Positions 1-64,000 of a stretch of 64,000 nucleotides of DNA are shown one piece after another. This DNA is from Polytrichum commune. Lineage: Eukaryota; Streptophyta; Polytrichopsida; Polytrichales; Polytrichaceae. The position numbers and the translations under genes are program-made. The stretch covers positions 29,375,501 through 29,439,500 of the forward strand of contig OX485805.1 in assembly GCA_950295325.1 (NCBI GenBank). The letters run 5' to 3'. The notes under the pieces were generated by a model, which had not been told where the DNA came from, did no database searches, and saw nothing but the letters and a program-made list of their open reading frames with translations. Positions within the stretch are counted from its first letter, which is position 1; each line of letters starts with the position of its first letter.

Positions 1-3000
1 CTTTCTCGCAGTAAATTCAGCTCCCTGACCTGGGCTTGAAGAGTTCGAAACTCCTCATCAGAGTACAGACTTGCACGTGAACTTTCATGCTCTCGCCGCA
101 AACTTGCCTGTGCCTCCTCTGCAGCACGATGTGCTCCTTCAAGCTGCTTTTGCAAGCGAACCCTCTCTTGTTTCATAAGTGTAAGCTCTGTATCTACAGT
201 TTCTTTTGATCGACGAAGAAACCGAATGACATTTTGCAAGTCTGACTCAACAGAAACCTCTGAGGTCTGTCCTGACTCTGATGCAGTCACAGGAGGTTTC
301 TGTTCAGTCACAGCAGGTAGGACATGGACCCCCTCGAGTCTATCAAGCAATTTCTGGTTTTGTTCATCCAACTCTTTAACCTTCTTCTCTACTTCAAGCT
401 TTTCTCCCTCCAGCCTGGACTTCTCCATTGCCATGGAGACTTGTAGCATTTCTAGCTCAGCTTGAGCACTCTCTGCTTGTTCACGCAAGCTTCGCTCTTC
501 TGACTCCAAATTGGAGAGTTTGTCAGAAGTAATAGTAAGATCTCGTATTGTATCTGCTTGTAGCAAGACCTGTCTCTCATAATTATTCTGAGCATCCCGC
601 CAATGCTGATGTAGCTTGTCCACTTCTTGCTTTAGGGTTGTGATCCTTCCATCTGCTTCCACTATGGCTTGTTCCTTGGTAGATAATGATTCCTTGAGTG
701 AAGAGATCTCTTTCAATGCATTTGTGAGTGCTGTGTCTTTCTCATCAAGCAAAGCCCCTGTAGCTTTGTCTTTTTCTAAGACCTCCATTTCTACATCATT
801 GAGTCGCTTCTGCAGATCTCTAACCTCAGATGCCAATGCTTCTTTCCTGCGCTCAGACTCCTCCTTGTAATTTTCATATGCTCCCTCCATCTGCTTGAGA
901 GCCTCTTCACTAACCAGTGCAATCTTCTTGTATTGGTCAGTGTGAACCTTTGCAGCTGCTAGATCCTCATTTACCCGCTCCAACTCTCCCTTTGCTTGTT
1001 GCAGGCTTAACATTATCTCACTGTCCACGTCAACAGCAACACTGTCTTCATTGGCCACAGTCTTAGCACCACCCAAGGCCAGTAGAACCTTGTCATCTGA
1101 TTTCTTCAGGCTCATTTCCAGATCCATACACCTTGCCTCTGCCACTTGGGCACGGGTCTCTGCTGCAGAGAGGGACTTCAGAGCATCAGCCAGCTCCTTG
1201 CTCACAGCTTCCACGCGCTCCAAAGCCTCACTCACAGCTCTATCTCTTTGATTAATGAGATCCCGACCATGGGCTCGTTCCATCTCCAGCTCACGCCTTG
1301 CCTCGGCCCACTCTTTCTGAAGATTGTTCAGCTCATCTTCAAGCTTCTTCTTCTCCCCAGCCTTCATACTTTCCCGAGCCTCTTCGGAAGTTTGAAGAGT
1401 ATCTAAAACAGCCTGTAGACGATGCACGGACTCTGAAAGTTTTGCAACTTCTTCAGATGACCTCTTCTCAGCAGCAGCCAGCAACTCCTTTTCTCTCTCA
1501 GCCACTGATGCATCGATTGAACGGCGACGGGCTAGGTCTTCTGCTGCCTGCAATTTTTGTGCATTGTCACGAAGACGGCGTTGGCAGTCAGCAATAGTTT
1601 GTGAGAACTCCATATTCCTTGCAAGTACTGACTCCATTTCCTTCCTCCGATTTTCTGTCTCCCTCATCAATGTAGACAATTGCTCTCGAGCAAAAGTTGC
1701 CTCACCATCAAACCGCGCTCCCTCTACACGTAGTTTTGTTATCTCTTGTCGTGCCTTAGTGAGCTCCTCCTCCAACTGCTTGATACGAGATGCAGTCTCT
1801 TCTCTCATTTTAGCAATCTCTTCCTGGGAGCTATCAAGAAGCTTTGATAGATCTTGATTGCTATTTTCTGACCTTGGAGCCAATAAAGGAAGACCAGCAT
1901 GGAGTTGTAATGCTCGCTTTGCACTCATTTCCTCTTCATAGAGTCGTCTATACATACCAACAGTTCCTTGGAGCCTGGCTATAATGTCCGACTGCTCTTC
2001 ACTTCTCTTCACAGTCTCTGCAACTTTCTGGCCTATCTCATCAAGGTGCCTCTTGAGCTCCAATTCAAATTCCTCCTTTAATTCTCTTTCTTTCAATTCA
2101 TTCTGCTGTCCCAGTGTTCGAACCAGGGTCCGAAGTTGTGTATTGTGCTCCACCATTCCTCTAATGTCCTTGAAAGTTAGAAGCCTTTCAGAAATGACTG
2201 TATCTACTGCTGTAGTTTCTGTCATAGTTGTCACAAAATCCACAATGGCTCCATTCTGATCACCAACTCCAAATCGCTGCTGTACATCAGAGCACTCTTT
2301 TAAAAGTACTGCCACTTGAGTCTGCAAGTCAGTCACCTCCTTTTGCTCCAATTTCAGCTCCCTCTCTTTCTTCCTCAACTCTGCTTTCAATTCTTTACAG
2401 GAACTCTCAAGCACATTTTGATCTTCCATGAAATGCTGAAGCTTCTCTTCCATGCGATGGTAAGCTTCCACCATTTCCATGTGTGCTGCACGCTCATCCA
2501 TGATAACCTCCGCCCTCAATTCTATCTCATGCAGGACTCGCTCAAGAAGTGCTTGAGAGTGGTGCCGTTCATGCCTCTCATGTCGCCATGCATCTACTGC
2601 TTCCTGATACTTGCTGTATATCTTTGCAAGACTCCAGCCATCTCGAAGAAGAGCTGCAGCGAGGGCAGTTCCTGATACCTCAGAAGCTACAACAGGTATT
2701 AAAGAGCCATCCCCAGGAAACTCAAGGGCCAGCTGACCGTCTCCAGTCCCTGTGTAAGGCTTGTCCAAAAGTGCAAGAAAATCTCCACCCTCTCTGGCTT
2801 TTACCATTTCTGTATTCATCTCCGCAACAGCCTTCTCCAACTTCTCCTTGGCCTCAGCAGCTTCTTTAGTGGCCTCTTTGCGAGCTTTCACTTCTGTATC
2901 AAGCTTCTCCTTGTACTCGGCTTCTACCTGGTTTAGGTGGGTTTCCAACGCTTTAATCACACCCTCAAGTTCATGGGACTTCTTGGACCAATCGTCAGAG

Positions 3001-3872
3001 CTCTGCTTATACAACTCAACCAACTTCGTGGCTGTAGCCACTTCAGCAGTGAATTGCTCCTCCATAACTGCAGAATCCTCTTTTAAAGATTTCAGTTCCT
3101 CTCGGGTTTGACTAAGTTTTGATTCCAATTCAAGATTATGCTCCTTCGACCGCTGGATGGCTTCCCCTGCGTCTTTATTCGCCCTTTCAGCCTCAGCAAG
3201 TTTAGATCGCAAGTCAGCCTCTGTCTCTGCACTTTCATGTCTCTCCTCTAAAAGGGCATTTGCTTTGGCTGACAACTCTTCATTCAACCAAGCATTATGT
3301 TGCTCCAACAAATCTTTTTCCTGCTTTACTCGAATTAAAGAAGCCCGGGACCGGACAACTTCAGATTCGTGCTCATGCACCTTACCTTCCAAAATGCTGC
3401 GCTCATCTGTCAACTCCACAACTTTGTTCAGGTAAGTCTTTATGGATGCATTTCTCTCCTCTAACACCAGATTTTTCTGCTCCACCACTTCCAGCAACTC
3501 CCGCTTAGCTTTCATGAGCTCCCCAACCTCAAACGATAAGCGCTCTGTGGCACTGTTATGTTTTATAGCCTCAATTTCCAACTTATGGATTTGGGCTTGA
3601 GCTTGGGCAAGCTCAGTGGAGCGACGCTCCAGAGTAGCAAAACTCTGTTCCTTTTCATTTTCAACCTGCGAAAATTGGGCTGTGAGAGTTAGGTACTTCT
3701 GCTCAATAAGAGCACATGTCTGTTCAGCATTGATTGCAGCAGCATCAGCCCGTGCTTTATGAGTCTCTAACTGCTGTTGCAAGTCTCGGATGTAAACATC
3801 AGCCTGTGTTACCACTGCATTCACATTCCCCCTCTCTCTCTCAAACTCCACGTCTGTCATGAAGAGAGGCAT
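1..3872 (-). CDS. NUA: NUA/TPR nuclear pore anchor, N-terminal part (runs off window)
   Basis: Long coiled-coil nucleoporin of the TPR/Mlp family; in plants NUA lines the nuclear-basket side of the pore and acts in mRNA export and SUMO homeostasis (family knowledge). The frame starts at the ATG at 3872-3870 (MPLFMTDVEFE, closely resembling the start of Arabidopsis NUA) and stays in the same phase to base 1, giving about 1290 residues without an intron. It is almost all heptad-rich coiled coil. Plant NUA signatures seen are NAEQTCALIEQKYL near residue 50, GTALAAALLRDGWSLAKIY near residue 400, LLKECSDVQQR near 520, MYRRLYEEE near 640 and VRELNLLRE at the window edge. Full-length homologues have about 2000 residues, so the C-terminal third lies to the left of the window. 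A 3' splice-like TGATACAG just upstream of the ATG suggests an intron in the 5' leader. The lack of introns over 3.9 kb contrasts with the many-exon neighbours. Confidence 0.93.
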   Translation of the reverse strand, partial: MPLFMTDVEFERERGNVNAVVTQADVYIRDLQQQLETHKARADAAAINAEQTCALIEQKYLTLTAQFSQVENEKEQSFATLERRSTELAQAQAQIHKLEIEAIKHNSATERLSFEVGELMKAKRELLEVVEQKNLVLEERNASIKTYLNKVVELTDERSILEGKVHEHESEVVRSRASLIRVKQEKDLLEQHNAWLNEELSAKANALLEERHESAETEADLRSKLAEAERANKDAGEAIQRSKEHNLELESKLSQTREELKSLKEDSAVMEEQFTAEVATATKLVELYKQSSDDWSKKSHELEGVIKALETHLNQVEAEYKEKLDTEVKARKEATKEAAEAKEKLEKAVAEMNTEMVKAREGGDFLALLDKPYTGTGDGQLALEFPGDGSLIPVVASEVSGTALAAALLRDGWSLAKIYSKYQEAVDAWRHERHERHHSQALLERVLHEIELRAEVIMDERAAHMEMVEAYHRMEEKLQHFMEDQNVLESSCKELKAELRKKERELKLEQKEVTDLQTQVAVLLKECSDVQQRFGVGDQNGAIVDFVTTMTETTAVDTVISERLLTFKDIRGMVEHNTQLRTLVRTLGQQNELKERELKEEFELELKRHLDEIGQKVAETVKRSEEQSDIIARLQGTVGMYRRLYEEEMSAKRALQLHAGLPLLAPRSENSNQDLSKLLDSSQEEIAKMREETASRIKQLEEELTKARQEITKLRVEGARFDGEATFAREQLSTLMRETENRRKEMESVLARNMEFSQTIADCQRRLRDNAQKLQAAEDLARRRSIDASVAEREKELLAAAEKRSSEEVAKLSESVHRLQAVLDTLQTSEEARESMKAGEKKKLEDELNNLQKEWAEARRELEMERAHGRDLINQRDRAVSEALERVEAVSKELADALKSLSAAETRAQVAEARCMDLEMSLKKSDDKVLLALGGAKTVANEDSVAVDVDSEIMLSLQQAKGELERVNEDLAAAKVHTDQYKKIALVSEEALKQMEGAYENYKEESERRKEALASEVRDLQKRLNDVEMEVLEKDKATGALLDEKDTALTNALKEISSLKESLSTKEQAIVEADGRITTLKQEVDKLHQHWRDAQNNYERQVLLQADTIRDLTITSDKLSNLESEERSLREQAESAQAELEMLQVSMAMEKSRLEGEKLEVEKKVKELDEQNQKLLDRLEGVHVLPAVTEQKPPVTASESGQTSEVSVESDLQNVIRFLRRSKETVDTELTLMKQERVRLQKQLEGAHRAAEEAQASLRREHESSRASLYSDEEFRTLQAQVRELNLLRE

Positions 3873-5460
3873 GATGCCAGCCGCCCAGGTCCCTGTATCA
3901 TGACATGAAGGATTGCAGTTAGCACCAAAATAACATTAAGTTATAATATGCTGCCTAAACATGCAAGTATTGTACTGGCACGATACACCAGTTTGGGAAA
4001 ATAATCTCACTGTACATCTCCTGGTTCCCAAATAGAAAGAAACATGTGTCACCAACCCACAAATCTGACAATTTTGTTGATAAGAAACTCAACTCAAGTT
4101 CTACAAGTCATGTTTTCTAAAATAATGCTACACTCTGACTGAATCGCATCCTCATTACCAGGATGCCCATGGGAATCAATACCGCCGAAATTAATTGGGA
4201 CATGCAGTCAACATCAATATTCTCAATCGGCATAGCTATAAGGATTTGAATTGCACTCCTCCAAGAGAGATTTCAGATCAAAAGTCACCGTAACTTCATA
4301 TCACAGCTGTTAAATGACCAAGTCCTTTTTCTTTCACACTTACCGCAGCTGATTCCTAACCCTAAAATTCTAAAGACCTGACCCTGCAAGAAGGGAGGTA
4401 TGGGATGAAGCCCAACAGCAGAAATTCGTCAAATCCCGTCCTTTCGCCTGTAACTTTGTCTCTTCACCTTTCAAACGATGCCAATTGGTGAGATTACACA
4501 AAATTTAATCCGAACTACTAGGACAAGACACTTGTGGACGGTGCTAAAGACGTGGAGCAGCGTTGTTCATCGCAGCTTGACGGATCAGAAGAAACAAATG
4601 TTAATGTACTCTATGCCTGCTTCCATGTACGGAGAAGAGGACAGATATCATGACAACCCTTCCATACAAATGTCTAAGATAGGATGAATCAGCTGCCGGG
4701 CTCCTCTGTAAGACCAAAGTGCATTATCGCTTTGCAAGTTCAATTCCAGATGTACTTAAACGATATCCACTTCATTCCCAGGGGAAATTACACCTATACA
4801 CCGTTCCAGTACCCTGAACCCTAACATTGAGCTTGAGGCTTGAATTGTACAGCCACATGAGCTCGTTGAAGCTACAACAAATTAAAAGCCTCAGAAGGCC
4901 TCCATCAAATTGTACTGATTACATCCTCCCAATCTCCATCACCATATCCTGAGAACCAAAACCAAAAAAAAGCAGAGGGACAACAACACTCACAGGCTAA
5001 TCAAGCCACGCCTTCACTTCAATCGGCATCACCACTCATCCAAACGAGCCGTCCGCCAGCCGCTTGCACCTCACGCAGCTAATGGCATCACGGGGAGCTC
5101 CAAACCCTTGCAAACCCTAAAACCCCAAACCCTACCGCACCGAATTGACCACCACTTGCACCCGCCGTGCGCCTCACTTCACTTCGGGTACAATGCCGTG
5201 AAATGGCGGCCAAGTGAGAAAGTGAGCGGCACTCATTCTGTGAGTTTCGACATGGGCAGATGGGAGCGATGACGATGCATCCAGACGAAGCACGGCAAGG
5301 CTATGCCGAGCATCGACATGATCCGAATGACAGCCAAAACACGAGAGGAGTTCGCGAGGGAGAGGACGAGAGCGAGAGAGTAGGATGAAGGACGGCATGG
5401 ATGGATGAACAAGTGGCATGGTTGCTATGGATGACATGATGACATGTCAAGTCCGCGCCA
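3873..5460 (-). promoter_or_regulatory. NUA 5' leader and promoter region
   Basis: This stretch lies upstream of the NUA start and has no supportable reading frame. It contains several telo-box-like AAACCCTA motifs (the clearest cluster at about 5110-5136), which in plants are typical of promoters and leaders of growth and translation genes. The AG right before the ATG suggests that part of the stretch is a leader intron. The transcription start cannot be fixed from sequence alone. Confidence 0.45.
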
Positions 5461-7187
5461 TTTGAACGAACTGGTTGGTTAGAGCATCCTCACGGAGCCA
5501 CACCAAACAGGCCTCTAAGGTAGAAGCACCTTAAACCCAAAAGTTAAGGTATTTGGCATACATGTGGTAGCTATATGGACCGTAACAAATTAATCCCATG
5601 TAAAAATAAAATAAAATAAACCAAATGTACTGAAAGTTTTTTTTCTCCACTAACACTGAAATAAACATAAATTATTGAAGTGAAAATTGTGTTGTCACTC
5701 AAAATCGTTTTCTTTTTTTTTGGAAGGGGGGGGGGTGTTGATGTTCACATGGTGAACATTCTCATAATCAATATGTACTTGTAATGCAACATTTCAGGAT
5801 GTAAAATTTAGGTGAGGTGTTGGTTTTAGCACCCTCTACCTTATCTTCACCTTTTTGGGTGATGGATAAGGCCCTAGGGACATTTCATTTTGTGTGGGTA
5901 AGGGCTCATCCAAAGGTGGGAGCCTTATGGGTTGGCATGTGTTAGAATAAATTGTATTATTAAAAAAACTTATTTTTATTAAAAAATTAACAAGTTAATT
6001 ATTAAATATTTTAAAAAACTAACATCACATAATAGCGACATGAATTAAGCCCGTTGGCCCTGTTATGTTCATGAATTCTCTTGGTACATAGTGGGGTTTA
6101 TTGCCCACCTTATGATAGGGAGTTTAGGGTTCAATTTCAATATCACACATGTTATCCAATATCCTACATAGGCTTGGAGTATCAGTTCTTGTCTTTTTGT
6201 CTAGTTTTCTTTGTTTGTTAAAGACTAGGTATATGAGGTAGTTGATAGTAATATGGTGTATTGCTTTCATAGATTTTCAATGTTTCTTTATTTAAATTTT
6301 GTGATATAGTAAATGATCGAAGGTGCAAAGTACTGCAGAAATCATCGGTGTGCAATAACGAAATTTGAGGTATATTCCATATATTCCTCTTAAATTATCA
6401 GTCATTTTCCTGAAGTCATTCAACCAGTTATTTTTCAAACTCGACCAAATCATCTGTAACTAGCAGTCAGTTCTCCCCATTCATTGCTACAAGTACCCTG
6501 AAAGCTAGGTGCTAAGAAATTTTGTGAGTCTCAAAATCTCCAAGTTTGCAGAATTTACAAAATTATGAGACTTATCCAGGCAAATAGATCAATTTGTAGT
6601 ACATACTTTATGAAGCAAGCTTTGGACCTACACTACATACTTCAACCAGTGTGTGGACATAAACTTAGTGGATACATACATTTATTAATAAGAGAGTTGC
6701 TTGAAATTGAGGTGGAGTAAATCGTATGGTCAATAGGCTCTAGTTAGACGAGGTTACCATCAATAACCCAATCAAACACTCAAAACATCCCCAGGACACT
6801 CCTGCATAAAGTTGTAACTCTTGTTTTGCCACCAAGTGCTTGCTTATTGAAGAAGGATATCAACATGGAGTCCATACTCAAAAATCAACAAATGTGTGAC
6901 ATCACATTCAATCACAATACACAATATTTTGGATACAAGAAAATTAATGTGACGGACATCCATACACTTTGAATATCTTAGTATCACAAGTCATGTTGAC
7001 TTCAAATATGACTGAACCACACCAATTTCAAAATGTGGAAGCTCCAGAATTAGTGTTGTAAACACTAGAATTAAAATTAAAAGGTGCAGTTACAACTTCA
7101 CTTTCAGAAGCACTATCTAAAATATGACTTGGTTTGCTCAGCTACAAGTGATTGTCAAAATTTCTTGCAGAGGGTAATAGATTCTTC
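5461..7187. other. Gene-free AT-rich spacer
   Basis: There is no supportable gene here. The stretch is AT-rich, with a T9/G10 homopolymer run near 5711-5737 and scattered short inverted motifs. It lies between the NUA promoter and the 3' end of LAS1. I see no coding potential with family resemblance. Confidence 0.5.
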
Positions 7188-7194
7188 AGCTTAC

Positions 7195-7283
7195 AGTACG
7201 TGAATCGCTCCTTGCAATGTATGCAGATCCTGCACAAGCTTCAAATTGTAACAAAAGTCCCCCCTGCATCAGATAACCTTGCA
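7195..7283 (-). repeat. Duplicate of the LAS1 last-exon 3' end
   Basis: About 89 bases strongly resemble 7678-7765, which encodes the last 20-odd codons and stop region of LAS1. The copy lies just beyond the gene's stop codon and is in the same orientation. Between the two copies sits a dispersed foldback repeat (7311-7676). It is therefore a segmental duplication rather than a coding exon in its own right. Confidence 0.75.
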
Positions 7284-7310
7284 GAGATTAAAAGCATCTT
7301 CAGAAATTTT

Positions 7311-7676
7311 TAAGGTAAGCAGGCCTAATTCGGTCACTCGTCTAAAAGGGAGCCCTATGTTTGAGTGGTGTACAATTAAGTGTGGATCTAAGAACGGACA
7401 CCAATAAGGCATCACGTGTTTGAAAGAGTTTGGACTACGTGCTCAAAACTTGCTAACCATTCTAGACTCAATATTCAGCATAATTGGGGGGGATCTAGAT
7501 GTATATTCTCTTCAATTTGAAGATGAACAAGATATTCATATGAACTCCAAAATATATGAGAAAATGGGTACAGATGATTTGGATTTGCTTATCATCTTAC
7601 ACTAATTGTTGTATTTTCATATCTTACGAGAAACAGGTGCAAAGCTAAAAGTGTCCATTTAAGGCCTGCTTACCTT
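7311..7676. mobile_element. Dispersed non-autonomous repeat, family A, at the LAS1 3' end
   Basis: The segment is bounded by short inverted repeats (AAGGTAAGCAGGCCT at about 7315-7329 and its complement at about 7662-7676). Its interior matches copies at about 20800-21100, 49780-50230 and 62560-62940: a block with GGACTACGTGCTCAAA, a block reading AACCATTCTAGACTCA and a later block with CATCTTACACTAATT. It has no coding capacity. It sits exactly between the two copies of the LAS1 C-terminal segment. Confidence 0.65.
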
Positions 7677-10600
7677 AGAGTACATGAATCGCTCCTTGCA
7701 ATGTGTGCAGATCCTGTGCAGGCCCGAGTTGTAACATTCCCCTCTGCATCAGATAACCTTGCCACTTCACAGCTTCCACAACAGGGATGATTTCTACTGT
7801 AATTTCTTCCGCATTGCCATTCACCTTTTCTCCATTTTCCGTATCTGGATCTATTTCCATGAGCTCTGCATCATTTTGTATACCTTCAACAGTTTTTTGC
7901 GACGGTAAATCATCAGCTGTGTACATACTCTGGTGGGTCTTTAAGTTGTTGTCATGTGCGTTGCCTCCTCCCCTCTGCTTTTTCGGATCATTTTCAAGCT
8001 CAGTTTCAGCAGGACCATCAGTATCTTTTCTTTTTAAGTCGCGTATTGTTCCACCCCCATTCACAGTCTCTGAAGAGACAACGGTAGCGGTGCATTCAAC
8101 CTCACCGGTTGCAGTTTCAACAATTCTTTGTGATGCTGTATTTCTCTTGGTACCAAATTGGGGAATGATTCCCTCACTGCTAAATTCGGATGGGAGCAAA
8201 CCTATCGCGCATGGCTTCCAGTTTTTCACTTTTGACCAAGGACCTGGAGTGGGTGGAGCTTCCAAAGCATCCACACGCTTTGCGTCCTTCACATGAGCGA
8301 ACCACTGCTTGAATGATTCCTGCACATGTAAATCATGAAGTTCCAGGTTCACATGTAAAAGCCTGTCATAAAATCTTCAAGAATAGAGTTGGTCCACTGA
8401 ATTTCCATTGGTTGTTTTGCATACAACATCAATACTTTCTTTCCACTTGTAATGCATGCTCAGAGGTATTGCTTGAATTTGAATGAGTAACCTATTTTGA
8501 TTTATTGAGGGCCAAACTCATTTTAGCACCTCTTGGCATGCCAAAATGAGTCACCCTCAATAAACCAATACAGAATGTTCTTCATTCAAAGCTCCACACT
8601 ACCTCCAAGTATGTGTTGTATACACAACCAACTCCCAACCAAAACTCATGTTTAGGTAGAGGATAACTGTAATATCCCATTCTAGAAAATCAAGTTCTCT
8701 ACAAGTGACTCAAGCCAATTTCTTATAATTTAAAGGAGTTTCTTTTTAGGGATAGAACATTCTCTGTATTCTTATTTGTTACTTATAATCATTGTGGACA
8801 GAGGTGAAAGAATGCTGACCAGTTCAGTGGCATAACAGTATGCTTTCTCAATCTTCTAAGGTCTGTGTGCATATGTTGGATTTACATAGATAACTAATTT
8901 AACCATGCTGTTTCCAATTATTCATACCGCAAATTAATGAATGAATGAAGTACACAATCTTTATAAAGTGAATTACCTCTTGAAGCTTCCTTGCAATTGC
9001 AACTGCAGTATCGGAGTTAAATTCTTCATTAGCCCTTTCGCTTCCAGCACTGTCACCAGACAACCAAACAACATCAGAACACTTTTTAGTAGGTGTTACC
9101 ACATATGTTAACGCAAACTTGGCCTGATATGCAAGGTTGAGAAGACTGGAACATGCAATGGCACTTTGAATGAATTCAAATGCCAAATGATAGAATTTAG
9201 GTGTTGCTTGAACAAGCAAGTTCACGCGATTCCTTCAATAATTACAATAGACTTCTGAACGTATATATGCTTCATGAGAGTCCAGCAACCCGGCCTCTAG
9301 CCAAAACAGTGAGACAGATGAAGAGAAAACATACACAAGGAAACCAGACCTCAAAAGACTACTCAATTCTCAAACAACAAACAGTTTCTTCAGAATAAGC
9401 TGAAAACCACACATTGCACATTCGAACTTACACAATTTCCACCAGTGAATGGAAAAATGGTTCACCTCTCTGTCATTCTTGACAGAGGCCCAAGGTGCAA
9501 TTACACACAACCACCAGTTTGGTGATTGATGATCATGGTGTACTTTCTTTGGCTCTGTTCTTTGAGGAATGAGGGATAAGGTACATCGATGACAACCATC
9601 ACAACCACAACTACTGCACCTTGGCCAACTACAATACAAGGTGTAGTTGGGAATAGTTCTGATGGTTGTAGTTTACTTTCTTTGGTTCTATTCTGTTTGT
9701 ATAAACTTCAAAGCCAAAGCATGGGAGAGGATTTGTAAGTGGTACTTACTCTTAGACAAACTATCCACTACAATCCATAAGTTGTTTGTCTCCACTCCAT
9801 GAAGGGACGATCATTGAGGTCAAATCCGATCTTCAACTACAAGAGTAGTTGTATGTAAACAAAAAATAAAATCATAGCTGTATTTGAAGGTGGGCCCAAA
9901 TCCCAACTCAACCACCATAGTGGCTGTGTGTAAACACACCTACAAAAGTATTATCCAAACATAGTTGCAATATTAGACTTACAGATTATAAATGGGTAAG
10001 AAAAGTCATATAAAACAGACCTTTCTTGTGTTCGATATTGAACCCTGAAGTCACCTCCATTTTCCTCACCCTCCATTTTTTTACACTGTGCTAACAGATT
10101 GGCACGCCTGCCAAAAGAAATGTCATTCACAAGCTGTGATATACAGGAAACAAGCTTGACAAGGGTCTCTTTATCCATATTGCTGTTCAAAAACTTCTGA
10201 GCGAGCTCCCTCAAGGTATCCTGTGGGAGGACTGCTTGCATCATCTGCGAGGTAAGTCTTAATTGACTTGAAGGAGGCAGCTTTTGCACTTTCAAATCCG
10301 CGGAAGAGTGATCTAGAATCCAAAACACCCATCTCATGACCTGCTTCTTACATTTAAGCTTTGCAGGCAAAACTTCACCAAAATCAAAAATGTTCTTCCC
10401 TCCCAAAGTGTTGCTTGATGATGGTTCATGGGATGACTTGCAATCAACCAATATATCAACAAGACTTGAGAGGAGAATAGCTGGCAAAGAGGGCATGTGC
10501 TCTGACAGCCGCCCAATAGTATACTTCCAGGCCGCTTCGCAGTTGTTTTCTAGTTCGACAATCATGTCTGAAACATCATCTTCTTCAGATTCTGAGTTGG

Positions 10601-13600
10601 AATCCTCGTAACCAAAAGACAACTTGCTGTTTTTGGATGGTCCCTCAGGAATGTTTTGGGATAGGTCTTGAGCTGAAAATATATGCTTCAGCAACAGCTG
10701 TGCCAGATCAGAGGTGCCAAATTGAGCAAGCTCCAGCACCTCCGTCAACAAAGCTTGTTGTTGTCGCTTCAAAACTGTTTTCAGATATTGAATAACCACC
10801 ATAAAACCTTCATTATTCCATCCTCAAATTCAACAAGATTTCCACAAAATAGTAACAAGTACACTAATTCAAGATGTAAATCTAACTTTGAGAACTACAC
10901 CAGGTATGCTAGAGAAAAAAACTGTCCTTGCAGATGCTCTATCTCATTTTCTCGCCCACCAGAAATCAAAATCACTTCTACAGAAAGAAAACCTAACCTG
11001 GAAATTCTGATATTTCTGATCCATATCACTTGCAATCAGTTTTAAATTTAGTTTATGCCAATTTTTTGCGCAAAGTTCCTTTACTCGAAATCCAGCATGC
11101 AAATTAAAATATAGAGATAACAATAAACTTCAAAGAGCAAGTCATGCATCAGATGTCGTTACTTCTTGGCAATTTGATGTTCATCAAGTACAAATACATC
11201 AATCTCTTGAAATCTCACCTTTGCGAGAGCGCTCTAGTGCTAAAATCTTCTCTTTACAATCTTGCTCCTTTCCTTTCTGGCTGGCCAAAAGCTGCTGTAT
11301 GGAAAATATGTTCAAGATCACTCCTGCATGCTCAACCAGCTTGCTTTTGAGGATCGTCCGGGTTTCAAGCAATACCTGCTCCTGTTCATCCCAATAATTT
11401 GCTTGGAGCCATTCAAGAGCCTGAAACACACATGACATAAAATACATGCTTAAGAACAGAGAGAACAGCATGTTCTTAAATTCTCTTTGGAGACATTGGT
11501 GGATATGATTGCAAAACTCTCTTCAAATAATCAGTTCTATGTCCAAATTATGATTTTTGCTTATTGTGTGCATATGTATTATCATTACATAAATTGTCTG
11601 ATGAATGCAACTGCCTCCATCAAAGTATTCCTACAAGGCTTGCTAGCAATTGAAACACCTGAAAGATATTCCATTCCTTGAAAAAGCGTTCATGTAAGAC
11701 ATCCTAATTGTAAGTCGTGCATAGTGCTTGTGAGATAATTGCTTTTCCTTGGTCCTCTACTTGTCATAGGTGGTAAATTACTTTTTTTCTTACAGGAAAG
11801 CCATGTAGTGTAATAAACACTGAGCACAAATTGTTTGTTATTATGATTAAATTGCAACATATGTCCAAGATTCCCTGTAATTGTGTTTAGTTAACCACAG
11901 GGTAATCGACTGGAGCATTTATTATCACATGAGATATTCAACCACAAAAGAAAGACCCAAAACTTTTTGACATGATGGTATGAAGTGTCGAACCTGTTTG
12001 CTTGCATGACGTAATAAAGGTAGGGATGGGAGCTCATTATGAGATGTTTCTGTCGTCAGCCAAAAGGATATGTCAGAATGAACTACTGCACTGGATTGGA
12101 TTGAAGATCCAATTTCTGTAAAATTGTAGTAAAAAATGTTCACCTCCTCATATCTACATCAGTGCACTTTTTATTCCTCCTAGTGATATTTGTTTGATGC
12201 TTGTACTTGGTTGCATAAGAAAATACTGCCATCTTTAAGAAAGTGTAAGGAATCATGATGAGACTGCAAAAAATCAACACGATGAACTGCTAGTAATTGG
12301 ATTGACATAATTTTCTCCTTGTTACTCTCCTAGGGCCCTTGTTACCAAGGACTTTAGAAAAGTAACAATTTGCTAGCAATGTAATTGGCTTCATTAGTCC
12401 CTTTCTCCTGTAAGGAATCTTACATATTTCACAAACATGAATGAACAAACATTCCATCCTGTTACTGCGAAGAGAAAGGGCACATGCAATTTGAGGCGTC
12501 TCGAATTAAACGCACCATGTCGAATATCAACAAATGACCGAGGAAAACTGACAGCCTCAGCACGATTTGCAACAGAGGATCTGTTCCGCGTTGTTGCCTG
12601 ATCCACCACTCCATTCACTAACCTGCAATAATTCACGGATGCCTGATTACAAAACTACTATGTAAAACATTTCAGTAAAAATCCGCCATCTACTGCTTCT
12701 ACAAACCAATACCACTCAAAAGTCCACCCTAACAGAATGCAAAACTCTTCCACCTTGCAAGAGGCTGTGAACATGGAGGCTTGCCTCATAATAGCTGTCG
12801 CATACAGCATTTGAAGCAACTCATTGGATAAAGCTGCATCCTGTGAGATTCCTGCACTGAGTACGTGAATTATGAGGAAAATTAGATCAAATTTTCTAAT
12901 TTTGATCTATAATTTCAATAATGACAGCATGAAGGAAGAGTAGGAACTCCACGTACGTTATGCATGGGTCTTGTAGGTGGATTTTTATGAGCCCAGCAGT
13001 GATTTCAACAGCAACTGGCAGACCTCCTCTGCTTTTCCATGCAGACACCTACAACCCAGCCCCAAAAAAATCAGGAGGAGAGCCCCGGAGAATTTGCACA
13101 GTCTCAAAGTGCAAACACAAACCCTAATTCCAGAAACAGCTTGGCTAAAAAGACCATAGAGAGCATCACAAACTTCTAAAATTCACAGATCACTAAAATC
13201 ACATTGATTCAATCACATCAAACTACAACATTGTAATAATGCCTACCAAACAGGTTATCTTCTGGTTCTATAGTTTATCGTATCATAAGATGACCTCAGC
13301 AGTTGAATTATGAGTTCAATCAATGTTGAACTCAGAATTCAACAATCGCTAAATATTGAGTTAGCACTGAAAAGGTGTATAACTTCAAAAAGATGCCAAA
13401 CCCTGAAGGGTATGTATCATGTATTATCAACACTGAATAAACAATTTAACACTGTCCACTTGCATTTTGAGATGAGGGGAGCAATTTCATAAATTGAGGA
13501 GGCTACTGAGAAGACTTCCACGTCTAATTCAATCCTGGTTCCAACAAAGCAACTAAACTCAGCCAAAATTGCAAAGTTATCCAGTTACTGTTTTCATGAT

Positions 13601-14097
13601 CAGTTTATCGTATCGAAACATGACCTAAGGAGTTGAAATTATGAGTTCAATCAATGTTCAACGAAACATTAGCTGAATGTTGTGTTAGCGCTGATAAGAT
13701 GCTAAACATCATGTTCAACATCTGAAGGGTTTGTATCATCAACACTGAATCAACATTAAAATCTGATCACTTGCATTTCGAGATCAGGGAAACAAATTGT
13801 CTTGAACAAATAAACCAAATGAGGAGACTACTGAAGTAACTTCCGCATCCAATTCAATCCTGGTTCATTCAAAGCAACAAAACTCAGAAAAAACTTGCAA
13901 TGCAAATTATCCAGTTACTGCATTGATGATCAATGATCATCGCTTTGCTGTTCAGATAGATACTTTTAATCCTAAACCCTAAACCATTAAACCCTTACTC
14001 GATTCAGAGCTTCCGTAACCTCTGTGGTCGACGTTGAGAGAAAACAGCAGCGCACATAGTGCCACTGCTGCCAGCTCTCCCATGGCACCTTCCGCAT
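7675..14097 (-). CDS. LAS1: LAS1, pre-rRNA (ITS2) processing HEPN nuclease
   Basis: Las1 is the HEPN endoribonuclease that cuts ITS2 during 60S ribosomal subunit maturation in the nucleolus, working with the Grc3/NOL9 kinase (family knowledge). Exons, in gene order: 14097-13999, 13048-12957, 12856-12785, 12622-12516, 12049-11994, 11420-11219, 10774-10021, 9232-8977, 8319-7675. All phases close, giving about 760 residues. The N-terminus MRKVPWESWQQWHYV matches the VPW..W.EW signature; VSAWKSRGGLPVAVE and AIMRLVNGVVDQ follow. The HEPN catalytic motif R-x4-H appears as RHETSH (residues 122-127), split by intron 4. The C-terminal plant Las1 motif WKPCAIGLLPSEF is in the last exon, followed by an acidic, low-complexity tail. 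Intron 3 is GC-AG. The last about 25 residues lie in a segment that is duplicated downstream, so the native C-terminus may have been altered. Confidence 0.94.
8498..8567. repeat. Foldback hairpin in LAS1 intron 8
   Basis: An inverted repeat whose arms begin TTTATTGAGGG and contain CTCATTTT and its complement can form a stem of about 30 bp. The flanking right side (about 8560-8690) resembles 24180-24330 near the KNOX gene, so this is part of a dispersed repeat family. Confidence 0.55.
9493..9941. mobile_element. MITE-like element in LAS1 intron 7
   Basis: An imperfect terminal inverted repeat of about 23 bases bounds about 450 bp: AGGTGCAATTACACACAACC on the left, against AGGTGTGTTTACACACAGCC read from the right end. 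Internally there are two near-copies of a CTTTCTTTGGYTCTRTTCT stretch. There is no coding capacity. It lies wholly inside the intron between exons 10774-10021 and 9232-8977. Confidence 0.55.
13268..13936. repeat. Two-unit tandem repeat in LAS1 intron 1
   Basis: Two diverged units of about 335 bp (about 13268-13601 and 13602-13936) share many blocks in order: AGTTTATCGTATC, ATTATGAGTTCAATCAATGTT, GTATCATCAACACTGAAT-like, CACTTGCATTT, TTCAATCCTGGTTC and TTATCCAGTTACTG. The array fills most of intron 1 (13049-13998), starting right after the first coding exon. Confidence 0.85.
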
Positions 14098-14226
14098 TGG
14101 GAATTGCAGCTAAGAAACTTCACAATTTATCGTTTCATTCTTCAACCAAAACTACGTCGTCGCATCTGTGTGAGTCTAGTAAGAGCTCCGAATGCATTCC
14201 TCAATCTGCCAAGAGCCCAGAGCCTT

Positions 14227-14240
14227 AAACCCTAAACCCT
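14227..14240 (-). promoter_or_regulatory. Telo-box pair upstream of LAS1
   Basis: AAACCCTAAACCCT lies 130 bp upstream of the LAS1 start codon. This plant telo-box is typical of promoters and leaders of ribosome-related genes, which suits a ribosome biogenesis factor. A second cluster lies just inside intron 1 near 13974-13995. Confidence 0.6.
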
Positions 14241-15039
14241 TGCGTGATGAATGATGGAAACCCTTGGATGAGAATGATAAGCCGGGATGGAAATCGTCAC
14301 AGTGTCACAAAACTGGGCCGAACTTTCATTACCGTAGTAGGTACCTCATTAGTTTGGCCGTAAGTTTAATAATCCTCTTGAGACAGGGTGCCACATGTCG
14401 CGCAGTGGTTGGTTGGAACATGTGAAAAAGTTGAATAGGAATGAAACCAAAAGAGTAAATCTTTTGCATTACCTACCATAAACATTGTATAGCCTTGGTT
14501 CTAACTGTTCAGTGGAATCAACCTTTATATCAATAGCCAATCAATTTTAACTATATACACTACATCAAACAAGTTTATTAGTGTGATCTTTTGTACAATA
14601 TGACTTATTATCGTGACACTCCAATATGATGCTCAACTTTTCAAGCATCCGATTGTTATATTCCAAGGTCCCATTAAACAAACAATGGAAACTTAGTAAT
14701 GTTACAGGAGTGTCAACTTATTAAGATAAATTTGATTTCACTTATGGACATGTGGTGACACGTGCAAGTGTATGGATGCGTTTGTTGCTTTTGTGTGAGT
14801 ATATCTTCTAATATTTACTTCATTAGTTGTATTAATTTTGGCACAAGATATAAATTATAAATAAATGTGAATACCTTTTAGATATTTACAAAATATAAAA
14901 TTTTATTGTTAGTCACACTAATGAGCCCACTCGTTATACACCAATGTGAATCTTCTAATGCCATACAATCAAACATTAAAAGATAAGTAAAAGAAATTTG
15001 TATTGTTTTTAGGTTGCCAATGAATTTACATAAGTTAGA

Positions 15040-16960
15040 AACCTTGAAGCTTTACTTGTCAACTCAACATCTTCTCTTGTTGATTTCAGAAAAAATCTTT
15101 TGACACATTCCCACGTGACTGGCTTTGGGCAGGCCTCCAACGATTACGTGTACCACCTCGTTTACAACATGTTGTAAAAGCCATGTACACCATAGTTTAT
15201 GCAAAAGTTTGAATAAATGATGACACACATGATGAATTATTGTCAGACATTGGTGTTGAACAAGGATGTCCCCTCTCTCTCACACTATTTGGCTCGTACA
15301 TTGATGAACTCAAAACAAGAAAATGGTAGAACCGTGAGGCTTGTTCTTTATTATGAAAGACTACAATTGTAGTTGTCCACTTTGCTCATGCCAATTCATG
15401 GCTATTCACTATACCAAACCTTTCTTGGATTTTGTGCACCTTCTTCTCAAATACGGGTCAAGGATTGAAGCTACTCATTTATCACCCAAATTTTTTAAAA
15501 TAAATAATCAAGAACTACCGAAATAACTATAGTTAACTAGATTTCTTTCAATGCATTTTAGGGAGCACTTATATATATATATATATAGATAAACTATAGA
15601 TAACATCCACATTAAATACAGTGGACCAAAAATAACAAGAACAAGAAACGTCTAAGTGTGAACACAAAGTGGTTAGGAATTTTGCTCTTGAAACGAAGAA
15701 GTTGATGCATAGTCTCTGTCCTACAGACATAGCCAACAAATTTGGATGAGATCGATGGGGATTCTCCATATTTATTTAACACATTCATTGCCATTATTCT
15801 TTATGTTGTACTTTCAAAATTTGGAGCAAGCCTACAAAGACTTTTCAACATGCTATATGAGTTTTGCACTTATTCTAGCCTTGAAGTCAATTTTTCTAAG
15901 ACTAAAATCATCATATTTGGCCGCAACAAACGGAAATTAAATCAAGAGGTTTTTTACCTAAACAAATATCCAATTGAGATACCTCATGAATACAAATACA
16001 TTGGGATTGATTTTTATTCACATGCATGCTTTGAGCCATCTAGTAAAAAACGAAGAATCGCATGTATGAAAGCCTTGATGGACACTTTAAGGAAAGAAAC
16101 AATAGTCGGAGTCACATGTTGGGAATTCAAATCCCATCTTTTCAAGGCTTTAGTGCTTCCAACTTTCACATATGGCATTGAAATATGGGGAGGCGATTTG
16201 AAAAACTCTCATTGGAAAGTTTTCAAGAAGGGCATGAAGATGCATATGATGTCTCACATCAAAGTGTGTTCTACGACAACCTATCATATTTTGTTGCTCA
16301 ATTTTGGAGAACTTCCCAAAGAATTACATGCTCACAAGCTCACTATATGCTTTAAACAACAACTCGCCCACATATCCCCTTCTTGGTTAGTCGATAAAGC
16401 AACCTCACTTTCCTAACACCTAGCCGAACAAGGAATTAACACCTAGCACAAATCAACAACCACGTGGAAGTCATCATCATGGGGTCTATCTCATTGGGAC
16501 ACCCACGACAACCCAACCACATCAAAAATAATATATGATGATATCATGGAGGTTTTTCTTGCTAAAGAGTGGAACTCTTTCCATCCCTTAGGGAAGAAAC
16601 TAGATAACCTCCACCTCAAGGATTTTCTCAATTACAAATGTGAAGTGTACTTGAAGCAACCATTCACACCACCACAAAGCAAGATCATTATTGTTTACCA
16701 CACCTCGAACCATAGATTTGCCATTGAAATTAGACGATAGTCATCTATCCCTATCTCTAAATGATACTAGACTATGCCACTTTTGCTCCAATGATGCAGT
16801 TGAAACCGAGGCACATTTTGTGTTGGAATGTTGCCTATATATGGCCATTCCCACATGGTTTTACCAGTTAATCATAGTTTTTCCTGAAAGCGGGTAAACC
16901 TCCCTTTGTTTTGGCAAAGGGACTCGGCTATCCCAGTGCACCCACAAGAACTTGCTCTAG
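15040..16960 (+). pseudogene. Decayed LINE (non-LTR retrotransposon) reverse transcriptase
   Basis: A broken reverse transcriptase is recognisable in three frames. Near 15255 a block reads EQGCPLSLTLFGSYIDEL, the classic LINE RT motif. The longest open piece (15742-16416) gives LQRLFNMLYEFCTYSSLEVN, FSKTKIIIFGR, YKYIGIDFYSH and YGIEIWGGD, the RT palm/thumb end. Further on, about 16740-16870 encodes a zinc-knuckle-like CHFCSNDAVETEAHFVLEC, as in zf-RVT tails of plant LINEs. Several stops and frameshifts separate the parts, and the FADD catalytic box is not visible. It lies between the 5' ends of LAS1 and SRP14 and is not functional. Confidence 0.85.
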
Positions 16961-18007
16961 AGATGTTCAAGTAGGATTTAGTTAAGTAGCTTTCACACAT
17001 GCTCATTGTTTTATCTACCAAGCAATGACAATGAATGAGGTCCATAGTCGATGAGGTCCATTTAACTGCTCACTAGGGTCATGTAATGCTGACATGGATG
17101 AGATCTATATATTTTAGGCGAACAAAGTTAAGGTTTATCTGGTGGCGGCTTATGATTGACTACCCTCTCAAGAGCTTTGACAACTATCGTAGCCAAACAT
17201 TGGAATTTTGATGAGTGGTTATATGTTAACCTATAGATCGACTATGTATTACCCTAACTTTACCCCTTTAAATTTTGTAGTAATTTCCATATTCATGAAA
17301 AAAATTGCATTTTACCTTAGAATATGTTTATCTTTGCAAGAAAAATAATTCCATGCTATAAATCCTCCTAAATAGATGCAAACTCTCTTGTCTTATCAAT
17401 TATAGATGCCTCAACTTTATGATCCACCTAATCTTAAATGGGGGTATTTGGGTAAACTGGATGTTTTCAAACAACCATGTGGGGACCTAGGAGCTTGCCC
17501 TGGGGAGATAGGTGCCGACTAGCTTGTTTGTACTATTCAAGGTGTTCACCTTCACAAGGATGTAGTACTCATCATGGCCCCTCTATTTCTCACAATGTTT
17601 GTTTTTGGATTACACATACAAATTCTGACCAACATGAAAATGCAACAATACCATATTTCACACCAATGGCAACATCAAAGTTGTCTTCCTTTTTTTCTTT
17701 TTCTTTTTCTTTTTTTGCAGACACACAAAAATTTCAACCTCACGAATTGGAGTATGTTACAATGATTATCCCAATCAATTACTATTTGGAATTATGCAAT
17801 GCAATAACATCTTACTCAGGAGTTTGTTTTTTACTAGCAAATGTTCAATAGGTTGTTTGGACATCATAGAACATAAATGACTTGGCTTGGTAAAACACTA
17901 CAATCTCATTAAATAGTTATAGCATTGCGTGGCTCTGAATAGTAACAAACACTAATTGGGACAAACAATGTAGAATACGTAAGAAACAATAAAAGTAATC
18001 ATAGAAG
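16961..18007. other. Gene-free spacer
   Basis: I see no supportable gene. The stretch has a pyrimidine-rich patch (about 17690-17718) and AT-rich filler between the LINE remnant and the next inverted-repeat element. Confidence 0.4.
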
Positions 18008-18390
18008 GGTAGAGCCGCACCACCTAGCTAAGAGAACTAGCTAACTTACGAGTTAGTGAAGACTAGCTAACCAAAGTTTTAGCTAACTAAAATCGTGGTT
18101 GCACCACCTACTTAGGAGATTTAGCCAACAATACGAGTTAGTGAAATCAACTAACTCGTACACTAGCCAACCGATCACACGGTTGCACATCGATCCTAAT
18201 TACCACTGACCAAGATTGAACGAGTGAAGTTTTGTTCAACTTGTTGATTGAAGTTTTGAACATGACACTAATTATGAGGCCTTATAAGTTTGTGGTCCAC
18301 ATCATTTATGTTTCATTATGATTAAAATAAAATAAAATAACATCTAAACTTGGACATCAAAATGACAATTTAATACTATTATATAATGAC

Positions 18391-18421
<31 letters not shown>

Positions 18422-18703
18422 ATCAAAAGTGCTAATTCAAGACAATGTAAGAAATAATGTGGTCCACCTCGTAGTGAAATAGAAAAGAGATGGAAAAATG
18501 AAGGCGGACATTTAAGAAAAGGACTTGGACTGAAAAAGTTAGTTAACATTAGGGGTATGAGTGAATTAAGATTTCTTCACAAAAATAAAGTCCCAAAAGT
18601 TAGTTAACTTCTAATTTGATAGCTTTTAATTTTAACCTTAATTTAAACTAGGTAATGCAGCTGTGAGATAGATTAGCTCTTAGTGAGACGTGCGACCGGA
18701 GCC
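18008..18703. mobile_element. TIR element upstream of SRP14
   Basis: Imperfect terminal inverted repeats of about 30 bp (left GGTAGAGCCGCACCACCTAG, right end read back GGCTCCGGTCGCACGTCTC, both followed by a CTAAGAG block) bound about 700 bp. Internally there are several CTAGCTAAC/GAGTTAGTG palindromic blocks and an (ATT)n microsatellite at about 18392-18417. There is no reading frame. It ends close to the SRP14 promoter. Confidence 0.5.
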
Positions 18704-18763
18704 TAAGTAAGGCCCATCCACCATACATTTTTTGTTTAACCAGGTTGAAGTCTGAACTTGGAA

Positions 18764-18922
18764 CTTATACCCGCCCTCAGTCCACTGAGTCCTTATACCC
18801 GGTCACCTGGTCTCGCCTATTCGGTGTCCTTACCTGGTCATCCTATTCGATCTCCCTACCCGGTATCTTTACCCGGTCATCATAATCGGTCTCCATACCC
18901 GGTCTCTCTACCCGGCTACTCA
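18764..18922 (+). repeat. CCCGGT-rich short tandem repeat in SRP14 5' region
   Basis: A degenerate array of about 20-40 base units built on TACCCGGTC and CTATTCGGTCTC lies 90-250 bp upstream of the SRP14 start codon. It is probably in the promoter or 5' leader. Five or more ACCCGG/ACCTGG cores can be counted. Confidence 0.65.
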
Positions 18923-19011
18923 AGTAAGACTAGCATCAGTCTGCTTAGTTTCGTCGGAGTTCTTCGCCACTCTGCCTTTGGACGCTCTCGTCATCGCATC
19001 TACCGAACACG

Positions 19012-21559
19012 ATGGTACGCAATTTACCATCAAACTCTACGAACACATTCTATTCCTCAATGCCTCTGCTGTGTCTATCCGATTCTCTAAATCCCAGCCA
19101 ATGACATGAAATATCCGCAAATCCGTATCACTTGTAATGGTTTTTGCTGATTTTGGGGGATGCAACTTGCAAGCATGCGTCTCCGATTCTAGCTACTTCA
19201 TGTTTACTGCGAATTGAAATAGTGCGGAATTCATGTTGAAAGAGCCCTGGAACCAGGGGCTGAGTGGCTGGCTGTGTTGCAGAGGATTTATTGAAGACTT
19301 AGGGTTTGAGATCAGGAGTTAGTTGTTTTGTTGTTCAATTGTTACGAGTAATGTCGGTATCTTGCGATGGTTTCTTGCTACTTTAGTTTCTCTGTGGCGA
19401 ATTGAAGAATCCGTCATTGATGTTTCGAAGTGGGGAGTCGAAGCAGGGGTTGGGCTTGTGGTCTAAGCAGGGTTTTAGGGTTTGGGAGCCATTAGGGTTA
19501 AAATGCTACGCGGGTGACATGACTTGTAGGATCGAGTGGTCTGGTATTGATTCGTTCCAAGTAATGTGGAATTACTTGCTACTTTGAATTGAAGAATCCG
19601 TCATTCATGTTGACGGGGTTGAGCTTGCTTGCATACAGAGAGAGGTTTCAGGATTTGGGAAGCAGGAGTGGTTTTGGTCCCGATTTGCAATTGTTTTAAA
19701 GATGGATGGCTTGTGTCATTGTTGCAGGTGCTTTTAGATTTAGATCCATTCTTGAATGAGCTAACGAAGCTGTACGAGCAGACGAAGAACTCGGGGACTG
19801 TGTGGGTTACGCTTAAACGCTGTAATTAATTCTACTTTCCCTCTACTTCTACTGGAATTGTGAAGTGATTAGGAGTTGCAACAAGTATGATGATTGGTCA
19901 ATTAGCGTTTGGGAGTCCTTATTCTAGTTGATTAGGATCTAGTTAGTGAGCAAGGACTATGCACTCTAGTTGTTGTGTCCTAATTTGGTATGAGGTTCTT
20001 GTGTTTGTCTTTTCTTAGGGCCACTGTCTTTACACTATGGCTAAGGGCTATGATCATGAAATTGTGCTTTGAGGACCCTGGAAAGTCATTCAAAGGCCGT
20101 ATCATGGAAATTAGAAAGAAATCGGATTGTATGTGGTTACGGGCTTTAAGTGTAGTGTAAAGACAGCGGGCTCTCAACCGAATTTTATTCTTAGTAGCAT
20201 CCTATTCATGTGCGCCTTTCCATGTTTTGAAGTGTGCTGGTCTCCAGGTTTGTGCAAGACCCACCTCTTTGTGGTGGGCTTGACGCAAAAGCTGGTAGAC
20301 CATGAAACGGTATCCAATTCATGCCATGTAGGTTTGTTCATCCATATTAAATTTCCTTGGTTTCTTAGGCCCTCAAGCTCTAGTGTTAAAGTGAAGTGGG
20401 ACAGTTTCGCCCTTTCCACTAATGGGATACTTTTGATTCCAATTGTCACAGACCCTCAAGCTCTAGTGTAAAGTACCCCTTAACCATGGAAGGTGGGACA
20501 AGAAAAAGTTGCAGTAATCACTGCAGGGGCCAAGTTCATGATCTCAACTTTGTTATTGTCTGTAGACGTCAATCTCAGGTGGCCTAATCACAAATTTAAT
20601 GTGGTTGGTAACTGTAGCAACTCTCCAGCGGCAGAAGAAGCGGAAAACTATTGAAGAAGCACCTACAAAAGTGCCAGAGCCATCTGAGTTCCGCTGTTTA
20701 GTCCGAGCTACAGATGGCAAGAAGAAGATCAGCTGCTCAGTAAGCTCTTATCCCTCTTTCTTTCGTATTATAGTAGACTGGTTTCAACCCAACACCATCA
20801 AAATGTGGACACCTATATTTGAGTGGTGTGTGGTTACATGTGGATCTAAGAACAGACACCTAAAAGACATGTGTTAAGAGATTGGACTACGTGCTCAAAT
20901 TATGTTATTTATTCTAGGCTCAATAGTCAACATAATTGAGGGAGGCTTCATGACCTTTCACTGAGCACAAAAAATTTCAATTCATACAAGCTCCAAAAAT
21001 TATGAGGGAAATGGCTATGGCATGATGTGGATTGCTAATCATCTCACACTAATTGGGTATTTATCCTACAAGAAATGGGTGCAAAGTTAAAGGTGTTGAT
21101 GAATACTCGTGTACATAAGATTGGATGAGTACAAGCATGTCCTTGCAAACTTGAAAGTAGAAGTCTTGGGTTTCTGTTGGGGAAAACATGAGTGACGAGG
21201 TATCCATGTTGCTGTATTAGTGTGTATGAAGCAATTTCCAGTTGTGGAAGGTCTTTTTGCATACAAAAGTCTCTCATGATTGTTTGTATCCCTGCAGGTC
21301 AATTCTGCTTGAGTTGTAGAAGTATCTTTTGAGGGCGTATCTCTGCTATGTTTGTATTAGCTGGCGTACTTGTTAGAATTGCTCACTTTGATTCTTATTA
21401 GGATACATGCTTTGGATGCAGCTGACAGCTAAAGATCATCAACGATTTCAAACATCTTATGCAACTGTGCTGAAAGCACATATGGATGCTTTGAAGAAGA
21501 GAGAAAAGAAAGATAAGAAAGACAAAAAGATTGCCCCTGTCAAGGCTCCAGGGTCATAA
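19012..21559 (+). CDS. SRP14: SRP14, signal recognition particle 14 kDa protein
   Basis: SRP14 pairs with SRP9 on the Alu domain of SRP RNA and slows elongation while ribosomes dock at the ER (family knowledge). Exons: 19012-19014 (only the ATG), 19728-19821, 20618-20739, 21422-21559; phases close to 118 residues. The protein reads VLLDLDPFLNELTKLYEQT, SGTVWVTLKR, EFRCLVRATDGKKKISCS, KDHQRFQTSYATVLKAHMDA and a Lys-rich tail, colinear with Arabidopsis SRP14 over its whole length. The start codon standing alone in exon 1, followed by GTACGC, fits the conserved VLL start of exon 2. Intron 1 carries a tandem repeat array and intron 3 a dispersed family A repeat. A candidate poly(A) signal lies 430 bp past the stop. 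Confidence 0.96.
19207..19727 (+). repeat. Three-unit tandem repeat in SRP14 intron 1
   Basis: Three diverged units (about 19207-19398, 19399-19583, 19584-19727) each begin near GAATTGAA and share CCGTCATTSATGTT, a TTAGGGTTTG/TTCAGGATTTGG block and CTTGCTACTTT at the unit end. The array fills the 3' part of intron 1 up to the acceptor. The sense strand is G/T rich. Confidence 0.75.
20800..21100 (+). mobile_element. Family A dispersed repeat in SRP14 intron 3
   Basis: The sequence matches the repeat at 7311-7676 block by block: GTGGATCTAAGAAC, GATTGGACTACGTGCTCAAA, a TTCTAGGCTCAATAGTCAAC block, CATCTCACACTAATTG and a final AAGAAATGGGTGCAAAG. It has no coding capacity. It sits between the third and fourth SRP14 exons. 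Confidence 0.7.
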
Positions 21560-21988
21560 CTACTTCTTAGTTCTTTCTTGAACAATTATTAGAGCTTTTA
21601 GAGTTGAGATTTTGACACAATTTTTTCAAGATGGCTAGAGTCATCAAAACTGGGGACTATGGTCATCTATTGTCCAAAGAGATCTGTACGCTCAAAAGTT
21701 GGCCAGTAGAAGATCTCCATCTTTGCAAGCACCTTGTTTAGTAGAGTAGTCTAGGTTCTACTTACATTATGTGTATTCTGAGGATGCCATTACCAGATGC
21801 TTTGACCACTGTTCATGAACGCAGTTATCCCTGACATTCATTTGCAAAACCAAAAACGATTAATGGTTGACGTTATACAATGGTGCTGAGGTATAGCTAT
21901 GAATACTGCTTTGTGGTTTACAGAATGTAATTCCTGCTGTTTTTCAAGGCAGGTGATTTATTCGTATAGTCCGAGCTGTAGTTCAAGC

Positions 21989-21994
21989 AATAAA
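21989..21994 (+). terminator. Candidate SRP14 poly(A) signal
   Basis: An AATAAA hexamer lies about 430 bp downstream of the SRP14 stop codon in otherwise unassigned DNA. It is the first canonical hexamer noticed on that strand after the stop. The cleavage site itself cannot be seen. Confidence 0.4.
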
Positions 21995-23240
21995 GAATGA
22001 CATAGAAGACGTTTCTTAGTTGTCACCTTGCAAAAGCTGAAGTTGTTGCACTAAACCTTCAAGAAAGAAACAACCTCAGCGGACAAATATTGGTGAGTTG
22101 TGAATGAGGAACTTGATGAAGGTTTTATTCAAGGTGCGTACACACATATTGGACACTTGCAAGAATTACAAGTTTTCACTTGCTTTTGTTAAATAAGCAA
22201 ATACATACTAAAATCTTCTTGATATGAAAATCCATTACAAGGCCTACACAAAGGAGTTTGTAATTTATGAACATGGTGGGGTTTAGATATGAATTAGGAT
22301 GCTGATATATATAGTTTAGTAGGCTAAGTTATCATGATTGGGCAAGAATCTCTTATCCTTGCTGTTGATAAGCCATAGAGTGAGGGAGCCTACAAATGGA
22401 CTTGATTGCACGCCGAGCATGAGGCAAGAAGGAAGATGCTTGATCAAGCTTGGGATGTTCTTTTCTCAACCTTGGCAAATTGTATATGTGGAGGCATCAA
22501 GTGAGTTTCTTGGAAGTGGTCATTTTGATAGTTCTTTGTTGTTGATGCTTGCTTGTAAGCCAGTAGAATAGAAAGGTGAACGTAGATTGTTTGCAACAAA
22601 CATGTATGCAATTTATGTGCGATTTGTATCACAGTCTGCTGCTGACATTGTTCATGTTTACAATCTGGACAAGTTGAATAGATGTAGTGGAAAATTTGAC
22701 TGGATGAAAGTCTACAGGTCACATCTAAACTAAATTGTTTTGGAAGCTTTACGATTAGATATCAGCACATGTATAGAATATACTGTTAGCAACAAACACA
22801 GTAAAGAAATTTGCAATGAAAAACCATTACTTACATATGTTTATAAAAACATGATTGTTTATACTCCTGTTGATGCATATTTCATACCGTTTCTAAGCAT
22901 ACTGGTCATAACTTACATCTAAGGCAACCTTACTGCCAGCCTCGCCACAATACTTACCTCCTGGATCTCAAACTTCCAGGAGTCCTATTCAAGAAAACTA
23001 CCTACCAGATTCTGGCTTGCTTCCAGTTCTGAAAGTCCATTGGCTTCTCAGGTGTTTGAAATTCAAAGAAAAACGTCTATAATCTAGTACCTTATATTTG
23101 TGTACACTGCAGCCCAAAATGGTGGCATGTAAGCAAAGTAAGTTAGCCTGTACTAGTAATTATACAAAACTTTTTGATTTTTCTCCCTTCAAGTAAGAAC
23201 TCCGTTTGAGAGGAATCTAATGGCTCCTGATCTAAGCTAC
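21995..23240. other. Convergent intergenic region between SRP14 and KNOX
   Basis: The two genes converge here. No gene is supportable; the right part should hold the 3' untranslated region of the KNOX gene. I see no array or clear inverted-repeat element. Confidence 0.45.
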
Positions 23241-26200
23241 TTATGGTTCAAAGAAGTGGCCGGAGTGATCACCATAGTCGTCGCTGCTGTAAAACTTGGT
23301 GTTGGGATGCATGCATTTCCCCTCACAGCTCCAGTGGCGCTTGCGCTCATTAATGAACCAATTGTTGATCTGTTTCATGTTTAATTCACATGTTTTCTGC
23401 AGGTACGTCTTCTCCGATTCCTGCACATATTTTAAAATGTAGTAAGGTAGATGGATCTTATATGGTTACTCTCTCTGTCTAGCCCACTTCTCCTAAGATA
23501 TGTAATGCTTAGCAAATTTAAAATCAAGGCTGTAGCCACTTTCCTCATAATTTTTTGGAGCTCATATGAACATCTTATTCATTATGAAAGTGTCAAGATT
23601 CTTGTGCTCATCAAGTGGTCAGAATGAGATTGAACTGTGGGCTCCACATATATACACCATTCTAGGTTCAGTAGTGAACAAAGTTTGGGGAAGGCCTATG
23701 TGATCACTTAAATAGAAACTTAAAGAGGGAGAGAATCATGACTTAGAGCTCTTATAGCTTTTGGATCCCACCTCCAATTCTGAAACTCTAAATCACAATC
23801 TGCGTGTTTCGCAATTGCTAATGCGATAAGATAATTTCCAATGGGATCCAACTGTCCAATTGGATCCAACCGTATGTGGAGTTGGAAGTGTCCACAATAG
23901 GCCACGTACCTAATCTAAGTGTGATACTAAATATTGACTAGGGAGACAAATCGGACTTAACTGCATCCATTTTCCTTGTAAATTTGGGACCTCATATGAA
24001 CACCTCACTTTACTATCAAATTGAAGATTCTCTTTCTTCTTAAACCATCATAAACCTAGGTCCACCCCCTTTTGGGTGTCTGTTCTTAGATCCACACTCA
24101 AACATAGGTGCCCGATTAGGATAATTAACTGGGAAATAATGGAATTAGGCCCGTGAATTACCTCTCTAAAACAATAGAGTTATCCTAATGAACCAATACG
24201 GAATGTCTTCCGCTCAAACCTCCATATCGACTCCAAGCATGCACCGAACATTGACCGAACATGGAAAGCACTGTACGCAAACAGCGAACTCCTGACCAAA
24301 ACTCGGTTGAAACAAAGCTTAACTCTAGTAACTGCTGTCAAGTTCGTTGCAGCAAAGTCCAAGAATTAGTAGCACCCAATAAATTAGAGCACATTTGGAG
24401 AATTATTAACCGGGATGAAAGTGAATCGTGCGGCACTTACCGAAGGGTAAGGCCAATGCGCATGGTGGTTAAACCAGTTCTTGAGGATGTGGCGGGCGTT
24501 GGAAGGCAGCTTCCCTTTCTTGCGCACCCGGAGGAACTCCGCCTTGAGGTTGCCGATGTGCCGGCCGTATTTCTTCTGAAGCAGCTTCTTGATCTCAGCA
24601 TCGGACGCGGTGGCGTCGATGACAATGCTTTCGTCGACGTCCAGCGGGTACATGATATTCGCGATATCCAACGACTCCAGCTCCTCCCCACACTCTTGCG
24701 GGCTGCTCGCCTCCATGGGCCCGATTGCAAACCTAAATCCATAGTTGTCCTCCTCATCGGGCCGAGCTGCACCAAACAAAAAAAAAACGAAACAAAAGTG
24801 AGTTTACATCACTAGGGTCCACGACCAAAGCAACTCCGAAACCGAGCGATCCATTTCAAGGTCGAGAGCATGATTCTTGGACTGTTTGAGGGAGTTTACA
24901 TCAGGGTCAGGTCCAACATAACATTATTCAGATACATGACAATGTTCTGTAGGACTGAGAATATTCCACTGAATATATCTAAATATTCTTCACATTCAGC
25001 CTGAATGTGAGGAATATTTAGAAATATTTAGTGGAATATTTTTAGTCTTGAATGTGAGAAATATTCAAGATTATTTTGTGGAATACTGTCAGTCCCACAA
25101 AACACTGTTATAGATATGAATAATGTTATGTCTAAGATTTGCAAAAAACAAAATAAAAGTGAAGCAGTGTTGATTTGGCATCACTTTCCCGTTACATTTT
25201 GTCGGTTTCAACTAAAGACAATACTACTCCTTAGTTGACGACCCGATCTTAAAGATGGAGTCCAAAAGTAAGCTTTGAGGTCCATTGAAGGGTGTTTTGG
25301 ACCCCAAGCTGCAATGCAAACCCACTCAAGGGTCCAAGACCAAAAAACTTCAAAATCGTACGATCCTATTATGGTCGAGAGCATAATTATGGACAAAAGG
25401 AGTTTACACTAGGGTCAGGTCCAAGATATGAAAAAAAATTGAAGTGACACTAAATTTGGCATCACTTTCCCGTTAAATTTCGTCGGTCCCAACTCAAGAA
25501 AAATACTCCTCCTAGTTTGACAACCCGTTCTCAAAGCTTTAGATCCATTGAGGGGTGTTGGGGACCCCGAGTCTCCTGGACCCGAGCCTTAATGTAAACC
25601 CACCCAAGGGTCCAAGACCAAAGAAACTTTGAAAATCAAACAACCCAATTGGTTAGGAGCAAGATGTTAAATCCAAGGAGTTCACACGAGGGTCCGAGTC
25701 CAAAGTATACAAAACTGAAGTGCTATTAATGTGGGCACTACTCTTAATATATCCTCATCTAACTTACAACGATCTTGAAAATAGAGTAGATGGTTCTGTA
25801 ATCAGTGACAAAATTACAGCAGTCAACACTGCTTGCAGTCTGAGGTTCTCATTATGCTTGATGAATTACGTATTGCTCTATACAGAGACCATACGATAGA
25901 TTTAATTCTTATCGAAACATTCCAACTAGGTTGCTGCCAGTAAATTCAGCAGGCTTCTTCCATACAAAGTAAACTGATTCTTTCTCCTATTTCTCTACAT
26001 TGACAGTCTTTGCATGAGGATTTGTGTACAATTCAAACGAAACAAACTTATTATCATTTAGCTGTGGTAACCAAGGTGATGACATACATACAAGAGCATC
26101 CTTTCCCATTAAATAACTTTCCTGCAGAAATAAATTATGGAACCTAAATGCAATCTTGTGGCACAGAAGAAGCATATAAAAGAAAAGAATGCATTTTAGT

Positions 26201-29200
26201 GGAATCGAAAATTAGTCCGCACCACACTAATTGCAATTATACATTCTATATAAAAGCCTGGGTTGGTTGGACACGGAAAACTATGCAAACCTCCTCAACA
26301 GCATCATTGGAAATATGAAAACTGTAGTAATTAACTGGGCCGGTATTTGACAGCCTTGCTCATTGTCGAAAATTGGACCATAATTAACACACGCATATTG
26401 CTCATTAGACTTACGTAGCAGTCAAGTCCGATTTAAATTGTCTAGCTTCACATACAGGAATGATCATATCACACCTATTCGTGGTCTTAGTATTTGTGTG
26501 CGGTAATCATTTGAGGTCAATAGTACATGAACTTTGAAAAAAACAATTATGATTAAATGGGATCAAAATCATTTGATGACTGTTCATTATCGAGGTACAT
26601 GTGGGCTTTATGTGTCGTCACTCTTCTCAATTGGACATCTATATTTGAGCTGTGGTATATGGAAAGGCTAGTAGTTTATATATAAGGACGGACATCATAA
26701 AGGTCCACATGTCACAATGAGATTGGACTAAGTACGTGCTAAAACTATAAACACCATTCTAGGTCCAACAATTAACACGCTTGGGACTCAGGAAAGCCTA
26801 TGTGATCATTCAAAGCAGAAAGAGGATCTTCACTTTCATCCCTTACAGCTCTGGCATCTCATTCTCCGATGTGAAACTTTCCTAATTGGGGTTGGGGTGC
26901 AAAAGTCGTAAAAGGTCAAAGTGAAGATCCCCTTTCTCTTTTGAACAACCACATAGGCACTTCCAAACATGTTTAACTACCGAACCTAGAAGGTGTTTAT
27001 AATTTTTAGCACATAAATTATCCAATCTCATCGCGACATGTGTCTATCCTTAGTGTCCTTCTTTCACTACAAGCCTTGCCACAATAGGGCCGCATACCTT
27101 AGATTTTGCCGTCACTGTTTCTGTCCTACCTGTTCTTATTATACCACAAATTCTATTCTTCCAGTACAGACATACGGTCCCCATACGATATCCAATCCTT
27201 GAATGTACGAATGACATGTATAATACACGTATGTTCAATATGTTATTTACGAATACCCTACGACACAATGTACCCTACACTCAGGTCTGATTGGGCACGT
27301 CCCTGTCTGAATGCAAGTTCCAGATCATCTATTAGAGGTTAGAAGCAATCACATGATGACATGCGGCTTTTTTTGGGGGGGGGGAGGGGGGGGGGGGGGG
27401 GACAATACGTAGCTTGATTAACCATACTAGGGTGAGTCTGTATAGGAGATCCTGCAACCCACATTGACCTCTATGGATGCAGCATAGAATTTTGAGACAG
27501 TGTTAGGGGAAATAGTATTGATGTAGGTTAATTAATTAGTGTCAATCGGGTTAATTATGTAAACGGTGCTTTGGGAAAAGCACCATTCGTTGGATAGATT
27601 ACGATACATATTAAAGTGGAAGGATAGCTATAACGTAGTAGGCTTACTCTCCACATAGTGGCCACAGATGTCTTCGAGCTCTTTGGTCGTTGTATCCTTG
27701 TACGCCATGAACTTGTTGAAAGGCTCCCGCATGTCCTCCTGGAACCTTGATAACAGGTCTATGTAGCCTTTCTGTGCAAATAATAAACCACAATATTAAA
27801 TCTCAACTCATTAGGTAAAGTGGATCAGATTAATACATAAGTAGTTTAGAAAACCTCTGCAGAACTGATGAGGGGGTTTAGTAGCTAGATACATTGCGAG
27901 CATGGATTTTTTGAGTCTTGGGGTGGCAATTACTCTCCCTTAAATTACAACAGTTGTTTCTAAATCACTCCTAATACTCCTAATGGGATTGGTGATTTGT
28001 TCTTTTACGACAACGAGGAACACGCTTGGCAAGAGGGGATTGGGAGGAATCCTTTAATATGATTTGTGGTTTGAATTAGAAAAGGTTTGGTCTTTCAGAC
28101 ATTGTCATTTGTAGTTCACGCAATTAGAAGCAATTTTTGAAAAATAGGGGTATACCCCTTTATTTTAGAACAGTTATTTGAGGTAATGTTGACATTCTGC
28201 ACTCAAAGTTCGGGTCGGCAACTATGTGACATAGCACTCTCAGGGCTCACCCGTCTTTAGAACTTCAAAAACTTACTGAACATGGAAAGTTTTATGTGCA
28301 AAACAATTAACCAACTCCCAACCAAAGCTATGGTTGAATTCAAGGATAACTCTAACATTGTAAAGTTTAGGGAATGTTAACCCTGTATGTAGTTAATAGC
28401 TAGGAGAGAAGAAAGGATTTAAGGAAAGGGAAGGAAAGGGTGATATATATATAAATACCATGAAGTGATCCAAAGAAGGGTCATCTCCAATCTGTGAGAT
28501 TTCTCCTGCATCCTGATACCTCTGATACTTCTTTGTCAGATCGTCCAGCTTAGCACGCAATCCTGCAGGCGCCCCGACCTGCAGACAGAATATAGAGGAA
28601 ATTGGTGATGATCGGTCACAATTTTGAATTCAGTTACAGCATGATGTAGTTTAATCACTGAAAGAAAAAATTTATTTTCTCAAGTAAGTAATGTCTTTCG
28701 TGGATTCTATGTATATATCATGGGAAACGCAACAACAGTTCACACATGCACCATGCAAGCAGCAGTTCAAAAAAATTCATAATTCAACGTCAGCAAGACT
28801 TGTAGCTAGAAGTACGACCCTTTCTGATGAAGGAAATTATGGATTTATACTTTATGGTTCAAGAATCACATGTGCAGTAACGTAAGGGAAGCTGATTATA
28901 AACCGATATATGACTGTTAACCTGCCGGTCTTTTTGGATACCAAAACGTCCTGGAAGGAAGAAAAAATTCCTTATCAGGAGAGCAGGAATGTCAAGAGAA
29001 GGGTGATAAGGGTACCTGGGTGGCAACTCTAGTACCGTTGTAAGACTCTAATTTAGAGCTGAGATTCAAAGTATTAGAACTTCTAATATGAAGAATGTGC
29101 TCTTATCAGAAGATATCATATCAGATGTATACTAAAATTTTAGAATTTAATTTTCTGAGAACTAGGAGGTCTCCATGCGCGGTTACTCCTAGCTTGTTTA

Positions 29201-31673
29201 AGAAGCTTTGTTTCTTACAAATTTTCAAACCAACCTTTTTTTGGGGGTCTGGACAAAACTTTGATGATCTAAACACTTACTATATGGTGTCATTGGAGTC
29301 CTCTCAATACCCTCTTTCTACACATTGTGCAGGTCTATGCATAATATCAAGTCATAAACTCTTAGGTGCATCAGGAAAGAATAAAATTTTAGAGCTGCCA
29401 TTTTAGGAAGAAAGAGTTTCCACCCCGGGATAGGGATCAACTCAAGCCCACGTCAAACGTTTGCTTAAATATTTTTTGAATGGATCAAACTTCCTTGTCA
29501 ACTGCACATAACTAATTGCCGAGGTAAAATTAAAGCAATGTGGACCAAAGCAAGAAGAGGGGGGACATGATGAGCATACCTTGTAGATTCTCACATGAGC
29601 GAGCACCATTTCGGCGTAGAAAGGATGCTCAACGATGGCCGCTCGACTATACTGTTCTGCAGCTGATCTCTCGTCCGGGTTCATCAACTGCTCCTGCTCC
29701 AGAGTGAAGATGAAATTTATGTAATTATCACAGCTTGTTACAAAAAGGACTTATATACCGCAACATTAGCCTACATTCCACTCGACATGACAGAACTGTT
29801 ACAAAAATAATTATTTGTCTGCATCACAAGCAGGGACCTCCATGTAGCGCATCACCTATGAGGTAATTTGCTAGTGAATTGGGAGAAGTACATCAATCTG
29901 TGAATTATAGTGTTTTTGTTCACGATCCATGGGGGTTATCTGCCTCCGGTAAGGCGGAGCTCTTGTGACACTGTATAATTACTTAAATGTGTGTGTGTGT
30001 GTGTGTGTGTGTCTAAACTTGAGATTGTTGTTGGTTAGAATTCGCTTAATTGATTTGCTCACAAGATATTTGTCTTTTGACATAGTATTTCAGCCTGAAT
30101 CTTCACTACCAATCAATGGCATTGCACTGGTAACAGGCAATGTCAAATGGCTGACACAGTTATGAAGTTACTGAGCGGATGCATCAATGATACAGACACT
30201 TATCGAAGCTTGAGCTTCTTTAATCCTGCATTTAGTTCGCTCTTGGTCCCCTCTTGGTATGTCTTCAATGTGCTTGCTCAACTGCAATTTCAGTTTACTT
30301 TGGGGATATTGCAGGCAACTTGCATAATTTCATTATCTGCAAGAATATTATGGAAGTCTGCCATGCAAGCCAGCTAGCTCTCCTTTGGAATATATGATTT
30401 CCATGAGCTTGCCTGCTCAGCAATTTCGTCGTCTGCATCGCTGGAAGCACCCGACAACGATCCAGATGATGTTGTTGTTGTATGTTCCTGCACAATACGA
30501 GTAGCAGACTTGGTTATCGCCAGCAAAAGATCGGAAGAGCGGGGACACAGAAGCTCCCGCCGAAGCTCCTTCATGTCTCGATACAAACTCATCTCTGCAG
30601 GCGACGACTGCATAAGTTGAACCTCGCCATTCACATTCGAGATCACGGTGGCATTTGGAATATGATTATTATTGTAAGAGCCTGGGGAAATGTTGTTATA
30701 ACTGCCAGTCATATTCATCATCGCCGCCGGATTCATCACAGATGCAACTGGTCTCATCACAACATCTTGCTGATTACTGTCGGGCGCTGCATGAGGGGCA
30801 GCCGGCATGTAATTAGCTGTCACTCCGAAGTTGGTGTCGGAGCTTGTCATGTGATTGTTGCTGCTCATGTCCACGTTATAGCTGGGATGGTAAAAGCTGT
30901 ACTCGTAAAACGCATGCTGGCCGGTAGGATTTATACCCTGCTCCTGCTGCTGCTGCTGCTGCTGCTCATCATGCATGTCAGATTCTGTTGACATCTCTTC
31001 AACAAAACTGTAAGGGCGGAGTGCTGAGCCGTGCTCCCCAACTTGCTGATGCCAATGGGCATCTGCTTCTTGTTCCTCATATTCGTCTCCTTCTTGAATC
31101 TCTGTGTAGACATCACAACAACAGATCAATTGCATCGAAGCCCATATTGAGGTCACTGGTTGACATATTAATGTTAGTATCACTAATTTCACCACGTTGA
31201 TGGACTCTCATTGAATTTACAAGGTGGAGTACTTGTAATGTCGTTGAAGAAACAGCTTTCCCTTCACATGTGAGGATGTTGTTTGTAGGCAGTAGTCCTT
31301 GTCGAATCAGCTCCTGCTTAATTAATTCGTTTCGGGATGGGGTTCTCTTAACCATGTCAAACTTCGGATATAGTCCCAAAAGATGATTGGGCAGCTGAGG
31401 CCGGAGGGTTCTGTTCAATATTGCAGTTTCTGAGAGTGACTAAGAGAAACTCCGGCAAAACTGTTCTTATACTCGAAGTTTTAGAGCTTAATTACCTTCA
31501 ATGGCTGCAACGCGGTCGGAACTAATTCTCCAGAAGTCTCGCATCGAATCGACATTCTGGTGATCATCTGCAGGATATCTGCTGCCTTGCTCCCCTTCCG
31601 CCTCCATCATTTGTAGCTGGTGATGTTGATGCTGTCCTACAAACTCCTCTTCGTGCTCTCCAGTATCAGCCAT
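23241..31673 (-). CDS. KNOX1: KNOX (class I-like) TALE homeodomain transcription factor
   Basis: KNOX proteins are nuclear TALE homeodomain regulators that pair with BELL partners; in early land plants they control diploid development (family knowledge). Exons: 31673-31496, 31101-30413, 29693-29580, 28578-28459, 27771-27648, 24766-24441, 23420-23241; phases close to 576 residues. Residues 1-290 are acidic and low in complexity, with a run of seven Gln. KNOX1 (about 306-345) includes [16 protein letters not shown] and [15 protein letters not shown]2 (about 368-408) has [20 protein letters not shown]. The ELK domain (466-487) reads [20 protein letters not shown]. The homeodomain (about 488-550) has the PYP loop and [13 protein letters not shown]; the usual INQRKRHW has Gln where this has Glu. 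The intron inside the homeodomain after WPYPS is at the conserved KNOX site. Intron 2 is GC-AG. ELK and KGKLP resemble class I more than class II. Confidence 0.93.
23550..24175. mobile_element. Foldback copy of family A in KNOX intron 7
   Basis: Arms resemble the family A foldback at 26620-27090: a left part with ACACCATTCTAGGTTCAGTA and AAGGCCTATGTGATCA, and a right part with TAAACCTAGGTCCA and GTGTCTGTTCTTAGATCCAC. It occupies most of the last KNOX intron (23421-24440). No gene lies in it. Confidence 0.6.
24797..25716. repeat. Three-unit tandem repeat in KNOX intron 6
   Basis: Units begin about 24797, 25160 and 25444 (about 280 bp each once the inserted MITE is removed). Shared blocks are TTGGCATCACTTTCCCGTTA, AGGGTCCAAGACCAAA, a TCGAGAGCATRATT-like block and GGAGTTTACAYYAGGGTC. 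The array begins within 30 bp of the acceptor of the ELK/homeodomain exon and extends upstream into the intron (24767-27647). Confidence 0.85.
24913..25135. mobile_element. Nearly perfect palindromic MITE in KNOX intron 6
   Basis: The outer inverted repeat is ACATAACATTATTCAGATAC on the left against the right end read back (ACATAACATTATTCATATC). The inner arms AATATTCCACTGAATAT and CTAAATATTCTTCACATTCA fold on their complements, so most of the about 220 bp can form one long hairpin. It interrupts the tandem array between the first and second units, so it is younger than the array. Confidence 0.75.
26620..27090. mobile_element. Foldback copy of family A in KNOX intron 6
   Basis: Two arms in inverted orientation carry the family A blocks (GAGATTGGACTAAGTACGTG and a later TCCAATCTCATCGCGACATG; CACCATTCTAGGTCC and its counterpart AACCTAGAAGGTGT). 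It has no coding capacity. It lies wholly within the large KNOX intron. Confidence 0.65.
30938..30964 (-). repeat. CAG/CTG trinucleotide run (polyGln) in KNOX exon
   Basis: A CTG/CAG trinucleotide tract within the second coding exon encodes the run of glutamines in the N-terminal region of the KNOX protein. Such tracts vary in length between strains. Confidence 0.85.
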
Positions 31674-32400
31674 GATGTTATAAACGTATATCGCAAACTT
31701 GTGATGAATATGCACACAAAATAGGCTTATATCACCTTCGCTAATGTATCTCCTCGAGCTGAAGTACCTGTGATCTTTAACTTTAGTCAATGCCAGCAAC
31801 ACCAGGTCTGCAAAGGGTTAAGTCCTTCAAACGTTTATAAGTTTTTGCAAACCAATGTGGATGGAAATGGCGGAGTTATGGCACTGATCATCACACAACC
31901 GGCCACTCCACTCCTCTCCACTCCAGTCCACTCCAATCCCTCGCCCTTGTAGCCGGTCGAACAGCTCCTCCCTAACAACAAATTCGAATTTTTTGGGTTG
32001 CTGACGACAGGAAGAACCGCCTGCCTCTATGGAGATTGAAGATGGATATTGGAGCTGCGTAAGTAGTGTAGCAGAGTCCTTGAAGCTGGGAAGAATGAAG
32101 GAATGAGGGAATGAATGCAGCGATCTAAGTTGGGATCGAAGGAGGCGGTGAGTATGTGGGCGGGGTGTCGTCGGAGAAGGCGACGTCGCCGTCATGTCGC
32201 AGAGGAGTAACCTCCGACCATGGCGAAGGGATTGACGCCGAGGAGACGCTGACAAGCGCCTGCGACCATGGCAAGTCACGCTGAGACGGCGAGCACGTGA
32301 GGCATCGCGGACGCTGACCGGCGTCTGCGACCACGGCTGCCCTGCTGCCGCTAGCTCATCGTAGTAGAGCGGCCGTAGCGTCCTGAGGCTCGCGGGTGCC
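31674..32400 (-). promoter_or_regulatory. KNOX 5' leader and GC-rich promoter
   Basis: The DNA upstream of the KNOX ATG becomes clearly GC-rich at 32100-32400, with a short local duplication (GACGCTGAC..GCGACCA blocks near 32248 and 32308). A CT-rich patch at 31906-31945 repeats CCACTCC. No credible conserved protein is encoded, so I read it as leader and promoter. Confidence 0.5.
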
Positions 32401-32539
32401 TAATCCCTATCATGGTATTTAGTGGACCTAATTTATGACCCGGTTTTGCCTTGATTAGGGCTAATCGTTTAGTACACTAGCGGAAAAACTTGACTATTTC
32501 AATTGTTCATTGCGTCTTGGCCATTGCGATTAGTGGTGA

Positions 32540-35500
32540 GAAAATGCATAAATAAATCATTTTGCTCGGGGAGGGTCACTGACGAAAATCGTAGAAACAA
32601 TGTGCGATGAAAATGGGGTCTAATATATGCATTGTAGATAAATTTTGCAAACAAAAAAAAACATATAATATAGGGGGGTTTTAAGTAATGAAACATGTTT
32701 ACATGTAAAATACCATCACATATAATGGCCTCTTTTATCTAGTCAATACATGTAAAATAACGTGGAAACAATTGCTAGGGGTAAGGGGTCTAGGGTAGGG
32801 TTTGTGCTAGTGGATGAAAAGAGGTAATTTTGTGTTGAAAAAAGTTGGATGGATGACTTCATAGGCTGGCTAGCTTGAACGTTATTGTACCAATGTATCC
32901 AATGTGGAGTTAATGTTCTCTACCTACGTGCCGGGAGGGAACATTTCAGCGCGTTGTTTGAATTGCAATCTTTTTTCCAATTTTCTTTGGCAATATAAGT
33001 AAAATAAGGTATTTTAAAATGATTCCCCCCCCCCCCGCCCAAAAAAATAATTACTGATAGGGTGTTTTAAAATACAAGCATTTACCTTTATTTTGAAAAA
33101 AAACCATACCTTATAATCTTTCTATAAGATAAATAACCCCTCGATAAATAGGACCTAAGCGCAAGTGTATGTGAAATATAAGAGGGAGTGATCCCCCGAG
33201 TCATTTTGGTTATCAATTGTCTAATAATTGCAAGTAAGATCTTTTGGTTGACAACCAAAATGATATATTTATGCATTTTCTCACCAAGAATGGCAACAAA
33301 TTGTTATAATGGACAAGCTTTCTTCTAGTAATATGGGAGGTTTGAGGCCCTCATCCCATGGCCATCTGTGAAACAAGGGTTCGTCCATAGGGCGAGATCC
33401 CAATAATTACACAACCGTTATTTTCTAGAAAGCCCCGGGGTGGGGGGCCGCATGATGCATAAAGAAACATGGGCCACTCAACATTCCACCAAAAGATTAT
33501 GTAAAGAATGCCGTCACAAATTGTTGGCGGACAATTACACATGGTGATGCATCTTGCAACAATAAAGACACAAAGGCTCCATGACATTACATATATGTAA
33601 AATGGAAGGCCTAAGGAGAATTAAGGGGGGGGGGGGGGGCGATTTGGAATTGAAGCCTCTGATGAGGAGATTTTAGACTATAACTTATCCACAAAATACA
33701 AATGAAATGAACATGCATGGGGCTTCGCAACAAGCCACTTGCAATTGATGCCACAACCAAAAGGGCCCTACTTTTGTAACAAGTTTCTATGTTTTGTATT
33801 GGTAAAGAATGTGGCACTATCGCATACACTTTCAACTTCGCAAACATTTATGGCCATTGTGCCATTGGGAATCATCCAGTCATAAATAATTGCGATTCAC
33901 AAAGAGTAGTATCATTTCATTGTTCAAATTTGGAGTACGAATGCAAATGCTATTTGAGTGCAAAGAACATCGGCTCCTTTTTTAAATGGCCTCATATGAA
34001 TGCCCTCCCAATTAAGTATACTTTTGAACCTCAATCATGTTGAAACAAATAACCAATCTCATATCAACACACACACGTTTTTTGGGCACTTATTCTTAAC
34101 AAGGTACAAGCCTTGCCATATATTGTAGAGGGTGGTTCATTTCAGCTTAATTAGTGTTGGAGCGTAGTTTCCATGAGGGATATAAGTGGGTTTTGGCCAA
34201 TACAAGCACTACATGTGGTAAAAAGAAGAAGAAGATTTATTTAGTATTTTTGTCAGAATAGAGAGCCCTCTAGAGTAACACTTAAACATAGACTGTTGGT
34301 TAAGAAGAGATATCACATCAGGCCCACAAATACATTGGTGTGACCGTGTGAGTGCCCTTGACACATGAGAGTGGCTCATGCATGCAATAGGACATGTGGC
34401 TAGTGCATTACACCGCATAATGAATGATGCCTTTGCATTTTCTATGCAGGATTTATTTGTTAATAGATATGATGGCTATTAGTAGAGTGCATGCACTCCT
34501 AACCAATCACTTAAGAGATTTTGGGCCAAATTTGGAGAAGTACAAGGTCGTGTAAAATTTTCCCATGTAAGAAAATAGAAATCAAGAGGATTGCAAATTT
34601 TGGGTAATTTAAATTCTTAAATTGAAATTATTGTGAATTTTGGAGCCAAAGTTCGCCCAAACACATTACTAGTGTCTAGAGTCTATCATAGAGCTCATTT
34701 GGAGACAAATTCCTCCTTACTTTAGCACTTCAAATTGGGGACATGTGTCATGGCATTATTGATTCCCTGGTGATACCATAACCAAAGTTGGAGGGTTACG
34801 GTTGGTTTCCATGTAGGCTGCTTCACTCACCAAATTCTAGTGGAAATGTAGATTTCCCCTAGCTAATGGCATCTACATTTCCACTAGGATCTGGTGGGCG
34901 CAGCGGCCTACATGGAAACTAACCCTTAGAATCCATGACACATGGAATCTTATTTTAACCACCCACAAAAAGAAATTATTGAAATGAATCCCAACCTAAT
35001 TGAAATTATGGCACCCTATAGACTCCTGATGGGGTTCTAATTGAGAATAAGTGTTTCTACTCTAGATGCTCAAAGGAGCTTTGGTTTTGTGATGCACCGC
35101 TCCATTATTAAGTTGGAGTCCCTCTCTAAAAAGATTTCATCTTTGGTTCAGCTCATTACAAATGGCAAATAAGATATGTGGATGCTTCTCGGTTCATCTT
35201 TCATGTTCTCCAACTTCTACCCATTACAATTACACAACAAAACTCATGTTGCATTAGCAAATCTATGATGAAACATATGCTAAAGCCAACTTGAAATTCG
35301 GACCTCTTGTTATTTAGTCATGGTTATCGGAAGTGCATGTTCGTTTGATTTCTCAACTGGATACATAGGTCCTCCCAATTGTGTTCGTTATTGAGTGTAG
35401 AGTACACTAAATATGATATTTAGTGTCATCATTTCTAATTATTTTGCTCAATACTAATTGTAAACCGCGGTATAGTGTCACCAACACTAAGCGTAAACCC

Positions 35501-36270
35501 AACATTATTTGTCATTCCTTGTGAATTTTTTGGGGGATTGTAGATTTACAGTATTACAATTACTGTCACTCACCAAGTGGTTTTCCATCCAAATTTCAAT
35601 CATCCATTACAATATTCCATCACAAGGTGCTGACAAGACAAGGTAGGGTTTTGGCCAAGGGATGAAGTCGTCCATCATCCATGACAGTATTTGCTCACTT
35701 ATCCATAAGAAGTGACATCAAATACCATACGACACTAAATATCATATTTAGCATAGTTATTCATATTTGAAGATATGGCCTAATCTCTTTTAAACATGTA
35801 TCTCTATGATATTTTCTTTTTGATTCTCATTAAACCACATACCAATCAAATATAGGAATATGATTAAGAAAACAAGCCACTTAAAACCCATCTATCTTAG
35901 CCTCTTAGTGGAATCTCAAGCACCTCTTCTACCCTTAGAAACATGGTCCACCTCCATTGAATTGTAATTAAGCTGTTGTGCATGGAGAATCCCCTTAGGG
36001 GGTCACTCCCTGTTATATTTTGCATACACGTGCGTTTGGGACCTATTTATTGGGGGGCTATTTACCTTGCAGAAAAGATTATAAGGTATGGTATTTTTCA
36101 AAATAAAGGTGTGATGGTATTTTACATGTGATCCTTTTTCAATATGTTAAAACCCCTATATTATATGTAAGTTTTTTAGAAATTTTATCTACAATGAATA
36201 TATTAGACCTTATTTTTTATCGCACGTTATTCTACGATTTTTCGCCACTGAACCCCCCGAGAGAATCCCT
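32540..36270. mobile_element. 3.7 kb element with long inverted terminal repeats
   Basis: The left arm (about 32560-32730 plus 33060-33205) matches the complement of the right arm (about 35995-36260): AAATCGTAGAA, ATATAATATAGGGG-type, AAAATACCATCACA and TAGGACCTAAGCGCA-type blocks occur in order. The left arm is split by about 330 bp of extra sequence. The interior (33.2-36.0 kb) has no transposase, a G16 run at about 33627, and a nested foldback at 34735-34955. It is interpreted as a non-autonomous or decayed DNA transposon; target duplication was not identified. Confidence 0.55.
34735..34955. mobile_element. Foldback MITE nested in the 3.7 kb element
   Basis: Strong inverted repeat: left arm GGTTTCCATGTAGGCTGC, TCACCA and CTAGTGGAAATGTAGAT; right arm ATCTACATTTCCACTAG, TGGTGGGCG and GGCCTACATGGAAAC. 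Outer arms ACATGTGTCATGG and CCATGACACATGG extend it to about 220 bp. There is no coding capacity. Confidence 0.75.
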
Positions 36271-39200
36271 AATTACCTTTTTATGAACCTTGTAGTTACC
36301 GACACGTTAATTTGGTCACGAGGTCACGTAGTGGATCCAAATGATGTGTTTTTGAGCTAGGAAGCTTCATTTAGATAGATTCATCCGTTCAATTTTATTG
36401 ATCAACCGCAAAGGCCGGTTGCTCGAAGGTAGAATTTCGATCAACTAACAAGGTGCAATCTAGTGATGCCTAGCCACAAGAATTGATTGAAAGTCCCCTC
36501 ATGTTGCCCTCACTCATACTAACCAAAGAGCATGTTCACACGTTATCAATATGGGCACCTCTAAACCCATACTGCCAATTTAAAGGGGAATTTTAATACC
36601 CACAGAGCTCCCATGTGTTTTCATTAATCAATAATACAGAGGTGCTCTCTCTCTCTTCTAAAGTCTTTTGTCCCTTCGAATGTACAACTTTTAAAGGGGT
36701 AGGCATATTCAATACCTCTGTATGGGAGTCAACTATCGATATCTCACAAGTGTTGATCAAATAGAAAGGATTGGTTTCAGTTGTTTCTTATGTGAAGCTT
36801 GTGTATTGTAAGATATTAGTTATGATCATGGCATCAACAAACAAGCAATTTGTAGTGCTCATGAAGAGTGAACATGTTAGACATATAGTGGGACTCCTCC
36901 CATCTAAAGTATGTCACCCTATTTAGAACCCTCATGTGTTGGTGGTTAATGTACAACATGTGAAAATGCTCTAATAACAAGCAGAAAAGAGGGGGGGGGA
37001 GATTCAGTCTAGCCCACTCACACTAGAATGGACACATCACCACATGGCATCTGCAACCACCATCATCCAAACACATTTGTAATGGCCAAAAGCATTTCTA
37101 TTCCTATGCCCAACATTGCACAACATGGCATTCTAGCCAATCAATGTAAGTTGTAAGTTGTGACTCAACCAATTCATTTAAAAGGCCTCCCGACAAGATA
37201 ATTGGAATGAATTTTGTGTCACGAGAGGCAACTCGATGAATCACTTCCGACCACTACTGCACTCCTACCAAAAATTTATGAAGGTTGCGAGCTAGATGTA
37301 CAACTATGGTAAAACTAATTGTGACCCTCACCCGAAATCAACCCCTATATATATATATATATATATTCTTGTCTAAAATGAGTATAGTTTGAACATGGAG
37401 GCTTATGGTTGATTTTATACAAACTTACAATCACCACTTTCAAAATACATGGTTCATTCATAAGGTGTCTAGAATCTACATGCTAAGAGAGTGTGTGCCC
37501 ACCAATCCCTCCAAGCTTTCTTCCTATCAACTTTCAAGAGTTTTTAAGGATATGACGGCATATCTCTCCCTCCATATGTGACCAAAAATTTCTCATTGCC
37601 CCACCGATTGTGGTATGGAGGGCCTCTCTTTGTTGGAGGGTTTGACCATTGAAATGCTCTCATATGTGTCCAACTAAAGCCTCGAAAAAGAAACCCTCTA
37701 TAATCAATAGACATTGAATTTCTCTAGTTAAACGTCTTGAGACAAACACACCGACTTACCTTATAAAGCTCAAATAACCAAAGGTACCAAACCCACTCAC
37801 TCGGGTTGGTGGGCACTCACCACTCTTTAAAATGACTTACCAACAAGGCCAACAAAATTCAAGCTAACCTAATAATAACATTTTTTCCTCAAATGCTTGA
37901 AAGGAAAAAAGAATGTACTACGGGTATAAATACTCTTAGTAGGTGTAGCTTAGATCGGCATGTTCAGTTACTTTGGTGTTGTAGAAGACTTGTATGAAAG
38001 ACGTCAACGGAGTTGGGATGAACTTCATCCATGTACTTGTTTAATATATTACGAGCCGTGATATTTTTGGAGTTTTCATGTGAGTGGGTACACGGAGAGG
38101 GACTTGTTGGAGGGTGTGATGTTTATGGCAGATTCAGAGAGGGACGAGATGTGACCACCTACTCTAACTCTAAGTCGTTTTGGGTACAAAACCCCGGCCC
38201 TTGCCTTGCTAGTGAGTGTGTACTAATTCTTGTCTGCTAAAAACTTGAGTGCAAATAAGTGTTTGTCGATCGGATGGAAATGTGCACTTAATTTTCTTAA
38301 GTAAGCCTCCGGAGTATCATTAGGCGGAAATCGATTAGTCGTCTTAATCGTGACTAGAATCATGATGTTCGTCATACGTGTGTTCTAAACACTTGTGTAT
38401 TTGGTGTCCATTCTTAGACTTGAATATAGGTGTTTAGGATTATTGGGTACTGTTGGATCTAGGCACGTATGTCTTATGTGACGCTAGTGTGGACACTTCC
38501 AACTTCCACAGATGTTTTGGTGGTTGAATTGAACATGGAATTGTTTCAGCCGGTGATTATTTGTGGATCATGAAGACTGTCATTTCAAGTTTCAAAGTTG
38601 GAGTTGAGGTGCAGAAGAAATAAGAGGTCTAATTAGAGCCCCTTGTCCAGTGGGCATCGGGTCATTGGCATAACGAACGGACACTTTATTCACGCCGGCC
38701 CCTTGCTTCAAAGGGGTTGGAGTTTCTATCTAATTAGAGCTCTTCTCACTCTTCAAGTGATCATATATGCCCTCCTAGTTGTGACTTTAAACCATCGAGC
38801 CTTGAATGATGTCTACAGTTAGAGCGCAAAGCCCATTCTCATTGTAACACATATCTTTTGAGTATTTGTTCTTAACTACAAGCCTTGCCATATATCACTC
38901 AAATATGAGCATCCAAATAAGAAGAGTGACCAAATGAGGTCCACTTAACTCACGTGTATCTAACAAGGGACTTCAAATATCACAATACTAAGCCTCATGC
39001 TCCACCACCTTTTCTATATAAAAGAGATGCCATGTTCTATGACTCAGAACCTTGCCCATGGCACTAACACTGAAGCCATCATTATCTGCAAATCACAACA
39101 TATTTATTCCTAACCCTTGACCCGATTACTCTCTTGCCTAGGATAAGTGGCAGATGGAACGCAACAATGTTACGAAAGGAGGTTAGAACGACCAATAAAA

Positions 39201-41600
39201 TCACCTTGAATTTTGCATGACTTACATTGACTAGAAACACAATTTGGATTTGCTAATTAATTATCTTGCGCTAATTGTGTGATTCATAATCGTAGGAGAG
39301 AGAGGTGTAGAGAGAAAAGTACATATATAACATGCATCTACCTTTACCTTATTTTTTGCACACACGGGCTTTCAACACACACAAAGAGTACAACCGGAAC
39401 TCATTTCTAGTTTTCGAGAGCCTTGATGAGTTGACTACCGACAAAGTTCTTGCCCCTACACCTACCTAGGGCCTTCCCTTAAAGGACTCGGCCTCACGGC
39501 ATGGGATGCCACCGAATTGAAATGACTTGACTTAGATGTATCGAAGTCGGACAACGTCCATCACACCAAGACTCGAGTATGTATGTCCCTCTAGGGAAAG
39601 AGGAGACTAAGTATCTATTTGTTGGCTTGGTGTATGGCATTGTTCATGGTGATGTGCCCAACTTAGAAATACTACAAACAAATAAACGCTAAACTACAAT
39701 AAACATCTCGTTTAGTGTGGGCATTTAAATTTCGGTGTGTCGTGTAATTGGAGTGGAATCCTTGATTCATCATTTAGCTTGCAAGTGTTATGCGACACCC
39801 TATCTAGAACCACCCAGTGATTGCAAGATAATGAATATGGATCAACAATGAATAATGTGAATCTTAATAGACGATTTGTTTAGTGTATCTCATGGCAAAA
39901 ACAAAAAGTGTATCTCATAAATTAACCAACTATTGGGTGAGCGCTCCTTTTGATCATATATTCTAGATATAGTTTTCACAAGTGCTTTTTTTTGGGGGGG
40001 GTATATGACTATGATCCGGGCTTGGACCATGTCTCCCGAAATTTATAAATCAGTACATATAGCGTAAGACGATTTCACATTTCGAGGTCGGAATCCTGAG
40101 TGAGTCCTTAGCTAATTAAGTCATTGAAAACGTGGCTCTTTAAATGGCTGCGCGCATCCCGTAGCAATTCGCCATGTATATACTTCTTCGTAAGTTACGT
40201 TGATGAATCATCATAGATGATTCAGCGACGTTCTGAGTTTCGCGGAAAAAAATAATCTTCATCAGGTTGGATGCACAATTTTTAACCGAATCTAAAGTTG
40301 GCAATAGATTGAACATTTTTCCTTAAAATCAGAGTTAGGCCACAAGAGGAAGCGACCATGGCTAATGTGTTGGTTTCTCAAATTTTGGTTCTTAAGGAAA
40401 GAAATCTCCTTATTACGTTTAATGCAATTTGGTCTCGTGGAGCCAAAAAAATTATGTTATAAAAGACAAACAAAAAAACATTGGTATCCATACCATGTAG
40501 TAGATGTGGCTAAAGGTGAAACTAGAAAGGTGGGAAAAGGTCCTAATCATAGTAGCAAACACTTGATACTACTCGTAGACCAAGAATCCTCAACTCATCC
40601 TCAACAAGGCAATGAAATACAATATGCAAGCCTATGATGGACACTTCAAACTCCAGACACTTTTGGCCGTTGGATGAGATCGCAAATTGTCTCATCCAAT
40701 TAGAAATTGTAAATCATTCAAAGGGTTGTGTCAACAATCAAAATCGAAGCTAAGATGTAAGAGATATAAGAGGTCAAAGTGTAGACTGAGTCTTCCTCGT
40801 TAAGCAATAACATAGGCCCTCCGAACTATGTTAACTATTGAACTTCAAAAGAATGTCCTTATTTTGAGCACATAGTCCAATCTCATCGTGACAATTGTCT
40901 TTCTAATGTCCGTTCTTATCTACAAGCTGTACCTTTATGCCACTCAAATGTAGGCATTTGCATGACTTAGGGTTCAATAGTTTACTATGTAGTGTTGGCA
41001 CTGGACAACAAAGCATGCTTTGCGCCTTCAACTGTGTTGTGAGGGAGCTGTTGGCTCCTGCCACTATGGCAAGTGCCCTTTGGTTCCATGTTACTGATCC
41101 CAGTTTCTGAGTTCTTGTGCTTATGGCTCTCTCATGTCAGTTTGACATTGTGCACCGTATGTGGGTCTTGTCTTGGGTCTTCTTCTCCTTGCTTCTCTTC
41201 TAAGCCCAGCTTGGGGTCATTGAGTTGCCTTGTGAGGTATGATTTAACCTTATCAATTCAAAACACCAATTAATTCATCGCTCTATACAAATATATACAC
41301 AAAATGCTGCTGTTCAATTGAGGTCCACGTACCTTAAGGCATCACCATATCCTTATCTCCTGCTGTGTACCCTGAGATTACAGATGTGCTCAATTTCTAA
41401 GTCACCCAGTTTAGCCCAGGTCAACTCCAAATGACACGAAAACATGAGTTCAGAACTCAAAAACCTGCACTGTTAACGAGATACTGATATTACCTGCCTA
41501 CAGATTTGAGTGATCTGGAAAGTACTGCTAGTGGTATTCTGTCATTTTAGAAAGTGAATCGTCAGTGTACCTCCCTGTATATCTAAATTTAAATTAAGAT
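36271..41600. other. Gene-free repeat region
   Basis: No gene can be supported over this stretch. It includes a TA microsatellite (about 37347-37366), a further family A-like copy at about 38390-38920 (TGTCCATTCTTAGACTTGAA and ACTACAAGCCTTGCCATAT) and another at about 40640-40960. A T8G8 junction lies at about 39985. Short open frames lack any recognisable family. Part of 41040-41260 is less AT-rich but I could not assign it. Confidence 0.5.
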
Positions 41601-42289
41601 TTCAAAAGAAGGTATACAAACACGTGGCAGCAAGAGATGTTTCAACATTGTTTAGCATCTTGTACAAATATTCTTCGAGAAAATGTCAGCAGCATGAGGC
41701 AGACATTTTCCGGGTTCAGAAGACTATCTTTCATTGCTTCCCAGTATGTTTTGAAGTGTTTTGTGGTGTCAAGGCCGAGGCTCAAATCAATTGCAGGAAC
41801 AAACGGTGCACCTCCCTTCTCAAATGATGACCTGACAAATTTCTCGCAAGTCTCACCACCCACCCCAAATGACTAATATGACCTGAAAATCAAGAGGGGA
41901 GTACACCTTTAAAGTCTTTTCTGATGGTCGTATTCTGAGGAACAGGTCACAGTGAAGTCTCTTCTTGAGGCAAAGACAATGTGTCGGCCTCCTCAACACC
42001 TTAATCTAACACCACCAATATATGCTGACCTGGATAAGAACAGTGCGCAGGCTACAAAGCCAAAGCACTCCCAAATCTCTTAAAACCAGATAACACTGAA
42101 CTATATCGGAAGTAATTTTTGTAGTTGTAGTTGCATCTTGACCTCACAGGTTATTACGAACTGTCTCATTTTTTACACAAAATCGTTTAAAGAGGGGGGG
42201 CAGAACTTTCTGTCATTATGCTGACAAATATGATACTTAGAAGGGTCAATGAGGGCAAAGGTTTTAAATGTGACAATAATAGGATGTCT
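41601..42289 (-). other. ECR1 3' flank / probable 3' UTR
   Basis: Sequence downstream of the ECR1 stop. A short open frame at 41642-41863 on the minus strand has no recognisable family and is best read as chance within the 3' UTR or flank. No array or element is visible. Confidence 0.4.
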
Positions 42290-45200
42290 TCAGCCCCCTC
42301 CAGCTGTGTCCATATCTGCAGAGTCAGCACCCTCTTTGAATGTAACACGTAATCGCAAAACTCCAGTCAATCTTCTGTCATTGATATTCAGCACCCCTGA
42401 GGACTTGCCGTCCATAAGACCCAATAGAGGTTCAGACAGGTTGGCACGCGTCATCTCCTCCAAGATGGGGGGCGCCTGCATGTAAAGATTTTTGCCGTGA
42501 AACGACACACTGGGTTTCGACAACTTCAGTTTGAATCTTGAGTCCTTTAATAATTGATCTATGAACTGCACAGTGCGTGAAAGTTCCAAACCCAAAGTGA
42601 GACAGGAACAAAGTTATCATGCCCCATTCTATGAACAGGAAGATCCAACCACTACAAATAAACGGGTTCAGTTTAGGAAATACCGGTTCAAGCTCAAGAC
42701 TTTAGACAAATTTGCTGATTACTTTAGAGGAATTTATGGAATATACCTTGAATCAATAAATGAAAACGGAAAGATATCAACATGTATCCGCCTGGACTTG
42801 GAAACAATTGGATATCGACCAATTGTGCCCAAAAATCTCCCCAAACACCCATTGGTGCTCAATATTCATTGTTACAACCTTACATACATAGAAAATGGAG
42901 AAAGGTACTTGCAAGCAGGTTATCTTCAATGGTGAGAAACAATGCTTAAATCATACTGGAACAGTCAACGTACCTTTTGCAAGGTTATGTTGGTATCCAC
43001 TTCAATAGGAACTCCCGCACTGCACATAATGCAATTTGGGTCTTTATCATGGGGCACAGTACGCATGTAAATTCCCTCTGTACCTGTGTATCTGCAGCAA
43101 GGAAACAAAAGATATGAAAAACCTAGAATTCAGAAATAGCCAGAAATAGCCAGAGACTAATCGTCTTGATATTGACACAACTCAGAATATGACCTTTTAA
43201 CTTCTTTATTGCATCCAGCTGCCTTCAACAAAAGTGGGCCTGCTTTCAGGTAATTTTGACCTGTAGACTCTTAACTTCTGCCTTTGTATTTACACTACCA
43301 CAAATCAAAGACTAAAATCCTGATCTGACTCCAGAAAAGTCAATCGGATCATTTGAAAACAGACAATTCAACTCAGACCATAGAGTAAAGAAGGGGTCTA
43401 CAAAATCATACTGCATATATACGTCCATGCCCATACTGCACATTGTGGCGATCTTCAGGGTTTCCAAAGCACATGTAGCTGCCACAATGGCATTTGTTGA
43501 AGCAATAGCTGGGACTATATTTTTCACTACACCCTGGTACAAAAATGGTAAAACACTTGAGAAATCCAATATAAGATTCGCACAATATCAACAGTAAGAT
43601 AGGTTGCAATAAGCAATGGATCAGACCTGGGTTAACGAATATGTGATTCCACTGATATTGAATTGCTCTCCCCTCTTCAAAGCCTGTGACAAGATCCAAT
43701 AAAAGAATCTCATAAGTGTTATTCTGCTGCCCAGATATGTGCAGACATTTCATTGTTTCATCAACATCATCTGCTTCGTGAAGACGCCCTGAAGGTGATC
43801 AATGCTTTAGAACTTCTCATTTATCCAATTCCTAATATCATAACATCTTACCCACATATTTGTGGTGCTTGGATACAAGTTGAAGTACCTGATCATAAAT
43901 CCACTTCATATGCTCTGGATTGTCCGCATCAAATGATTCACCTGATCGATCCTGCACAATACAAGCTCAGAAATTGAGAAAGCCATTCAGTTTAGCAAGC
44001 TTAATCCTACTATGCAACAGTAATGGATACATGGACAGACACATTCAAGTTTGATATGTCCAATGATCATTCTGCAAATCCTGAAGGTTGTTCAGAACCA
44101 CACAGTCATAGACTTTCATGGAAGTTCCAAAAAGAAAGGTAGATTTGTATATAAAAGTTTCACTTTTGATTTTGAGTGTCATACCTGGCCCCACTGTATA
44201 AGGTGGGCATATTCAATGCAATGAGCTGGTGATCGGGGAGTCTCAGCTAGAGTGCATAATGGGAATGTGATCTGAGGTGGAAATAACCAGAGGGAACAAT
44301 GAAAACAAGGAGTCAATCCAGGAAATATAACTCGGGCATGGCCTTTGAATCCTTCTGTGCCACCATCCACGAGTGGCTTGATCGTAGAAACATCTGGTGA
44401 ACCATCCTCCTGGTATTCTTCTCAACCACAGAAAGGAAAAGCAAAAACAGTCTTTCAATTAGCAAGTCTAGAAAGAATTTCCAGTAGAATCATCAAAAAC
44501 ACCATATAGTGGACATGGTACCGCAACAATTCAGGTGGAAAGAATACTTTGCATCTCTAACCTGAAACAACCCAGAGGAGCATGCTGATATTTCCAACAA
44601 TTTCAGCTGAGAAAGGTGAAAAGGGTGGCAAAGTCTAAATAAACTTAAATTGAACTTGCAACACCTGAACTTAGAAATGCAAGCCATATGGTTGTAAAAT
44701 CAAACCTAAAAAGCCGCACACCACAGAGTTGATGTAGCTCCGAGCTTCAAGTGAATCAAGGCCTAAGACAATTATTTGGAAATCCTGATAGAACGTAATA
44801 TCTTTCTCCTCAATCCTGCAGAAGTGGGGAACAACAGTAACACCCTTCACTCGTTGCATTATCCTTTGTGCAGCAACCTCAGCTTTTGGTTTTCCGACAT
44901 CTTGCATCCTGCAAAAACGAACTATTGAATTATTAGGTCTTGACCTGCATTCCTCCTGAGAAGAACAAGTAAAGAACAAAAAGCATGTGAAACTGAGCTT
45001 GCTGAACAACCATCACAAATACTTGCCACTACAACTTCTCTGACACCTTTACAACCAATTGGTCATGCCTAAACCCTAAACCCTTTGATCCACATGGAGT
45101 CGTGCATTATTCAAACCTATACTTCCATTTTGACAACTGGTCATTCCAACCAACCACTACATTAAAGTGGGACGGACAGAATGTGCTCACCTAAAGAGGA

Positions 45201-47762
45201 ATTGCCGATTGAGATTGGACACATCGATGGTGTCCATATCAATGACATCTATATGCCCAAAACCTGATAGTGCCAAGTCTTTAAGAAGTTCACATCCCAG
45301 GCCCCCCGCTCCAATGACCAGAACTCGAAATTCATTCTGTAGCGACTCAAGCAGCTGCAAAAAACCAAGCCCAACTTCTGCTTCAGTACACTTATTGAAA
45401 AAGAGTGTTAAAATTCATATCATGGAAGTCAATGAAGTAACTTCTATGTCATATTGAACATTGGCCCCAACGCTTCTCTCAACAGAAACCGTACTAGCTA
45501 CTCCTATGTGGAGAAATCATGTCTATCCAAGTATAAATGATGAATGTCTCATGCTGTAGCAATTATAAGTCATTCTAAATCAATGACCTTCAATCTCGAG
45601 ATTGGCAAACTTGAAACTAAGCTCAAAGGAGCTTGAAATTATTTATAATTCATGCACAAGGATCACATAGATAACCCAAATTGATCGGTACAGTAGGAGG
45701 GCATCTGCAATATATTGCATTAGTGCATAGAGGATAGCACAGAATAGTACAATCCGACAAACCCTAAAAAGATCTTACACAAAATAATCAGCTGATGCAA
45801 TTGCTGTAAAGAGTATCATCTCTCAAGATCAAGAATCTTGACTAAAGCTGAATGGCAATCACAAATATGGTGTCAAATGACTAATAGAGTACTTCTACAA
45901 TAAGGTACTTACACCACTGAACCATAAAGAATCACGAGTCAGATAGCTCCTTTTGCAAGCAATCTATACTGGGAAAGAAACTAAATTGTGTCAAAGGAGC
46001 AGTTCAGCAACTCTTGAGTAGGAATTCCTCAATACACCACAATTGATCCATCGAGCTATCGAATTAGACGCCACAATTCAGCACTCTCCTATTTGAGTTT
46101 AGCCCTAAATTTAGAAGAATATTGATAGCTCTGATGTCCTATGATCAGGACACATGTGCATCATGGAAGCCCTAACTACTCTCAAGTCTTGATTGAGAGT
46201 TCCCGAACCCATGACCTCACAATTCACAAGAAAAACTGATATCATCTGATCTCAAAACCAAAATTGCTCATAGGTAGCATGCAGAAATTGGCCATCAAGT
46301 GGATTCCTACAATAAACAAGAACCCTAAACCCTAAAATGGCTATGTCAGGAACCAGGCAGATTCACCAATCCCCAAGACATGAATCCCGGAGGAACCCCG
46401 AAACAACCTGATCTCTTAATCATAACTCCTCATCAGAAGTGTGCAGAAAAGGAGTCAAAAGTTGAAATTGGGTGTGAACCAGAACCCTGAACCTATCAAC
46501 ATAGACACCACAATTCACCACTGTCCTCCTAAATTTATGGCTAAATTAAAAAGAATTGGCAGCCCAAATGTCCAATTCATCAGGACACCTGTACACCAGA
46601 AAATGCCCAGGAAACCCTAACCTCACCCTAAATATTCTCAATTCTCAAATGAAACCCACAACTCCACAACCACACACAATCCACATGAAAAATCGACATC
46701 ACCTGCTCTCAAAACCATAATTCCTCACAGGCAGTATACAGAAATTAGCCATCCGTTAGATTCCTGCACAGAACAAGAACCCTAAACCCTGAAATGGCTA
46801 TGTCAAGGCCAGGCAGAATCTCCAACCCCCAAGACATCATTCAAGAGGAACACCAACACGAACTGATCTCTTGACCACAACTGCTCGTAAGAAACCAAGG
46901 TGCAGAAACCAAGGTCAGAAGCTGAAATTGCACAAGAACCATAACCCTGATATACCCATGTCAGGGCCAGCCACAATTTCCCAACTCCCAAGACATCAAT
47001 CCACAAGCAACCCCGACACGACCTAATCTCTAAACCACCAATACTCATAAGAAGAGTTCAAAAAAGGGAGTCAGAAGCAAAAATTGAACATGAGCCAGAC
47101 CCCTAAAATGGTTATGTCAGGGCCACGCAGAATTCCAACCCCCAAGACATCAATCCATGAGGAACCCCGACAGGACCTGGCCTCTTAACCACAACTGCTC
47201 ATCAGAAGTGTGCAGGAAAGGGGGTCAGAAGCTGGAATCCGATGAGAACCATTACCCTAAAATGGCTACGTCGGGACCAGGCGGAATATCCAGCCCCCAA
47301 GACATCGATCCACGAGGAACCGCGACGCGACCTGATCTCTAAAGCATAATTGCAAGTAAGAAGGAGGCCAGAAGCTGAAATTGAACAAGAACCATAATCC
47401 TGAAATGGCTTTGTCAGGGACAAACAGAAATTCCCAACTCCCAAGACATCAATCCACGAGGGACCCGGACACATCCTATTCTTTAAACCACCAAATACTC
47501 ATAAGAAGCGTGCAGAAAAGGGATCAGAAGCTGAAATTGAAAGAGAACCAGAACCCAAAACCCTAGAATGGATGGAACGGGATGGAATCGATACCTCAGG
47601 GCCCGGTTCGAAGCCAGGGCCGACGAGATTGCCCGGCCGTAACAGAAGGCGGTCCAGGTCCACCCAGCGGCCCGATGAGTCGGCCATAGCGAGCGCGGCG
47701 AGGCCCGCCAGAGCTTCCTGTTCGCCTTGCGCTGCTCTGTGTGCTGCGGCAGCAACGCCCAT
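42290..47762 (-). CDS. ECR1: ECR1/UBA3, catalytic subunit of NEDD8-activating E1
   Basis: ECR1 adenylates the ubiquitin-like RUB/NEDD8 and carries it as a thioester, working with AXR1 upstream of RCE1 and cullin neddylation (family knowledge). Exons: 47762-47595, 45354-45191, 44908-44706, 44417-44185, 43951-43889, 43683-43627, 43533-43412, 43091-42974, 42565-42290; phases close to 467 residues against 454 in Arabidopsis. Seen in order: [20 protein letters not shown], the nucleotide-binding [19 protein letters not shown] (from residue 67), [17 protein letters not shown], zinc-ligand Cys pair in PCFHC (216, 219), active-site Cys233 in [36 protein letters not shown], the second zinc pair in PNCIMC (357, 360), and the C-terminal ubiquitin-fold part with [11 protein letters not shown]. 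All catalytic and zinc residues are kept. The large first intron carries a tandem array. Confidence 0.97.
46070..47575 (-). repeat. Tandem array with higher-order structure in ECR1 intron 1
   Basis: About nine diverged units of roughly 155 bp end 20 bp from the first-exon donor. Recurring blocks: CCAAGACATCAATCCA, GACCTGATCTCTTAA, CTCATAAGAAG/CTCATCAGAAGTGTG, GTCAGAAGCTGAAATTG, CCTGAAATGGCTATGTCAGG and AACCCTAAACCCT. Anchors sit at about 46420, 46865, 47021, 47180, 47333 and 47470. The left half also shows a larger duplication of about 460 bp (46070-46390 against 46500-46830). It lies wholly in intron 1 (45355-47594). Confidence 0.88.
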
Positions 47763-48578
47763 GCTTTCTCTTCGCTCTCTCCCTCTTCCCCTCCCTTCTT
47801 CGTTCCCTTCGTGCTCTTCTCATCCCTCCAACATCTACCGTGTGCGTACATCCATTACTCCTAAATCTACGATCCACGCACATCTGCCTCCCCCGGTTTC
47901 CTTTGCTGCTGCTGTCGTCTCAACTCCGCCAGGCTCTCTTGGACATTTCCTGTCTACGTGTCTACATCGTATTGGCCCTGAGCCCTCGATTTGGTTTGTC
48001 CCCCGTTCAATTGCTCTTTGCCTCCCTCCCTCATCTTGGTTTCTCCCTCTTTTCGTCCCTCCATCTACGATTCCTATCTCATAATCTACCGTAGGCGTAC
48101 ATCTAGCTCCCAGTTCGCGTCCCTTTGCTGCTGCCGTTTCCCTTATCTGGTGGACCTGCTATAGTCTCTCCCTATCTTTTGTAGATTACTGTCAATTTCT
48201 TGGAACAAAGATTTGAATGAGACTTTCTCAAATGTTAAGTGGACATGTATGTATAAAAGTGATAGCTTATACTTCATTTTGCTACATCCTTGAACCTTTT
48301 TATTTCCTTAAATAGTGTGGAATATTTCATCTTGAGCACCCTTACTTTGGAGATTTTGTGGACCACAACAACTCTAAAATGAATACCAATTTCCTTTTTT
48401 TACCACAAACCAATGTGCACCCGACGTGTATTACATGAGGATTACATGGTGTTCAAAAATGGGTATGATTTTATGAACTCGATCAATGTCGATAAGCTTT
48501 TCGATACAACATTGTCATTTGTGTGCATCACACTAAGCTACTTGCCCCCCACTTATCATGGGGTATTTGGATCTCTAT
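47763..48578 (-). promoter_or_regulatory. ECR1 promoter/leader and spacer
   Basis: The first about 350 bp upstream of the ECR1 start codon are pyrimidine-rich on the plus strand (purine-rich on the gene strand) and GC-richer than beyond; this is probably leader and promoter. From about 48200 onward the DNA is AT-rich filler. No further gene is seen. Confidence 0.45.
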
Positions 48579-49733
48579 TAGGGGTTGTTTACACCATGGA
48601 CCATGAAGTCGTCACAAGGCCCTCTAAAATTTGTGGTTGGTTGTAAAACTCATCCCATGACCACTTCGGTTTACACCAAGGAAAACATGTTAGAGTGACC
48701 ATGGAGTTCAAGGTCCCCGGAAAACATATTTTAAGGTCTACATTATCCATTGACATGATCCAATGGGTTTGTTGTGGAAGAGGCAAAAGAGGTGCTCCGG
48801 TAGGAAAACGCAGGGGTTCATGGTAGAGAAATATTGTTATAGTAATTTCCTATGAAATGTTTTTGGGAAGAGAAGATGAAGACAAGAGAATGGTCAAACT
48901 TTCATTTTCTTTTAAATGTCATTTCTAGGCGTATATTAAATAATCAACACATTCATTTTTTGGTGCATTGTCGTGTAAATACACATCGTTACACATAACC
49001 AAAAAAATATGCAATAAAACAACATTAAGTGTGTTATTAACACACTCTCAATGAATGAGATTGATGTCTAGAAACTGAGTAAGGAATGAGGCATTACATA
49101 TTTTCAAAAATATAACATCTCTCAATATTCACTTGCTGCAATGCGAGCTATCTCTCACTCCACACGGGGTATCCAAGAGTGTAGAAGGATATGAAGAAAA
49201 CTCATAAGTTTTACTCAATGACAATCCACCAGGCTTGAAGCAAACCCTACATCGTAAGCTCTCTCTCACAACTACAAGATTCGACTTGACAAAAATGCCA
49301 AGCCAAGAGAGCCGCCATACCTTGACCCCTTCAAGCCCAACCTTAAGTGGGTTCCATGGCAAGGGAGTGAGAACCTTCCACAAGGTGGCGAGGTCCCACA
49401 AGGCAAAAGTAACTCCTAAACAACTATTTTAACCCGGGTGACTATCATGAGGGTTGTACTAACATAATGCTTAGTTTATAAACTAAGCAATAATATTAAT
49501 TAGCCTGAAAACTAATTAACCAAGATGTGGTTTGGTGCTCAACACCATGCCACGTGACAGTACGGTCAGTCCTCTTGGTCCACATTTGGGTTATACCTAG
49601 TGCGGCGCCCAAAGGCTTAGTAAATCGATTTTTAAAGAAATCAGATCATGGAAGTTGGACCACGAAATCATACATTAAAAAAATGTCATCTTCCATGATC
49701 CGACTTCATGGTCCATGGTGTAAAGCAAGTCTT
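48579..49733. mobile_element. TIR element, family B (copy 1)
   Basis: The left end GTTTACACCATGGACCATGA and the right end read back (TTTACACCATGGACCATGAA) are matching terminal inverted repeats. The interior shares blocks with copy 2 at 53562-54152 in the opposite orientation (TTGGTGTAAACC, AAAACATGTTAGA, ATATTTTAAGG, TCTTGTCTTCATCTTCTC and complements). Extra sequence at about 48960-49430 looks like a further insertion. There is no transposase. Confidence 0.7.
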
Positions 49734-51960
49734 ATTATAAGGCTAGTCAATACAAATGTCATGGTTCCATATATGTGCTCAGTATGGTTACTTATCTTAA
49801 TCAAACACTTCTATTTGAATAGTATGGGTTTAGGTGTGACTCCAAGAATGGACCCAAAAATACACGTGTTTAAAATAAATGGAACTATGTGATCAAAACA
49901 CGATAAGCAATCTAGGTTTAATAGTCAACATATGGAGGGGGACCTATGTGACCATTTAATGTACACAAAAATCTTTACTTTTCATAATGAATGAGATGTT
50001 CGTATACACTCAAAAAACTTATTGGGAAAGTGGCCACAACCTCGACTTGGATTTGCTAACCATCTTGCGCTATTCAAGTGTTTCATGTCCTATGCAAAAT
50101 GGGCCAATCAAAGAAGTAATCCTTTAAGACCCATCTACCTTGGGATCCTATTGAGACTGTGTTTCATGTGTGTGTTAACCTCATTGCTCGGAACCCTATA
50201 CATTCTCACATCTAAATAATTTCTTTACAACTCTCAACATGTGGACCAAATAATCCTCTACGATAGTTGTGGCTACACATCAACATGCATGAGGACGCTT
50301 TTACATCTCCTTCCCATCATTATATTAACACACAAACCATGTCACTAAGTTGTGATTTGGTTGATCACACATGCTCCACTTGAGTTTTGAGGTAATTGAA
50401 ATTTGATGTGGTCCACTCTATTTATGATACACAAATCGACGAAGTCCGCACATTTTGAAGTATCATAATTATGTGCTAGAAATTGAAAAGACCTCATCTT
50501 TCCCATCACGAGGTTGTTTGAGGGGGCAACTTTCATGGGAAAATATGTGCGCGAATCGCTTCTTTCCAAGGGTAAAGTTACTTCAAATCCATGTGGAGAG
50601 GGAATTGTTGCTACAAGTGTACCTCTTATTCAAGGACACCATAGAAATCCTGAAATTATGTGTATTTGGAGGGAATGTCTTCAAGCTCATTTGACACTAA
50701 AATTACCTTCAAATGGCTCCGAATCAATTGAGTAGGAGTCATTTGAAATGAGTTCATCACAAACTAATTGGAGATCATTGGTCCGAGATGACCCTAAACT
50801 TCCGGGTGGTAGTGAAGAGGTACCCATTTTCAAATGAAGTGGTTGGCAGTTCAATTCATGCTGTGAAATCTTCTCTCTACTTGACGGAAAAAACTAGCTA
50901 GGCAAGTAGGAAGCCAAAGAGTCCACCCACTACAAGGTAGGCAGTAAAGTTCACCTGCACCAAGAGGATTCTTGAGTAGTGTAGGGCCAACGGGCTCAAA
51001 TTCATGTCAGATTGCTTGACGTTGGTTATTTATTTGGAGATCGTTGTTATATGTTGGAGGAATGAGAGGTACGCTCATATGCAGTAATTCCCTCTGATCC
51101 AAATGCACCATCTATGAGGCACCTAGTCAATGCCCTTCAATGATGTCACATGTAAGCTTTCATTAGAAGAGAACTTGTCAATTACAATCATATGTTGGAT
51201 CTCGTGGCAAGAAAAAATGTAAACAAATAATTGAGGTTGTCGACCGAAGGTATTTGAACGTGGCTTTTGGACTGATTGACAACCAAAAACCTCTAGTTGT
51301 TAATCAAGTTGATCTATCTATGCATTTTCTCATCATAAGTTGCAAGGGACAAATTGCACATATGGTCGTGATGGACAAGTTTTCTTGTAGTGTTTGTTCA
51401 AAGTGTTGCATCCATGAAAAATGTTTCTTCATGACATTGTAATTTACAACGTACTAGACAATGTCTTCGATGTTGTTAGGGATTCACCATCTTCATGTTG
51501 ATGTCCAAATCAATTGTTGTGGAGAAAGCAATTGAACTGCACCGTTTATGCTATTTTGTGTCACATGCGTAATAATGTTACTTACCCTATTTTGAGGCGT
51601 ATGCTAGGTTACATTGATGATTTACAACTTCACCATAAGTGTCACCTCATGACAATTGGCGTTCAAGTGCACTTACTAATATCTTGGCATGAGCATGTTC
51701 AATAGTGTTATGAGATGCATGCCTATGTTACACAATGGTCTACAAATTGACTTAAAGTGCACACAAATGACACTTGCCATTACTATGCTCAAGAGTATCT
51801 TCATTTTGCATACTAAAATGTAAACACATGACACTTGCCATTAGAACGCTCAAATTGATCTTCCCCTTGCATACTAAAATGCAGGATTCTCATCTAACGT
51901 ATCCCAATGTGTCACTCTAAATGTCATAATGTAGTTATTTTTCACGTAAAGAAATTACGT
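49734..51960. other. Gene-free repeat region with family A copy
   Basis: About 49780-50230 is a family A copy close to those at 7311-7676 and 62560-62940 (TAATCAAACACTTCTA, CCATTTAATG, GGATTTGCTAACCATCT, TTTAAGACCCATCTACCTT). The piece near 51270-51450 resembles 33240-33300 (TGACAACCAAAA, TATGCATTTTCTCA, GGACAAG blocks). No gene is visible. Confidence 0.5.
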
Positions 51961-52490
51961 AGGGCGGGTTTAGACTTGGAGTCTAGGCTCAAAAATGGGT
52001 TGGGGTGAAAGAAATCCACTCCTCTCATTGGTAGAGAGGTTGGGACTTGCCTCTTCGAGTTTACACCATGAGTTGGGGCCAATTAACAAATAAATTATTT
52101 TATTCATCATGACAATGGCCTCAAGCCTTGGAAAAGAGAGCTCCCAACCTTGTGGACTCTTTCCCTCTAGTTGAGGCCATTGTCAGAGCTTTTATTTGCT
52201 TGTAGTAGTTTATTCTTTGAGGATTGAATAGGAGGGGAGAAATTCTAAATTTATTATACTTTAATCATTATCCATAGAATAGTTCATGAGTACGTTGGAA
52301 CCTCTCATAACCCTCTCATAATTGCAGCCTCCAAATGGCCCCAACCCCACCTAAATAGGTTTACACATGAAAGCAATGAATGGAGTTAGGTTACTTTCTT
52401 ATTAATGGCCTTGGGGGCCGATTTGCATGCCACATGGGACATATTGGCCTTCGTTCATAATGGCCTTGGCCCCAAGTCTAAACATGCCCT
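51961..52490. mobile_element. 530 bp TIR element, family C
   Basis: The left end AGGGCGGGTTTAGACTTGG pairs with the right end read back (AGGGCATGTTTAGACTTGG), 17 of 19 bases matching. Internally, GACAATGGCCTCAA and TTGAGGCCATTGTC form a second hairpin at about 52110-52195. No reading frame, so it is a MITE-like element. A clear target duplication was not seen. Confidence 0.7.
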
Positions 52491-53561
52491 TATGTTGACG
52501 AATGGAATCACATTGACAATTAATAAGCATGACACTTTGAGACCTCCAGGCATCTAGTTGAGGCCCTTCACAAACAGTGTATGTGACACTCAATACCATA
52601 AACAGGTGTAGACATTCAACTTCCACCTGCAACTTAAAAGTATGACATTCTTTTACCATGTAGCCCAAGTATATGAAATTTTTGAAGTAGTCAAGTAAGA
52701 GTAAGTTTATAATTTCCAAATCTCTTGAAGGAGTTGAAGCAGATTCATGACAAGTGTAGGCAATCCTCGTGAGGATAAAGAAGAAAACTACATGTAACAT
52801 ATGCAAATTATTAGTGTTCTTTTTTTGGTTAATAATTGAAGCTAGAGATCATTTTTCATTCTCATAGTTTATCTTCGTGTTGTTGTTCTCAAGCCTCGAT
52901 CAATCATGATGTATCTCATGGTTGTGTGGTTCTTGTGACATAGATTACTCTAGATGTAGGAATGTTATAACATATAGGCCGGATCACATGGGTTTGTAGT
53001 CTTACTCATGTCAGCAAGTCCCAACACGGAGGCAAAGTTCAATTTTTGGGTGTCAACAAACCATCAAAGTATGATTTACATCTATTGAAGTCATATATTG
53101 ATTATTTAATGTAAAAATCTTGGGACTTTGTGTTGTGAGTTGGGTCTACATTGTGTTTTTTTAATTAGTATGAGTCACCATTCAGAGTTACGTGTTGTTA
53201 TAACTTGTTGCTAACATCATCATTTTTTACCAACTAAGTCATATCATGTTATGCGGTGTGTAAACTAATTACTTGTGTTATATGGGTTAAAATGATATTC
53301 TCAGTAAAAATGTTAGAGCAATGAGTAACTCCGAATGGTAACCTACACTAATTAAATAAAACAATATAGCTTTTTGCTCGATCCAACTCTCAACACAAGT
53401 TATGAGCCTCACCTTTGAAAAGTGTTGCCATGTCATGTAGGCATCCCTAACATATTTGGGACTTATGACTTTGGGATCCCATGTGAAGTGGTAATTCCTA
53501 ACTTCCATGCTCTCAACTGCTCAGATTGCTTGGATTGGCTTCAAGTGAACTGGGACTTGGG
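52491..53561. other. Gene-free spacer with dispersed repeat
   Basis: The right part (about 53405-53560) matches the complement of about 62945-63125 (AAAAGTGTTGCCA, GTAGGCATCC, TTCATGCTCTCAAC, CAAGTGAACTGGGACTTGG-type), showing a dispersed repeat into which the next element seems to have inserted. No gene is supported. Confidence 0.5.
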
Positions 53562-54152
53562 GTTGGTTTACACCATGGACCATGAAGTCGGACCATGGAA
53601 GATGGCCTTTTCTCATGGTCCGACTTCATGGTCCAACTTCCATGGTCCGATTTCTTTAAAAAACCATTTTACAAAGCCTTTGGGCCCCTCACTAGGTGTA
53701 AACCGAATGTGGACAAGAGGAATGACCATGTACCAAAAAGTGAATGTGTTGATTTATCCTAATATATGTCCAAAAGGGGCAATATTGAAAATAAAATCAA
53801 GTTTGACCATTCTTTTGTCTTTTTCTTGTCTTCATCTTCTCGTCCCCCCCCCCCCAAAAAAAGGAATCATACTTTTTACATATCATAACAATATTTCTCT
53901 GCCATGGGCCCTTGCCTTTTTTCTACCAAAGCACTGCCTCTCCCACGCAAAACATGTTAGACCATGTCAATGGATAATGCAAGCCTTAAAATATGTCTTT
54001 TGGGGACCTCGAATTCCATGGTCAATCTAGCATTTTTTTCTTGGTGTAAACCAAAGTGATCCCAAGACAAGTTCAACAACCAATCGCAAATTTTACAGGG
54101 CCTTGGGACGAATTCATGATCCATTATGTAAACAACCCCTTAGGACTTGGGA
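53562..54152. mobile_element. TIR element, family B (copy 2, inverted and nested)
   Basis: The left end GGTTTACACCATGGACCATG matches copy 1; the right end is diverged (ATCCATTATGTAAACAACCC). Just inside the left end, the GAAGTCGGACCATGGAAG stretch faces its own complement, giving a hairpin at about 53576-53650. The order of blocks is inverted relative to copy 1. It sits inside another dispersed repeat whose ACTTGGGG/ACTTGGGACC parts lie on both sides. Confidence 0.68.
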
Positions 54153-55207
54153 CCTTGTGTGAACCGGGCCCGTAAGTCATAAACTTGGGGTGTATATGAT
54201 CGCTTTGAATAAACACCGGCCTTTCAACCAATAATATAATATAATGGATAACCTACAGGTGAGTAGTGTGCAAAGACCGGAACTTTCTAGTCTCAACACA
54301 TGTATAAACTTTTGTTTTGGATATTGAGCTTTAATGGTCAAGGCAAGAAAATGTTGGTCAAAGTGTGCGCATCAATGACCTCTCGGGAGCTTTGGTTCTT
54401 TTTAACTTTACTTTATGATTTAAGAAATAATTATATTAGTACTTAATTATCAACTTCAATCCCAAAGGGTGGTTTGAAGCGTACTATTATTTATAATAGT
54501 TGAAGTGAACATTTACATCACAAGAAAGGAGACCAATCTTGGGACATAGGCACATATCAAGGTCAAAATTTAGTTAAATAAACATAATTTGGTTAAACGT
54601 TGTTTGTAAAAGTGTGTGTTCAGATGTGTATGGCCCTCACATCACACAACCGCGTTCACAAAAGCCTTTTGTGCCATAACTTATCTCCTACAAATGTGTG
54701 GTTTGAACTCATACACATAAGTTTTCTCGAGATTTGTGAGGAACCACATACATCATCACAAACTTCTAGAGGCAAAAGCACTATGCAAAATGTACAAATG
54801 TAAAAATATCATAATAATTTTCAATTTTTTGTTGTGATGAAAACTGCCAAGACCCTCTATCTTACGTATATTTTATCGTTGGAAGATTATGTGTCAAACA
54901 CATCAGCACATAGTTCTAAGGAAAAAAAAAAATAGTTACTGACCTTCTTATGAAATGATCCCTACTTGATACGAACAAGTGTCCATGTGTCAATTCAAGT
55001 TCACCGACAAGTGGCAATTCCTCCCCATGGTTCAATGAACCGAAGACCAAGAGAGGAGATTGTTGAAATTTTCTAAGCTTCTCTTCTTATGCCCTTAATA
55101 AAGAAGAATTCAAAAACCCTATCTCACATGGATGTTGTAGATGGGAGGGTTGTGTGACACATCGACACGTAGCCCTAGCCATAGCCAAAATGCTCGTTTA
55201 GTACCCC
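54153..55207. other. Gene-free spacer upstream of the carrier gene
   Basis: AT-rich DNA without supportable genes or a clear element, ending in the core promoter of the carrier gene. Confidence 0.4.
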
Positions 55208-55214
55208 TATAAAA
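55208..55214 (+). promoter_or_regulatory. TATA box of the carrier gene
   Basis: TATAAAA lies 150 bp before the first downstream ATG (55358). With initiation about 30 bp further on, no other ATG would precede 55358 in the transcript, which supports that start. Confidence 0.55.
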
Positions 55215-55357
55215 TGGGAGAATGACAACCTACAAATACCTTAAACACGAGCGCCCACTTTCTTGGAGTGGGTCGACCTTTGGCAACATTATCCACTCCC
55301 GCGCAGTCGAGGTCTAGTCCTCTGCCAGATCTAGGAACGACGTACATTCCAGGCGTT

Positions 55358-58300
55358 ATGAGTGCCCTGCGCATTAGGGTTCGGTGCTTTGCAAAGGAAG
55401 CGAAAGGCCAGGAGCTTCCCTTTCACGTCGAACGTAACTTATTACTCAAAACTTCTTTGAACCATCAGTTCCGGCTTCAGCTCCTCGACCTGGCGGTCTC
55501 GTTGGATTGTGCGCTTAGGGCGCACGGTGGAGATTGCTGATTTATGCCGGCGAGGTAGTCGAAACCTTAAACTCTTGGTTTGAAGTCAATTCAGCGGCGA
55601 GTTGACGAAGAAACAGAGGATTAAATCAAACCCTCGGCTGTGTCTGGGGTTACGATAATCTCTCGCACGGGGGGAAGGAGTGCTCGAACGAGATGTAGTT
55701 TGGATGGCTACTGCATTGTGGCATGCAGCAGTAGGTTCTGGTGTATAGGTAGTCAGTGGATTCACGAGTTTCGTCATGATTTTTGATGCTAAATTGGGAA
55801 TGTCGGGAAACTTCTGGCGCTCCGTGTGCATAGCGGAGCTTTCTCAATCGTGCGAGTGAGGCATTTGGCAGCTTGGTGTGCGGTTTAGTTGGTAAATCGG
55901 CGGTGGATTGAAGGAACAGAGGATTTAACTAAACTCTTGGCCATGTCTGGGCTTACGGAAAGCTCGCCTGGAGGAAAGGAATGCTCGAAGGAGACGTGTT
56001 TTTGATGGAAACTAGTATCGTGGCATATTACGCATGCAGCGTCAGGTTGTGGTGTATAGGTAGTCAGTGGCTGGTGAGTTTTGTCGTGAATTTTAATGCT
56101 AAATTAGTCATGGCGGGCAATTTGTGGCGATCCGAGTGCATAGCTGAGGTTTCTTAATCGTGCGAGTGAGCCATTTCGCAGCTCGGTAAATATGTGGTGA
56201 GTTGAAGAGACAGAGGATTAAACTAAACCCTCGGCCATGTCTGGGGTTTTGGAAAGCCTGTTTGGAGGGAGGAGTGCACGAAATAGGTGTGTTTTGGTGG
56301 TAACTAGTGTTATGACATAACGAGTTTTGTGCGAAATTTGATGTTAAATTAGTCATGTTGGGAAATATGTGGCGGTCCGGGTGCATAGCGGAGCTTTCTA
56401 AATCCTGTGAATGAGCCATTTCGCAGCTTAGTGCAGTCTACGTGTGTGGAGGTGGGTGAAGAAAGGGAAATATGGGAGTCTCGGGTTGCCTGGGGTTTCT
56501 AAAAGCTCTGGGACAGGTGTACTAGGAGGAAGCTTGTTTCTAATGGCAGCTAGTATCACTTGGCATGCTTGTGGCATGGAGTTGTAGTAATGTCGCAAGC
56601 GAGTCCCGTAGCTATGCACGCATCCAATGCCAAATTAGGCAGGTCGGATATTTCTGTGCAATCCAGGTGCATGACGGAGCTTTCTAATTCATGTAGGTTA
56701 GCCATTTGGCGTCCTGGTGCGGTCTAGCTTCGTGGCGGGTGAAAGGGAGGGAGATTTGGATGGTGTCAGTGACCCCAGCTTGTTGATTCATGGGGGTAAG
56801 CCCTTGGGAAGTTATGGAGCCTTGGGCTTATCTTCAATCGTAAACCATCACGGGGTATTATTGGAAAGTTGCGTGTCCTTGAGGGCAGCTGCAATGGCAT
56901 GCTACGCTTGTGGCATTAGGTCCTAGTACTGACCATGGACGAGTTTCGTTGCAGCTTGGCAAACATGTGATGCTTAGTCAGGGTGGTGATGTATTTTATG
57001 GCTGCAGATTCCGTAAGAATCCGCCCTTGCAACACGTTGCACAGTCACAATGCAGGGTGGAGAGCTCGCAATTCGCGTGAAGAGGTTAGTGCTATTACAT
57101 GTGTCCTTGATTTGGGGCATATTGAAGTTAGCAGTTGTGGTGTAGATTTTTCTTTTGTGCAAATTCACTTTTATGCAGTAGAAGCTTGACGAATGTAAAT
57201 CGTAGTTGGCTATATAAGATTCTGTACCTAAAAAGATGCATCTACGAGGTTCTTGATTTTCTTTAAGTTTACATACGGCAGTTTTGAGCTGATCTATCAT
57301 GCACCTGCAGCAGATCCTCTTTTCAAGAAACAAAAAACCCTGCGGAAAATTTGGCACTTAGGAATAGTAGTCCAGAGGTTTCAGCACAACTTATGGCGAA
57401 AGAACATCCCAGCTTCAACAAGCTACTCAAGCATCCTCTTGCCCTTGTGAGCTTTGTGCCAAGGGAGCTGTCATTGTTCTTTGCTGGGGCCATTGCAGGT
57501 GCAGCAGCGAAGACTGTCACAGCACCCTTGGACAGAGTCAAGCTTCTCATGCAGGTCTGCACATGGGCTTATTTTTAAATTCCTCTCCACATAGATGTAC
57601 ACACTCACACCTTGTTGGGGGACAGTTCTGCCAGCTGATAGTTAAAGAACAAGGAACAGCTGCAGAGGTATTTAAGGCTACATTAATGCTTTCTATCCAC
57701 TATGGGATTCGAGTTTTTCCTGTTATTATGATTGGTAAACTGTACTTTAAAAGATCTCAAGTGATTTGTATGATTTCTGCCTTTTGCTTTTGTTGGAAAG
57801 ACAAGTATGTGTTCTAGCTGTTTGGTTTGCATGCATGCCCAAGGGAAGTGCGGGTTTGATAAATGGGACACCTTGAAGCTCTTTTGAAAGAGGGTATTAT
57901 ACAGTCAACTGGTCATTCTTGTTCACTATCATTGGAACCACAATGTGATGTAAGAGGATAGTAAATTCTTTGAAGAGTGCCCATGAAGGACATAAGTCTA
58001 AAGAGTGGTTATGTGTCAACCACCAGTTGAAGGCAGATGGCTGAGCAGATTCTATGGTCTTTTCTGCAATATCTAAATGCCGCACCAATTTTGCAGGTTC
58101 ATGGTGTACGCATGGCACAGGAAGGCAGCAAACGAGGCATTGGACTTCTTGAGGTATATAATTTAGACATTAAGTGCCTCTAAAAAGACTAAGTAAGGAC
58201 AATCCTTTGGCAAAGCCAAATTCAGAATCAGTTTCTTGTATCTCAAATTTGAATAGAAGCAAATCATTTTGTCATGGAACGACAATCTTGGAGGACTGCC

Positions 58301-61020
58301 TTAAATATCACGACTCATTGAGGGGTGTCTGATAGTACCAGTAACAGAGCTTGCTATGATTGTGCAACCAACTAACCAACCGACAAACATTCTGACTTTT
58401 AGAGATACTCAGTGTGGATTCATAGTATCTCTTTGTGTTCTTGTCTACAGGCAGTAAGCAAGATTGGGCAGGAGGAAGGTGTCAAAGGTTTTTGGAGAGG
58501 GAATGTTCCTCAGGTATGTATGAATACACATCAATAATTAAAAAGGTAAATCAATTTACAAGAATGTTGGGGACCGAGTTGTACTAATTATTCGTTGTCA
58601 GTTCCTACTGTCGGGATTGTCTTGCTAGCATAATATATAGCACAGATGGAATAATAGGTTGGTAACTTAGTTCTAAAGAGATACTATCAACCTATCTATG
58701 AGGGGTTCCTGTAAAATGACTTCGATGACCTCTATCACCCTTTTGTACTAACATTTTCAAGTTGGTTATTTGATAGGTTATGTGGCTCAGTTTTCCAGCT
58801 GCTTCTAGAAACGTAATTCATGGTTTGTAGTTGACTTGTGGTGAGAAGGTATTTTACCAGGCGTAGTGATTATCATGTGGGGAGTGTTGACGACATGTCA
58901 TACTTGCAAAAAATGTGGAATACTACTCACAAGGATGTTCATTTCTTTGTGGCACATTGGAAGGTTGTCCGCGTCATACCCTACAGTGCAGTGCAGCTCT
59001 TCTCATATGAAGCATATAAGGTAAGTTTTGAAAACTTTTGGTGATGATTTATAGCCATGTTTCTATAAGAATTAAATATGTAACGTTTCTGTCTAGGTTC
59101 ACAAAGTGGTAATCTCACATTGAATTCTTTGCTGCATTGCATCAAAGTTGTCTCTGTCCTAGAGGGTGATGATTTATCATTGTTATGGATGAAATTTAGA
59201 TTGAAAATCTTTTTGCTGCAGAAATTGTTTAAAGGAGACGATGAGGAACTATCAGTCGTTGGTAGGCTTGCTGCAGGTGCATGTGCTGGCATGACTTCTA
59301 CACTGGTAAGTCTTGCATGTCTTTTCACATGGACACGAGCCACCATAACTGAAATCTCCTACATTGGTCCAATATTACTCAGAGGAAGCACTAAAGTGTG
59401 TTGATTAACCTTCTACTCTGGAAGTTGTTTATAAACATTGAGAAGTTATGGGGCTGACACCACTGCTGCCAGATTCCTGCATATTTGTTCTGGATTGACA
59501 ACATCCATATGTGCTGTATTGAGAAGAGTGCTTGATATTGTTCCAGAGACCAACTGCTTGATTCTTTCTCTTTCCAGGTGACATACCCACTAGATGTATT
59601 GCGATTGAGGCTGGCTGTGGACCCAGCTAGTCAGTCTATGGGCCAGGTAAATATATAAGGTTCGTCATTCTATGTATATATTTCTGTAAGTTTACTATGT
59701 ACAAACATTTCCAGGTCAAATAATGTGCCTTAAAAGTGACAATTGGCTTGTTTTGTGTACAAAGTTTTTTTACAGTGCTAAATCTTGCATTTTCAGGTAG
59801 CAAAATTGATGCTACGAGATGAAGGTTTGAAGTCCTTTTATAAAGGCTTGGGCCCATCACTGTTGGGCATTGCACCATACATCGCTCTCAATTTCTGTGT
59901 GTTTGACTTGTAAGCACATTACCATACAGATTTTGAGTGATTTGTGTAAAAGGTAGTATAAAATACTTCGCAAACATATGACCAGGGATGATTCTTTTGT
60001 CTACTGTAATTTACATCTACCGATCATCAAAATTGCAGACTTTTAATGTAGATCTGATTCATGTCATGGGCATACAGAATGAAGAAAACCCTTCCCGAGG
60101 ATATGAGGAAAAGGCCAGAAGCATCACTTGTGACAGCATTAGTATCAGCATCCTTTGCAACAGCTATGTGCTACCCACTTGACACTGCCCGAAGGCAAAT
60201 GCAAATGAAGGGCTCACCTTTCAACTCTTTTCTTGAGGCTGTTCCAGGTGTGTTCACATTTGTGGACTAATTTCAAGTAATTTTTGGTGGCAAGACCATA
60301 GGTTGTCAGAGGTGTTAAAGCGTTTTTTTAAAATAAATAAATTAATGTTTAATTTTTAAAATTAAATTTTATATACATCTAGATACACATTCTGGAGGGC
60401 GGCTTACACTAGTCTAATTTCAATAATGAACAATCTGAGGATAGCTTGCAGCCTTGTGCTAGTTTCCAGTTTTTTTATAAACCAGAGGACTGTTTGTTGC
60501 AGGTATCATTGCCCGAGATGGATTTTTTGGGCTATATCGTGGCTTTGTTCCAAATGTCCTCAAAAACCTTCCAAACAGCAGGTATGACATGCTCCTCCAC
60601 TTTGCAAGAGGAATTGTTCTCAGGACCTTGTGGTCTCTTTTGTCTGTAGTGTAGTTTGCTCAATGTGCAAGAATTAATTGGTTCTAAAAGAAGAAACACT
60701 ATCAAGAACTAGGAGTTTCTTGAGCACAATAGTGGAGTGATTTTATGGGAATTGCTCTAGGCTTGCTTATTTCAATTAGACATTGGCTGTTTCAAACATA
60801 ACACTATGTAATAGCTGTTGCGGGCACAGTGTTGTGTGCTTGTCCTGGCCTTTCTTCCACTTGAGCTGGGATGTCATCAGTGTTAACATACACAGTTCCA
60901 TGTGTAAATTGCAGCATTCGTTTGACAACATTTGATGCTGCCAAGAACCTAATCAGCGCAAGCCAGGCTGAATACCTGAGGATTGTTGAGGAGCATCAAA
61001 AGTCACTGAAGAGTTCTTAG
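55358..61020 (+). CDS. PAPST1: Plastid adenylate/PAPS carrier of the mitochondrial carrier family (TAAC/PAPST1 type)
   Basis: The plant homologues TAAC/PAPST1 and PAPST2 exchange ATP/ADP or PAPS across plastid membranes (family knowledge). Well-supported exons: 57311-57554, 58097-58153, 58451-58513, 58964-59020, 59222-59305, 59578-59646, 59797-59909, 60078-60247, 60503-60581, 60915-61020, giving 346 residues in phase. The three carrier repeats show PLDRVKLLMQ, PLDVLRLRLAV and PLDTARRQMQMKG, each followed by a matching G-rich half (GFWRGNVPQ, SFYKGLGPSLLGIAPYIALN, GLYRGFVPNVLKNLPNSS). HGVRMAQEG is typical of TAAC over other carriers. The 5' end is unresolved: the first ATG after the TATA box opens a basic frame (MSALRIRVRCFAKEAK) that looks like a plastid transit peptide, but no donor was found whose phase joins it directly to 57311, so another small exon (perhaps near 57000-57090) is likely. 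Confidence 0.9.
55575..56970 (+). repeat. Five-unit tandem repeat in the carrier gene leader intron
   Basis: Units at about 55575-55860, 55861-56169, 56170-56410, 56411-56700 and 56701-56970 share GCCATTTGGCAGC/GCCATTTCGCAGC, AGAGGATTAAACTAAACCCT, GGCCATGTCTGGGGTT, GTGTATAGGTAGTCAGTGG, AATGCTAAATTAGTCATG, GGTGCATAGCGGAGCTTTCT and CGTGCGAGTGA blocks, decaying towards the 3' side. The sense strand is G/T rich. The array lies between the first exon and the exon at 57311. Confidence 0.9.
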
Positions 61021-62559
61021 TTGTGTAGCTGGGTGTTCCGACCATTTGAGTAGCTAAAGATCTGGTTCCAATCACAGAACCCAATTCAAAATCTATCACC
61101 TAGCCTCATATGTGTTGATGAGATTGTCATCAGGTCTGCAGATAGGTTTAGTCGTAGAGACAATTTAGAGGGAATATACCAGGTAATTACTCGAAAGACA
61201 TTTTTTCCTCACAGAGCGATGAATTTACTCTGCATAATTTGCAAGTAGGATAAATAGTTGTAGAATCAAAGGTCCATTGACCACCTATTTGTGGACTGAG
61301 ACGAAGAGCAAGTTGGATACTGGCCATAGCCAGCATGTCATTCAGACATTCTTTTAATGAATTGTATCTTATAGTTGCTGCCATATATGGATGTTTAGTG
61401 TAGTGATGTGTTTCACTGATTGAGGAAGGTTCTTCTGGAATTCTTCTTTGACAGCTTCTAAACGCATAATTTACGAGTTATGATTTTTTGAGATCAACAC
61501 CCTTGCAACAAAAACACTTGGGACCAAAGAATCAGTAGTAGAAAGTAAGTAGTTGAGTTTGACTCACTTCTCCATATAATTTAGATTGGGTGGTTGCAAA
61601 GTTAGGAGCTGTTGCCAAATGTTTACTTGGCTTTCTACATTTCCCGAAGCATCATACCTCTGCAATTCATACTGAACGTATTATTTATGTGAGCCATGCT
61701 TATCCTTCACGCAATTTAGGTGGAAAGCTAACTTAGTCCATGTGCCTTTCCATTGTGTACATGATGCTTTGTGTGAGTCCCAATTAAGTACAATTATAAA
61801 GTTTTACTTGGTCTATACAACAACGTATATTCAATGCAACTACACTGCATGTGCAGTTTGCAGGTGACCTTTAAAAGTTGATTTTATACTGGAATTAGCT
61901 TCAACGATCCTAAATTAGTCTAGTCGAAGTCATTTGAGTTGAATAAACCACAAATTTATAGAGGGTCAAGTCTTTATGTTGTATAGATGGGAGGGCTCAC
62001 TCGTATGCGACAATTTCCTCTCCAACCCAAAATGGGCTTGGTGATCTTTAAGGGCTCAAGCTTAAACAATCGGTTTAAGAATATGATATAAACAAGGACC
62101 AACAAACCTAAATCAATCATCATAAATAGGGTAACTCTTTCTAGGGAGCCCTATAGTGTGGCCCACATCACACATTACAAAAATAGGGTACACTTGTCAT
62201 GTCCTGTGATTAATGTCATGCGCATAATCCCAATTTTCCATAGTACAAACTTTGGATGAGTTTTCAAGGGCCTTTATAATTTCATGATCACCGCCCTGAC
62301 CTGTAGTGTAAAATGGACCCAAGCTCAATGTGACCATGTGTCTATAGAATTTCGTTTCCCAAGACCTACCATGGAGGATGCGGTAAGACTTGGCCCATAT
62401 AGGTTTGTTGATAGATCATCCTAATTTAACCTTAATAGAATATTGCGAGGTCTTCGATCCCAAACTAGGTGTCAATTTAGCTAAGAGTAACAACCATGGG
62501 CTCCACATAGCAATCAACAATTGTCACTCTCCCCTCGATAAGGTTCCGATAAGTTAGAC
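61021..62559. other. Carrier gene 3' flank and spacer
   Basis: The region holds the 3' untranslated region of the carrier gene (limits unknown) and then AT-rich filler. No gene or clear inverted-repeat element is seen. Confidence 0.4.
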
Positions 62560-62940
62560 ATGCCTAATTTGGTTACTTATCCTAATCAAACACCTAATGT
62601 GAGTGGTATGTGATTTGATGTGGCTCCAATAACAAATAACAAAAAGACTTTTGTTTAGAAAAGACTGGACTACGCTCTCAAGATGTGATAACCATTCTAG
62701 ACTCACTACACAACATAATTGGAGGGACCCATATGACCACTTAATGAGCACGAGAATCTTCACTTTGAGAATGAATGAGATATTTATATGAGTTCCTAGA
62801 ATGATGACTTAAGAAAGCAATTACGGCCTCAGTATGGATTTGCTAACCATCTCATACCAACTGCATGTTTTATATTCTAAGAGAAGTGGGTTAATTGGAA
62901 AAAAGAACCATTTAAGACCCATCTACATTACTTGGTGCTC
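62560..62940. mobile_element. Family A dispersed repeat
   Basis: A full-looking copy: TTGGTTACTTATCCTAATCA at the left, GACTGGACTACGCTCTCAAG, ATTCTAGACTCACTACACAA, GGATTTGCTAACCATCTCAT and CCATTTAAGACCCATCTACA at the right. It matches 49780-50230 over its length. There is no coding capacity. Confidence 0.7.
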
Positions 62941-63225
62941 CAAAACATGGGTTCCCAAGTCCTAAGACCTAAGTCCCAAGTCACTTGAGGCCCATCTGTG
63001 CAATCTGAACCGTTGAGAGCATGAAGGTTGGGACTTATCACCCCACACGGGTCCCAAGTCCTAAGTCCAAGTATGACATGGATGCCTACGTGGCAACACT
63101 TTTTGGAGGTGAAGCTTGAGACTTGTGTTGAGACTTGGCCTCCATGTTGGAACTTCCTAACATGAGTGGAACTTGGAACTTGGGACCGCCCCACAGTATG
63201 TGGTTACCATAATTAGTGTAGTTCG
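62941..63225. repeat. Dispersed repeat of CAAGTCC/TTGGGAC type
   Basis: Repeated GTCCCAAGTCCTAAG-type blocks occur at both ends in inverted sense, and the region matches the complement of 53405-53560. It is likely a non-autonomous element. No reading frame with family resemblance is present. Confidence 0.5.
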
Positions 63226-63610
63226 CCCATACGGACGGAATGCGAACGAAGAGCCAATGAGCGAACGAAGTGGACGCGAGAAATGGACGAGAGTTGGTCG
63301 CGAAGCATGCAAGGGGAAGACAGGAAGGAAGGCCCATGCGATGGTCGCTCTCCCCGCGTGACCGCGTGCTTGCCAATTCCTCACGTTTCACCCACCCCGA
63401 TCATGCTAATTCAACTCAACTTACTCGCATTCACATCGCAACAATCCGCATCCCACCCCCCGCCAACGCCCCTTTCTCAAATCCACCTGGAAACTTCCGC
63501 AATTTCCGTGCAATTTGCATGCAGTCAGAGTCAAATGCAAGCAAGATTCCACCAAAACAGCTCGGCTGTCGGCGATCGGCGCTTGCCACGGAATCCTTCC
63601 ACCTTTAACA
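63226..63610 (+). promoter_or_regulatory. Probable leader of a further plus-strand gene
   Basis: GC content rises and the plus strand becomes C/A rich at 63330-63600, as in leaders of the neighbouring genes; a repeat array then follows, as it does after the first exons of those genes. No start codon with a convincing protein can be chosen. This is an inference from layout. Confidence 0.3.
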
Positions 63611-63669
63611 AGGATTGATGTGAGAGTAGCCGGGGAATTCACGGACGAGGGGTTGGTTGTGCTTTGCAT

Positions 63670-64000
63670 TTGTGGGGTTTGGCATTTGAAAAGGTTTGAG
63701 CGAAGAAGGGTTTGGAGGTTCGGAGAGTTGGGTTTGGGAGTGGTTGGGCCTTGACGTTGTGGGTTTTGGCATTTTCAGAATTTTTGACTGAAAAGTTTGG
63801 GGTTGGAAGTTTTCGGGGAGGTCGGTTTTGGGTTTTGTGGGAATTTGTGGGCCAGGGGGTGGTGGGAGTTGACGTTGTGGGTTTTGGCATTTAGGAAGTT
63901 TTGATCGAAGGGGTTGGAGGTTTCGGAGCGGTGGGTTTTGGCGGTGTGGGAATTTGTGGACCACGGGGTTGTGGGTTTTGGCATTTGAGAAGTTTTGAGT
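63670..64000 (+). repeat. G/T-rich tandem repeat at the right edge
   Basis: Units recur at 87-118 bp: the GGGTTTTGGCATTT core stands at about 63674, 63761, 63879 and 63973, followed by AGAAGTTTTGA-type and then GGTTGGAGGTTTCGG and GGGAATTTGTGG blocks. The array runs off the window, and its full length cannot be seen. Confidence 0.85.

Follow-up and report, generated by a model that had tools for sequence, protein, structure and literature searches.

Long-unit tandem arrays beside exons in Polytrichum commune: plausible remnants of local tandem duplication

A 64-kb stretch of the Polytrichum commune genome, hereafter the window, raises the question of why long-unit tandem repeats should lie in the introns of one gene after another, and whether a process tied to introns or to the 5' ends of genes put them there. 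Arrays were detected by self-alignment of the window, with an offset range of 60-600 set as a rule before other regions were sampled; the subset with offsets of at least 100 and the cut at a JC distance of 0.15, both used below, were picked post hoc, after the first results. Long-unit arrays were strong at LAS1, KNOX, ECR1, the carrier gene and the right edge of the window (Table 1), which recovers the tandem arrays that the earlier note had read there by eye, and local shuffling produced none, be it in 10 windows or in 120 regions. TRF by itself called long-unit arrays in the window only at ECR1 and in part of the right edge. The SRP14 array is a borderline case: its score of 47 exceeded those of all 200 shuffles (maximum, 27), but it is weak, with one 26-bp match at offset 187 and the rest below threshold. 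At ECR1 an array of ~155-bp units is indeed present, with six units by an anchor motif instead of the nine or so first counted, the sixth lying beyond a 456-bp gap. Over the whole window, Rfam gave no match at gathering level and a tRNA scan with bacterial settings reported none. A structured RNA (such as a snoRNA) in the LAS1 array was considered and rejected, the best Rfam match of the intron having E=0.12, far under the gathering score.

Table 1. Tandem arrays of the window, in window positions
Array	Positions (strand)	Location	Units or offsets (bp)	Identity between copies	Gene identity
LAS1	13272-13932 (-)	intron 1 (13998-13049)	two 330-bp units, offset 330	73%	Las1 domain PF04031, one exon above cut-off
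SRP14	19180-19725 (+)	intron 1 (19015-19727)	weak ~185-bp periodicity		PF02290
KNOX	24814-25722 (-)	intron, number putative; 48 nt from the exon bearing ELK	offset 281, plus a part copy at 515	70%	ELK domain match below its cut-off
ECR1	46056-47562 (-)	intron 1 (47594-45355)	units of ~155 bp and a longer period of ~440 bp; offsets 159, 314, 437 and more	72-80%	E2_bind and ThiF domains
Carrier	55607-56759 (+)	apparent leader intron	~300-bp units, about four copies	70-80%	mitochondrial-carrier family (Mito_carr domain)
Right edge	63633-64000 (+), extending ~41 bp past the window	just upstream of the start codon (ATG) of a C2-domain gene	offsets 119 and 206	72-74%	Pfam C2

Hand-read splice sites place the LAS1, SRP14 and ECR1 arrays in first introns, as originally described, whereas the leader intron of the carrier gene is only apparent. 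The right edge, announced as a sixth case, does hold an array, which lies before the start codon and is only putatively in an intron; intron 1 of the same C2 gene carries a separate one (L040:330-938). Arrays occupy about two thirds of the first or leader introns of LAS1, SRP14, ECR1 (~67%) and, apparently, the carrier gene.

As a rule, the statement that every intron-containing gene has such an array failed in a comparison sample of LSM and Ras matches, which comprised 27 of 28 planned gene regions (RAS_p was excluded because it overlaps LSM_i): a long-unit array (offset of at least 100) lay within -2000..+1500 in only 10 of the 27 genes. Also outside the sample are the second copies of duplicate genes (C1:62455114, C1:4153538 and C2:32176141), the LSM match C4:20243611 and Ras matches lacking the first exon; within it, LSM_b and LSM_g are possibly not intact genes, and the LSM_h upstream array was placed by distance. 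L011 contains 200 N. Altogether 14 arrays with offsets of at least 100 were found in the 27 regions, 11 inside -2000..+1500 and three farther out (p=0.029). Four were in first or leader introns (of LSm4-like, SmD3-like and two Rab genes), one in an intron 2, four upstream, two at 3' ends (of SmE-like and Rab18-like genes) and three unassigned. Random DNA held them too, with eight in 12 pieces (84 kb), at least several of these in retroelement-bearing pieces, and the density near genes was not above that at random (11 per 94.5 kb versus 8 per 84 kb, p=0.42). When old arrays only were counted, 11 lay near genes versus three in random pieces (p=0.046), and for two of these three no domain match over the cut-off placed them near genes. 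The arrays are not a class specific to first introns, since they also occur upstream, at 3' ends and in random DNA. Gene-free blocks had been described as empty of them; the ~28.9 kb of the window judged by eye to be gene-free did contain zero arrays with an offset of at least 100, but this absence is not significant because the density of the random pieces predicts 2.75 (P(0)=0.06), and the eight arrays in random pieces speak against the general statement.

Near-gene arrays are mostly old and random ones more often young, a contrast with moderate support. JC distances ranged from 0.145 to 0.318 near genes (n=20) and from 0.058 to 0.327 in random pieces (n=8). Values below 0.15, a cut chosen afterwards, were found in 1 of 20 near-gene arrays (the right edge, 0.145) but in 5 of the 8 from random pieces (p=0.003); with the gene sample taken alone the comparison is 0 of 14 versus the same 5 of 8 (p=0.002); the contrast hangs on the cut, with p=0.09 at JC 0.20 and a rank-sum p=0.098.

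The ECR1, carrier, SRP14 and right-edge arrays each matched their own locus only in the 408-Mb genome, at the sensitivity of the search, and since the same kind of search found LAS1 relatives at 69-90% identity, diverged copies are visible to it. There was no cross-match among the six window arrays, and on this ground, together with these four single-locus arrays, a single transposon family behind them all was rejected. In three cases the ends of the unit ignore boundaries. The LAS1 unit runs across a repeat edge, with ~135 bp coming from the local flank and the other ~195 bp being the beginning of a dispersed element some 300 bp long; the C2 intron-1 array duplicates the final 36 nt of exon 1 plus the splice donor; and the SmE-like array duplicates the end of the coding sequence, ~49 nt with the stop codon. 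The unit there is therefore an arbitrary local segment, and the one-locus arrays together with the boundary-crossing duplications support a local process. To that extent the original proposal is supported, but a link of the process with introns or with the 5' ends of genes has not been established: arrays also lie upstream and at 3' ends and random DNA is equally dense per kb. On balance we favor, with modest confidence, the explanation that most arrays are remnants of repeated local tandem duplication retained beside exons. A unit made of local sequence only was found in four of the six window arrays, while KNOX lacks it and LAS1 is mixed.

These last two loci bring in a different origin, from dispersed elements that were inserted in tandem or have internal repeats, a reading that we judge unlikely overall. 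It does describe KNOX, where a dispersed element of ~277 bp, with an internal stretch that matches in both orientations, is repeated in tandem; the array has at least 48 genome matches, itself counted, 40 candidates having been scored out of 2863. KNOX is an exception to local duplication, its unit being a dispersed element. The LAS1 array, for which 40 of 60 candidates were scored, has at least 43 matches, its own included, and among 14 relatives fetched seven had a second core match and six a called array, although the duplicated LAS1 unit also includes flank that is not part of the element. Likewise, the random array L034, with 40 of its 1078 candidates scored, has at least 76 matches when itself is counted, and the upstream array of LSM_d has 24 hits in 11 sources; yet neither LSM_j nor the random array L037 matched anything beyond its own locus, as with the four single-locus arrays of the window. 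Thus, what had been called private and unrelated is so at ECR1, carrier, SRP14 and the right edge, but KNOX is a member of a large dispersed family, and LAS1 contains part of a dispersed element. An origin in a transcription-linked process at 5' ends (through R-loops where the sense strand is G-rich, or through meiotic breaks close to start sites) that preferentially makes arrays in first and leader introns is in our view similarly improbable, even if some observations point to it. In the four single-locus window arrays the sense strand is rich in G, with GC skews of 0.37 (SRP14), 0.23 (ECR1), 0.34 (carrier) and 0.70 (right edge) and GGG:CCC runs of 12:2, 32:9, 19:3 and 21:0, respectively, while LAS1 (0.04) and KNOX (-0.01) lie near zero; in RAS_b intron 1 the skew is 0.42 in the array part and 0.06 in the remainder; and the sampled arrays gather within -2000..+1500. 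On the other hand, the first-intron arrays of the LSm4-like (-0.03) and C2 (-0.04) genes are unskewed, the array-free first introns of RAS_e and RAS_g are skewed (0.25 and 0.26), and the upstream and 3'-end arrays do not fit. Strand skew was rejected as a common mark: the initial p=0.043 rose to 0.12 once the private C2 intron-1 array was added, and the contrast gave p=0.21 with arrays grouped by position and p=0.53 in the independent gene sample alone. Moreover, the scarcity of young near-gene arrays is evidence against a currently active process. Least probable by far is selection for intron-mediated enhancement preserving motif copies in first introns. Several host genes are housekeeping genes with long first introns and AGGGTT-type words recur in the ECR1 units, but these units are only 66-82% identical and show no homogenisation, their mismatches are only slightly clumped (1.52 versus 0.92, p=0.043, for six units and with an ascertainment bias), and arrays also lie outside introns. 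The most conserved ECR1 block is the motif that served to find the units, and because they have no conserved block besides it, the suggestion of enhancement is unsupported here.

Under local tandem duplication, DNA adjoining an exon would be copied head to tail in stretches of 100-500 bp, sometimes repeatedly, most likely in the course of repairing a break or a double nick, and the copies would afterwards decay by point mutation and small indels. They may last beside exons because transposons rarely replace that DNA, whereas arrays in gene-poor DNA tend to be embedded in transposons of younger age. The near absence of young arrays beside genes weighs against this explanation, since steady duplication ought to produce them; it has to be supplemented by assuming that identical copies collapse or that duplication came in a past burst. 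For plant genomes, patch-repair tandem duplications were reportedly described by Vaughn and Bennetzen in 2014 and by Schiml in 2016. In rice, insertions come most often from tandem duplications, which are enriched at 50-200 bp and ascribed to patch repair (PMC7971508, PMC8355091), their share going down to about 5% by 200 bp (PMC7971508). The arrays described here resemble those in being local, non-transposon, head-to-tail and non-coding but differ from the recent events compared in rice (PMC7971508) in that they are old and some are multi-copy; their offsets are also longer (103-481 bp), which counts against the explanation. Tandem short dispersed elements (MITE-like or SINE-like) resemble the units of KNOX and a part of those of LAS1, but not the other four window arrays, which lack matches outside their locus. 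Minisatellites are also tandem units in non-coding DNA, but the units here are longer and those of ECR1 only 66-82% identical. GC-skewed 5' regions are R-loop-prone, and some of the arrays are similarly G-rich on the sense strand near a 5' end, where R-loops would be putative; the two unskewed first-intron arrays and the two skewed array-free first introns depart from that pattern. A literature search that reached few subscription papers found no long-unit arrays in plant first introns.

The longest introns are commonly the first ones. In this genome, long first introns may have grown largely by local 5' tandem duplication and less by transposons, with young near-exon copies removed or collapsing and diverged ones persisting, although we hold this as a rather doubtful extension. 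It must also be considered that intron-only arrays in one window may mark the survival of old DNA and not the sites of duplication. Should the pattern be general, local duplication would be a concrete cause of long first introns; and if old tandem duplications explain much of their length, then the growth of introns would document how breaks were repaired locally, and populations would offer a test of the young class, which is scarce.

The tandem arrays that an earlier note had described in this window are present: those of LAS1, KNOX, ECR1, the carrier (a mitochondrial-carrier-family gene) and the right edge, 5' of the ATG of a C2-domain gene, were recovered by self-alignment, and that of SRP14 is weak and exceeded 200 shuffles (banded self-alignment at offsets, the spacing between tandem copies, of 150-220; score 47 versus a shuffle maximum of 27). 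Of these long-unit arrays, TRF by itself picked up only the one in ECR1 and a portion of the right-edge one. With splice sites read by hand, the arrays start 66 nt (LAS1), 32 nt (ECR1) and, in the apparent leader intron of the carrier, about 52 nt past the 5' splice site, and the KNOX array ends 48 nt before the following exon. They take up about 70%, 73% and 67% of the first introns of LAS1, SRP14 and ECR1, respectively, and about two thirds of the apparent leader intron of the carrier. An anchor motif marked six ECR1 units (mutual identity 66-82%), whose comparison disclosed no clear conserved block. Elsewhere in the window there were 2.4 tandem copies of a 39-bp unit at 18822-18915, immediately upstream of SRP14, two 93-bp direct repeats of 84% identity (7190-7282 and 7674-7762) enclosing sequence with a match to a repeat in another part of the window, and an uninterrupted open frame of 1311 aa (3-3935, - strand), coiled-coil-like by eye, that continues past the left edge.

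Tandem arrays in the window (window positions) and in the sampled gene regions
Array	Position	Place	Basis
LAS1	13272-13932		self-alignment
KNOX	24814-25722		self-alignment
ECR1	46056-47562		self-alignment
Carrier	55607-56759		self-alignment
Right edge	63633-64000		self-alignment
LSM_h (SmD3-like), LSM_j (LSm4-like), RAS_b, RAS_d		first/leader intron	hand-read
LSM_c		second intron	hand-read
LSM_d, RAS_c, RAS_e		upstream	hand-read
LSM_h, second array		upstream	by distance only
LSM_a (SmE-like, single coding exon), RAS_a		3' end	hand-read

The arrays had been taken as private to each gene, which stood for ECR1, the carrier, SRP14 and the right edge and failed for KNOX and LAS1. The genome-wide DNA search skipped very common words and scored only the best candidates, so that a missed match is not proof of absence; it recovered LAS1 relatives at 69-90%. 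In this search ECR1, the carrier and SRP14 matched only their own locus, and the right edge its own locus plus one decayed neighbour copy. The KNOX unit of about 277 bp is a dispersed element, with at least 48 matches including itself (best 40 of 2863 candidates scored), and LAS1 gave at least 43 including itself (best 40 of 60). Fourteen LAS1-matching loci were fetched and share an element of about 300 bp; a second core match lay within the fetched stretch in seven, and six had a called array. In the duplicated 330 bp of LAS1, about 135 bp of flank is unalignable to the other loci and unit 1 contains no more of the element than its initial ~195 bp. Since the unit thus spans non-element flank and a partial element, the duplication is later than the insertion. 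The element family (L041-L054; window core 13619-13784) is dispersed, with ends near CATCTCAAAA and GTTTGTGATG and at least 42 matches besides LAS1.

The assembly (407.8 Mb, 64 contigs; window at C3:29375501-29439500) was sampled; seven of the contigs that were read measure 42-78 Mb. Under a design fixed beforehand, 27 of 28 planned 7-kb regions at LSM and Ras first-exon matches (LSM_a, RAS_b and so on) were fetched, plus 12 random 7-kb pieces. Arrays were called from forward blastn hits (E<=1e-3, offset 60-600, length at least half of the offset); shuffled controls (10 windows, 120 regions) gave none. At offsets >=60 there were 18 arrays in gene regions and 11 in random pieces (9/12 pieces); at >=100 these were 14 and 8, with five in the window and one in the 5-kb piece to its right. 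Privacy of the sampled arrays was judged inside the sample, except for LSM_j, which was searched beyond it and proved unique but for one decayed neighbour unit.

Array positions in the sampled genes were read by hand with predicted splice sites, and LSM_i (two arrays) and RAS_h carry no position class. In LSM_j the first exon terminates at the ATG and the array lies 18 nt further on. This ATG|GT exon end, with the first coding exon stopping right after ATG, is shared by the LSm4-like gene (L010, about -1698) and SRP14 (window 19012-19014), and perhaps by the LSm2-like gene (L005). Long-unit arrays lay within -2000..+1500 in 10/27 genes and, so far as hand-readable, in the first or leader intron in 4/27. 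That every intron-containing gene carries one is not a rule, because the first introns of RAS_c, RAS_e, RAS_g, RAS_h, RAS_l and LSM_c, bounded by exon matches, are array-free; the first coding intron of RAS_d also has none.

Array occupancy was 1.8% at -3500..-2000, 7.9% at both -2000..0 and 0..+1500, 2.2% at +1500..+3500, and 5.7% in random pieces. The effects are modest and the p values uncorrected for several tests: at offset >=100 the 27 regions held 11 arrays within -2000..+1500 versus 3 outside (one-sided p=0.029), or 10 versus 3 without a dispersed-family array (p=0.046). Array density near genes (11 in 94.5 kb) did not differ significantly from that in random DNA (8 in 84 kb; p=0.42), and old arrays alone (<80% BLAST identity) gave 11 versus 3 (p=0.046). 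The gene-free blocks of the window, ~28.9 kb delimited by eye, held no array of offset >=100 versus 2.75 expected (P=0.06).

Copy age was taken as the ungapped JC distance of the best pair per array, for 20 near-gene arrays (window 5, sample 14, and one in L040, the piece with the C2-domain gene; SRP14 left out). Distances were 0.145-0.318 near genes and 0.058-0.327 in random pieces (n=8). Values below 0.15 were found in 1/20 near-gene arrays (the right edge) versus 5/8 random ones (Fisher p=0.003; 0/14 in the gene sample alone, p=0.002), a contrast that varies with the cut (p=0.07 at 0.12, 0.0006 at 0.14, 0.0095 at 0.18, 0.09 at 0.20) and gave p=0.098 by rank-sum. Among the five young random arrays, two in L033 and one in L035 lie in pieces bearing retroelement domains, that in L034 belongs to a many-copy family, and that in L028 is without class. 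The three old ones are L037, which is unique and whose piece shows a weak kinase hit under the cut-off; the second array of L035, likewise without class; and L039, where the neighbouring frames resemble SMC by eye but single-frame searches of Pfam and PDB returned nothing.

Some duplications cross gene boundaries. In the C2-domain gene, which lies just right of the window, the array region of intron 1 includes a duplicate of the final 36 nt of exon 1 with its splice donor; the donor is changed between L040:257-330 and 598-671 (GTCAGT versus GTCATG). The array of the SmE-like gene duplicates the final ~49 nt of coding sequence with the stop codon. This stretch differs at 4/49 sites, about half of the whole-array divergence, which is what constraint on one copy and none on the other would produce.

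The earlier note suggested, as one possibility, a process tied to gene 5' ends. Sense-strand GC skew was 0.70 in the right edge, 0.37 in SRP14, 0.34 in the carrier and 0.23 in ECR1, versus 0.04 in LAS1 and -0.01 in KNOX, and private first/leader or 5' arrays differed from other near-gene arrays at p=0.043. This left out the C2 intron-1 array (-0.04); once counted, p=0.12, and the contrast gave p=0.21 grouped by position and p=0.53 in the gene sample alone. Array-free introns are also skewed in two of seven measured (RAS_e 0.25, RAS_g 0.26). A process at gene 5' ends may still contribute, but no robust signal supported it. Four window arrays are one-locus, unit ends are arbitrary in three cases and near-gene copies are mostly old. 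We infer that most of the arrays probably arose by repair-type tandem duplication, in line with a study of rice, where tandem duplications are the commonest insertion source and are enriched at 50-200 bp (PMC7971508), and with break-repair work (PMC8355091, PMC7407515). The arrays are thus a real feature of mostly ordinary origin, from which the earlier note over-generalised; the points of genome-wide interest are their age pattern and their share of first-intron length.
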